Assembly (NCBI GenBank): GCA_964035545.1
Contig: OZ037766.1
Location: 32,777,773-32,841,772, forward strand
DNA length: 64,000 nt
DNA from: Bugula neritina
Taxonomy: Eukaryota > Bryozoa > Gymnolaemata > Cheilostomatida > Bugulidae
Reading direction: 5' to 3'
The position numbers and the translations under genes were made by a program. This document shows positions 1-64,000 of this stretch, piece by piece. Below the pieces are notes generated by a model. That model did not search any database. It was not told where the DNA came from and saw only the letters and a program-made list of their open reading frames with translations. Positions within the stretch are counted from its first letter, which is position 1. Every line of letters begins with the position of its first letter.

Positions 1-1352
1 CATTACACACCAGATATTTTCAGTGGGCCGACGTCATGAGGTGATGAAGATAAAATCTCCCAAAACATTAGTTAACTTGTCTGATGAGGTTAAACTAACA
101 GAAGAAATTCTTCCAATTCTGCAGGATGCCCTTTGTGCAGATACAAAATGTTTTGAGTTGATTCTGTGTGGTGTTGAACGTTGTTACTTCAGATAGAGTA
201 CGCGCAATACGGAGCCTGCTGCGTAAACCAGGATCCACCAATCGTAACAGTGGAAAAGCTGACAGTGCAGGCTCGCACGAGGACCGTGACTGTGAAGCAG
301 AGAATAGCCGGAAGATGTGGTGTTTTTGGTTGGGATAGCTGCACTCGCTACACAACTAACTTAGTGTGAGTTCCAATAGTATCAACTATGCGTAGGCTTC
401 AGGCCTCGTATTGTGGTAGCTTCATGCTAATAGCTCACAGTCTTATTTGAAGCTCAATAGTCTCATTACAAGTTATAGCAAGTACTTGGAGGGCAAAACA
501 CGCTAAAATGGATTAAGTAAATACTGAGCACACATTCAGTTCTGGCCAAGGGTTGGTTGATATTAATGAAATGAATTCATTCTACAAGTAAAATTATGAC
601 TTGGCAACTTTTTTATTTTCAACCGTCTTTCTACACTATAGCTACAACGTAGTAAGATTTTTCTGTTTTTACATATATTGTACGTTATTGCTATTTTATA
701 TATGCTATATAATGTTATTATAGGCTCTGTGTATATTGTATATTATGCTCCATATGTATATTATGTTAAATAATATATACTATGTACTATACTATGTACT
801 AGCATATATGCTAATTTAGAAAGAAAGCAAACCACGTCTATTAAATATTAAGTATCCATTGTCTCCCCACGCATTGAAGCCACTGGTTAGCCAACCACAT
901 GTAAACTTTAGAGACACCACGACTAGCTTAGCAGTAGTTTCGATACGTAGAAATATGATGAATATATTTTGCTATTGCTATATATTCTGTCTCCCTGCAA
1001 TGATATTAATGTTGCTGTATTTATTGCTCTGTTCTGCAGCCCACAGCAGTACTACGTCCAGCTGTACACCCACAACACCAAGTATTCTCCTTGCAAGAAG
1101 TTCAGCTGCTGTGATGGTTTTCAGCAATTGCTAGACAAGTGCATAGGTACAGTATAATCTTATATAATACAACTATGTGTCTGCAGCAACTGTTGTGAGA
1201 CTATTTTATGGAGTTGTCCTTTCTCTCCTGTAGACTTGAAGAACTTTTCCAAGGTAGTCACGCTGCTAGCTGATTGGAGAGAGAACAACCCCGCGGGTGA
1301 GCTAAAGGCAGCCCTGGCTAATATCTTAGTGAAAGAGAAGATCTTTGGCTAA
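1..1352 (+). CDS. 3' part of a Cys-rich, probably secreted protein gene (partial)
   Basis: Three exons join in phase: 193-365 (acceptor ttcag, donor gtgagt), 1040-1146 (acceptor ctgcag, donor gtacag) and 1234-1352 (acceptor tgtag), ending with TAA at 1350-1352. The joined peptide has a paired Cys (YGACCVNQ), a Cys-Gly aromatic stretch (GRCGVFGWDSCTRY), a second Cys cluster (CKKFSCCDGF) and a helical tail ending KEKIFG. The Cys-Gly-Trp stretch followed by CC-x-G-F loosely recalls EMI-type extracellular modules, but that is only a resemblance and I do not recognise the family. The 5' end lies outside the window. Positions 1-190 carry an open frame, but I could not link it as an exon. The tail-to-tail neighbour is MCEE. 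Confidence 0.45.
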
Positions 1353-1605
1353 GGCATAGCAAACTGAAAAACTCACTTCTGGGGCCAGGAAAAATTAAGA
1401 AACTGGTTTTAGTGAAAATACATTTATTTGAATAAGAAATGATAACTCCAAGATATATACAACAAAATAAATGCACCAATCATAATAAATATACATCCCA
1501 CTAATTCTACAGTCAAGCGCACTTCATAACTATATTGTACTTTGAATTATAAAATTAATGAGCAAACGACTCTAATTGTCATAGATATAATTTTAAGAAA
1601 CACTA

Positions 1606-1880
1606 CTGGGAAAAGGGGTGGAGAAGGGGGTGGAGAAGAGGGGAGAAGAGGTAGAGGAGAGGAGAGGAGGGGAGAAGAGGTGGAGAAAGGGGTGGAGCAG
1701 GGGTGGAGAAGAGGTGGAGAAAGGGGTGGAGAAGGGGTGGAGAAGAGGTGGAGAAGAGGGTAGAGAAAGGGGTAGAGAAGGGGGAGAAGAGGTGGAGAAG
1801 AGGTGGAGAAAGGGGTAGAGAAGAGGTGGAGAAAGGGGTGGAGAAGAGGTGGAGAAAGGGGTGGAGAAGGGGTGGAAAGA
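1606..1880. repeat. Purine-only GGGGTGGAGAA tract abutting the MCEE stop
   Basis: About 270 bp of nearly uninterrupted purine on the + strand, built from ggggtggagaa and gaggtggagaa units. It ends a few bases from the MCEE stop codon (complement of 1882-1884), so it would form a pyrimidine-rich start to the MCEE 3'UTR. Long open frames on both strands here are composition artefacts. Mirror-symmetric purine tracts of this length can form triplex (H-DNA); that is general knowledge, not seen here. Confidence 0.9.
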
Positions 1881-1881
1881 G

Positions 1882-4014
1882 TCACACTTGCTCTAGTTCA
1901 GTCAGAACTCCATTGCAGTCCTTAGGGTGAAGGAATATAACAGGCTTGCCGTGAGCTCCAATTCTAGAGGTCTCGGTGAGAGTTCGAATTCCTTTGCTCT
2001 TCACATCCAAGATGGCAGCCTCGATGTCATTAACCTGTTGAACCAATCATCATCAAGAACACAGTGAGTATATTGTATTGCATGCACAAAATATCAACAA
2101 ATATTATACATTCACAGTTGCAGTAATAGAAAAGCAAAAAACATTTTCTCAGACAACTCCCATGTAAAGTAAAACACAAAATAAGCAGAAAATAAAAACA
2201 CAGCACGAAGTGAAAAACTGAGCCATGGTTATTTGTTACTAACAAAATTATTTTACAAGGAAAAATAAATAATTTGAGTAACTACCCATATTCTTAACAG
2301 GGGAGGCAATTCCACAACATACAACAACTTTTACAGCCCTTTCCCCTGCCCCTTGCACACCCTTTCTATGCCCCCTGTTCTCAACACACTACCTCTAGAC
2401 AGATATGGTGAAGACCACCAGACTTATTCTTGTCTAGAAATGATTGTATTGGACTCTTGTCTCCGTATGGTAACAGTAACTGTAATATAATATAATATTT
2501 TTATAGCAGTAACTGTAATATAATATAATATTTTTATAGCAGTAACTGTAATATAATATAATATTTTTATAACAGTAACTGTAATATAATATAATATTCT
2601 TATAGCAGTAACTGTAATATAATATAATATTCTTATAGCAGTAACAGTAATATAATATAATATTCTTATAGCAGTAACTGTAATATAATATAATATTCTT
2701 ATCACTGTAGTCACTAGAAGTAGGAGAGAAGAAACACTGACCTCTATCTTAGTATTGTCCAGCTCCACAAACACCGTATAGACACCATGCTCAGGGAGAG
2801 CCTGCAACACACAGCAAACAATTGTTTATTCTAAAGAAATGCAAACAATATCTACAATGTACAACATAGAGCCTGATAACTCCAAAGTATAGTGGTGTGT
2901 GCAACTAACATGTTTCCATGGGAACTAAATATTGCCACATTAAATTTGTAAATTTATGAACCTGAATATTAATATTAGTCACTTACACTAGATACATACA
3001 TGCTATACTTACACTAGATACACACATGCTATACTTATACTAGACACACACATGCTATACTTACACTAGACACATACACTAGACACATACATGCTATACT
3101 TACACTAGACACATACATGCTATACTTACACTAGACACATACATGCTATACTTACACTAGACACATACATGCTATACTTACACTAGACACTTACACTAGA
3201 CACATACACGTGTATAAAGACTTACCACGACATCGGACACCTTTGCACCAAGGATATCCCGGTAGAGGGCTGCGGCTTGCTTAATGTCTGGCACAGCTAA
3301 GGCCACATGGTTCAGTCTGCCGACCTTCCAAACTGGCGATGATGTAATCTACAGATAGATGCGCAAGAAGCAATCTGCAGCCAGGAATTGAAACATGTAA
3401 TCTCACCGCACATAGCTTAGTTTTAAGTAATGTAAATTGTGGAGTTTTCATTGAAAAGGGTGAATGTCAAAAGAAGAGCATTAAAGACTTTGAAATGATG
3501 TCACTCATAGCCTGAGAGTTGCAATTAGTTGTGGAAATGAGGCTATGGCTCAGTATAAAATTAAGAAATAACACATAAAATATTTATAGAAGTGGCTGCA
3601 TTGACTTTGTATGATGTATATACCTTTGAATCAGTTGTGTAGAGTTTGATCTGAAATTTCTGTGGAATGCACCTCAATTCCGGCCTTATCTAAAAGATAT
3701 GTAAAGCCAACAAAATTTTAAAACTGTCTTATCCAATTTCTAACAATATGGCGCAATAATTAAAATTATATTATTACCTTCATTTATTACCACCAAACCT
3801 ATTTAATTTGACTCAAACTAAGAACTTGATTGAATTATCAAAAGCAACAACTTATAGCAAAACATAACTGCTTCTAGTTTTGACAGATGATTTGTATAGC
3901 AATCATAGAACACTATAAAACTGTTCGACTAGACTATTAGTAGATTATGTCACTTACACTACAGAACCGACTGAGTGAGAGAAGTTTCGGTAGAGTAGAC
4001 TTTGGAATCAACAT
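1882..4014 (-). CDS. MCEE: Methylmalonyl-CoA epimerase, mitochondrial (6 exons)
   Basis: The enzyme interconverts (2R)- and (2S)-methylmalonyl-CoA in the mitochondrial propionyl-CoA pathway. Exons on the minus strand: 3958-4014, 3624-3689, 3226-3348, 2742-2801, 2393-2479, 1882-2034. All lengths are multiples of three, so all introns are phase 0, and the total is 181 residues, close to the usual animal length. Exon 1 encodes a basic, Ser/Leu-rich presequence (MLIPKSTLPKLLSLSRFC) that suits mitochondrial import. The vicinal-oxygen-chelate fold is clear: GRLNHVALAVPD supplies the first metal His, GGLHHICLEV the second, and GVLTELEQV the C-terminal Glu; SPIQSFLDKN is also typical. The acceptor of exon 5 is the edge copy of a 33 bp minisatellite, and the intron after exon 3 opens into a gtaagt-bearing repeat. 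The product is almost certain; exon edges are well supported by phase. Confidence 0.95.
2472..2700. repeat. 33 bp minisatellite, about 7 copies, copying the MCEE exon 5 acceptor
   Basis: The unit is gcagtaactgtaatataat plus an AT-rich tail, period 33. Read on the gene strand, each unit contains attacag followed by ttactg, the same bases that form the intron 4 / exon 5 boundary. The true acceptor is the last copy. Confidence 0.9.
2985..3220. repeat. Minisatellite at the 5' end of MCEE intron 3
   Basis: Units of about 26-27 bp (cttacactagacacatacatg...). On the gene strand each contains gtaagt, the donor consensus, and the array starts right beside the real donor at 3225. The preceding exon bases are not duplicated. 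Confidence 0.85.
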
Positions 4015-6626
4015 TCTACTAGAGTTTAGACTCTGGTATCTGCTATAAATCACAGTAAAACAATAACATAACTTGACATGGCTAGATAAAATTTATTATA
4101 GTTTTTTGTTCAAGTTAATTTTAAAAAACAGTTACAGTGTCACCAGTACTACAGTATGAGTAGCGCAGAAGAATGTTTGAGTTATGATTATCAGTGGGTA
4201 GGATCAAATTTAATCTAATTCTAAGAAATCAACTAAAAAACTTCTCGGTAGTAGTACTACTACTAGTTTAACTACAGCATAACAGTATTATAAAATTAGA
4301 AATTTACTTTTAGATTATAAATATAATTAATATTATAATTACAATTATTCGATGACATTTTGATTCGATCAAAATTGGTGTTTTAATAAATCGATATTGC
4401 AAAAAAAATGCCTATTATTTTATTAGTGCATTTATATATATTGCATATAACACTTTAACAGTTCTTACTACTAAATACATAACAGTTTGCACCTTCACCT
4501 TGTGATTGTAACTAATTCATTCAATCACAATGTGAATGGTATCGTAGGTCGTAATAATGACAAATGTTTAACTATTGACCTCAACAACGTACGACCTTAG
4601 CCGCAGTCTAGTAAGAAGCTGGGAATACGAGTTTTAGGGTGGAACGACTTCAAACCCAATAAAGGAGTGGCGTAAGTATAGTACATTTCTGTAAACGTAG
4701 CTTCAGATTATGGCTTCGGATTTATCTTCTCAGAGGAGACAACTCTCAAAATGTCGAAGTACATAATATGTAACTGCAGTATACCCATTAGGTGTTGTAT
4801 TATAGCATTGTTGCCATACAAATGTTTTCGAGAAAAAGCTCCGAACAGCTAATTCATATATATTCATTTCACCCTCTCTGTACAGTTTAACTAATTAGGT
4901 AACATATGTTCTGCATGTGCAAAGTAAAACATATTTAGGGTATATGTATATAATCCTAGAATAGCCAAATAACACATTATTGTAGCATGTAAATAGTAAT
5001 ATATTATATAGTACCTTGTCAATTAAATGTTATTGTGGACAATGATCCACTGTTATGTATTAGAAAACAATAATATAATAATTATGGCATTTATCATAAA
5101 AACAATTACCGGTGTGTTTGCTGAATCAAGTGTAATTGAATGCCACGCTTAGTTTTCTCTAATAATCTCATAACTTTCATGGTTTATTACAGTATAAATC
5201 TGTTCAAGCATATGGACACTGAGCCAGTATTTCAAGGCTGAACAAAAATTAACTTAAACTTTTACAAATGTAATTTACATGTCACAGTTAACATTAATTA
5301 GTCTTAGCCCCAAACCTACTTCTTTTCTAGATAATTACTAGCTATAGCTTGTTGGAACTTTCGAGTGACTCTAGTATCCAACACTCTGTCACATGACCAC
5401 AGTCTAGACAAGGATAGGATACACATTGTATGGTGTTTCTTAGTTTATTGATAAAAAATTATTATGTAATAAATCTCCTGCAATGAACACTGCGCTATGT
5501 AAGCCAAGAAGAAGACTAATTAGTAAATTAATAGCTGTTTAACTCTGCATGTACAGTAGGTTGTCTTATTCATTCAACTTTGATCTCTACCCAATAGCAA
5601 CTTTTCCAAAATTATTAGACCGGTGTATTAAACTGACAAGAACAATTCAATTACTACAAATGTGGACAAGATGTAAACTCAGCAAGTAATCAACCATGGT
5701 GATGACTTTCAGATCAGGATTGCTTAACCATGTAATTATCAACAAGTTAGATCAACTGCATAAATGGCCCAGCATTCCACACACTACATGAGGCCAATGC
5801 AGCCATGTTAGTTAATAGTTGCTTTCTTTCACCAAGTTTAATTACAAAATAAGAAGTCAAGCAGTGAAATCCAGTTTCCCAGTTTTCTTTGTGAATATTA
5901 GTTAGTGGCCCAATTTGAAACTGGTGTACTTTCAACAATCTGTTCTTCATAACACAGGCTGTGCTGCTACTGCTGCTTAAACACAAGGAAATGGGACAGG
6001 GTGGAGTGTATCAGTTATATTTTTGAAAAGAATATAATAATTGATGAAGAAATAACATGTGTTGTGAGGAACAAGCACTACAAAAGTAAAGAACTAATGC
6101 AATACTCGATGTACTTGGACTAACTAGGTTAGATAAGCTGCAGTCCTTTAGTAAAGGGAATACTCTAGTGCCAAATTAAATGCACAAATTGAAATGTTAT
6201 GTCCCAACAGTAAAACATATATTATATTAAAATTGTTTGGAATTAGACAAAGTAAATTACAGAATGTTACACAAGACAGTGTGTAAGATGTTAGAATATA
6301 CTAGTAGATCAACAAAATCTCTTCAGCCACTGCAAACACTTGTTATAGTTATCAGTAGATGGACTTCACCCAAGGGCTAGATAAGGTCAAAGTTAACTAA
6401 GGATTGACATGAGTGATAAGGTGCTTGCAGTGGGCTGTTGTTAACCCCAGTATGATAGTACACAATCATGTGACAATCTATCACATCCTTTGCTTTAGAG
6501 TGAATTTGTTCACAAATATTTATTACAAGACGAATAACTGGTGAATCTGTATTATGAAGTAACTTATAAATCATGCAATTTGGCTATTTATAAACTAGGT
6601 CACGAGTAGATATAGGTCAAAGTGCA
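4015..6626. other. Intergenic, no gene found
   Basis: AT-rich spacer between the MCEE start and the LAMP stop. Short open frames (e.g. 5747-5986 on -) show no family motif, splice support or composition shift. A TTTATT (AATAAA on -) at 6519-6524 lies about 100 bp past the LAMP stop and may be its polyadenylation signal. Confidence 0.6.
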
Positions 6627-9590
6627 TTAGGAGTTCATAGCTTGGTATCCAGCCATGGTCCTTCTTCTGCCAATACAGTAGCCAATGAGTACAATAACAA
6701 CCATAGCAGCAAGGGCTGCCCCAACAGCAATAGGTACTATAGCATCAGTCTTAGTGCCGCTGTCACCGCCGCCATTGGAATCACAGCTCATACCTTCAAT
6801 ACAAATAAAAGGCATTAAGAGCTAAGATTATATTTTAAGTGAATAGATGAATGTAGACTGTTCATTGCCCGCAAGCAGCATTGTTAAGCTTCACTTCTAA
6901 CTAAACCTACATGTTGTACCAGTATAATAATGTCCCAATATTTAGCCTTCAGTATCTTATCCCACTGCATGTCTATGATCACTTGGCAACAAGCAATGTT
7001 AAGTATACAGGTAGCCAGGTACATGTATGTCCACCTTCATACCTGTAGATCCAAACGACGGCTTCCCCGATTTGTCATCCATGAAGGCCTGAACTTTGAA
7101 GTCGGTCATTTTAACCATCACGCCTGTTTCCAGGGTCAAGTTGAAGCCTTTAGAGCAGTTGTAGTAAGTACCTAGATTTGAGTACATCTTGGAGGTGTAG
7201 GTCTGGCTGGCTTCGTGACTGAAATCTGAAGTAGATAGAGACACGTGAGGTTGACAGCCAGTGCTTTGTCAAACACTAAAGTTAAGGAACCAGAAACTAG
7301 CCAAAGCGTGGAAATAAACAGAAAATATATAAGCTATATATAGAAACTACAGCTCCAAAATAAAAAAGACTGAGAGTGAGGGTATTAGGAGTTCCTCAAA
7401 CTAAGAGAGAGGGGGCTAATAGCCTGCATATTGGAACAGGTTAGAGGTTACTTTGGATAGCCCAGTCAAAGTGAGGGGATAGTAAAAGTCACATAGAAAC
7501 AGTACTCTAGTTTCCAGACTATTACCTTCTCCCATATAAGTCAGGTTGGCGGCGGTCAAGTTGAACATTGTTGACGAGTTGGTAAAGTGCAACTCCAAGG
7601 AACACGTCAAGTTGCCACACGGAAACTCGATGTTGATGGCCTCGGTCTTGCTGCCGCATTGTCCATCATAATTGGCATTTCTTGGGACGTAAGAGTCAAC
7701 GTGGGTGGTAGTCTGAAGAGTCACATGACATACAGTTTTGGGTAACATTATACAAAAATGTCTCAAAAACTCAGATCAATTCCTGTATATTCGAGAAATT
7801 TAGATTCATGTGTACTACACAGATACATGTACCATAAAAAAAATTCTTACTATAGGAGAGTAAAAGCACCTTACTGTGATCAGAGTAGTTGAAACCTACC
7901 TTGTTTATGGTGTAGTTGAAACCTACCTTGTTTATGGTGTAGTTGAAACCTACCTTGTTTATGGTGTAGTTGAAACCTACCTTGTTTATGGTGTAGTTGA
8001 AACCTACCTTGTTTATGGTGTAGTTGAAAGTGACGGAGATGTTAGCTTGTAGCAGAAGGCAAGTTACATTGGACTCGTGCTCATGCACTGCGTATATGGG
8101 CGTTTTATCTACATAAACATCAACACATGCAACATCAATAGGACAATCTACGACAGCTCTAAATATGCTGACTGTACACCCGATGACATCACAGCAGGTA
8201 CTTCTTTACACCTGCTGCCGCTGCTGTTACTAAATATCGCTTGTTTCAAGATTTACGCACTACAATTAGATGGTTACATTTATGAAGGAATAAATATTCC
8301 GACTAAATTATTGTGTTTACAAGAGCTACTTATTCAACTATATATTCTATGTCAACATGTCTTCAGTTATTCCATGAGCTTGGGCAAATGTGATGTTGCA
8401 AAGCTGGGAAGAAGTCCGTTTGAGTTTTGTCCTGCATAGCATTGTCCCTCTAAATATTTGTTGTTCAGTCAATACCTCCTCTGCAGTCTTTACATGTTAT
8501 AGCATACTCAACGGTTATAACCTTGTGGTTACTATATTTTGTTGGCTCTTTGTTTGTATTTATCCCATTTAGACTCAACTTAACTCAACCCAACTGATTT
8601 GTGTATTACAGCAGCTAAGAATAACACGTAAAAACTAACAAAATTATCAGCAAGAATGCTTTGATGCTGCGGCACCGAATCAGATACTATTAATTAAAAA
8701 CACTGCGACAGCTGCACCAGGATGAAATAAACTTATAAAACAGCATCTACTTTGTAGTGAAACTAATTATTTTTAGATTGTAATACCGCCATGAATATAA
8801 AACTCGGTTCTAAAAAGTAATTGGCTGGCCAAGCATACACAAGCCAAACCTTTTTTGTGACATAAATTCGTAAAACATTTGCTGAAATAAGACACTTTGA
8901 AGATATTACGGCAAGAATTCCAAATAACTGCATAAGACAACAATAAAAAATTATATCATTAAAAAATATATATCTTAATGATATGCGTACACCAAACTTA
9001 CTTTTTGGCTTCGGAGTGGTAGTAGGTGAGGAAGGTTTGGTAGTAGGTGAGGAAGGTTTGGTAGTAGGTGAGGAAGGTTTAGTAGTAGGTGAGGAAGGTT
9101 TGGTAGTAGGTGAGGAAGGTTTGGTAGTAGGTGAGGAAGGTTTAGTAGTAGGTGAGGAAGGTTTGGTAGTAGGTGAGGAAGGTTTAGTAGTAGGTGAGGA
9201 AGGTTTAGTAGTAGGTGAGGAAGGTTTGGTAGTAGGTGAGGAAGGTTTAGTAGTAGATGTAGGAGTGGTAGTTGGAGATGTAGGAGTGGTAGTTGGAGTT
9301 GTAGGAGTGGTAGTTGAAGTTTGGGTAGTGGTAGTTGAATTTTGGGTAGTGGTTATATTAACATTTCCGCCGTCTACTCCTTGACTGTAGACCATAGCTG
9401 TGCTCAAAGCTAAAACATATTTACTACAATGAATAATTTTTATTTAATCTAATTTCAAAGTTAAGAAATTGAGCACAGTTGATTGTTATATGACCGAATA
9501 TTAAGTAACTCCCAAATGTTTCACGTTAAGCCAAGTGTTGACTATAAACAACTTACCTAGGACTAATACTAAGGCCATACAGTTCTTCAT
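6627..9590 (-). CDS. CD68/LAMP-like lysosomal membrane glycoprotein (6 exons)
   Basis: Type I lysosomal membrane glycoprotein with a mucin-like stalk and one LAMP luminal domain, the CD68/macrosialin layout. Exons on the minus strand: 9557-9590, 9002-9409, about 8008-8108, 7526-7712, 7043-7225, 6627-6793, with consistent phases. It starts with a signal peptide (MKNCMALVLVLALSTAMVYS), then a Thr/Pro region with eleven KPSSPTT repeats. The LAMP domain follows, with four spaced Cys (NVTCLLLQ, GQCGSKTEAI, FPCGNLTCS, YYNCSKGFNL), many N-glycosylation sequons, and VQAF near its end as in other LAMPs. The transmembrane helix runs from IVPIAVGAALAAMVVIVLI, followed by GRRR and a short tail with AGYQAM, the GYxxΦ lysosomal sorting signal. 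The end of exon 3 is in a 27 bp repeat carrying five donor sites, so its exact length is uncertain by multiples of nine residues. Confidence 0.92.
7894..8030. repeat. 27 bp minisatellite, 5 copies, copying the LAMP exon 3 donor
   Basis: The unit on the gene strand is ttcaactacaccataaacaa followed by ggtaggt. It encodes FNYTINKVG and includes the donor gtaggt. With period 27, any of the five donors keeps the downstream frame. The lowest-coordinate edge is a diverged copy reading FNYSDHS with a gtaagg donor. Confidence 0.92.
9006..9250. repeat. 21 bp coding minisatellite, 11 copies (LAMP mucin stalk)
   Basis: On the gene strand each unit encodes KPSSPTT; it appears as ggtttggtagtaggtgagga on +. 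It lies inside LAMP exon 2. Third-position variants (ggtttggt versus ggtttagt) are mostly silent. Further upstream the stalk continues as imperfect PTTTPTS repeats. Confidence 0.95.
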
Positions 9591-12447
9591 TATTGACTCG
9601 TGATCTGTGAATAAACATTATAAGACTTATAATAAACATCTGATTAAATACTGTACTGCCGAAATCTCGAATCATTACTTAAAACCTACTTATTTGAATT
9701 CACTTGAAAAAAACTACTGTTGATTTAGAAAATTAAAGCAACAACTTCACAAGTGATGCGCTTGTTATTTAATGTGTTCAAATGGAAATCTACTACCAAG
9801 TCTGAAAGTAACTCTAATTTATTTGCAGCCCCAGTCACAGTTACTGAACTTAACTAATAACACTTGAAGTTGTAAAATTAGGACTGAAGAGTAGATATAG
9901 TCTAGATCTTTACTATTATCATTAGGACTATGTTAAATAATAAATATCTATATTATGATTAAAGTAAAGTTCAACTACATAAATAGCATCAACTTTAAGC
10001 CTAATTTAAATTATAGGCCTGATTAGTAATTATATATACTAATATATGTTAATAGCAATATTAATACTTACTAAGTTAGTCTTATACTGATAGTAATACT
10101 CAATCTTATAGCTATACTTATACTTATGGTAATAGTTACAGTAAATTACAAAATGAGTAAATGTTTATTAGAATACTAGTGATAATCATAATGATACTCA
10201 TACTGACATGCTCATAGTGATACTCATACAAAGTCTTATAGTAATAGTAACAGCCAAAAGTACATCTACTACTAGTAAAGTACAGGCAGTAGAGTTCAAG
10301 TAGTAATAAAATACTACAAAACGGCATTTAACACTTGTGAATATTTTTTATTATGATTACATAATACAAACATTTAATTTTATAATCATTATCTAATAAA
10401 TATGATCATTATGTTTATTAAATACCGATTAATGGTATCAATATTGAATGATATTGATTATCACCATCAGTATCATATTATTATTATTTTATCAATCATA
10501 ATGATAGTTATAAACTGAAACTCATAGTCATAATGAAAATTATAATTCATAATAATATAATTATCAGTATCACTTTATGGTTATGATAATGATCATGATT
10601 ATCAACAAATAATATTAACATATTTAATATTTATTACCCCGATAAGTAATAAGTGAATGTGATAGTCATAGTGATACTCAATCCCATACATGATACATTG
10701 ACTTATAGTTATACTTATAAATTATAGTTATACTTATAGTTATAGTCATAGTAGAAGTGAGAATCTTAGTAACTCTCTTAGTCTAAGTGATACAGACACT
10801 GAGACTACCGATACTGACAGTGATACTGATAGTCACTATGGCTATGATATTGATATTCATACAGTATGACCCATAGCCATACTTATAGCGATAGCCAAGC
10901 TGATACTGATACTCAAAAGCCAAAGTCAATCCCATAGTCATACTGACACTATGAGTATGACTATGAGTCCAATAGTAATACTAATACTAATAGTAATAGT
11001 AATAATAACTAATAGTAATAGTAATATTCATAGTGATGGTGACTAAGTTCCATTTCTAGTGATACTCATACTGATGATCATGATGATGACCGTGATACCT
11101 TTTATAGTTTATAATTATCACATTTGATTTAGTTTTACTTTTACTTTTAGTTTTACAAAACTCGAAGTCTAAGTCAAAGTGAAAGTCCATCTCTGATCAG
11201 TGATCTCAATCATACTCAAGTGATAGTGAGTCAATATAAATCTAATCTTATAGTTATTAACCTCAGGTTTTGTAAAAGTTACAGTGGTAGCGTATTGAAG
11301 CTTCTCTACTGACTAATAGTAATAGTCAATAATCAATAACCTGTAAAGGCTAAATTAAAATTGAGAAGGACAAGTCGTCGTTGGTTCACTCCCTTGAGTT
11401 TGACACTGATGTTATGTATCACATGACCATTGCGCTAATCTATTATTGCGAAATGCTAGCTTATCAAGCGCCTGAAATAATTCGTTATATCTTATACAAA
11501 CTTTAAAAGATGTCGTGTCCCTTAGTGCTATATGTGAAGGTAAGATAAGTCTGAGCTCATGAAAAATTTAGCAGTCCGGTGCTATCAGTGAATTAAAACT
11601 TGCTATAGTTTATAATTGGGTGTTGTAGTTTTAAACATCAATAATTCATGGGCGCTCTCACTGAGCTGGAATATGAATTATAACCCGAATATTAATCCGA
11701 TTCAGTGGGCGTTCAAACTTAGCAAAATAAGAAAAGTCTGAGGTTTTTCAAGGCCGTTTTTATAAACTTTTGGGGTGTCTCGAGTTGGGGACATAACCCC
11801 AAACGTCAAACTCTGAGCTAAAATCGTCCTTCACACCAACTTGGAGCTGCTGATAAACCCATTCAATAGCAACAGCTCGGCATAAAGCGTCCTATCACTT
11901 GGTGCAATTTGAGTTTACGGTCAATTTATTTTTCGAAATTCAAACCCCAAATCCCACTGCACTCAATGAGTGTGACTTCAACTTCAAGCTTTGTACTGCA
12001 TCAATTTAAAAGTTATCTTTATTGAAAGAGATATTCTATATAATTTTATATTTCAGTGGGTATGGCATTAACTTTAAGTTTTATCTTCAAGTTTAAAATT
12101 ATTATTATACCTAATTACTATTACTATTAGTAATTACTGAATTGGTAATTTTAATTTAAATTATAACTATAACATTAACTGTATAAGTATAAGTTATTTG
12201 ATTGGTAGTAATACTGTTACTCTTCGTGTTATGATTTAATTCAAATAACAATATTCACAGTTTTATGATTCTACATTAACATGTCATTATTATTAATATT
12301 AAGGTCATCATGATTATGGTGCATACTAACTTGATGCTCTTTTGGCTTTTCTTTTTGAACATTATCAGTCAGCTTTGTAAAATTGAATTACCAGCCCAAC
12401 ATGACCATGTATGTTTTTTACATTCACTGAAAATCGTGTTGTAAATT
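9591..12447. other. Intergenic with degenerate TATNAG/TATNAC simple sequence
   Basis: No gene found. From about 10020 to 11330 the sequence is dominated by loosely repeated six-base words (tagtna, tactna, catagtgatact). About 11350-12000 is higher-complexity single-copy-looking DNA without an open frame. Confidence 0.65.
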
Positions 12448-14916
12448 ATGCAGAAAATGGTGTCCCCTGAGAGTAGTGTTGATGAAGAAAGGTATTTGGA
12501 GACATTTGATGAGTTATCTCAGTCACTCACTTATACTAGAAGCAAATCTGTTGATCCCAGTTTGAATTCATCTACTGTTGACAGCAGAAGTGGCTTGTGG
12601 GTATTTATCTTTCAATTTTTTCTAAACACTGTCCATATTGATAAACAATATATACATCTATTATTTGTTTGCAGATTAGACGTGAGTTGTAAATAAGAAT
12701 GATTTTATGTAGAACGCTACACGTCATTTACTTTTCGCATGCCCGAAAGCACGTTTTTAGGTTTAAGTTTGTATAATTTTATTTTAGTGATTTAAAAAAA
12801 GAAACAAGCAATTATTATTCAAAAGATGATTATTCAGAAGATTTTGCTAGTTGCACCCCTAGTAGCACTCCCACTTTAGAACTTAGTCTATCCCAGGAAT
12901 ATCTCACTGATTTCTGTTCAATAGACACAACTAAGGATTCCGTCAATGCAGGTGATGTGTCTTGCTGTCAGCAGGTATCAACTCATAGTCACAGTGTCAC
13001 GCCGCGTGACTCCAGTCAAAGTAACAATCATCAGACTGATTCTCCTGAGCATGATGATGGAACCGACAGCTATGACTCACAGTCTTTCACCAGTTTGACT
13101 CATAGTACAACCTCCAAAGACTCTCAATCTGTGACTACGGCTAGTAAAACTCATAGTACAACTTCTAGTGACTCTCAATCTGTGGTTAGTATTAGTAGGA
13201 CTCTCAGTGACTCACAGTCAATAACTCATTTTACTGATAATGAGACTGCCTACAGTTACGGCACATACTCAACAGAATTTGATAACTCTTCCAAATCAGA
13301 GTCAGTTAAGGATACAAACGCAGGGAATGGGGAGACAATGGAGCACCTAATGAATAATATTCGGTTAAACCTGCACCCATCTGCACCTGCAGGTGATCTA
13401 AACAGCATTATCTTAGCACAAATTTTTATCTCATAAGCTAATTATATACATATCGTATATTCATTTTATTTGCCTTTTATTTTCAAAATCAAATGAAGAT
13501 AACATTTTTTTCTGATTTCTATAAATTAATTTTTTAACCAAAATTTCTTAGCAACTCAAAATATTGGATTAAATCAAGAGAGACTTGTTAGTGCTGAGAG
13601 TGTCGGTAACTAACCTGTGATGTGCTTGTGATATCGTAGAACCTGTAAGAGTTATAATACAAAATAGTTTCATCATTAGTTCACCCGAGAGCAAATTAGC
13701 ATAATATATGTTTGTGTGAGTGCGTGTGTGCTCTATTATAAATAATTCAAGTTTATATGAATTATTTTAGAAACTTGGGTCAATAAACTAGAGAAAGCAG
13801 CTGAAGTTTGGTCCGAATCAAGTAAAAAAGGCATTTTAGCTCTCATAGCTAACTTACAAAGCAATCAAATGAATAATGTTGAAGACTTGGACACTGACTC
13901 TACAGTTGATAGAGAAATCCCCGCTGGCCACCACTATGCCTACGCAGTTGAGAAATTACGAATTGATAATGTCTTGCTTGACATGAAGGCGAAAGTCAAA
14001 GCTTTGGATAGAGAAATTGATGAGCATCGGAGAGCTTCAAGGTGAAATAGTCTAAATTCTTGTCCAACTGCAGTATGAAAACATTTAGCAGTAAAAGCAA
14101 AGCTGTGAGTAATTTTTACAGGGTATGATCAATGCAGTCCTGAATAACGTTTAATTCCACTCAAAATGAAATTCTCAGGTGGCTCAACATGCTTCTCTGA
14201 TCACATTTTAAAAGAACATAATATACGTAGATATTTACGGTGGTTAGTATAATGAAGAAAAACGGATGAATCCATATCTAGGTCTCAAAGCAACGGTGGA
14301 CTCGGCTATACTATACGTATATAAACTTATAAAGCATGAGCGTACAGAGCTCAATGCGTATTAATTGTTATATCAACTAGTAGTATTGCTCTGGGTATGA
14401 GCGGCCTCGTGGCCTAATGGATAAGGCGTCTGACTTCGAATCAGAAGATTGTGGGTTCGAGTCCCATCGGGGTCATTATTTTTTAATTTTTTTCAGGGTA
14501 GAACATTGCGATATTTCCAAGTATGTATTGCCCAGAAAGCTTCAACTGCAGCGTGAAGCTTTTTTGCTGGCAATAGATAAGCATGAAGCTGAAATGGCAA
14601 GTACTGCATCTGTATAATATTTAATCTGATTATTTATGGCCAACACTTTTCTACTGTTTTTTGTATCAATTCAATAAAAAATAGTTATCAATAAAATAGG
14701 AAGCATACTGTAATACTTGTGGTCTATTGAAATGTATTTTCCAATATTATTTAACAAATAAATTGGTTTTTGTAGAATTCTGTGTCAATGATAGGCTCAT
14801 TAGCACACGACCTTCCTAAGCCTACTGACAGGCCAGAGGAGATATGGGCTAAGTTGATGAATACAGCAAAACGCCGCGTCACCACACCTTCTCCAAAGAG
14901 TAGTGACAATGCATAA
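12448..14916 (+). CDS. Unrecognised Ser/Thr-rich protein with a C-terminal helical region (5 exons)
   Basis: Exons 12448-12596, 12788-13392, 13771-14041, 14497-14596 and 14776-14916 join into one 421-residue frame ending at TAA 14914-14916. Either ATG 12448 or 12457 can start it; an upstream exon is not excluded. The first half is acidic and very Ser/Thr/Gln-rich with degenerate DSQS(V/I) repeats (e.g. TTSKDSQSVTTASKTHSTTS). The second half is charged and probably helical (NKLEKAAEVW, VEKLRIDNVLLDMKAKVKAL, LPRKLQLQREAFLLAIDKHE), and the C-terminus ends KRRVTTPSPKSSDNA. No membrane segment or catalytic motif is seen and I do not recognise the family. The last intron (14597-14775) uses a GC donor. 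The third intron hosts a tRNA-Arg. The first donor is GTGGGT, chosen because only it keeps phase. Confidence 0.75.
14403..14475 (+). tRNA. tRNA-Arg (anticodon TCG)
   Basis: A 73 nt cloverleaf. The acceptor 5' strand GGCCTCG pairs with CGGGGTC (one G-U at 2-71 and a U-G at position 5). The D arm is ggcctaatggataaggc. The anticodon arm is TCTGA-CTTCGAA-TCAGA with anticodon TCG. The T arm is GTGGG-TTCGAGT-CCCAT. The A box and the B box (GGTTCGAGTCC) are both intact, and the discriminator is A14475. No intron and no encoded CCA. It lies on the same strand inside an intron of the 421-residue gene, 21 bases before the next exon. Confidence 0.96.
14476..14496 (+). terminator. Pol III T-run that is also a polypyrimidine tract
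   Basis: The tRNA is followed by tta, six T, aa, seven T, then cag. The T-runs serve as the Pol III terminator and, for the host gene, as the polypyrimidine tract of the acceptor whose AG is 14495-14496. Confidence 0.75.
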
Positions 14917-15880
14917 TGCTGCAATAGTGGGTCCTTAGAAACATCTCCTTGGCTGCAGAAATGTAAATGTTCAACACGTATATTTTGTTGTTGACCCATT
15001 GGTGTGGTAATAAGACCAGCGACTTGTTTACCATAACAAACTTTAGACTAGTAAATATCTCCATACAGCTCTTCTGTTCAGCAAGCAAAGGTAAAGCAGC
15101 ACTGCACTGTATCCATGACAGGTATAGACTAGCCAACCGACCATTATGAAGTCCAATATTTGATGAACCATCCGTCCATTATGTTGAGCCTAGTGTTCAG
15201 ACTGAGTAGGGTTAGACCAGAGCTCAATGTGCGAGTTTACACAGGGCATGAGTTTAGAGTTTAGACTATCTGCTCACTTTGAAACTCAGTTTGTAGATGA
15301 TAGTTTGTGTATCTTATTTACAGGTGCAGATAAAAGCAGGTTATATAAGAGATCTGGTTTGTTTAAAATTAAAGATCAATAATATATATTATTTGCAAAG
15401 CATTGATTTAAGATCTATTGAGTACCTGCTTTAAAATTTATATTTGATAGTAATAGTTGCATGAAACATGTTAGACTTGTAAAATCAAATTTCTTTGACA
15501 ATAGAATAGAAAGATGTGTATAAAATAATAAAATAAACATACTTTTTTATGCAAATAATTTGTTTTGCAAAATAAGTCAATAAATCAGCGAAAATACATA
15601 ATCATATTATTATTAGTAAACACTGGCATGAAGTCAATAGAAAAATATTACTGTATGACTATAGATTTGCAGTAAGTTACTGACTAGCAACTACTCTACA
15701 TCTTACCAAATTGATTATTCTTTTAGATTAGTAGCATTATTAATAGCATATAACAATAGAGTTGATTATCAAATCCCAATTGAAATATAATACAACACAG
15801 TTGACATATTTCAATATCGAATAGTCAAGACACAAAACAAGATAATAATCTTGAGACACAACTAAAGATGTTGTCATAGC
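14917..15880. other. Intergenic, nothing recognised
   Basis: Spacer between the tail ends of the 421-residue gene and ACSF2. Short open frames at 14967-15149 (+) and 14879-15136 (-) lack family similarity and splice context. Confidence 0.6.
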
Positions 15881-18800
15881 CTAGGGAGCCTCATGTTGTA
15901 GCCCTAGTTTTTCTACCAAATCCGCTCTCATTACAAACTTCTGAACCTTGCCGGTGACTGTGAGAGGGAATGAGTCCACGCAGACTACGTACTTTGGGAT
16001 CTTGAAATGCGAGATCTGAGAGAAAACAACATTTCCATAAAAGTAAACAGATTGAGAAAAGAAAAACTTACTTCTGATTGTTGAGAATACATGGCTAAAG
16101 TGCCAATTTATCTAACATACTCCGTAGAGGCATTAGAAAGATTGTAACCAGTGAAAGGACAAGGAAACCCGCAACAGAAACACACTAACCTCTCCTTTGC
16201 AGAAATCTTTCAATTCCTGTTCGCTCACACTCATTCCTTCCTTGACTCGTATACAAGCACAGATCTCCTCACCCATACGCTTGTCGGGAACACCTGAAAG
16301 CACAGACTATGAGTTAGAATGAGAGTGAATGAGGCCAGTTTCCCCAAGTAACACAGGCTATTAAGTTTAAACATCAAAAATAAGAAATCTTTTGATTCAG
16401 AAACCTGAGTGACTGAGACACAGATGAGATTAGCTTAGGAGTTGCGATACATTCTTTTGAAATACATCGAAATATTGCATATTAGCAACATGCATGAGTC
16501 TGGCAGGTTGTGCCAATAGAATACAGCAAAAGTACAAAAAAGAACGAACCTACGATCTGCACATCTTCTATAGCGGGATGTGTGTACAGAAACTGCTCGA
16601 TCTCTACGGGGTAAACGTTCTCTCCACCTCGTATTATCATGTCTTTGATTCTACCATTTATCATAACGTAGCCATCTTCATCCATTATACCGATATCCCT
16701 AAATGGACACAGAAAGCGCATCAGAGAGAAATGTAACTTCCACAAGCTGAGACGGGTCTGAACCTTCCTACCAACTAAGAGTACTTATGACATGACCTCA
16801 AGCTAAGGCAGATTTAACAGCTCACCCTGTGTGATACCACTGAGTGGGTGAAATAGCAGAGTCTGTCTTCGCTTTATCCTCCCAGTAACCCAGCATAGTC
16901 GAGTATCCTCGCGTACACAACTCCCCACCTTCACCTCGGGGCACCACCTGCCCAGTCTCGTCCACAATCTTAGCCTGAGAAGTGAAATCAATGTCCTTGA
17001 ACTTGCTAAACTCATGACTGAATATCTTATAAAAAGGCAAGCAACGGATTTGCAAGAAATCAACAGAGTTGTCTCACCTCTGTGTGGTCTAAAAGGCAGC
17101 CAATAGAACCGCATCTCTTTTCTACACTGTCATCTGGAAATGTGAGGAACGTGACTGGGCTAGTCTCAGTAGAGCCATAAGCCACCTGCAAACATTCAAC
17201 ACTACTTGTCACTTGCTAGTGAATGTCAGAATATGTCTTACTCATACACTATACTACATATTACTACTAAACTCTTGTCATCACACTTGCTAGTGAGTGT
17301 CAGAATGCATCTATAAGCTATTTATTGTGCAACACATCAGGTAAAGTGGAAGGAAGTGATTTATATAACATACGCAAGCCTTAGGCATATGCAGCTTTTC
17401 ATTTACTTCTTTCATTACTTCTATAGGGCAAGGGGATCCAGCCATAATTCCTGAAACAATAGAGCTAAGGCTATAGCATAAAAACATTAGTGTTAGAATG
17501 GGTGGAGAGAAAAAACAAGCCTTGTAATAGAAGACAAGGGCACTAAAACACTGAAGGGTAGGGAGTAAAACACTGAAGGGGAGGGGGTAAAACACTGAAG
17601 GGGAGGGGGTAAAACACTGAAGGGATGTAAGAGAACAGCAATAAAATATTACTAGAAGACAGAAAACATAAAATGGAAAATGCAATAAAGATGGCATTGG
17701 GATTGGTACACTGAGGCAACATTTTAAAGGCAAGCAATCAGAGACAGGAATAAACTTAATATTTTCCTGCTTTCACTGTTAATGGAAGTGTAACATAATA
17801 CTGGTATGTAGTTTGGTACATCTAGGAGGTGCGAAAGCACAGAGCCTACCAGATTCCAACGAGGTGACATCATAGTTATCAAAGTTGGGGTGATTGAGAG
17901 TGTCGATGAACATAGTGGGAGTACCATAGAGTATATTGCATCTGAAAACAAACAGCTAGTCTTAGTTGGTGAGCACACACACGCACATGCACGCACACTA
18001 ACGTTTGTTATGCGAATGTTAATACAATATATTGAGGACAGGAAGTTGTCATACTTCTCTGACTGTATACTTTGCAGACTAGCCTCAGGTTCAAATGAAG
18101 GTGCGGGGTACACACAGGTTACACCGTGCACAACATTCATCATGGATCCCCCAACCATGCCAAAACAGTGGTAGAGAGGCACTGGCAAGCAAATCCTATT
18201 AATCTGCAAACAGGGAAATGAAACGTAGAGAAAACCTTGAATACTTCTCAGTCTGACTAAACTCTCTTTACAGAAGGACTTTAGTGTGGGAGGGTTGAAA
18301 TGGGGAGCATTGAAAATTATTAACTGTTGCTACCACCGCTACTACTGCCACCGCTACTACTACAACCACAACTACCACCACAACTACAACCACAACTACA
18401 ACTACTACTACAACCACTACTACAACCACAACTACCACCACCAATACCACTACAACTACCACTACTATTAGTACTACCACTACAACCACCACTACTACTT
18501 CTCACTACCACTACAACCACCACTACTACTACCACTACTACTACTACTAGTACTGCCACTACTACTACTATTAGTACTGTGACTACGACAGTGCCACATA
18601 TAGTAGTTGAATACTTACAGTTTCATGATATCCCATACGATAGCCTATGAATCTGGAATTGTTGACAAGATTGTGGTGGGTCAAAGTAGCCCCTTTAGGG
18701 TTGCCTGTTGTACCCTGTGATACATATAATATTGTATACGTATATAGTATTTAGTAGATACTGTATGCTATATACATATATATGTATACAGTATACTATA

Positions 18801-21609
18801 TAGTATATAGTATACTGTATACATACATATTATATAGTATACTGTATACATATATATTATATAGTATACTGTATACATATACAGTATATAGAGTAGACTG
18901 CATAATAAAGAGGTAAGTACATATAATAGATAAGTAAGTATATATATATAGCAAAGGCTAACCTAGAATATATGGCCACAAGCCGCACACCGATTGGCTA
19001 AGAACTACTCACTGATGTAAACTGGATGTTGACTGGCTCATCAAAGTGAATGTTCTTAGCAAATTTCTCCATCTCTAGTCTGTGTTCCTGAGTGCCCATT
19101 TGACAAACTTGGTTGAAAGTATGGGTACCCCTAGCGAGATGGAATTTATACTCAGCACAAGCTAATCCCTGATGGAACTATAATCAACCTTACTACCAGG
19201 TTTGATCTAATAGACATTATCGGAGAAGATTGAAGAGGAGAAGTTTGAAGAAACGGAATAGTTAAAAACTTCTGTAAGCAAACAACTCTGTGTACTAGAG
19301 AAAGAAAGATTGAAAGTATAGTCGCTGTTACTGGGAGTAGGTTTGTAGGGTTAATGTAGACGGTGTAGCTAGGTGCTGAGTAGACAACATGCAGCTGTGA
19401 AACAAGGTTTACAGGGCAGTTAGTCTGAGTATTTATTAGCTAGTCTGAGAAACAGCAGTGCAGGTAAAGGTCACAGTTGTACCTAGCAGGTCAGGTCAAG
19501 TAAATGAAGTATCCAGATATATGCAGCTGTGCTATCAAGTACAGGCGTACTTAAAGAGGAAGTACCAATATGAATGTATAAACATTGACGCAACAGACAT
19601 CACAAAGCACTAACAAATAATCTCAACATAAAATATAATAAATAAAACACAGACTTTCAATATCTAATGCTCCGAACACACAACACATCAACTAAAGAGA
19701 CATTATATAACACAACTAGTCTAAACTAAAGACAACAATGCTATGTTCTCTCTGGTGATCATGTGTAATCCAGACTTGCAGCTTTCCTTGCTATGCATGC
19801 AAGTGAATGTTTCCTAAGACATGCTTGTTTTATACACACTACCTCACAGTAAAGAGAAAATAACTCTAATTCATATGCTGTATACCTTACCTAGCCAACC
19901 TGCATATAGCTACAGCCTGCAAGCAATAGACTTGGCATTATACATGATACAGAGTAAATGTTGACTACCATATTAAATGATGTCCAAACACTAAACGCAG
20001 TGTGTAACTGAAACCCAGTGCGTTGTAAGCAATGCGAGAGCTGCACTTACGGCTTAGCAGTGTCTCCCATTATGATAACAGAGGTGAGTTCCGGCGCCCT
20101 GTAATACATATAGAGTACCGTATAGAGCAGAGTATTAGCCCTGTAATACATATAGAGTACTGTATAGAGCAGAGTATTAGCCCTGTAATACATATAGAGT
20201 ACTGTATAGAGCAGAGTATTAGCCCTGTAATACATATAGCGTACTGTATAGAGCAGAGTATTAGCCCTGTAATACAGATAGAGTACAGTATAGAGCAGAG
20301 TATTAGCCCTGTAATACATATAGCGTACTGTATAGAGCAGAGTATTAGCCCTGTAATACATATAGCGTACTGTATAGAGCAGAGTATTAGCCCTGGTAGA
20401 TACACACTACTAACATTACTGTAATGGCAACACTGGGAGTTGTTTACTCTAGCTGACTAGCATGGATATAGAGAGGACAACTCAAGAAATTAACAATTAA
20501 CAGCTAAGATAATATAGTATAATTACAGCGTTATACATAATATTGTTCACTAGTGCTTATATATAAGCTGTATAGAGTTTATCAGAAGTTCTACAATGTA
20601 TTCTTCATCATTATATTCTGAGGCCTATACCAGTCACCCCTACCGCAAGGATCTATAAAACTACAGCTAACCTGTGGCACTGTAGACGGCCAGGAGGGCA
20701 TCTGGAAAGTTCTGGAAACAACTCAAACATCATCTCATAGTAGTCTTGAGTCTTAAAAGATTCAGCCATAATCATGGCTTTCATTCCAACCTTCTGGATG
20801 GCGTATTCCAGCTCTTGTACTCTGTACGCTGGGTTCACATTTACCTGCATACACAGTAAAAAGGTCTATTTTTACCTGCATACAGAGCAGTAGAGTCTAC
20901 ATTTACCTGCATACACAGTAAAACGGTCTACTTTTACCTGCATACAGAGCAGTAGAGTCTATATTTACCTGCATGCACAGTAGAAGGGTCTGCATTTACC
21001 TGCATACACAGTAGTGGAGTCTACATTTACCTGCATACACAGTAAAATGGTCTACATTTACATTTTGAGTTATAAATATTATTGAAATTAAAGAGCTGTT
21101 GAGCTTACCATAATGAGACCAATGTGTGCAGTGGCAATCTGAGTAAGAACCCATTCAGCTCTGTTGGGACTCCAGATACCGACCCGGTCTCCCGGCTTAA
21201 GTCCTAAGGCTAATAGCCCGGCAGCCAAATCATCCATCTGTACAGAAAGTATATATTGTATAAAGTAGGTGGAGAGAGATTTCTCTTATGAGACCCTTTA
21301 GTGGGACACATGCCGTTACACTATATCATCATCCTCTATGATGCCTAAGTAAGGTACTCAGTTACTAACACAAGCTAACCATATCACCAGTGACAGTAAA
21401 AAGTGATGAAATATCTGACCTTGGACTTGAACTGCTGGTAGGTCAGTCTCACTTTATCTCGCGAGAAAACAATCATGTCTCTATCAGGTGTTGCCTCCAC
21501 CTGTTTATTGAATAGTTCACCGATTGTAGCCCCACTGAGGGTGTGGTCACTGGGAGAACTGGCATAACTAAGTTTGACGGAATATCGGCAAACTGAAGAG
21601 GACAGATTC
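15881..21609 (-). CDS. ACSF2: ACSF2-like mitochondrial medium-chain acyl-CoA synthetase (14 visible exons, 5' end open)
   Basis: Adenylate-forming ligase that activates medium-chain fatty acids to acyl-CoA using ATP. Minus-strand exons run from 21420-21609 ([24 protein letters not shown]) to 15881-16018 ([12 protein letters not shown], stop 15881). Landmarks in order: [34 protein letters not shown]; the P-loop-like [51 protein letters not shown] (A5 motif); [49 protein letters not shown]; and the A10 Lys in TGKVQK. All core motifs are intact and collinear with ACSF2. The visible exon at 21609 begins one base into a codon after a clear acceptor, so an upstream exon with the start and most of the mitochondrial presequence exists; I could not place it. 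Introns carry several minisatellites, two of which duplicate acceptor sites. Confidence 0.93.
17559..17625. repeat. 21-22 bp repeat, about 4 copies, ACSF2 intron
   Basis: Units aaaacactgaagggnaggggg. Intronic; not at a splice site. Confidence 0.85.
18325..18590. repeat. (TAC/CAC)n trinucleotide microsatellite, ACSF2 intron
   Basis: About 265 bp of interrupted tac, cac, aac and act triplets. All six frames are open here purely because of composition. Confidence 0.95.
18720..18900. repeat. Palindromic TATA/GTATAC repeat, ACSF2 intron
   Basis: Repeated tatagtatactgtatacata units, each self-complementary, between the exon carrying the GTTGNPKG motif and the exon before it. Confidence 0.85.
20099..20395. 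repeat. 42 bp minisatellite, 7 copies, copying an ACSF2 acceptor
   Basis: Unit ccctgtaatacatatagagt... of period 42. On the gene strand each unit contains tgtattacag followed by ggc, identical to the acceptor and first bases of the exon at 20051-20098 (encoding [15 protein letters not shown]). The functional acceptor is the edge copy. Confidence 0.93.
20838..21062. repeat. 31 bp minisatellite, about 7 copies, copying a second ACSF2 acceptor
   Basis: Units ctgcatacacagtaaaanng... of period 31, in two alternating variants (cacagtaaaa and gagcagtaga). On the gene strand each contains tgtatgcag followed by gtaaatgta, matching the acceptor at 20845 and the exon start that encodes VNVNP. Confidence 0.92.
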
Positions 21610-23950
21610 CTGCAACTAATTGAAATATAAGACAACTCCGCTACTCGTTTTAAAGAATTGGTTTTTTATTTACAGACTATAGAAAGAGTTGTCTTATCGA
21701 TGACTCACATGGGATAATTGTGAATCTCATCAAGACCTGCATTTGAGTAATAATTCTACTACTTATTTTGGGATTCCAGTGGCCTGTACTTGAAACGCAT
21801 TCTATTTTGCAAATTTTTATTTATATAAAGTTATGGCTAATAATTTTGTATATCGTAATTATTAAAATATATGAAAAACTGCAACCAACATAGAAACCAA
21901 ACATCTTTTTAATAACAGATAATCTGCCATAACTGATTAAGTATAATTTGCCATTGTTTAAGCAGAAAAATACATTTGAGCATCATAAACTATAAATATT
22001 ACTCTAAATTAGTCACAACATATATAGTGACTCAACAAGCTTTAACTATGATAACATAGCACAGCTTATATGTATTGTATTGATAGTGCGGATGTATTGT
22101 ATTGAGACCACCTTTGAGTATAAGGAGATAAACTTGGTGGCAATCTTGAACCAACTCTGAGACTCAACGAATGAAGACGTGTCAGCAGAGTCATTCCTCA
22201 CACAGTCCGCTTTTGATCTCCAGAAACTTAAAATCAAAGAAGTCTCTAATAAAGCAAGATATTTCAAGTAAATTTTTGATCCACAACTAAACTATTTTTT
22301 TAAATCTTCTTCTTCCACAACTCTTTCATGGTCATGACGATGACGCCAATTCAAGAAAAGTGAAAGTTTCAATAAATCATCCAACACATTCTTTTTCAAC
22401 ATTTCTACCTTTGAATTTATCATCGTGAATAAAATCACAATATGAACAACGTATTCAAATTGTTTATCAAAACAAACATTAAACTTTCAACTCAAATTGC
22501 TTAGTCAAGTTTAGAATTTCAAAGTGCATGATGCGCATTTGCGGCCAGAACGTTTAATACTTAGTCTTATTAGTTAGTTGTAATTTACTTATACTTATGA
22601 TTCATAAGGTAAGTTATGATTATAACTAAAAATAAAACGACAAGTACAACTACAAGTGCATGCTAATGCTATTAGTATTACTGTATTACTATTAGTATTT
22701 AAAGTAATGTATCAGTATGAGTATGACTATGAGTATGACTTTCACTATGATACTGACTATCACTATTACTACGGGTATCACATTCACTATCAGTATCACT
22801 ATGACATTGACTATGAGTCATATTCATATTGATATTCATATTGTATCAGTAGGAGTAATAGTATCACTATCACAGTATCAGTATGAGTATGACTAAGAGT
22901 AAGACTAAGAGACAGAGTACGTCTATTAAAACTCAAACTGAAAGCTCGTTAAGGAGTCAGGTTTTCCATCACTTTTCCTATGCACTATCTAGGGTTTCTC
23001 TCAGTCTTTGCAAATATTCCCTAGCAATATACTTATAGTAATCATAATCCTCATTGTTTGACAATTCTGCAACACTGCAACTGTCCGAGCTTGATGCGAC
23101 CTTGAGAAGCAGCTGCTGGTACCTGCAACAAGATAATCATAATGGATCAGTAGATGCTGCGCGAATTATGAGGTCACCGAGGACAGTGTTGGTATGCAAA
23201 TTTCAGTCTAAAGACATTCCAATGTACCCCCAACCATCGAACTCAATAATAATATGTAGTTCGATAGGTCTATTCCAGCTCAGTGCCCCCAACTCTATTA
23301 TCAAGGCCTCAAAAGAACTGCACGCACCAACTCTAATTTTGTGCTGCATCAAACGATTTTCAAGAAGATGCGCTGTTTCTACTTGTGGCTAACCGCACAC
23401 TGTGCCTTCACTACCTTTCTTAAAATTATGACCCTATGACGGGGTGTCATAGAGCCTGTGAGCGAGAGCGCGTTGTTACAAAGCGCTTCGCTCAACTCTG
23501 TGGTTATAATATTGTCAAAGGTCACGCTACTATTAATTTCGCGATTAAAGTAGGAGTGCACTATAACTTCCAGCTCGAAAAATCTACCCTAACGAAAATC
23601 AAAATGAAGATTCATATTTTGTTTTGTGAATTATATTTCTTATGTTTAGACTTTTGTTAGTTTTGTCTAAAAATTATATGCTTCAAAATAAATGATTTTA
23701 TTGCAGTTGCTCAAAATAATTAATAATTAGAATATGAATAGGAAATTGAATTAAATTTTTAAAATTAATGAATATCAAATTCAATATGAATATGAATATG
23801 ATTTGATTATCGTTGTGATAATAAATCAGAATCGATAATTGTAATAATAATCATAACTCATAATCATAATGAATTTCAATTTGCCTTATAACTTGGACTT
23901 ATAATAATAAATCTATGCTAAATAATATAATATTTTATTATTTATTGTAA
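21610..23950. other. Spacer upstream of ACSF2; the missing first exon probably lies here
   Basis: No confident exon. About 22680-22920 is TATNAG/TATNAC simple sequence. About 23050-23560 is a higher-GC stretch with open frames on both strands (e.g. 23054-23392 on +) but no recognisable protein; it could hold a promoter or the first ACSF2 exon. Confidence 0.45.
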
Positions 23951-23952
23951 TG

Positions 23953-24030
23953 ATGACTGTGTGGTCCAGAGGTTAAAGGCGCCAGTGATGAGTTGTTTGG
24001 CCGTGGTTCAACCCTATTCTGTGGCAATTC
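23953..24030 (+). repeat. tRNA-like sequence (possible SINE head or tRNA pseudogene)
   Basis: The sequence gtgtggtccagaggttaaag resembles a D arm with an A box, and ggttcaaccc resembles a B box (GGTTCAANCC) about 35 bases later. The anticodon arm pairs poorly and the acceptor ends do not match well, so it is not a working tRNA. It sits just 5' of a LINE fragment. Confidence 0.45.
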
Positions 24031-24049
24031 TTAAGCCGGAACTCATGAT

Positions 24050-25437
24050 CGAAAGCCGGACCTCATGATCGACATCCCAGCAACTGCTGATTGCCTCAAA
24101 AAGATTTTCTGTACATCCCTTAAGGTAGGAAAGCTCCCATATCAGTGGAAAACTGCTCACATTACCCCAATTAACAAGGGAGGAGAAACGAACCTTGTAA
24201 CTAACTATCGCCCCATTTCTCTCACATCTATACCATGCAAGATGATGGAACATATTGTTCTTCACTACTTAAATGAAAAGCTGGACAAAATTTTTCACAA
24301 CCGGCAGCATGGTTTTTGCAAAGGTATGTCCTGTGAAACACAGCTCTGTGCCACCTACCACGACATTGCCAAATCAGTGGAATCTTCATATACAACGCAT
24401 GCTATCATCTTAGATTTTAAAAAAGCTTTTGATAAAGTCCCTCACTCCCTGTTGCTACAAAAGCTAAGGCAGATTCCTGACCTATCTCCTCTCTTAGCAA
24501 ATTGGATACAAGATTTCATAACACAGAGGATGCAAAGTGTTGTGATTAAAGGAAATATCTCCACTCCCTGCATGGTCACATCTGGTATTCCTCAAGGATC
24601 TGTTCTCGGACCGACTCGTTTCCTATTATATATAAATGACCTACCCAAAGCACTTACCTGCAATGTAAGCCTCTACGCTGATGATACTCTCATACCAGAA
24701 AGTGAACTCTAGGGAGGAGTCTATGGAGTTTCAGAAAAATATAGATGCAGTTTATCAATGGTCTCAAAAATGGAGAATGCCCTTCAATATCACCAAATGC
24801 CATGCGATGAGTTTTAATACTACAGATACACTTCCAAAATATAAGCTTGGACAGGCAAGTATCCCATGGGTGGACAGCACTAAGTACCTAGGGGTCACTC
24901 TGCAGCAAGACCTTAATTTTGATCAACATATTTCTCAAAAGATAGATAAGGCAACAAAAATTTTTGGAGCTATTAAGTATACGCTCAACTGTGCCCCAAT
25001 ACCAAGCAAGCTGCTAGCTTACACTAGCTTATGTAGGCCAATACTAGAATATGCTGACACTTCATGGGACCCTGCAAAAAAGCAGACAGCAGAATAAATT
25101 GAAAACGTGCAACGGAAAGCTGTACGTTTCATCAGCAACCTAAAAGGGAGAGAGAGTGTGAGCGACGCAAGACAGCGGCTTGGTCCCATACCGCTAGCTG
25201 ACAGGAGAAAGAACCACAGAATCACCTTACTGTTACGCATTCTACAAGATGAACAACGCCACCATGCACTCTCATCTAGCTATGATGAAATTCTCAAGTC
25301 CCGAGCTGATGCTAATATGACAACCCGTGCTGCCAGCAGAGGAGAACTAACGTCAATCTGGGCTAAATCCAAACTCTACTATGACAGTTTCCTCCCACAA
25401 ACCATACGTGACTTGAGGGTAACTAAGAACTAACAAC
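24050..25437 (+). pseudogene. Decayed CR1/L2-type LINE reverse transcriptase, 5'-truncated
   Basis: The reading frame carries TPINKGGE, NYRPISLTSIPCKMMEH, FKKAFDKVPHS, GIPQGSVLGP and YADDT (catalytic palm), then the thumb and C-terminal region with LCRPILEYAD and RFISNLKGRESVSDARQRLG. It starts in mid-polymerase, so the endonuclease and ORF1 are missing. There is one frameshift just after YADDT near 24690 and an in-frame stop at 25095-25097. It aligns throughout with the polymerase of the larger element at 45379-48165 and belongs to the same family. The 3' tail (atcagcgaaatgctg) resembles that of the larger copy. Confidence 0.92.
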
Positions 25438-25579
25438 CAAAATCAGCGAAATGCTGTAAAATCAAGTCACTCTGAAACACGCTGTTTTGTTATAAAGAGG
25501 CATTCTTTTTTTGCACAATTTGTGATCCAGAATGTACTATGGACGTCGAGTAAGTATAAGACTAAGAGTAAGTCTAATA

Positions 25580-26010
25580 CGTTATTTTATATAATTTTTA
25601 TTACTCAGACCTAGGTCTAGGTAGTAGGGTCAGTTAATGTTAATTGTTACAGTAGCATTACAAAATACAAATATATTAAATTTAATATTAATAGTCACAG
25701 TAATACAATTATATTTATTACTTACTACTATTAGTTATTAGTATTATTACTATTAGTATTACTGTTAGTAATAGTAATAGTAATACTAATAGTATTAGTA
25801 TTACTATTACTAATAGTAATACTAATAGTAATAGTAATAGTAATAATACTAATAACTAATAGTAGTAAGTAATAAATATAATTGTATTACTATGACTATT
25901 AATATTAAATTTAATATATTTGTATTTTGTAATGCTACTGTAACAATTAACATTAACTGACCCTACTACCTAGACCTAGGTCTGAGTAATAAAAATTATA
26001 TAAAATAACG
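25580..26010. repeat. About 430 bp near-perfect palindrome (foldback element or inverted MITE)
   Basis: The arm starting at 25580 (cgttattttatataattttt) returns as its reverse complement ending at 26010. About 165-190 bp per arm match with only rare mismatches (one seen: tcac versus tcat), including the gacctaggtctaggtagtag block. The centre, near 25795, is (agtaat)n simple sequence. No coding capacity. I saw no clear target-site duplication. Confidence 0.92.
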
Positions 26011-26500
26011 AAGTAAAGTAAACGTGACAATAACACTAACTGTGGGTCTAAGTTTATTCTGTCTGTATCTTTCATTCACTCTGTGAGTGTAACACTAACA
26101 GTAACTGTAAGGCTAAAAATAAGTCAGAGGTGTAAGTTTTAAAATGAAATTTGAATTAAATAATAAATGTATCGTAATAATTTATAATAGTAATACATTG
26201 TTGAAAATGTTGCATAAACTAAATGAGTTATGCAATGAAACAGCTATTTTCTCAATAACTCAAGGCGTTAATAGGGATGCCTGCTAAATTAAACACAGTT
26301 TTAGGCTCAAGTCGTATGAGCATATTCTTATATCTTTTTGCAGTTGAGTTGTAAGTAACAAAAGATATAAGATATATAAATATACAAAACCTTTAACTAA
26401 AGATATCATAATATTTAAAAAGTCAGTTATTGGTCATCGCAGCATTTTTGTGTTTCCAAATGCAAGTATGCTTTTTGTTTTGTCAGAAAACACCTGAGAC

Positions 26501-29500
26501 ATGGCTTATCAGCCTGCGGATGATGATGAAGCTGTAGAAGAGCTTGAAGAGCAGAACCCTGTTCCTTTTAATCAGTTTGTAAGTTACAACCAAACACCAT
26601 GCTCATCAGTGCAAAGCAAAAAGTAGTAAACTGCTCGCTCTATACAATATAATATAATAATAGTATAACTGAGTATTCATCTAAATATTCATTTGGTTTT
26701 AGCATATTTTGCTAGCTACTAATATTCTGAAAATTAAGCTCCTTAGCCTTCTTATTTTGGAGTCTTAATAATTCATTCATTTTGATGGATATAATAGGAT
26801 TCCAATATGTGTTCATTTAAATTGTAAGTTATGTTTTCATATTCTTGTACAGAATTCAAACATATGCATACATAATTGTATTCTTTTCACATTCTCAAGT
26901 AGCTAAATAACTAACTCAATGATTCCAACAGCGGTTGAGTTCATGAGTTAGAGGGATATTGCTCATCTGTTACTGAAATGAATATATTACTCCCATTTTG
27001 GGCTTTGAGTTCATCAAATAATACTGCAAGAAAGCAGTTTGATTCAAGCTGTAGTAATGAAATATAGTATTTAATGCTAGTATTTCAGTCTGGTGATGAA
27101 ATCAGCCATGCTTTGTGGGGTTCTCATTTGTTCAAATATTATATTGTCACTTTAGCTAGCCGTACAACATGGACAAGCTACTGTCAGTTTTGGAGATATT
27201 GATAAAGAGCATGAGGTGAAGCTTTCCTGCTATGTTGGTCTGTTTCTATACTGACATGTTATATAAATGTATCGTCTGTATTTGTCTTCTTTCGTGAGAT
27301 TTGTAACTGCTTGGAGAAAATAATAGTTTATTTTTTAGAATTCGAACCAAAACTAAATTTTATACCTGAGTGTGTTTATTTGGCAACAATTTTGCGCCAA
27401 CATTTTAACAAATATTTGACAGTAAAACTTTTACTTCACTTTTGATTGTAAACTTCTATTCACTAAATGTTCATGGTCAACTGTTAGTGAAAATTAGTAT
27501 TTAGTAGCTGTAAGTTAACAAGTACATTTTAAAAACTTAGTCCTCACTTATCTGCTAGTTTTTCATGTTGAAATAACGTTTTTTTAAGATTTTGATTGAG
27601 GTTTCCACATGTTGCTGGTGATTCAAGTTTTAACATTATACTATTGACTGGTAGATAAGGGGGGTTCCCCCTCAGTTGGATGGTGTTGTGGACGATGCAG
27701 TAGAGCTCATTAGACGAGTAAAAAGAGGTGAAGTAGATGTCGGCTTGCATACTCTCTATGAACACATTGAAGTGGATCTCAGGTTGAGAACGGTTAGTTT
27801 GATATGTTTTGGGTCTCATTCCTCACTGCTGAGTTAGTTCTCTGTAACGTACTCTACCTTTCATGTTGACCTCTGACCTTGACAAGTCTGCTGTTCACTC
27901 TATAAATAGCATTCTAACTTATCTATTTGGGAATAACACAAAACATTTTATATTTAACGTGTTTCTCCACTCTTTCTGTTTTAGCCTACCGACACTTTAC
28001 CTTTGGAAGATTCAGGACCAAATGGACCATTTGCAATTTTAGAAAGACTATTTTTAGATGTGTTTTATTACTATCAGTTTGAGTTAGAAGGGTATATCAC
28101 AGAAGAGGAGGCAAACAACCAGATATTCAGCATATTAAACCAGTATTGTACGAAGGTTAAAGACATCTCTGAAGGCTGCCTAGTGGCTGACTTGGAACTC
28201 AAAGATGACCACCAGTTGAGTCACCTCGTTTCAAATTTAAATCTCATTTCCCGCCAAATACATGAAGCGCTTTTTAAAAAGGGAAAAATTAATTCTCTAG
28301 TTGAAAGGAGAGACATTTCAGATGATGTAAAGGAAGGAGTGAAGAAGCTGTTTGATAAAATGTGGGCCAAACTGAAGCTGCGTGTAGTGTTACAGAAACA
28401 GGAAATGGTGGACTTTTTAAAGAACACAGCTGATAGTGTTTCCTTGACGATACTGATACAACACGCGTTGTTGCAACCTCCTAAACCAAAGAGTGTGGCT
28501 CACTTACTGGAGGACTTCAAAAACTTTGAGCACACATACAAAGAGCTGAGCAATCTGTTAGGGTCACCACTTGAGGTGGGTTACATTCATCACAAGTGAC
28601 TGAGTTTGTCTTTTATATACAATCACGGGCTTTCCATGTACCGATCTCAGATCGATCTTGCTGAGATCGATCTGGGAAATGTGCTCAGATCGATCGTTTT
28701 TCCATGAGAGTGTCAGATCGATCTCACGAAGTTGCCTCCTCTTAAGTGAAGGATACTTTAAAAGTATAATTTGTTCACCTATATGAGTGATTAAAACTAC
28801 TACTGTTGAAAACAAGATGGCCGTAGTCTAAAATTTAATTCCAGCTATAAACTTTACGCAGCAAAGCTTTCAGTGTATGGTAATTTGGCCAATTTAAAAT
28901 AATTAATTTTAATTTTTTAGTTTGACAGCTTATATAAAATTAATGGCTGTCTTGCAGATTATTAATAAACTTACAGGACTGTTGGGCTTAAATTTATAAA
29001 GAAAATAGCTAATGAAACTAAGTTTTAATAGTCATTTAAATTCAATTTAAATTCTCCCATTTTTTTTTACCTTCTACTGCATATGATTAAGTTTTCTTAA
29101 TCATCGTACTGAAAGTCAAAGTTTTGGCATCTGAAAACGTGGCTATCATAATTATTTAATACTTTGCTTAGTAATTATCAATAAGTTATCATTTTTATTA
29201 GCAGACAACATTGTAGCGCGCAGTCTTTTTCTACTTCTCAGATCGATCTGGCGTCTTTCCATGGTCTTATTGACATGAGATCGATCTGAGTTCGAGCTTC
29301 ACAGACCGACCAGCTCAGATCGACGGAGATCGATCTTTGGCGTCTTTCCATGGATCGATCTCGCTGAGATCGATCTGAGATCGGTACATGGAAAGCCGGT
29401 GAATATCAAAGCTTTAGTCAAACTGCTATACGGCTCATTGGTTCAGGTCAAAGGTCATTTCAGTTGACAAGGGAAGGCAATTAGTAATTGCTTATGCTTT

Positions 29501-32500
29501 ACTGAAACTTTTTAAATCTGCTTCTAGTAGTAAATTGTGACCTTAGTGTAGGCTCATGAAACTTAGGCTAAACTCGCAGTAAGGACATCGCTTCCTATAC
29601 CCCCCCTTCACTGTATAGCCATGGTATGTGAATGTTTCGTGTAATCTAACGTAACTTGTATATGATATGCATTACGTTGTTTTGTTTGTGTAGAAATCAG
29701 AAGAGAAATTTTCTGAAGACCCCTCCAAAGTTGCTGAAGATTTAAAGGCAGTAAGTTAACTCACTTAACAGTACTAGTAGTACTAGTAGCACTACACTAA
29801 CAGTACTAGTAGTATTAGTAGCACTACACTAACAGTACTAGTAGTACTAGTAGCACTACACTAACAGTACTAGTAGTATTAGTAACACTACACTAACAGT
29901 ACTAGTAGTATTAGTAACACTACACTAACAGTACTAGTAGTATTAGTAGCACTACACTAACAGTACTAGTAGTATTAGTAACACTACACTAACAGTACTA
30001 GTAGTATTAGTAGCACTACACTAACAGTACTAGTAGTATTAGTAGCACTACACTAACAGTACTAGTAGTACTAGTAGCACTACACTAACAGTACTAGTAG
30101 TATTAGTAGCACTACACTAACAGTACTAGTAGTACTAGTAGCACTACACTAACAGTACTAGTAGTATTAGTAGCACTACACTAACAGTACTAGTAGTACT
30201 AGTAGCACTACACTAACAGTACTAGTAGTATTAGTAGCACTACACTAACAGTACTAGTAGTATTAGTAGCATTACACTAACAGTACTAGTAGTATTAGTA
30301 GCACTACACTAACAGCTAACTAACTCAATCATACACAGCCATGTAATATCCTTTTAGTTCCACATGCTAGTTAATATACCTGCTAGCCAGTTACCTCAGT
30401 AATATGAACACTGCTGTCAAACAGCACCTCTATGTTCATAGTGTTATGAGATGGGAGGAATACCCCAGCTTGTTGAGTGTGGCACAATTTCATCAGTGTG
30501 TAGTGACTCTTTTCTGCAGCTGGTTTTTTAATAGCTCACTTGTGCACCATGCTTGTTTGCTACAGCTGACTCTAGACACCGAGAAAGATGTTGCGAAGGC
30601 TTCTGGGAAAGATTTAGGAGAGAGTTTTAAAGAAAGTTCATCTATGACAGGCGCAAAGAGAAAGGTAAGTACCACACTGAAAGCAGAGTAAGTAACAGAG
30701 AAAGAAAAAGAAAGGTAAGTACCACACTGAAGGCAGAGTAAGTAACAGAGGAAGAAAGAGAAAGGTAAGTACCACACTGAAAGCAGAGTAAGTAACGCAG
30801 ACAGAGAGAGAGCTGATATAGTTTCCTGGTATATGTTTCCTGTTGTAGACATATAAAGGTCCTCTCAGTCCACCAGGTGCCAAGGCAGAACAGGTGAGTG
30901 AACTTTACCAACTATTGGATAGTTAGTTCCGTAACACTGTAGCTACAAAGTGAGTATTTATCACTGCTACTATGTGTTTGTTGCTTGTCACGGCTGTTTA
31001 ATGTTACACCACAGCGATCTGTTGCAACTAGGTTTCTGACAAATTTACTTCCACGATTCAGATAGAGTTGTTTGCATAATTTATCCAAGGTTATAGATAC
31101 AAATTTAAAAGTAATTTTTGGGGTTAAATATTTTCCAATGAATTGAATAATAGTCGTGGTTAGTAGCGAGGGACAAGTGGAAAACCTTCAACCAATCAAA
31201 AGTTAGCAGCAGTCAATGGTTTGATAATGTTGAGCGTTTGAGGTAGAACAGGCCACTGTGGTGTGAAATCAGATAGCTGTAGCAATAGTCTTTTAGCTAC
31301 AGTGTGAGCAGGGTATCTAGTTACTATGTTGATATATACAGTATATACTATTACTATGTTGATATATACAGTACATACTGTTGCTATATTGATATATACA
31401 GTACATACTGTCGCTATAGGCCGCTGACCCAGAGCTCAGTCAAACTGCCCTCCATATACCTTCCCTACTGAATTCTGTCACGGACAGGAAGTTGTTTGAC
31501 TTTTTCAAGCAGTTCGGTCCTCTCGTTGATGTCGTCCTTCCCTGGGACAGCTATACGGGCAGGAAAAGTAAGATCTATTAATAGATATAGATTATATTAG
31601 ATGAGTCCTGGTGTTTCCTAGTGTCGAACAATCTTGTTGGTTATTTGGTTGTTGTGTGGATATCTGCAATCAGCCGTATTTTACTGATGTGTTATGGGAA
31701 AGATTGATTTTCTGTTTGTATGTCTTGTAGGAGGTTTTGGACGAGTTCAGTTTGCCAAAACGGAGGATGCAAAAAGAGCTCTCGATAGCCAACACTCTTC
31801 TGGGAGCTTCTCTGAGATTAAACAATCAAAGGTAGATATAATTATCACACTTGTGTCTTTCTTCGTGATGTAGTGTATAGTGTATACTGTGTAGTGTATA
31901 CTGTGCAGTGTGTACTGTGTAGTGTGTACTGTGTAGTGTGTACTGTGTAGTGTGTAGTGTATACTGTGTAGTGTATACTGTGCAGTGTGTACTGTGTAGT
32001 GTGTACTGTGCAGTGTGTACTGTGTAGTGTGTACTGTGTAGTGTATACTGTGTAGTGTGTACTGTGTAGTGTGTACTGTGTAGTGTGTACTGTGTAGTGT
32101 ATACTGTGTAGTGTGTACTGTGTAGTGTATACTGTGTAGTGTGTACTGTGTAGTGTATACTGGGTAGTGTATGTTATATATGTTTCATATAGAAAAGATA
32201 CGAATCAAGGTTAGAAAAAGAAAAGCTGTACATACGAGTGGAGAGTCCAGAGACCCGAAGTCTGGTACAGACTATCTGTGGGCCCGACAGTCTGGACAGT
32301 CTTACAGCTGCTAGTGCCTATTTCCCTGAGCTGTTTGGTGAGTCATTGCTCACGTGATACTCTTTCTATCATCCTCGGGATAACTTCCCTGCAATGGCCG
32401 CCCAAACCCCCATGCATACTTGTCCCTTCTTGTTCCTACCACTGAGGACTAGCTCAGAGGGACTGGGTAGCTGACAGGGTGTGGGCCAGTCTGTGTTCAC

Positions 32501-33027
32501 CCTGTAACTAGTTGTTAGTTTTTACATGTTTGTTTGACTTAGTTTACTTTTCATGGCCGTAATTTATAGAACTTTTATTTTGGAGATCAGAAAAACACTC
32601 CTATGGAAAGATAGTATAGTATAGCCTTTAGTCACAGTTTTAGGTCAAATTTATGAGATTTCAAAGAATTAGACAATATCTGATGTCAATATTACTCTTT
32701 ACTTGGTGGTATCTATGACGTCCACAGTTGCAGTTGCTAGTATGTAATATATTTATGACTTTAGTACCTATGACTTCTCCGGAGTCTGCACTCAAAGCCT
32801 TAGAAAGACTGCAAGCTGAGGGTGTTTATGTCTTGTTCGCTCGAGAAAGACAAGCAGGGTGGGTTTTTCAAAGTTTATTTATACTTTCACTGTTGCTGCT
32901 AATAAATTCTACAAATATCATGTTTATAATAATATAATCTACTCAGACACTTTTCCTTGATGTTGATATGCACTGGGTTAGTAACTTGGTACTCTTTTAC
33001 AGACCAAGGAGGCCACGAAGGTTCTAG
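26501..33027 (+). CDS. RRM-containing protein, paralog A (12 exons)
   Basis: Probable RNA-binding protein. Exons: 26501-26578, 27156-27215, 27676-27792, 27985-28575, 29694-29750, 30566-30664, 30849-30893, 31420-31567, 31731-31831, 32193-32337, 32765-32858, 33003-33027; together they give 519 residues in one frame. The N-terminus is acidic (MAYQPADDDEAVEELEEQNP). A large all-helical region of about 240 residues follows (DDAVELIRRVKRGEVDV, FSILNQYCTKVKDISEGCLV), then a Lys/Ser/Glu linker. An RRM comes next with TALHIPSLLNSVTDRKLFDF as the first strand and helix and RGFGRVQFAK as RNP1-like strand 3. A second, more divergent RRM-like unit follows (KLYIRVESPETRSLVQTICG ... SPESALKALERLQAEGVYV). 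It ends GPRRPRRF. The helical region is not a family I know. It is paralogous to the gene at 35529-39713, with matching exon 4 (591 bp) and final exon lengths (94 and 25 bp). Confidence 0.82.
28624..29401. mobile_element. Non-autonomous DNA transposon with GATCGATC-rich inverted ends
   Basis: The left end, cacgggctttccatgtaccg, is matched by the reverse complement of the right end, caccggctttccatgtaccg, and the match continues through gatctcagatcgatc. The flanks are AAT (28621-28623) and AAT (29402-29404), a plausible 3 bp target duplication. Sub-terminal regions on both sides are full of agatcgatct, itself a palindrome. The core is AT-rich and non-coding. It is inserted in the intron after exon 4 of RRM gene A. 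The CAC start and 3 bp duplication are compatible with CACTA-like (CMC) elements, but that assignment is tentative. Confidence 0.85.
29770..30316. repeat. Minisatellite of about 36 bp, ~15 copies, RRM-A intron 5
   Basis: Units of actagtagtattagtagcac plus actacactaacagt... The array starts about 20 bp past the exon 5 donor at 29751. The exon itself is not copied. Confidence 0.95.
30655..30800. repeat. 50 bp repeat, 3 copies, copying the RRM-A exon 6 donor
   Basis: Each unit holds agaaaggtaagtaccacact, i.e. the last codons of exon 6 plus the donor gtaagt, and a second gtaagt (gagtaagtaac). Spacing between copies is 50. Units 2 and 3 would add an in-frame stop if included, so donor 1 at 30665 must be used. 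Confidence 0.93.
31330..31419. repeat. 30 bp repeat leading into the RRM-A exon 8 acceptor
   Basis: Three units of ttactatgttgatatataca followed by gtacatactg. The final partial unit (tcgctatag) provides the acceptor. Confidence 0.75.
31869..32178. repeat. (GTGTAGTGTATACT)n array, RRM-A intron 9
   Basis: About 300 bp of gtgtactgtgtagt and gtatactgtgtagt units. Confidence 0.95.
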
Positions 33028-33226
33028 ACTGACGTATCTCAGAGAAGGTTCTAGACTAAAGTATCTCAGAGAAGGTTCTAGACTCTGTCCCTCTTCAAAG
33101 TATCTCAGAGAAAGTTCTAGTCTCTGTCTCTCTTCAAAGTTTCTCAGAGAAGGTTCTAGTCTCTGTCCCTCTTCAAAGTTTCTCAGAGAAGGTTCTAGTC
33201 TCTGTCCCTCTTCAAAGTATCTCTAA
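33013..33226. repeat. Minisatellite containing the RRM-A stop codon
   Basis: Units gaaggttctag... followed by actctgtccctcttcaaagt and atctcaga, about 27-39 bp, ~6 copies. The stop codon TAG at 33025-33027 is in the first copy (gaaggttctag), and every later copy repeats it. Confidence 0.88.
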
Positions 33227-35110
33227 GATTCACCGTTTCTTGTCCTTTTAGTCATCTCATGAAATCATATCTTCTCTCCAGAGAATTTAGTTGCAGACCA
33301 GATAGATATAATACAGTATGTCATTTACTATATTATGTACTATATAACATCTGTCTTATAATACCTACATGTATATAGTATGTATTTTATTATATATACT
33401 GTGTATTGTAATATCCATTATATATGATATTATTGTTTATACAATGTAGTACATTTATAAAAACATATTTACTTGCAACAATTGCTCAGAGAATCAAAAT
33501 CATAGGAGCTTTTATCTTTTACTCTTCATTCGCCTTTCACTCTAGCGTCCATCTTGTTTTTTATATTATTTTATTATGATTTGTTTTAGCCACTAATCAG
33601 CTTGCATATGCAATTCCATTACCTGCATAGTTTCTATTCTTTATAGACTGTAAGGTTTATGCAGATCACCATAACCCTTACAGTCTAACTAATACAATGA
33701 AATGAATTTTTAATTTGTATTTATAATATTTTCTATAAAACATGTATTTTATTCAATGTGTATTTTGTGTTTAAACTATTGTCTTCTCTATAAGAAAATG
33801 TTTAAAGCATTTGATGGTACGTTTCAGCAGCAAAATTTAAAATTTTCTGCCCCTCTTCAGGAGCTGTCTACAGTAGTTAGTGTATGCATTTATCATGTTT
33901 ATGTGATTGCCATAATATGTCCTATCAGTTTTATATAGCTTTTATTGATTTTTCAAAAATTTGAAAAATTAGAATTCTGGAAATAGATTTCACAGCCCTG
34001 TATCACAGTCTCACAGCTACAGAAAAGTTAATATTCAATAGAAATGTTTGTTTACAATAACAAACATATAAGTTTTATTGAAACTAAGCTTTTATTTATC
34101 CTTTTTATGTGATAACATAGTATGCAATGTAGTAAAAATGCATTTTCTGTGGCTGTATTTACTGATGAATGTTTTCTCACAGCTAGCTGCCCTATGTTGC
34201 AAGAATATTGCGATTGTTTGAGCTGATTGCAAGTCGTCATCTTTAAATAATCTATCTTCTGTCATTCATTTGTTCACTGGTTACTGCTGTTCACTGCAGC
34301 TTTTTATATAACTATCATTTGTTATTGTTCAAATTAATTCATCTATAAACAACAGGAATATTTTTAAACCCTTGATCTTGTAATTATTGCCAAGCAGATT
34401 AACAGCAGTTCACTCTGCAAAGCATACAAACTACCCTGGTATGTTCCAGGACATATGGATACTTCATGTGTTGAAATATTGATATACCTGTACCATGTTG
34501 CAAGTGTCAAGAACTTAGTTTATGAGTTATTCAGTGTCTTAATAAATATTAATTTCACAGCCATAGCATCCCATATTTGGAGTAAAAACGTCCACAGCAG
34601 CATCAGGTTTGAGGGTTCTGCATCTAAGCTATCCACAAATCCTTTGAGCTGACAACGTTACAGCAGCAAAGGAAAGGATGTGAGCAAGTTTATTTGATTT
34701 GGCTCATGAATAATATTAAACAGTTAAGTAAAAAAAGATTCACTAAGAACTAAATACTATAGAAACTATGACAAGCAATATAGCATATACCTGCACGAGT
34801 TAATAAAACTGGACAAGCTGAGCGTGTAGGGTGACATTTCACCTTCAACTTATAAATATATATAATCAAAGAAACATATCATAAAAGTATCAAAACAATA
34901 TAGAGTTAATGATTGCTGTTCAAAAAGGTTTGACCTTCTATTCGGTATAGAAAGGATGTAGAAGTTTACAAGCTGATAATCCTACTGATTACCTCAGCTC
35001 TTCACTTAGTCAGCACACTATCGACTATTACTTATAAATAGAACTATTCCGTTTTCTTTAGGGAGACAGGCTAGCTTGGGCTCCGAGACTGGGTCTAAAA
35101 TATTCAACTG
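33227..35110. other. Spacer between the tail-to-tail RRM paralogs
   Basis: AT-rich, including a TATATA stretch near 33330-33440. No supported gene. Short open frames (e.g. 34455-34652) show nothing recognisable. Confidence 0.6.
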
Positions 35111-35159
35111 AGTGTTAATCAATAAAATGTGGTACTAATTCTATAGAACATACACATGT

Positions 35160-35545
35160 ACAGTGGTGGTAGTAGTAGTACTAGTAGTAGCGGTAGTAGT
35201 AGTCGTAGTGGTAGTACTAGTCGTAGTGGTAGTACTAGTAGTAGTGGTAGTAGTAGTCGTAGTGGTAGTACTAGTCGTAGTGGTAGTACTAGTAGTAGTG
35301 GTAGTTTTAGTAGTAGTAGTGGTAGTAGTAGTCGTAGTGGTAGTACTAGTCGTAGTGGTAGTACTAGTAGTAGTAGCGGTAGTATTAGTAGTAGTAGCGG
35401 TAGTACTAGTAGTAGTAGCGGTAGTACTAGTAGTAGTAGTGGTAGTACTAGTAGTAGTAGCGGTAGTATTAGTAGTACCAGTGGTAGTAGTAGTAGTAGT
35501 AGCGGTAGTACTAGTAGTAGTAGTAGTACTAGTAGTGGTGGTAGA
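35160..35545. repeat. (AGT/GGT)n trinucleotide array overlapping the RRM-B 3' end
   Basis: About 385 bp of agt, ggt, cgt and act triplets on +. The predicted stop codon of RRM gene B (35529-35531) is inside this array. Long poly-Ser, poly-Val and poly-Leu frames here are artefacts. Confidence 0.9.
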
Positions 35546-38500
35546 CGGAAAGACTGGTTATGGTAGGAAACCAACAGTACTGAGTAATTTATACAGTCAC
35601 TACTAATAAATAGTTCAACAAACCGCTTTGGCCGAGCCATTAAAGCATAAATATCCATCCCTTGCAGCAGTGCTAATGCGTTATAAGCATCATCTTGGCT
35701 CAAGAAATCAAGGAAGCCTGCAAAACAAAGTCAGTCTTTCAAATACAAAAAAATTACCTATACAAACATTCATTCAATTGCTGTTCCCATTAGAAGTGCA
35801 AGTTTAACAGTGAAATTCTCTAATACATGTTCAAAAGTTAACTTGTCCGAGAGTTTAGTTGGTGAGAAAAAAAAACTTAGCATCTACTGACTATAACTGT
35901 GTGATACTGTAGACACAAGATAGTTAATTAGTCCACAACTATAGCTGGCAAGGTTTAGTAACTATTAGTATAACACCATACAAGAAGTAATAATCTGCAT
36001 GTGCTATCCCATATCTAGACTACAACATAAAGTAGCCATTACTAACGCACCAAATGACTTGTCCGGGAAGGCCAGAATGTCCGTGACATTAGCAAAGTTC
36101 TGACTCAGGTCTCGCAGGTACTCCTTTGTAATGCCCTCAGACTGTATGTATACCTTCGTCTCACTCAGTCTATGTTGGCTGCTTTCCTGCACACAAATCA
36201 AATCATCTGACAAGAGAAATTTCGTATCAGTTCTACCCAACTTTTATAACATTGGTATGCAGACAGGGCAGAAGGTGAAGTATAGAAACATATCAGCCAT
36301 CCAATATGGTTACTCACGTTGGCCATTCTAGAGTTGTGGGGATTCTGTAGATTCGCTTGTCTAGCATCTTCCTTATGAAGAAACCGCACAAACCCAAACC
36401 CTGAGAACATAAGGCAAGTTGTTAGAATCAATCAGAATATAATTGGCAGAATAACAAATTCAATACCATTCAATAATACCACGCAAATTGCAAGAAAATT
36501 TTATGTTGGAATTAGAAAGACTGTGAGCTCTAGCTAAATCAAAGCTGTGTTCACTGAAGAAATAGTATAATTTGCAACTGCATGAGGGTAAACTCAATGA
36601 TTTCTAGGATACTATAAAGTTGTGTAGCTCTTTGGCGTTCTATTTCAAAGAGGCCAGCAAACATGAGAGTAGATAAATGTGCACCTTTGTTTTTGGCCAG
36701 GCTGTCCTTGTTGATGTGAACATTCAGCAGAGTTCCGTATCCTTTGAAGTCGTCAAACAACTTCCTTTCAGTCATGTGACCACCCAGTGCGGAAATGTAG
36801 AGGACAGTTTCACTGAGAGATTTACCAAATAGCTGTGATGAAGACACGTCCAACTGCAAAGTATAATATAACTGAAGACAATACCTGTAAGCAGCCATGA
36901 GTAACAAACTACAATATTGTCAGAGTGTGTACAACCAGTTACTAAGTCACGTGATACTTACAGACTCAAATTCTACGCTCAAGACACTTGTGGGAGTCTA
37001 CAACAAGATGAGACACTCTAATAAAGAGAATAATAAGGTTCTCTGATACACATACAGATAATGGAAGAGGATTTCACAAGCTGATCATAAGGAACATTAG
37101 CTAAGAGTCTGCTGAGAATATAACACCAGGAAGTGGAGCGGTAAGGCTGTATAACTACTGTCTCAAACACACCGTCATTCCACCACCAACAGCGCCCTCT
37201 TCAATCCCCTCCTTCTTAGCTCCGCCCTCTTCAGTCCCCTCCTTCTTGGCTCCTCCCTCTTCGGTCCTCTCCTTCTTGACTCCGCCTCCTTCAGCCCTAC
37301 CTTTCTTGGCTCCACCTCCTTCTTCTAAACTTTCCATCCGAGTTGGTGCTGAGGGCTACAGTGTACAGCACACAGTGCATAATCTACACTAATACACAGC
37401 ATGTAGTGTGATTTACGCAGTCTGTAGCATGTACCTAGTAGAATCTGTATCTATTATATACATAGAATAACTAAGTAGAACCAGTATATATTATATATAT
37501 TATATATAGAATAACTAAGTAGAACAAACCTCTTTAAGCAACTCCAGCAGTTCATGAAGCTCTTTGTTAGTGTACTGAAAGTCCTGAAACCCATCCATGA
37601 ACCTTCTCTTACTATCCCTAAGACGGTGGTGAGTAGAAGGTTCCGGAGCTCTATGACATACCATTATGATTAGAGCAATGCCATCCGCTCTCTTGTGTAG
37701 AAAGTCTAACATCTCTTTCCTCTTTATGAAAGTAATTATCTTCAGGTTCTCCACAATTCTGGTCAACAAACTAACAACATCATTCCTGATTTGCCTTTCC
37801 AACCCACGATTACCAACAATTGACTTCAAGTCAATCTTATCAAAAACCACCTCATCAATTTGACAGGAGATGAAACCTAGAATTGAAACCAGTTCACCAA
37901 GCATCAAATCATCTTCTAGTTTGAGTCTGGCGACAAGGCAACCGGCAATAAGTTCCTTGACCTTCGTGCAATACTGATTCAGTATGTTGAAAATCTCATT
38001 ATCTCTTTCTCTAATGTGAGCAAATTCTGTGAGGGTAGAATTGACATGATGCAATACCCCGTGGCACAGGTTTCCTATGATCTGGGTGACATCTTCGGGC
38101 AGGGCAACAAGTCTACCGACCTGCGAAACAAAATCAATAATTCAATAACTATCAATATTTATTGAATCAGCTCAACTGAACTTTAAAAAGAATGTTTACA
38201 GAGACAAGGAATAACAAAACTTGAGTCAATTTGTTAGCACACAATGGGAGACTAACCCTTGCCCCACACTGAAAGAAGTTGACGTGTTCCTTTATATCAT
38301 CTAGAGTTGCATCTACTTTTCCCAGTACAACTTGTCTCAGGAGTTCAACTGCTCTGTCCACAACGTCATCTAATTGGGGAGGAACTCCCTTTATCTACCA
38401 GTGATCATGTCAGATAAATTAGCAGAGTTGTGACAAGAAGAGTTGTCTGTTTAGAAATCTAAACACTTCTTCTTCTTGGACTCAAATTCCCATTCAATAA

Positions 38501-39713
38501 ATACATAATTGAATAATTCAACAATTCTTTACTCAAGCAAAAATGAATTAAGTACATGCTGACAGTTTTCTAGTATGGAACTAAGCTCCAGTAATCGAAA
38601 GAAAAAAGGAACTACTGAGGTGACTAATAGAGAAATCGTTAACATGAATGTATACATTTGCATGACTATTACATTCCCACCAACCTTATTATACTATGAC
38701 TATTACATCCCCACCTACCTTATTCTACTATGACTATTACATCTCCACCTACCTTATTCTACTATGACTATTATATTCCCACCTACCTTATTCTACTATG
38801 CAATACTTCAGGAGTGCTTTTTTCTAATTTCAAATTTTTATTGAATCCATTATTAAAATATCTGAATGCTATTAATACTTTGTAAATGAATTATGAATAA
38901 ATGTCTTTTCATTAGTTTGCCTAAGAAAAAGTTTTACAGCATACCAAATTTAGTCTCTTCACTGTTAACTAAGGTTGTATTAGTTTAACCGAAGCAAACC
39001 TTTTAAACTAATCAGTGTAAAAATGTGTTAAACGAAGACTCTCAACCAAGACTGTTAATTTGACTAGATACTGTGAACTCACTTCAGAAGTTGGTTTATC
39101 AATATCTCCATAGCAAAGAACAGGTTGTCTGTCTGATTGCACAGCTATCTGTAACACATGCAGCTGCTCCATAAATCAATAAGAAGTAAAAACTACAGTC
39201 ACTAGATAAAACTGCTTTACCAACAGCGAATATAAATTCATTTTTAGTTGACTTTGCACTCTATTTTCAAGTTCAAGTGCTTGTCACAAACTGGTTGTCT
39301 AATTATTACAGTGAATAATGCTCAACACACTACAAAATTAGCTTTCCGCTGTTTGATATTTAAAAATGAGAAAATATTTTAGTCTTTGCACACATAGCCA
39401 AAACTACACTAGTAACTAAAAACTAGTAACACAAGACTAGTAACTAGTGAATTGGCACTAATGAGACGTGACCACTAAATTGTGACTAGCAACTTGTGAC
39501 TAGCAACTAAGGACTGGTAACTAAGGACTAGTAACTAAGGACTAGTAAGTAAGGACTAGTAACTAAGGCTTAGTGAGTAAAGACTAGTAACTAAGGACTA
39601 GTAACTAAGGACTAATAACTAAGGACTAGTAAGTAAGGCTTAGTGAGTAAGGATTAGTAACTTGCGTGTGAAGGTGATTCAATCTCATACTCTTCTTCTG
39701 GTTGGCTAGCCAT
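35529..39713 (-). CDS. RRM-containing protein, paralog B (11 exons)
   Basis: Minus-strand exons: 39666-39713, 39083-39148, 38257-38394, 37530-38120, 37173-37355, 36962-36997, 36685-36853, 36318-36400, 36051-36186, 35624-35717, 35529-35553; total 522 residues in one frame. The N-terminus MASQPEEEYEIESPSH and the next exon (IAVQSDRQPVLCYGDIDKPT) match paralog A (LAVQHGQATVSFGDIDKEHE). The helical region matches too (FNILNQYCTKVKELIAGCLV). A tandem EEGGAKKEG linker is unique to B. RRM: ETVLYISALGGHMTERKLFDDF, then GFGFVRFLHKEDARQANL, the canonical RNP1. A second RRM-like unit follows (TKVYIQSEGITKEYLRDLSQ ... KSFGFLDFLSQDDAYNALAL). The last short exon, ending VYHHY, is inferred from phase and the matching 25 bp exon of A. 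Exon 1 uses a GC donor. The function beyond RNA binding is unknown. Confidence 0.8.
37188..37320. repeat. 27 bp coding repeat encoding EEGGAKKEG
   Basis: About 4-5 units inside RRM-B exon 5, as ctccctcttcggtcctctcc on +. They give an alternating Lys/Glu-Gly linker absent from paralog A. Confidence 0.85.
38640..38800. repeat. About 38 bp repeat, 4 copies, RRM-B intron
   Basis: Units accttattctactatgacta followed by ttacatccccacct. Intronic, not at a splice site. Confidence 0.85.
39470..39660. repeat. 14 bp repeat (ctaaggactagtaa)n, start of RRM-B intron 1
   Basis: About 13 copies with variants (aagtaaggactagt, gtgagtaagg). The array begins within the donor region of exon 1. Confidence 0.85.
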
Positions 39714-40840
39714 TTAACCTACACATCTAGAAGCCAATCAAATATATGGTTTCTGTTGCTCCTAAAATTCAGTTGACCAAAACAATATAATAACTAAATA
39801 ATGCATTCCATAATATCTATAGGCTTCAGAGTATTTTATTTGTATTTTAAAATCACAAAACTAAAAACACTTTGATTTTTGAAGTTTTGAATAACATATC
39901 TATATGAATGACTTTCAATTTTAAACTCCTACTTTTCTTACAAGAAATGAAATAAGACGCTTTGGTAATTTACTCATTGTCCTAATCATTTATAAAAAAG
40001 TCATCACTTTAATTTTTAAATACTAGCATTTCTGATGAATCATTGCATTAAGAAGTGGTTATTTATTCATTAACTTCATCATAATCATAATGATGATGGT
40101 TGAACGTTCTAGCAGCTTATAGTTTTAGTAAACTTGTATCAATATTTCGTCTCAAAATAAAACCAAAATTCTTTACTTTTTGGGTAGTTTTAATAAATAG
40201 TGTGATCAATTTGAATTTAAAAGAATAAACTCAAACATAAATTTTTAATTTCAGTCTGAGTCTTACAGTTACATTTTTGCATTTCATCCTTACCTTACTC
40301 TTATCTTAACACTTATAAACTAAAATTAAAAGCAAGCCATAAATTATTTATTCTATTGAACCACCCAACACTCCAACAGTAAATGTAATATCAATATCAT
40401 ACTCCATAGGCATAGTAATTTGAAATATCATAGTTTAAGTTACAATTATACAAATAGTAATACTAATAATTATAGTTATAGTTATAATTATATTTATACT
40501 TTTATACTCTTATACTCATACTCATACTGGTAGTATTTTTTCTTTAAAAAAATTGCGACACTTTAGGTTGATAAATACTTATACTATATGGAAATACAAG
40601 ATAAATATATTTACTTTTAGTTATAACCATTACAATTTACTGTTATCCTTATAATATCAGTTATAGTTATTTGCTTTCGCATTGATTCACTTTGAGTTCA
40701 AACTCAAAGGGTTAAAGGTACAAATTTACTTACTCTGGATTAGTTGTTTGCAAACAGAAAAATCAAAGAAATGCAGAAAACGGTTACATTGTCATAAAGC
40801 TGGAATCCTTGTAATATCATAGTGAACTTTTGGAATAGAG

Positions 40841-40981
40841 CTATAAGCAGCTCCAAGTTGGGGGGTAAATAAGCGCAATAGTTTGGGTTCTTTAATTTAG
40901 AGTTCCATCATATTTGAAGCTCGAAATTCAAGAACTCCAAGCTATTACACTCATTCTCTCTCAACTTGGAGATGCTTATAG
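40841..40981. mobile_element. Possible 141 bp MITE with 20 bp inverted ends
   Basis: Left end ctataagcagctccaagttg (40841-40860); the right end 40962-40981 is its reverse complement with one mismatch in 20. A single arm-like relative, ccaacttggagctgctgata, occurs at about 11838-11858, suggesting a dispersed family. No clear target duplication. Confidence 0.55.
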
Positions 40982-41965
40982 AATCATGCATACTTTTGAA
41001 ATAAATGAATATAATCTTATATTGATAGACTCTCAGTCTCAGGTTTTGTACAGCAGCCAGTTACTTACGGTACGCTAGTGAAAACACGGAAATTATATTT
41101 AATGTTACTCAGAAAATTCCAAATCTTTGCCATTCTGGTTTAAGAGCTTGCCTAAGTAGCTTTTTCTAATGAAAATTATAAAACATGTCGTGTCAATGAC
41201 CGTGTTAATTTTATGATTGCAAGAGTTAGTTTTAACTTGAAGTTTTTGCTAAAACATTCAACAAATTGCTTTTCTGACTAAACTTAAACAGTTGACTCTT
41301 GAGGTGCAGCCAAATGTTCTGCTCATCATCAATCATTGAAACACAAAATTAGAATGACTATTTTTATAAAATAGAATTTTGCAGGAAACACATATTTAAA
41401 ACAGTTCTTTTCAAAAATAGTTTCAGTTATCTGCTTCATAAGACATTGTGATACATTGAACTCAAAAAGATTGAAACGTGAATGCTTTTCTAGGACTGAG
41501 TACTCTTTTATGTTATATGATTACCCCTAAATAACAAACTAATCATAAATTTAATATACATACTTTAAAAAACTGACAATTTTTAAAAAAAAGATTAAAA
41601 AGTTTTGACTATGCTTTTGCTAAATTTGACTTATGTCATATAGAAAAAATCATATTTAAATTACAAAAACCTGTACCTTATGATCAGCTAAATAAAAATC
41701 ACAGCTTAAGAATAAATAGATTTCTCCCAGAGCAAAATAACATCACACAGTGTGCAATATGTCAGTCTCCTAATGGTGATTAAAAATTGCTATACAAGTA
41801 GCTCATTATAAAAAATATTGCCACAATTCTAAACTGAAAATAAAGATACATTAAATCAGTATTGCCGACTGCTTAACCCTGAGTTTTTCATTTGATTACA
41901 ACTGCTGTACATATATCTATAGAGGATGAAACAGCTGAAATTTAAACTTTTTCTCTACAATTTTG

Positions 41966-43842
41966 TCATAATGATGATTTAGTTGAGACAATACTGGTCA
42001 ACCGCAGCCAACAAATCTTTTTAACTTCTGATACTCCGGTGTGTATTTCTTGATCTTGTTCATTATTTAACCTCTGGGCCAATCCTTTCAATATCGCATC
42101 TTTTTTATTTTCTCGAGCGCATATCACAAATGGGAAACCAAACTTATCTTTGTATCTAAAATCAAAGTAATGGTTTAATTTAATAGGAGTTAATTAGACA
42201 ATATCATGAGAAGATAACTTCATACAGTCATTACAGAGTAAACTGTTAGTAAAAAGATAAATAAATGTGCTTGCAAGAATTTCTACATTAGAAGATACCT
42301 AACATCTAATATCTATCTTAATTGTGATTCTTAAAATCATATGCGTAATTTGCACTCAAGCCAACAACGTTGAATATGATATAATCAAATGAGCAAGATT
42401 TCCATAAACAACTTTGTACATAAAATTATGTAACTTGATCGAAAATGAAAGGAAATACGGTTATACTTCTGCAAGACTATAGCCGTTTACTGACATCAAC
42501 AATCAAAGAAAAGGTAAAAAGAAATAGAATAACTCTCAATTATTATCTTCAGTATTGTTGTTAAGAGAAACCAAGGCAATGACACAAGTGTAAAAGTCTG
42601 TGATTCCCAGTGGGACACAGCACAATAACTTATTGCATAGAAAGTTTAATCATAATATCATGATAAGCATACGACTTACTTACTTATTCTAGGCATATAA
42701 AATGAAAGACTTATTAAAGGTCAAGTATTATTATTACGTTTATAAATGAACACGCCTAGCAACAAGAGCTGTATTAAAGTTACTACCGTGTGTTGAGAGA
42801 GTCCATTTGGGACTTTTCACCAGGGGTCAGGTCATCAAGGCCAGCTGCCTTCTGCTCCAACTTTGACTCATCGGTTAGCTGATCTGCTACCGCAAGCCGT
42901 CCAGCAAGATCTGGATGACACCTCAGTATTCCAGCTTTCCCTGCGGTGATCAGCAAATTAGCTATAAACTAGTTAATACAAGCTGCAGGTGCAAGATAAA
43001 TTGAAACTTCTGAAACACAAATTAAAACTCTTTAGCACAAGATACATGTAAAACATCAACAAATGACTAAGTGATGTTTTTTCCCTGCGTGTGACTGGCA
43101 AGTTTGGCATTGTAGTTATCTACACTAAAGTTGGTCAGTCAAAAATAAATCACATACTGTCAAAACAGAGCCAAATCGAACACCTCTCTGGCAAATACAT
43201 GAAATCTTATGAAATCATTACAACTAGAAACAAAATATTCACAGTTTAGGAGTGAATTAGCAATGGAATCATAACATATAGTTTATGCATATAAAACAGT
43301 GTGTAAAATGAACACAAAAGTGTCACCTGCTAATGGAAGCTGGTCAACAAATGTTTCTATAGATTTTTGTAAACTTTCTAGATCTTGAAATGGAAGGTTT
43401 GACCATACAGCAGCAGCAACAAGGGGGCTCATCTCAACCACATTTCCAAATATTTTAATGAATTCTTCAAATCCCAGCGCATTTACCTCAGATATAAGCA
43501 TCTTTTTGACTTTATTCCTATCAGATAAACTAAAAGAACCTGCAAAGTTAAAGTAATACAAACATAACTTCAACCAGCAAGTTACAGTCATCAAAACTAT
43601 AAATATTATTATATTCATATTGTTACAATAGCTGCTACAATAATTGTAATATGGGCATCATTTTTACATCGACATTGACTTTTAACTCTTTTATGTATTG
43701 AATATTATAATTATTAGTATATATTTCATTTGATATTCAGACACTAGGCTGTTGCATCACTATTAAAAGCTTACAAAATATTACACTTACAGTACAGATT
43801 AGCGGGCGTGGCGCAGTTTATACCGAAACTATTTTGAAGCAT
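41966..43842 (-). CDS. URAD: OHCU decarboxylase, uricolytic pathway (4 exons)
   Basis: 2-oxo-4-hydroxy-4-carboxy-5-ureidoimidazoline decarboxylase, the last step from urate to (S)-allantoin. Exons on the minus strand: 43791-43842, 43327-43539, 42787-42940, 41966-42155; phases agree and give 202 residues. Family features: FKIFGN-type helix region (EEFIKIFGNVVEMSPLVAAA), RCHPDLAGRLA with the catalytic His, ESKLEQKAAGL with the catalytic Glu, LNTRYKDKFGFPFVICAREN with the substrate-binding FGFPFV block and Arg. Length is slightly above the usual ~170-180 because of N- and C-terminal extensions. The C-terminus reads STKSSL; this is not a standard peroxisomal SKL signal, though many family members are peroxisomal. 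The start at 43842 is the first ATG, with a good gtaagt donor in phase. Confidence 0.93.
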
Positions 43843-44503
43843 CCTACTTGCATTTTCACTACGGTGAAATAATAATATACTTATAGTTATAGTATTGGCC
43901 AACTCCTAGCGTGAACAACAATTGCAAATTGTGAGTCAGACTCAGTCATTGTCATTAATCTTCCAGTTCAATTTTTGTTGAACTCAATGATAGATAAGTA
44001 ATACATCAACTTTAATTAGTCACACCGATTCAATTTCATGAGCTTGAAGTTGAAGTCATTGTGATTGTTATAGCCATAACAAGACTAGTGATTCCGGTTT
44101 CGATAATGGAGAACGCCAAATTTTAAACTTTCAAACAATTTAACGTAATTTCAAAATTAGCTCGCTTATAGTAATACTAGTAGAGGCAGGGGTGTGCTCA
44201 TTAATTTTTACTCAAACCCTAGTCTATTGTGAGTCAGTAATAAACACAGAATTTAGTGCCCATCGAAGAGATTCAACCTGAACTTCCGACTGACTATCAG
44301 TATCACTCCATTATAAATTTTTAGTGCCGCCTAGTTGATAGTATATATTTTTAGTTAGTAAACGCAGTAGTACTATTAGTAATACTGTATTAATAGTAGA
44401 TGTAATACTAATATATATTTTTTTTTTTATAACGATAATCACTTATCATATTGATATTGACAACTACCAGTAGTTGCATAAAAGTAATTTAATAAATAAA
44501 GGA

Positions 44504-45448
44504 ATGCCATCTAAGAGCAAAGATAAGTGCGCCTATTGCAACCTGAAGGCTGATGAGCAAAAATGTCATGTGATGATACGCTGTGATTGCTGTGAGGCAT
44601 GGTATCACAGCCAATGTCAGGACCTCACCAAATATGAGGCAAATCTCATCTCTAGCGCAGAAGGGAAAGGAGTAAGATGGTTCTGCACTAAATGCATACC
44701 GGAACTGGTAATTAATGTAGACTCTCAAGACCAAACTAAAGCTAAAACTTCAATTACCGAACTAAAAGAAAAGCTGGAAGAAATGAATCTGTTAACAATG
44801 AACAAACTTAACGATATTGACCGAGCTGTTAAAGGCATGCAACTCACGTATGCTGATACACTAAAGAGTAACAATGAGAACATAAAGTCCCTAGAAGATT
44901 AATGTTCCAAGCTTGTTGAGCAAAGTACGGTGCAAATGAATAAGGCTGTTGAAGTAAACATAAATGCTGAGAAGTTGATGCAGAAAAGTAATGAAATAAG
45001 TGAGGCAGATGCCAGAAAATGTAATGCTATTCTATATGGTGTGCCGGAGGGAGATGGAATACCGGTATTAGAGCAGGTCGAAAAATTCATGAGAGAAGAA
45101 AGATTCAAAAACCTTGACAAACCTCATGCAGCCTTAAGACTCGGAAAAAAGAGTGCGGAAACCGCTAGACCCATAAAAGTTGTCTTTGAGACTATCCAAT
45201 CTAAATGGGCCTTCATAAAGAGGGTGAACTCTTGGGGACTTAAAGGTGACAAAGTCTTCTGCAAGCTAGATGCCAGCAAGGAAATCCGCAACCAAGAGTT
45301 CGCCCTCCGTGAGTGTGTGCGTGGACTGAAAAGTGACAACCCTGGATCTGCATACAGAATAAGGAATCTGCAAATTGAATGTCAGCAACCCTCGGGGGAA
45401 TGGAAGCGTCTGACGCCGGCATTAAACAGTGTAGTGAGAGCCCACTAG
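44504..45448 (+). pseudogene. LINE ORF1 with PHD finger, broken by one stop
   Basis: Starts MPSKSKDKCAYCNLKADE. A PHD-type zinc finger spans about residues 8-65: CAYC, IRCDCCEAWYHSQC and WFCTKC. A predicted coiled region follows (ELKEKLEEMNLLTMNKLNDI), then after the stop a nucleic-acid-binding-like domain (NAILYGVPEGDG, AALRLGK, PIKVVFE, VFCKLDASKEIRNQE). TAA at 44900-44902 interrupts the frame; the frame is open again right after it with no shift. The true state is one nonsense change, not extensive decay. Confidence 0.88.
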
Positions 45449-48165
45449 CCTTATTTTTGGCAAACTCCAGGTCTGTTAAGGGGAAAACGGCCGAAGTTCA
45501 ATTCATTACATCTGAATATGATATAGTTTGTTTAGTAGAAACACATATTGATGACACTATAAACAACTGTGACATTCTCTCTAGCCAAAGCAAGACCATA
45601 TTTAGATGGGATCGTAATATTCATGGTGGCGGGGTCCTTATAGCAGCAGCGAATTCGCTTCAGCCAACTAAAGTTGAACTAGACACTTTGGGCGAAGAAA
45701 TGGTTGTAGTACAGATCAAACATAGCATTATAATATGCTGCTACTATAGACCAAACATATCAATGCTAAACATGGCAGCTTTGAGAAATGTCATTGAACA
45801 CATCACCAACAAATACCATCATCATTCCATCATTCTTGTTGGTGACTTTAACCTCCCTGAAATAGACTGGGAAACCAGAAAACTAAAATATGGTGCAAAA
45901 TTCAAGTCTGTACACTTGGACTTTCTCACCATGTTATTTGAAAACAGGATGCAACAACTTGTTACGCAACCCACTCATATTCACGGTAATATCCTGGATT
46001 TAATCTGTACCAATAACACAGCGTTAGTCACAGATATTGATATAATATCTCCGGGTCTCAGTGATCACTACATCGTCACTGCAGTGCTTACCTGCCATAG
46101 ACCAAATCTCTTAAAAACACAACCGAAAACAATTAAACTATACAAAAATGCAAATATAACTGGTTTCAGAGACAGTATGCAAACTGTCTGTAACAAACTT
46201 AAGGACATGTCAGACCCGGACAACATGTGGCTCCTTTTTAGAGAAGGTCTTGCGCAGGCTTGCAAAGATCACATTCCTACAAAAGTTTTAAAATCAAAAA
46301 ACTCTCGCTGGCCTGTTTGGTTTGATAAGGAGGCAAAGAAGCTTGCTCAAAAGCAAAGAAAAACTTGGTTTAAGTATAAAAAAACAAGGGATGTGTTTTT
46401 CTTGGAGAAGTATAAAACAGAGCGAAAATCTTGCAAAAAATTGCTTCGTCACAAAAAGAGGAACTATGTAGTTGAGAAGGTATGTAAACCATTAGAGAGG
46501 GGAAATTCCAAGCCTTTTTTCAAACACCTGAGGCAAAAAACTGGTCAAGATAATATTTCCATGTCTCTTACTGACCCTGATACTAATCAACTAACTGACA
46601 ACTCACTGAGATGCGCTGAAATCCTGAACAGTTATTTTTATAGTCAGTTCTGCCAAGATCACCAGGTGTCACAATATCCAAATTATAGCAGTGATACTCA
46701 TAACATATGCATATCCATCAAGGGGCTTGAGTCACTTATTAGAGGATTGGCAAATGGTAAATCACCGAGGCCAGACGGCATAAGAAAACCAGACCTATTA
46801 GTTGATACTGAAATAAATGCCACTTGTCTTCAGCACATATACCATGCCTCACTTAAATCTGGAAAACTACCAAGAGAGTGGAAACTTGCTAATGTAACCC
46901 CAATACATAAAGGAGGAAGCAAGGAATCACCACAGAATTATAGGCCTATCTCTCTCACAAGCATTCCGTGCAAAATGCTTGAGCACATAATCCTGCACTA
47001 CCTGAATGCAACCCTTGACAATATACTTCACAACAGGCAGCATGGTTTTCGGAAGGGAATGTCATGCGATACTCAGCTGTGCTCAACATACCATGACATT
47101 GCCAAGGCGCACGACCAATCACAAGACACACATGCAATTGTTCTAGACTTTAAAAAAGCATTTGACAAAGTCCCCCATTCCCTACTGCTACTGAAACTAC
47201 GTCGCATTCCAGAAGTTAACCCACAGATTATAAATTGGATTCAAGATTTCATCACCAACAGAAAACAGAGAGTTGTAATCAAAGGCTCATGCTCAACTGA
47301 GCTCCCAGTAACATCGGGCGTCCCCCAAGGATCTGTACTAGGACCCACACTATTCTTGGTTTATATTAACGATTTACCAAGTTGTGTCAATTGTTGTGTC
47401 AGTCTTTATGCAGATGACACCCTGTTGTACCAAAGAGTAAACTCAGAAGCAGATGCTGCAGACTTCCAGGTCAATATCGATGCAGTATATAACTGGTCCC
47501 AACAGTGGAAGATGCCTTTTAATGAAAGTAAATGCCATGCTATATCATTTGGTCGCCAAACAAGCCTTCCATCTTATAAGCTTGGGAGTACACCTGTCCA
47601 ATGGACTGAAGAGACCAAGTATCTCGGTGTGACCATGCAGAGTAATCTAAAATTTGACCAACACATTGTGCTGAAATCACAAAAAGCTAGCAGAGTCCTA
47701 GGAGCAATAAAGTTTGCTCTCCATGATGCTCCAAAAAATGGCAAACTCTTGGCTTACACCAGCCTCTGCCGTCCATTGTTGGAGTATGCAGATACCCTCT
47801 GGGATCCTTACTTAAAAACCACCATACATAATATAGAAATGGTTCAGAATCGTGCTGTGAGGTTCATATCAGGTCTCAAGGGGCGAGAGAGTGTTAGTGA
47901 CGCTCGATGCGAACTGGGTCTACTACCATTGCAAACGAGGCGTAAAAATCATAGGCTCACACTATTGACACGTATTCTACAGTCTGAAGCCACGCACAGT
48001 ACACTTTCATCAGACTATGATGAGGTTGTGGAAAATCGCTCTCTCATGTCCGTAACTACGAGATCAGCAACCCAAGGTTTACCCAACTCCATTTCTTCTC
48101 ACTCTAGCTGTTACCACCAAAGTTTCTTACCAAGAACGATACGCGACATGAGAGGATTTACCTAG
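45379..48165 (+). CDS. LINE ORF2: AP endonuclease and reverse transcriptase
   Basis: 928-codon open frame overlapping the end of ORF1 by 70 bases in another frame. The endonuclease domain (about residues 20-240) has NSRSVKGK, CLVETHI (catalytic Glu), RNIHGGGVLI, VGDFNLPEIDWE and PGLSDHYIV. The reverse transcriptase (about 440-720) has NYRPISLTSIPCKMLEHI, QHGFRKGMSC, LDFKKAFDKVPHS (first Asp), GVPQGSVLGPTLF and YADDTLL (Asp pair). The C-terminal region has LCRPLLEYAD and RFISGLKGRESVSDAR. In the usual KSPGPDGI motif the middle Gly is replaced (KSPRPDGI). No stop or frameshift seen, so recent activity is plausible. The start may be ATG 45379 or 45400. Confidence 0.92.
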   Translation: MSATLGGMEASDAGIKQCSESPLALFLANSRSVKGKTAEVQFITSEYDIVCLVETHIDDTINNCDILSSQSKTIFRWDRNIHGGGVLIAAANSLQPTKVELDTLGEEMVVVQIKHSIIICCYYRPNISMLNMAALRNVIEHITNKYHHHSIILVGDFNLPEIDWETRKLKYGAKFKSVHLDFLTMLFENRMQQLVTQPTHIHGNILDLICTNNTALVTDIDIISPGLSDHYIVTAVLTCHRPNLLKTQPKTIKLYKNANITGFRDSMQTVCNKLKDMSDPDNMWLLFREGLAQACKDHIPTKVLKSKNSRWPVWFDKEAKKLAQKQRKTWFKYKKTRDVFFLEKYKTERKSCKKLLRHKKRNYVVEKVCKPLERGNSKPFFKHLRQKTGQDNISMSLTDPDTNQLTDNSLRCAEILNSYFYSQFCQDHQVSQYPNYSSDTHNICISIKGLESLIRGLANGKSPRPDGIRKPDLLVDTEINATCLQHIYHASLKSGKLPREWKLANVTPIHKGGSKESPQNYRPISLTSIPCKMLEHIILHYLNATLDNILHNRQHGFRKGMSCDTQLCSTYHDIAKAHDQSQDTHAIVLDFKKAFDKVPHSLLLLKLRRIPEVNPQIINWIQDFITNRKQRVVIKGSCSTELPVTSGVPQGSVLGPTLFLVYINDLPSCVNCCVSLYADDTLLYQRVNSEADAADFQVNIDAVYNWSQQWKMPFNESKCHAISFGRQTSLPSYKLGSTPVQWTEETKYLGVTMQSNLKFDQHIVLKSQKASRVLGAIKFALHDAPKNGKLLAYTSLCRPLLEYADTLWDPYLKTTIHNIEMVQNRAVRFISGLKGRESVSDARCELGLLPLQTRRKNHRLTLLTRILQSEATHSTLSSDYDEVVENRSLMSVTTRSATQGLPNSISSHSSCYHQSFLPRTIRDMRGFT

Positions 48166-48250
48166 CTTACCTATCAATTTTCTTTTTAAATATCACTATC
48201 TAAATTGAATAATATCAGCGGTAATGCGGAAGCACTAAAAAAAAAAAACG

Positions 48251-49970
48251 GAACACTCACTGTCACACACATGAGGCGCTCTACTAACGTCATATGATGG
48301 TCAAGAGCGTTCTACCTCATCAGAGGTAATCAGAGGTAATAAGTATGAGTATTTAGTATTACTATTACTATTAGTATTAGTACTCATACTGATACTGAGC
48401 GCAAAGCTAAATCCAATCACAATGAATATGATTCACTCCCTCCCACTCACACTCACTCATCACTATCGGTGAGAGTTTCAATTAATAATTATATTCATAT
48501 TCATATTTGATATTGCCATTGCGTCTGAAAATGTAATTTCAGCTTTAATATCGACATTTTATTCTAATTATTTAATTTTAAAATCGTAAATATGGTCATG
48601 CATGATGATAAGGATTGTCATTATGATTATGATTATGATATTCATACTGAATTTGATTATCAACATTTACTTACACTTTTAGTTTTAGCAACGTTTATAT
48701 TATTAATATTATAATTATACTCCTCCTATTTCGCTAGCAGGATTATTTCATTTTTGGGTTTCCCAATTGCGGATATTAAGCCTGGGTTTATTAGAAATTT
48801 TTTTTTCTACTCATTGCTAAGAGAGAAAGAAGACCTCCATTTACAACTTTAAGAAATTGAAAAATACTCACAGTCTCTAACTTTTACACTTTTACAAATC
48901 CGGAAATGCATTGGTGTAAAACAACGAAAGCTGCTTGAAACAGCACCGAGTTTGTGGTTACTGAGTGCATTGGTTCTGTTTCGTATACGTATGCATATTT
49001 AAATACTGTACTTGATTACCCCCAACATGGTGCTACTTCTATCAATATTCTAATCTAGCTGTCAGGCTTGAACATTGACTTGTGAAAACTAAAATAGCTA
49101 ATAATCAGTTAGTTGTTCTATTTCAACCTTTGTATTCACAATGCTATTTTAATATAAAAAGACACTTGAAATTTTAATATACCTTATCATGTTTTACGTA
49201 GAAATTATTTGTGCCATTTATCATTATCATATTCAGTTTCATATTCATATTCATATTGATATTGATATTCAATATGAATATCATTATGATTAATGATTAC
49301 CATTATGATTATCATGAGTATGACTATGAGTATTGTGATATTCAATTTCATATTGATATTGTGATATTAATATTTGTTATCAATATCATTATGGTTTTGG
49401 CTTACACTTACAGTTCCACATAGTCGCATACTCATACTGATACACTTTAAGTTCAACTTACACAGTTAGTGTTACTGTTACACTGTTACTGTTAGTGTTA
49501 CTGGCACTGTTAGTTTATAGTGATAGTGCTAGCTCATACTTCATAGTGCTAGTGTTGCACTTACACTTTGACTTACAGCTACTGTTACTCTTACTCTTAC
49601 AGTTACTTTTAGTTTTAGTATTACTGTTAGTGTTAGTCCTAGAATTAATGATACTTTAATTCTTAGTCATACTTTTTGTCTTAGTCTTATACTTGGAGTT
49701 AGAAGTTGCAACTCTTTTTTTTATCTATTGACTTTCACTTTGAGTAATTGGCCATTAACTGTTGAGTATCAACATTTATAATTACTTTAATATTATGATT
49801 ATGGTTTTCATTATGTTTGTTACTGTGACATTATGGTAGTTATACTCAGTAATTACTGCTTATTAGTAGTATTATAATTGATATTATTATTACCATATAT
49901 ATTTTATTGGCTATTAACTATTAACTTCAAGAGTGAAAGTGGGTAATTTCTAGTACTATTCTCATCAGAC
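48251..49970. other. Intergenic simple-sequence-rich spacer
   Basis: TATNAG/TATNAC-type and (gttactgtta)n sequence at about 48350-48720 and 49200-49900. No gene found. Confidence 0.65.
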
Positions 49971-49975
49971 GTAGT

Positions 49976-50014
49976 ATTTTTAATACCTATACTAAAAGTA
50001 TAGGTATTAAAAAT
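49976..50014. repeat. Perfect 17 bp hairpin, 5-base loop
   Basis: atttttaatacctatac, loop taaaa, gtataggtattaaaaat; 17 of 17 pairs. It lies about 75 bp upstream of the LINE fragment at 50090. Confidence 0.9.
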
Positions 50015-50089
50015 ATAATGATAATGATATAATGATAATATAATGATAATGATTATTATTAGCCTGTAACACTATACTATATACGCATA

Positions 50090-50900
50090 TATCTAAAGAC
50101 GAAGACAAGGAAAATTTGCAAAATGACCTTAACGCTCTACACAACTGGAGTATTAACTCCATGAAATTCAATGCAACAAAAAGCAACATCATTGTGTTTG
50201 ATAAAAGCCCTAAACCTATAACGCACACTTATTATTTGAGCAACGAACAATTAGTACAAAGTAGCTGTGTAAAATACCTAGGAATCTATTTGGTACATGA
50301 TCTAAAGTGGGATTATCACATAAACTCAGTAGTCAATAAAGCAATGCGTATTTTAGGATTAATCAAAAATGTACTCTATGATGCTCCAGTTAAAGTTAAG
50401 CTCATAGCATACACTACCCTGTGTAGACCGCTTCTAGAGTATGCCTGCGAAATTTGGGATCCTGCACATCTCATGCTAAGCAACAATCTAGAGAAAGTTC
50501 AAAACAAGGCAGTACGTTTTGTAAAAAACTTAAAAGGCTGGGATGTCTCAGTGACCGAATCTAAGGCGGAGTTAAACTTAAAGGCTTTAAATAAATCCAG
50601 ACAAGAACACAGATTCACGCTATTCTTCAAAGTGTTGCAGCATGAAGCATTCTTCCCTAACCTAATTAACACTCTTAACTCCATGAAATCTCTCCGTAAT
50701 ACCAATATTGGGGACAGTAACTCTTTTAATTCAATATCCTGTAATACTAATAATTTCCTGCATAGCTTCCTCATTAGAACAGCCCGTGAACTACGCACGG
50801 GAGAAACACTAGCAGACTAATAAAAAAAAGACCTGAACATCCGATAGTTCCACCTTTCCCCTATTTGGGGTCTTGGAACTAAATCAAGACAAGACAAGAC
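50090..50900 (+). pseudogene. 5'-truncated LINE of a second lineage (RT C-terminus only)
   Basis: The frame begins after the polymerase active site (KENLQNDLNALHNWSINSMK) and continues KYLGIYLVHDLKWDYHI, AYTTLCRPLLEYACEIWDPA, VRFVKNLKGWDVSVTESKAE and ends RELRTGETLAD at 50820. It is open to its stop. It is clearly related to, but divergent from, the element at 44.5-48.2 kb. The 3' end carries aagacaagacaagacaa, a pentameric tail typical of CR1/L2-type copies, in place of the A-run. Confidence 0.9.
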
Positions 50901-51397
50901 AACTCACCACTCAGTTTAGCTGCAGTTTATTACCACTGACAACACATCAACTGCTTGTATAAACATTGTCCCTGTTAATATATTAGTTATTTATGTGCAT
51001 AGGGATAAAGAGAATATTAAGTAGTAAAATCTGTTTAAATGTTAGATTTATTTTCAAAACAGTAGAAGCAAAGTTACTGCAATTTTGCATTTATGCACCT
51101 TAAAGTTTGAAGCTTGTATTCCCATAGTTTGGATAATTTTAGCACTTTAGTGAATTATACTTTATGAATAATGTATTGTTTATAATGTTTGCTGTCTACT
51201 CAATAATTTTGAGAAAAATTAACAAGGTTGAGAAGTTCTTCAACTGTAAATACATCTATTACTAGTGATCATTGCGTATAGATTCACTATCTGTATTTTA
51301 AACACCGTATATTTTTTACTCCAAGTCAACATTTCATAACATTTTTGTCTTTCGTGCTTGTAGAAAGTTGGAGAGGAGATGTAGAGTTTAAGGCAAT

Positions 51398-54300
51398 ATG
51401 TTGGCTTTACTCCTTTTGGGGTTTTTGTCTGGTGTGGCGTTCATGTTAGCCTTGCTGCTGGTTCTAATACTTTACTTGACTAACATTTACCAAGGCACAA
51501 GTTTACCCAACCCTGTTAAGACTCAGGAGTTTACGTCTTCACAGATACCAAAGGTGTGTGTTAGTACAAGATTGATTCCCACACACTGCAGTATTATATG
51601 CTATTATATGTGCATTATATAGGAATTTATTGTATTCATATTGTACTCAGAAGTTTTAGCTATGAAGATTATTATGATATAGAAATATGCCACAGTTTAC
51701 AAGATGCTGTGACTTTAGTAATCGTTATCTAATGATTGAGATACAAGTATTTTAACCATTTCCAGTTTTTCCACAATATACTAATCTAGTTCTACCATCT
51801 GGCATATTTTCGACTGATTAATTGAACTTAGTAAAAGTTTCTGAAGTATTTGATGAAAGAATAATCCATGTCATGTAGACTACTGATGAGTTGTAGAGAC
51901 TTTATATACTTTTGAATTTCACTAAACTGTGCCTGCTAATTACATTACTAAAGACTGATTCACAATTTGCAATCACCAAGTTGGATGATACGTTAAATTT
52001 GTCGCTGCTCTAGAATTATTGTAAACATAGGGTCAGCTATCTGGCATTATGATTATGGAGAAGTATAGTTTATTGTTCAGGAGGACACAACTACGTATGA
52101 TAAAGTACTGTGAATGATTTACCTTCACCTTTATTATGATAGAGCATAGCATGATGTGAACTTAGATACATATTAACACTAACAGTTGTTGAATATCAAA
52201 ACATAATGTAATTTAAAATCAAATTCTATTCTTTAATTCTTGCCCATTGCATGCATTGACCTTCTATACAAGCTGTAAACTATTTATAATATAATATTGT
52301 TATATAAGAATTGTCTTCTCTTCACAAGTTCAAGGTAAATTTATTAGTCTGTATTCTTGTAGAGTTTAGCAGAGTTCTGTGCAGAAAGAGTGAGTCATGA
52401 TAATTCAGAGAGGGCGGATGTTGGGGTGAACCTGGTGTTGATGTTTCTATTCCAAGAGATGAAGAATACAGACAAACTGCGCAAGTATGCTGGCATTTCT
52501 GCTCTAGCAAGTGTCAACTGTCACTACGTAGTGCAGTTTCAATTGTCAAATTTTAAACTGTGGAATTGTTGAGGAGGGGGTTTGCGTCATTCCTTTGTAA
52601 AACCCTTTGTGGTATCTATTAGTTAGTACTGGTATTTAGTTAGTACTGGTATTAACTTAGTACTAGTATGTTTTAGTACTGGTATGTAGTTATTATCAGT
52701 ACATAGTTTGTACTAGTGTGTAGTAAGTTGTTATAGTGACAACGGACACATCCAGGCATGCAGTTAGACTTACAACTGGATAGTATTTCACTTATATTAA
52801 ACAGCGAGTCACACAAAGAAATGGGATGTTTCACTCTGCTGATCACACTACTTCAGTTTGAAAATATGTTGAGTTAACCGCTGGTCAGTGTACACTGTAC
52901 AGTGTTTGATGATCAACTGCTAACTTAGAAAAATATACATGTATCTAATCTAATTGTGGAGAGACGAGTGTTTGGATCTGTTAGTTTCTCAATGATCACA
53001 TCTTGTGACTCTTATAGGATAGAAACTCTCTGCACTAGTATCAGCCTTTCAACTGCAGCTCCTTTCTTTTTCCAATAACCCCTTTTTGAGACTCAGCGTT
53101 TAAAAACCCTCTATTTTCGTTTCCCTCTCCACTACTGTCAATGACGGCTCTGGCATGTGTTTGCAGGTGGTTTAAAGAAAAGGTAGAAGTGGAGCTGCAG
53201 GAAATCAAGTGTCACCCCGCACTTCGGTATGTTTTACGAGACCTAAGGCTAAAGAGTTTTGACCTTGGGAGTAGTCTGCCCATGATAAAGTTGGTGAAAG
53301 TAAATACGGAGCCCGAAGTGAAAGCTGATGGGAGAATAGAGGTGTGTTTACTACTGTGCACTATACACGTTGCTCTGTGGGCAGCTAAGCGTTCACTATA
53401 GCAGCTCTTGCAGAATCATTTCTCAATCATATCCCTACTAGAAGTAATCATGTGGATTGCTTTGCTGTGATGAGAATATAATTGGAGTTATTTCTGTGTT
53501 TATTTGTATAAGACAAACTGACTGCCATTGCAGAGTTCACTCCATCATATAACACAGTTTCTCCACTAGTCCTTGTAACAAGTCTACTTCCTGTCTAGTG
53601 ATATTGGGTCTGTAACTCACTGAGAATTAGTTCTGTTGAAGCTTTTATCAAAAGTAGATTTTAAATAAATCTGAAAAATATAGAAGATGGTTTGTATTAG
53701 TTTACGCTTGTATACACTGAGGCTGTCAGCTGCCTCTACAACTCATCAAAGTTGGTGATTTGCTGTAATACTTGACATTCTGCTAATGAATTTTTCATTT
53801 GATGTTCGGAAACCACAACTACAAATTCGTATCAGCATCCATTCAGCAACATAGTGATAGTGGATGCATAGTCTATAGCTTATATAACTTTGTCAAGTTC
53901 TAACAAATTGCAAAGACTTTCAATTCTATTCAAAAGCAGTTCAACCAGAGTATAATTGTGAAACATTAAAGTTTGACTATTCACGTTGACTATTCACATT
54001 GACTATGCTATGCCAGCATGTTTTATCTCTTATTGAAACTCTTTCACAGTTGATGACCCAACATTGTGTGCTAATCTGTCCTGTGCTAGTCTCTACTTTG
54101 TGCTCAACTGTTTATCGGTTGCTAGGCAGCTTCTTATAGGTTGCTAGGTAGTCTCTAGAGAGGTATCTATAGCAACTCTGGAGACTTACAGATGGGCTGG
54201 CAGTATATAGATCTATAATATACCACTCGTACTTTTGATATATAAGGATCTAATGCTAGAAACTATCTACCTACACTGTTAAACACTCTGCTATCTACTT

Positions 54301-56279
54301 TATATTAGTATATTACTCTGCTATTTACTTTATAATAGTATATATAATATCACACTTTATCATTTCACTTGTTATTCACATAGTAGAATAGTTTATCAAC
54401 TTCCTATTATCTATTATGTTCATATTTTCTGTTTTATGATCTTGTAGACTCTGGACTTAATATTGGACATCAGCTATTCGGGGCAGGCCACAGTGTCCCT
54501 CCATGCCTTGGTGTCATTTGATAGGAACCTCATGTTCAGCTGTAAGGTCATGTCCTTATCTGGTCAAGGTCGTTTGAGGTTCACTCGACACCCGTATACT
54601 AACTGGTCTTTCAGCTTTATTTCTGTGAGTAGAATGTATTTACTGCAGTTCTTGGTGTACTAGGTTATAGGTGTTCTGGTGGGGAGATAATTCCTTTAAT
54701 AACTGAGAAATAAATCTCCTACCACATTGTCCAATGAGCTCTTTTTACTTTGCTCTATCAGACCAATCATAGAAAGATATTTAGTGAAAGGCACTTCATT
54801 ATGTTGAGTTGTCCCCCCACCTGTACACTGAAAGTGGAAACAGCTGGTACAAAGCATCAAACTCTTATACTATGTTGCTGATGCAAGTAGAAGTATTAGC
54901 TAAGTATAACTTAGTAATATTAGTTATCTCCCCTGACAGGCAAGTGATATTATAGAATACAAAGTAATTTATTATGGAATCAGTTCACTAGTTACTACTT
55001 TGCAGGAGCCGACAATTTCGCTGGACCTCAAGAGTAATGTGAATGGTAGGAATGTGCCTCAGGTTATCATTCCTCTACTTACTAACCAGGTGAGCGACTG
55101 ACACTACTCACTCAGCACTCACTCACTAATTCACTGAGTCACTCACTAATTCACTGAGTCGCTCACTCATTACTTACTCTCTACTCACTCAGCACTTTTC
55201 ATTCACTATATACTCATTCATAGATGAAAAGAAAGGAATTGGGAATTTTTTTAAAACAAGCTGTCACAGCAAAGTATCTGTAAATCTTATACTGAATAAT
55301 ATCGGCATATCAACTGTTGGAGTTGCAACTTTATGTTGATTTGCAGATAAAAAGAGTTATTCGTAAGAAGCACACACTACCAGCATATAAAATAAGAATT
55401 AAACCCTTCTTTGGAGCTGCAATGTACACACAGAGCGTATCTCGACGTCTGCCTAATCTTAGTCAGGCTCTAGAGGTCATTGTAGTCTCTGCCAGCCGTC
55501 TTGTGTTTGACTACGCTAACAGCTCCGGCATATTTGCAGTCATATCATCAGGTGTGTGAAACGTGTGCACTGCTCATCATGTGACATGTCATGTGACGTG
55601 TCATGTGACATCTCTTCTCTACCTTTTATTTCATTAGTAAGTCACAAAGTGTCAAACTGCTCTGTGGCTAATATAGCAAAACCTTTTCAATATATCTCAA
55701 AGAAAGCTACTCAAGCTGAAGTCTTCAATTGTATCTAAGAAATTGTGTAGTGAAACCTTCACATAAAGCACATTTAGTTATTCAACCAGCTGATAGCATT
55801 GAACAACAATAATCTAAGAATGCATAGCCCTTGTTCCTACCATTGTTTCTAGACTCAGAGAAATATTTGCCTAAGCTCCCTTACACAGAACATTCTACTA
55901 CGGTGAAGCTTTCTGGGCCCCCCAACCAGCGAGCTACTGGTCTTTCCATTAAGAAATCCGCTCATCGTTTAACTAAGAAAGATGCCATTATAGTGGACAA
56001 GGTGAAACAAGGCAGCGCTGCTGGACTTGCTGGTCTGGTGAAGGTCAGCATTTCTATCTCGTTGAGCTTACAACTCCCTATTGAATGACATTATTTACCA
56101 TAGTAATGTTTCTGTACTCAATGTTTATATTCTTCAGGGTGATATTATCACACATATAAACTACGAACTTCTCACCATAATGTCCTCATCTCACACCAAG
56201 TTTCTACTTACGGATCCCAGTGCTGAAAGGTAAAGTTACTAAGTACTAGCACTAGTACTAGTACTACTACTATTACTAG

Positions 56280-56326
<47 letters not shown>

Positions 56327-56356
56327 ACCAGTACTACTACTACTAACCAGTACTAC

Positions 56357-56388
<32 letters not shown>

Positions 56389-56410
56389 TTACTACTACTA
56401 GTAATAATAA

Positions 56411-56459
<49 letters not shown>

Positions 56460-59400
56460 GCTACTACTACTACTGCTACTACTACTACTACTAATACTAC
56501 TACTACCGCTATTTCTACTGTCACAGTTATTATTCTAGTGTGTTAGTGACACTATCAAGATGTAAGTCCCCCAAGCCAGAACTCTCTAACCTATCAGAGT
56601 CTCCATCAGTGAAAGTAGAAAACAGTATGCAGAGCATTGCAAACTTCGAGCAAGCGGACAGTGAAGACTCGAGTATTCATATCCGAGAGAAAGAAAAAAG
56701 GTGGGAGTTGTTTTCACTTGGAATAATTCACTCGTCTGTCACCTCTTGAATATTGTACTACGCTCGTCTGGACATAATATTACAATTAGTTAAACTTGTA
56801 CTATGCATATAGGAAGAGGTCAAGATCACCAGACAGAGAGTCCACTTCTTTGATTTCTTCAATAACTAGTAGATCACTGAGTGTGTCAGCCACTAGTCGC
56901 ATCACTTCAACAGGTGTGTAGAGTTTATCCACTTTACCTTGTAGCATATATACTTGTATGTTATATATGTATATGTGTAGTATGTACATCATATGACTAG
57001 TGTATATGTTTATTGTATGAATTTATTATATAATGTGTTCATTACACATATGTTCATCATCTATTACCTAAACTATGTATAGTTTGTCCTGATATCTTTC
57101 TATTCATGTAATTACAATCCATTAAATTACTCAGCCACTACAATGCCCTGTGAACCAACATTAACTGTACAAATGTTTGTATAGTTTCTACTGATGGACC
57201 TGAAGCTAGTTTTTCTGACAAGTTTGATATGAAATTGGAAAGTCAGCACTTGTATGTTAATATTGCTCTCTTCAGCATCAACAACCTACTTAGTGTGTCT
57301 GCTAATGGTGCTGAGGATTCCCTTATTGGATATGTAAGTGTTACTCTCATTGGATATGTAAGTGTTACTCTGATTGGATATGTAAGTGTTACTCTGATTG
57401 GATATGTAAGTGTTACTCTGATTGTATATGTAAGTGTTACTCTCATTGGATATGTAAGTGTTACTCTCATTGGATATGTAAGTGTTACTCTGATTGTATA
57501 TGTAAGTGTTACTCTCATTGGATATGTAAGTGTTACTCTCATTGGATATGTAAGTGTTACTCTCATTGGATATGTAAGTGTTACTCTCATTGGATATGTA
57601 AGTGTTACTCTGATTGGATATGTAAGTGTTACTCTGATTGGATATGTAAGTGTTACTCTCATTGGATATGTAAGTGTTACTCTCATTGGATATGTAAGTG
57701 TTACTCTCATTGGATATGTAAGTGTTACTCTCATTGGATATGTAAGTGTTACTCTGATTGGATATGTAAGTGTTACTCTCATTGGATATGTAAGTGTTAC
57801 TCTCATTGGATATGTAAGTGTTACTCTCATTGGATATGTAAGTGTTACTCTCATTGGATATGTAAGTGTTACTCTCATTGGATATGTAAGTGTTACTCTG
57901 ATTGGATATGTAAGTGTTACTCTCATTGGATATGTAAGTGTTACTCTCATTGGATATGTAAGTGTTACTCTGACATTTTAAATATCTAAAATAATCTCAC
58001 TGAGGTCAGAGAAGGTCTTAGCAGTGATTGAAATAAGAGCGTAGCGCCTGTATTTAAATAAACTGGAATAAGTTACATTTGGAAAGTTCACTTGCTGAGA
58101 TGAAGCAGTTGCACTTAATTACCTCAGACAGTAAAGAGCCATTTCATTCAAGGAAACTGATGAAACCTTGTGATCATGTCTCCAATGCTCCTGATGTTTA
58201 TGTTAAACTTTAGAGGCAATATTTACTTTAGACGTCGGTGTCTGTACCGGACATTCTCGGCCAATGCTCTTCCAGCCCAACAGATCGCACCCAAATCTCT
58301 GTGAGGTTGTCTCCCCCGCCAGATTTGGATCACAACCCGGCCATGATTGGTGCTCGGGAGATGGATATTTCCAAGTGTTACGGTGACGTCACTCTGGAGT
58401 TCTACGCACCAGAATACAAGCAATCAGGCGGTAATCTACATTTCTCCTGTTGGTCTAATGTGCGCTACACTCTTTCCTTTCACTTTTTGTTGTAGAGATA
58501 TGCACAAGTGGAAGCTTTTTGATTCTACAGTTTGTTTTGTATGATAATTTTTTAGTTATAGAAGTTTGAAATGTATTTTGCAGTTTTTGCTAGATACTCT
58601 AATCATTGTTGTTAATTAAGTCAACTCTGTATGATGAAAATAGAAATAGAACATTTGGTAACATATTGTATGCTTTTTCAGCTGCAGAGCCACCCAAAGT
58701 CCCAGATGCAGTTGAAGACAGTGAATTTGCTGACATTGACATAGTGCCCCCTGTGGCTAGCCTTTCTACTCAGGCAGGTCCTTTCCGTACCGACAGCGAC
58801 ACTGATTCCTTAACTGCTTCTTTCCTGCACTCATTTAGAGACCAAGCCTTTACGCAAGCTATTAGCTGTAACTTCTGCTCGAAAAAGGTAGCCTTCATCG
58901 ATTCTGTGAATTAAGTTAATTACTTTACAGGCATCTGGTACTTTCATTTCACTGAATGTTCTTGTTCTAGTGCATCATCTGACAGTTTAGGTATGGTATA
59001 TTTTCCCTCGATATGGTTTGTTTTCAGCATGTCTTACTCCTAATGCTCTCTAAACATAAAATGTAACTTAGTTATCATTTTATCAGTGCTATTCACCCGT
59101 TAGCTGTAAGAGCATTTCATGGTATTTGTGTAAAGCAAAACAGCTTGTTTTGGATATCTAACTGACCTCAGGTGAACCTAACTCGTATAGATTTCGCTGC
59201 CCATTACATCTCTCTATCTCTTGCTATCACTCTAGTCATGCTCTAATTAACCTAGTTTATTTAATTACCATTCTATTATAACACCTAACAGTAAATTAGT
59301 TTAGGTGAATCCCATCGTTTCACCTTATACATTATGTGTTGTTAGAGCATTCAATAGCCTTGTTGAATTGTAAATTGTTAAAAGAGCAATTAGCACAAGT

Positions 59401-61686
59401 AAGTAAATGAAGGGTTTGGAACTGTTGAGGCAATTTACTTGAGTATAGGGAGAAACTATATTTCTATATAACATTGTTTTGTATTATGGTACAAAGGGGG
59501 TTGATTTAGGTCAGAGTCAAATATATCCAACTTTACATTAAGCATGTCTATAGATATTTGTTGAGATCAAATGCATTTATTTCCGTTAATACATAATTAC
59601 TAGAGTGTGTTAATTTCGTGGACAGATCTGGATGAAAAAGGCTGTAAAATGTGACGAGTGCCACATGATAATTCACAAGAAGTGTATTGCCAGATGTCAG
59701 ACGAGCACAACCTGTTCCCGGGAGCCCATAATACAACTGGCTAGCAGTAGAGAGTCCATATCTAGTCATCTACCAGAAGAACACCCTAGAAAACTCTCCA
59801 GAACTTCTAGCTCTGCATTCGGCAAACTCCGCAGACGCAAAAACCGCAATAAATCAGGAGGTAGTAGTTTACTATCTCTGCTTTTGCATGACCTCAACTT
59901 GGTTTAAGGGCAAATTGACCACCACCCTGTGCACAACTGAACTATTTTCTTATTTGTAGAAGTTGTTCAGCCATCAAACCAACCAAATCTGAATGTCGTC
60001 ACTAAAAGTAATATCGAAGGCTTTGAAAGTTCTAGTGATGAAGAGCAGTCCCAGAGCAGTCCTCTGCCTCATAGATCCAATATGAATGCTGCTGACAGTT
60101 TGGAAAGTTCATCTGAAGATGATGCAGAGTTTGAAATTCAGTTTATGAAAGATTATTTGTCCAAGCAAGGAGGTACCAATCAGCTTTTCTGCTTCTACAT
60201 GCTTCAGTGCCACAGGCATTGAAAAAACTTGAAAAATAATAAAAGTCACACACGTGTGAGCAAATAGGGTTCCACCAACCATTATTACAGTTAGAATCTA
60301 TATACAGCATCTATGATAAAGCAGTCAGCACAACAGTTTCTCCTATTAGCAGTATTGTTCAAAGCCCCTTTGCTCAATTAATTTCAATGGGAAAGGTAAA
60401 GACAATTGTTCAAAATCTGGTTGGGTATTGTTGTGGTTATTTGATTATTGTATTTTGCATATTTTATTTCAGGGCAATCAGCTCAAGAGGAAAATTCAGA
60501 TGAGTTGGTTATTATCGCCGCTAAACAAATGGGCAAAGAGCTCTTTGCTTCTTTAGAAATCGAAGAAAGAAAAACAAAACTTGAAGCAATGGTATGCTAA
60601 CCACTAAAATATAGCTGCTGTTGAACTGTTTTACTATTGGCAAAGCATTCTCATTGAACCAGTTTTATTTTAACCATGAAGATTTGAATTTGTAAGCTTG
60701 AAAAAAATAAAGGCTCCGTTATATTATGTTGTACAATTATTCCAGTAAATCGACCTAATTTGTATATTATGTATGTTATTTATCGATTCCTTGTATATTT
60801 TTTCGTTATGAAAATTATAACATTTTCTGAGTCAATCATCTCGAATGTGTAGGTTGAAAAACTTCAATTGGAAATTCAGATGGTTTCAAACGTTCGCGAT
60901 GAGCACCATCGTTCCCTCAAATCAACAGCCACTGCACTACAAAGGCAGCTCATCTCATCCAGAATTAAAAAAGCAGATGAAAAAATGCAGGTTTGTCAAA
61001 AATTCTGTTAGCAAAAATCAGTTTATTGAATAGTAGAGTTAGGTCCACATGGGGTGGAAAACTTCACACGAGTGCCTATGTATTGTCGTTACTCGTATTG
61101 CACATTAGTGAAAATGGTGAGTGAGACTTCAAAATGAAATAATTCATGGACAACATATTCTGTGTGGCAGCAGATTTTCACCACATATGGCTTCACGCGC
61201 AAAATCTGTTTTATGTAGCCCTGGTTTGGCTCTGTAATTTTAATGTATGGATATTGTTACTCATCTCCAAGACACGAATATTCCTTACATGTATTTATTT
61301 TGTGAAGTTTCAACCTAAAGTAGTGTTTGCTAGTCTTATATTGCTACATGTCATTCGATTGGTTAAATTTATTACAGGCGCTAGCAGTCTTGCTAGTTCA
61401 CTACTACTCTGGTCTCCAAGATTGTGCAGAACAAATTGAAAAAGGAAATTATTTAACTTTGAAAAGAAACAGTCAAAATGCTGACTTTGATGGTTCATCT
61501 AATCACCACCTGGAAGGCAGCACTGGTGGCACGTGGGACAGTGATTCTGATAAGCCTAGTGTCAAACTTGATCAACAGTCTACTGACAGTAGCAGCATTG
61601 ATTCTAGCTCACTTGAACAACAAGTGAAACCTATGTCTGATCCTGTAACCATTCCTGATGTGTCTTCTTCATTAAATAATAGTTGA
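51398..61686 (+). CDS. PDZD8: PDZD8 homolog: ER lipid-transfer tether (18 exons)
   Basis: ER membrane protein of the SMP family acting at organelle contact sites. Exons: 51398-51553, 52363-52484, 53167-53341, 54448-54624, 55006-55089, 55347-55551, 55853-56043, 56138-56229, 56527-56700, 56813-56913, 57185-57333, 58232-58430, 58682-58887, 59626-59860, 59960-60172, 60473-60591, 60853-60990, 61378-61686; all in phase. Domains in order: N-terminal transmembrane helix (LLLLGFLSGVAFMLALLLVL); SMP domain (VGVNLVLMFLFQEMKN to IKPFFGAAMYTQ); PDZ (GLSIKKSAHRL ... GLAGLVKGDIITHIN); Ser-rich linker; C2-like part (DISKCYGDVTLEFYAP); C1 zinc finger (HSFRDQAF, CNFC, CDEC, HKKCIARC) with the 11-residue C-C spacing of PDZD8; acidic linker; coiled coil (EEERKTKL-type, EKLQLEIQMVSNVRDEH). 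The exon 11 donor is the first of 27 tandem copies. AATAAA at 62011 may be the polyadenylation signal. Confidence 0.95.
56242..56516. repeat. (ACT)n microsatellite, PDZD8 intron 8
   Basis: About 275 bp of act triplets with a few aat and acc variants, filling most of the intron between exons 8 and 9. Confidence 0.95.
57325..57972. repeat. 24 bp minisatellite, 27 copies, copying the PDZD8 exon 11 donor
   Basis: The unit is attggatatgtaagtgttac plus tctc, with a few gtatat and ctg/ctc variants. Every copy contains gtaagt preceded by the last exon codons (ATT GGA TAT). The whole array is open in the exon frame (LIGYVSVT repeated 27 times). Confidence 0.96.
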
Positions 61687-62330
61687 CCAAGTTATTTATT
61701 ACTAAAATGCTTTAAACATTGTAATTTATTCTCTAATCTCACTATAGCTCCTGCATTACCTCCATGATATTTGTGCATATAGCTAAAATATATTTATTTT
61801 GTAATTTTTTAAAATAACAAACATGTTTAATATTATTTAAATGTTATAAAATTAATATATTTGTTGTGTATCTTATGAAAAATTTAGGACTATATTGAAC
61901 CCTAGATCTGGGTAGCTTAGAGCCCGGTTATCATTCTGTTTTGTTAGCTATCGGTTTGTATGTTCCACTTACTGCTGATTTGCATACAATTGTCAATATA
62001 TTTTTATTACAATAAAGTAGAACTCCAGTTATTAATTGAATAGTGTGCTGTAGATTAATACAATTCTTCATTTTGAAAGCATAAATGCTGAATCTTGTTT
62101 GGAAACCAATATGTTTTAGAAATTGAAATCATGATTAGTTATTTTCAAATCACTAACATGTAAATTATTTTATTAACTTATAACACTCAAGATAAATAAA
62201 AATAGGTAACAATGTATATACACTATTCATTAGCCCAACTAGATTTTATTATTAACACAGCCAGGTTTAGGTCAAGCCATTATCACATGAGTGAGTGATT
62301 GTGTATGTCTCTGAAAAATTTGTCCATAAG
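61687..62330. other. Tail-to-tail intergenic region
   Basis: AT-rich 3' flanks of PDZD8 (+) and the coiled-coil gene (-); contains AATAAA at 62011 (+). No gene. Confidence 0.6.
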
Positions 62331-62857
62331 TTATGCTAATTTATAGTTTGCTGAGTTCTGCTTCAATTTTAAAATATCTTTCAAAGACCTCATTAAATTG
62401 TCAAACAGGGGCACATGTTGCTTTTTCTCTATTTCCAAAGTGGCCAACAGCTGTGCTTGCAGATCTGCAACCACCTTTTCCTTTTCAGCAGCAATACCAG
62501 TTATATTATTTTCCTCATCAGTTAATAGTATTTGGTTTTTCAAGAGAACTTCACATCTGTTTTCTAAATCTATAGGTATATGTATATATACATACATACA
62601 TATATATTGTATATATAATATATATTGTTTAAAATTATAGCAGCTGCCATACCTTCAAATTCTTGAGAGGTTTGGCACAGCATCTCATTTATGTTTTGGT
62701 TATGCTTTTTAGCAGCTTTAAGTTTTTCTTCACACTCTGAAAGAGCTCTGTTCAACTCCGCTTCAGCTTTTCGAACTTCTTGATTCATATTCTTGCACTC
62801 ACTCAGCAAAATGTAGAGTTTGCTGCAGTGTAAAGCAGCACAAGTTTGAATGCTGGC
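62331..62857 (-). CDS. 3' exons of an unidentified coiled-coil protein (partial)
   Basis: Two exons: about 62654-62857 (acceptor ttattcag, donor gtatgg) and 62331-62572 (acceptor ctatag), separated by an 81 bp intron with matching phase; stop 62331-62333. The joined peptide is almost wholly coiled coil: EVRKAEAELNRALSECEEKL, NINEMLCQTSQEFEDLENRC, AAEKEKVVADLQAQLLATLE, then FDNLMRSLKDILKLKQNSAN and the end YKLA. I do not recognise the family. Upstream exons should lie towards 64000 or beyond, but none was identified in 62.9-64.0 kb. Confidence 0.7.
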
Positions 62858-62859
62858 TG

Positions 62860-64000
62860 AATAAAATAATATTAAACATATATAAGTGTGATCTTTAACA
62901 ATTAAATTTAATTAAACGCACCGGGTATGTAAATATTATAATTGGAAAAATTTTTATTGATAATGTTATAGTTCAGTGTGTTCATTATATTATGCAATTA
63001 TCAAATAAAAGTCTATATGTTAGCAATAAGAAAAATTTTTTAAATGGGATGTTTGCATTATATGCAGAGCTTGTGACTCTTGAACATTCTAACGATCTAA
63101 CCCAAACTACTACTAGTACTATGCAAAAAGTAACTTGTACATATATTGAAAATTCCTTTGCCTTTGTTTGATTACTATAATAATTATTACTATTACATAG
63201 AAGTGATATAACAAAAAAAAGTTTAGCAGAGTTATAATAAGTTTTAAGAACTTGTTAAGTGTTGGTGTTACATTTACTATTCGTATTACTATTACTATTA
63301 GACTATTAGTAGTACTAATAATAATACTAATAGTAATAATAATAGTAATACTAATACTAATAGTACAAGTATTACTATTAGAGTATTAGTATTAATCTTA
63401 GGATTAGCAATCTCTCATTGACCATCACTAAAGTGAAAACGAGTATGAGTATAGTTAATGTTATGAGTATCACTATCAGTATGACTATGAGTGTCACTAT
63501 CAGTATGACTATAAGTATAACTATAAGTATCACTATCAGACTCAGTACCACTACCAGTATGACTATGAGTATCAGTATGAGTACCACTATCAGTGTTGGT
63601 ATAACTATAAGTTTTACAATTAAGATTAGTGTTATCGATAGTATTAATATTACTAAGTGACTTAGTAATACTAATAGTAATAGTAATACTAATAGTTCGT
63701 TAGTTGTCCTCGAGAGAAAACGAAGACTAGAGGTGCAGCAAGCATGAGTATCACAGCAATAATTATATTTATCATATGCTAACATGCATTAAATTAAATC
63801 ATAATAGCATTAAATTTTTGTTTTTATCAACACAAAATTAATTTATAATTTTGTTTTTTTATAGCTGTAGGAGTGAGTATTGTTAATACTATTATCTTTG
63901 TGATTTAAAAAAAGATGTTTGCACTCTTAGTAAATAGTACGCCGTCTGCTTTTGATCACATGGTTTGCACGTGTGTTCTCAAGATTAGAATGGATAACTC
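62860..64000. other. No gene recognised; TATNAG simple sequence at 63280-63700
   Basis: Presumed intron or upstream region of the coiled-coil gene. About 63420-63660 is a six-base degenerate repeat (tatgag, tatcac, tatcag) that opens all frames. Confidence 0.6.

Follow-up and report, generated by a model that had tools for sequence, protein, structure and literature searches.

Why do minisatellites lie on top of splice junctions, and are the junctions themselves the target of whatever process puts them there? The question arises in the window, i.e., the whole 64-kb stretch of Bugula neritina chromosome 2 analysed here (HiFi assembly), where a sequence-only reading had described six arrays in five genes with the exon-intron junction inside the repeat unit. 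Array detection was done with TRF in one haplotype, and it recovered all six arrays.

Minisatellites across six splice junctions

In the gene models, the junction falls within the exon-edge copy at all six arrays (6/6), and the automatic gene finder placed the same junction at five of them, LAMP being the exception. The repeat unit thereby includes the exon-intron boundary (TRF, gene models and site scores), and the further copies in every array carry cryptic splice signals, i.e., decoy splice sites scoring equal to the used site. The unit sequences given by TRF are unrelated among the six arrays, which rules out a single transposon family. The earlier claims of decoy sites and unrelated units hold up, and so does that of a working junction in the edge copy as far as the predicted protein is concerned, since at five of the junctions homologous proteins run on without insertion and back the edge site. 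We infer that the RNA is likewise spliced at the edge copy. Please note that the homologue comparisons are at the protein level.

The MCEE 3' splice site array (2474..2702, minus strand; 33 bp x 6.9, 97% match) takes in 6 bases of exon 2390-2479 at the junction TTACAG/TTACTG, with five acceptors upstream that score equal to the used site; human MCEE (3rmu) aligns gap-free where exons 2742-2801 and 2390-2479 join. ACSF2 carries arrays at the 3' splice sites of two exons. The first (20096..20404, minus strand; 42 bp x 7.3, 96% match) contains 3 bases of exon 20051-20098 at TTACAG/GGC and five upstream acceptors equal in score to the used one. The other (20837..21061, minus strand; 31 bp x 7.3, 78% match, also read as a 62-bp higher-order unit, 62 bp x 3.6, 90%) contains 8 bases of exon 20672-20844 at ATGCAG/GTAAATGT, and its upstream acceptors comprise three of equal score and two almost equal. 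The B. neritina ACSF2 record P0089 matches without a gap at both junctions; a PDB search with ACSF2 was left out as evidence because the shown alignment reaches the first of the two junctions only.

LAMP exon 3 has its array at the 5' splice site (7885..8029, minus strand; 27 bp x 5.4, 100% match); it covers 22 bases of exon 8008-8108 at the junction AACAAG/GTAGGT, and four more donors with the same score follow, each of which would add nine codons in frame (VGFNYTINK). The automatic gene finder took the far end of this array, and the edge site there comes from homology: the B. neritina LAMP record P0003 aligns gap-free, FNYTINK running straight into TTT. When the genome was searched for a second LAMP haplotype, the LAMP exon together with its array matched at one place only. 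The RRM-A 5' splice site array (30655..30811, plus strand; 50 bp x 3.1, 90% match) includes 10 bases of exon 30566-30664 at AAAG/GTAAGT, with two more donors that match the used site in score and three that are weaker; here it is the reading frame that points to the edge site, as a 50-bp unit would shift it. The PDZD8 5' splice site array (57325..57971, plus strand; 24 bp x 27, 97% match) includes 9 bases of exon 57185-57333 at ATTGGATAT/GTAAGT, and 26 equal-scoring donors follow downstream, each worth eight codons in frame; in Watersipora PDZD8 (P0001) the alignment is unbroken at the junction, with nothing inserted after DSLIGY.

Amphioxus mirages and other tandem duplications

The arrangement had been thought to lack a standard name, which is wrong: in the excerpts of PMC3087553 and PMC3902484, it is called a 'mirage'. 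Those excerpts describe mirages from a few amphioxus genes, as minisatellites over exon-intron borders in Adh3, the globins BflGb6 and BflGb9, TnC, and PGBD5, with regular splicing undisturbed (RT-PCR) and length instability seen experimentally. The Bugula arrays are the mirage arrangement, already known from amphioxus and now found in a bryozoan. As in the amphioxus cases excerpted there, the repeats span borders at 5' or 3' sites, the unit length differs by gene, and many copies retain splice signals; unlike them, six occur in a 64-kb window, with others in a 200-kb sample, and copy numbers reach 27. The amphioxus mirages have experimental splicing and instability behind them, whereas those of Bugula are known from sequence.

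Internal tandem repeats of human segmental-duplication genes (PMC2812944, excerpt) are also reported to have minisatellite units of roughly 30 bp at exon-intron borders. There the genes are recent paralogs with altered splicing and transcript-supported new introns, in contrast to the Bugula genes, which are mostly conserved and whose proteins are apparently unchanged. Introns themselves born from arrays, i.e., intron gain by internal tandem duplication, have been put forward for amphioxus globins (PMC3087553) and for some human paralogs (PMC2812944) in the excerpted texts, and the potato RdRp, in the excerpt of PMC4974935, likewise has a tandem duplication carrying splice motifs. However, the potato duplication yields both splice sites of the new intron, whereas in each of the six window introns only one splice site is inside the array and the other end lies outside it. 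Intron birth from the Bugula arrays is therefore very improbable.

Junction crossing against blind placement

A process centred on splice junctions had been proposed, together with a comparison of array-junction overlap with random placement, which we ran on 264 kb, i.e., the 64-kb window and a 200-kb sample. Gene models outside the window were made with a home-made hidden Markov gene finder and reviewed only by seven Pfam checks, four of which matched, one of the four below the curated cut-off. Before junctions were counted, we removed exons that scored weakly, were under 45 bp, or consisted of array over more than half their length. The uncorrected gene models place 11 of 602 junctions inside an array. 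From the crossing count we left out window positions 10745 and 24035, as outside the hand-checked genes, and C4 36788, which has just 2 exon bases; MCEE, LAMP, and PDZD8, absent from the uncorrected list, were added via the hand-checked models, and C1 48296 was kept among the 11 crossing arrays though its exon end is doubtful.

Junctions are crossed by 11 of the 74 intronic arrays in the 264 kb. Placing arrays anywhere in their own introns, with at most one unit reaching into the exon, predicts 10.1 crossings (sd 2.55; 11.2 in an initial version using larger repeat periods), whereas pooled introns predict 5.6 (P = 0.03). Against the pooled null, units of at least 20 bp cross in 9 of 40 cases (3.9 expected, P = 0.02), and crossings with at least 6 exon bases number 9 (4.8 expected, P = 0.06). 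Outside the window, 5 of 53 arrays cross, against 5.4 expected within introns or 3.3 pooled. An additional 50 kb gave one crossing among five arrays (0.2 expected), its exon start doubtful, which raises the total to 12 of 79 arrays, compared with expectations of 5.8 for pooled introns (P = 0.016) and 10.3 within introns (P = 0.34). The crossing rate is thus 1 to 2 times that of blind placement, and its significance varies with the null. Recurrence is borne out, crossing arrays being found elsewhere in the genome too; centring on junctions is not established, with crossings in excess of the pooled expectation but not of that within introns. Arrays make up 1.2-18.3% of non-coding versus 0-0.4% of predicted coding sequence across five blocks, with exons more than half array filtered out beforehand.

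We consider the arrays to be probably 'mirage' minisatellites of neutral birth in a minisatellite-rich genome, and not targeted at splice sites. A short tandem duplication would arise by ordinary slippage or unequal exchange, its seed unit happening to span an exon-intron border. The exon-proximal copy would retain the exon's own end bases and splice site while copies accumulate on the intron side; because that copy keeps both, the mRNA would be unchanged and the duplication nearly neutral. The spliceosome would have to pick the exon-edge copy among equal decoys, presumably by position (exon definition). That mirages recur in a bryozoan, six in the window and more elsewhere, suggests that they can be a general outcome of a heavy load of minisatellites. 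Neutral or not, the arrays offer ready-made tests of how a splice site is chosen, with equal donors that differ by position alone.

Could the copies have a function, supplying buffering or alternative splice sites or varying protein length in frame? The decoys do match the used site in score, and, judging from the unit sequences, extra units at three of the six arrays in the window could be translated in frame and without a stop, for a gain per copy of 9 residues in LAMP, 8 in PDZD8, and 14 at the 42-bp ACSF2 array. However, unit lengths divisible by three are at chance level (4/11 crossing, 24/63 non-crossing arrays), and frame selection on unit length was rejected at 4/11. Copies of the 33-bp MCEE unit would introduce a stop, and the frame would be shifted by the RRM-A unit, the 31-bp ACSF2 unit, and every unit of the five crossing arrays outside the window. 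Nor are inserted units seen in Watersipora PDZD8 or in the B. neritina records for LAMP and ACSF2, and a functional role is in our view unlikely.

Donor sites and array composition

The crossings in the 264 kb comprise eight donors and three acceptors (five and none outside the window), and a mutational bias at 5' splice sites could produce such an excess, e.g., if co-transcriptional R-loops or breaks just past exons seed donor duplications. The 8:3 ratio is not significant (P = 0.23); donors alone number 8 against 2.8 expected (P = 0.008), or 5.06 within introns (P = 0.14). An AG upstream of an acceptor would be used first, so selection may instead remove acceptor arrays.

Donor words were also looked up in the genome, taking the first 100 matches listed per word, at one end of C1, a span that limits how widely the result may be read; the lists for AGGTAAGT and AGGTGAGT are of the plus strand only, and TAGAGAGT was excluded since its 100 listed matches are all confined to C1:130-11020, with spacing like that of a 26-bp satellite. 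Among the matches listed, AGGTAAGT and AGGTGAGT are in tandem at 16/120 loci, compared with 1/95 for a style-matched control (P = 0.0006) and 0/100 for another control word; a third control, TGAGAGTA, of higher array-style score, is in tandem at 5/79 (P = 0.16 versus the donor words). Four of the seven AGGTAAGT arrays examined among these matches span a predicted exon end, one being a caspase exon. In non-crossing arrays, the sense strand has the higher density of donor-like sites (10.9 versus 6.6 per kb antisense), a few arrays carrying the excess. Taken with these counts, 5' splice sites as birth hot spots of minisatellites in Bugula neritina, with a noticeable share of donors having equal decoys, seem to us possible but doubtful. 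If this were true and the small sample typical, perhaps thousands of donors would have rows of decoys, and the genome would be a natural experiment in spliceosome choice among up to 27 equal sites.

Neutral birth, our preferred reading, concerns where arrays fall; whether arrays in general derive from splice sites was considered from their composition. Words of the GTA/ACT/CTA kind are generally enriched in array units: GTAAGT is enriched 4.5-fold, AGTAGT 4.0 and GTAGTA 7.8, and among further donor-like words GTAGGT reaches 6.4-fold and GTGAGT 3.0; the donor variants GTAAGA (0.9), GTAAGG (0), and GTAAGC (0) are not enriched, and the style word AGTTAG stands at 0.6. Because the GTAAGT enrichment resembles that of other GTA/AGT words, and because, of the 63 non-crossing arrays, those having two or more donor-like sites divide into 11 sense and 12 antisense, i.e., no strand bias by array number, a splice-derived origin is not favoured. 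This also led us to set aside a reversed-pattern control (1418 versus 148) as unfair. That GTAGGT and GTGAGT are enriched, and that the sense strand has the denser sites, count against rejecting such an origin. Near a donor in an MCEE intron, a non-crossing array (2976..3208, minus strand, TRF) contains 15 donor-like sites in the orientation of the gene.

Exon-edge copies and decoy splice sites

The window (G000:C2:32777773-32841772) lies in an analysed genome of 215,847,546 bases in 295 contigs; the B. neritina assembly tzBugNeri2.1 is summarized in its report (PMC11480708, excerpt) as a HiFi assembly with QV 53.7 and 320 scaffolds. All six minisatellites claimed by the sequence-only reading, at MCEE, LAMP, ACSF2 (42-bp and 31-bp units), RRM-A, and PDZD8, were recovered by TRF. 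The working splice site was said to be the exon-edge copy, and our predicted gene models, produced by a small hidden Markov gene finder and then refined manually, locate the junctions there; the unaided gene finder agreed at five of the six and in LAMP chose a donor at the distal end of the array. Alignments are gap-free across the MCEE junction (to human MCEE), both ACSF2 junctions (to the B. neritina record P0089), and in LAMP (to the B. neritina record P0003), and a gap is absent at the DSLIGY|TSVS junction of PDZD8 against Watersipora; for the RRM-A edge junction, the reading frame is the sole support. In protein database searches, LAMP matched its B. neritina record at 92% across 61% of the query, ACSF2 matched its own at 93%, and a close database protein of PDZD8 is from Watersipora (49%). 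The 7-8% by which LAMP and ACSF2 differ from their B. neritina records may point to a different population or a sibling species.

Splice-site scores come from donor and acceptor matrices trained on the B. neritina genome analysed, and decoys were listed above 2.9 (donors) or 1 (acceptors). The near-identical decoys proposed earlier are indeed present, i.e., all six arrays hold extra copies that score the same as the working site. Among the donors listed, these are all 26 in PDZD8 (score 4.3), all 4 in LAMP (6.1), and 2 of 5 in RRM-A (7.2); among the acceptors listed, they are all 5 in MCEE (4.0), 5 of 12 in the ACSF2 42-bp array (6.0), and 3 of 11 in its 31-bp array (4.9). The edge site cannot be selected by sequence strength as scored. 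If the edge is chosen among equal sites, recognition would presumably be positional, such as by exon definition. From the unit sequences, splicing at an inner copy is predicted to lengthen the protein, per copy, by 9 residues (LAMP), 8 (PDZD8), or 14 (ACSF2 42-bp array), to introduce a stop in MCEE, and to shift the frame in RRM-A and the ACSF2 31-bp array. Only 4 of the 11 crossing-array units (0 of 5 outside the window) are divisible by three; multiples of three are not favoured, which argues against selection for coding use.

The LAMP KPSSPTT stalk is encoded by a coding 21-bp array (9017-9264). RRM-A (27156-32860, forward strand) and RRM-B (35601-39148, reverse strand) appear to be paralogs in inverted orientation, separated by about 3 kb. 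At the end of the corresponding RRM-B exon TRF listed none, but a 30-bp array (37193-37313) lies within that predicted exon.

Junction crossing against two nulls

The sample comprised the window and 200 kb from four other places, and an array with at least 3 exon bases inside it was considered crossing. By this measure 11 of 74 intronic arrays cross, 6 of the 21 in the window and 5 of the 53 from the other places. When arrays were placed within their own intron, up to one unit into the exon, 10.1 crossings were expected (sd 2.55; an initial calculation using larger repeat periods gave 11.2), and when all introns were pooled, 5.6 (Poisson P = 0.03). The proposed process centred on junctions is not established by these counts. 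The corresponding expectations (within-intron, pooled) are 4.7 and 3.0 for the 6 in the window, 5.4 and 3.3 for the 5 outside, 7.8 and 3.9 (P = 0.02 pooled) for 9 of 40 arrays with units of at least 20 bp, and 8.8 and 4.8 for the 9 with at least 6 exon bases. A further 50 kb gave five arrays, one crossing at a doubtful exon start against 0.2 expected, and with it 12 of 79 cross against 10.3 (P = 0.34) or 5.8 (P = 0.016). Outside the window, 5 of 192 predicted introns have a crossing array, one at a doubtful exon end. Significance hinges on which null is chosen; since that choice is decisive and the window was picked for the finding, a crossing excess may exist but is not established.

Donor words and array composition

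The 8-mer test used 100 matches listed per word, taken from one end of contig C1. Among these matches, AGGTAAGT was tandem at 10/58 loci and AGGTGAGT at 8/68 (16/120 for these donor words merged), and the controls with the composition of AGGTAAGT at 1/95 (ATAGGAGT, matched array-style score), 5/79 (TGAGAGTA, higher array-style score), and 0/100 (TGAAGTGA); among the same matches, the donor words differ significantly from ATAGGAGT and from TGAAGTGA and not from TGAGAGTA (P = 0.16). Predicted exon ends are spanned by four of seven fetched AGGTAAGT arrays (L031, L032, L035, and L036); L035 is a caspase exon (Pfam) with only 2 exon bases in the array, and the other three had no Pfam match. Crossings occur at eight donors and three acceptors (P = 0.23). 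Selection could account for the donor surplus, since splicing tends to use the duplicated upstream acceptor before the original one; a donor hot spot for arrays is possible.

At least two donor-like sites occur in sense in 11 of the 63 non-crossing arrays and in antisense in 12. The density of such sites in non-crossing arrays is 10.9 per kb sense versus 6.6 antisense, the excess being carried by few arrays (one with 49 sites), and that of non-array intron is 4.0 and 3.8. Array units are enriched for the trinucleotides GTA, CAC, ACT, and CTA; GTAAGT is enriched 4.5-fold, consistent with this style, and no enrichment in array units was found for GTAAGA, GTAAGG, or GTAAGC. In contrast to this pattern, the donor-like GTAGGT (6.4) and GTGAGT (3.0) are enriched as well, and the style word AGTTAG (0.6) is not.

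Parallels, possible origin, and other features

Junction-crossing arrays are a real, recurrent feature of B. neritina. The earlier remark that they have no standard name does not hold: the amphioxus reports, as excerpted (PMC3087553, PMC3902484), call such border-spanning repeats in globin genes, Adh3, TnC, and PGBD5 "mirages," and the B. neritina arrays likewise repeat across exon-intron borders. Human segmental-duplication genes, in the excerpt of PMC2812944, have comparable repeats at borders, which can give rise to new introns. The B. neritina arrays are a new case of an already described kind of feature; no earlier description for this species or bryozoans was found in one open-access library, judged by listing. 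A tandem duplication spanning the border would keep the exon-edge copy intact, the mRNA would be unaltered provided that copy is spliced, and further copies could expand intron-ward. Most likely, the arrays are neutral and result from a genome heavily loaded with minisatellites.

Elsewhere in the genome, Helicase_C matches beyond C9 contain TAA or TAG and lack TGA in 14 of 16 rows, on unplaced contigs (C35, C58, C75, C114, C126, C146, C150, C161, C176, C232, C244, C258, C262, and C291), which suggests that this DNA comes from an organism, such as a ciliate, in which TAA/TAG encode an amino acid. The chromosome 1 end (G000:C1:130-11020) seemingly is a satellite of about 26 bp, from the spacing of TAGAGAGT matches. 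In the window, reverse-transcriptase-like open frames at 44504-48162 and 23970-25418 are, by eye, probably LINE remains, a predicted gene at 42035-43842 (reverse strand) is OHCU-decarboxylase-like (named by eye only), and ARAGORN predicts a tRNA-Arg (tcg) at 14403-14475.
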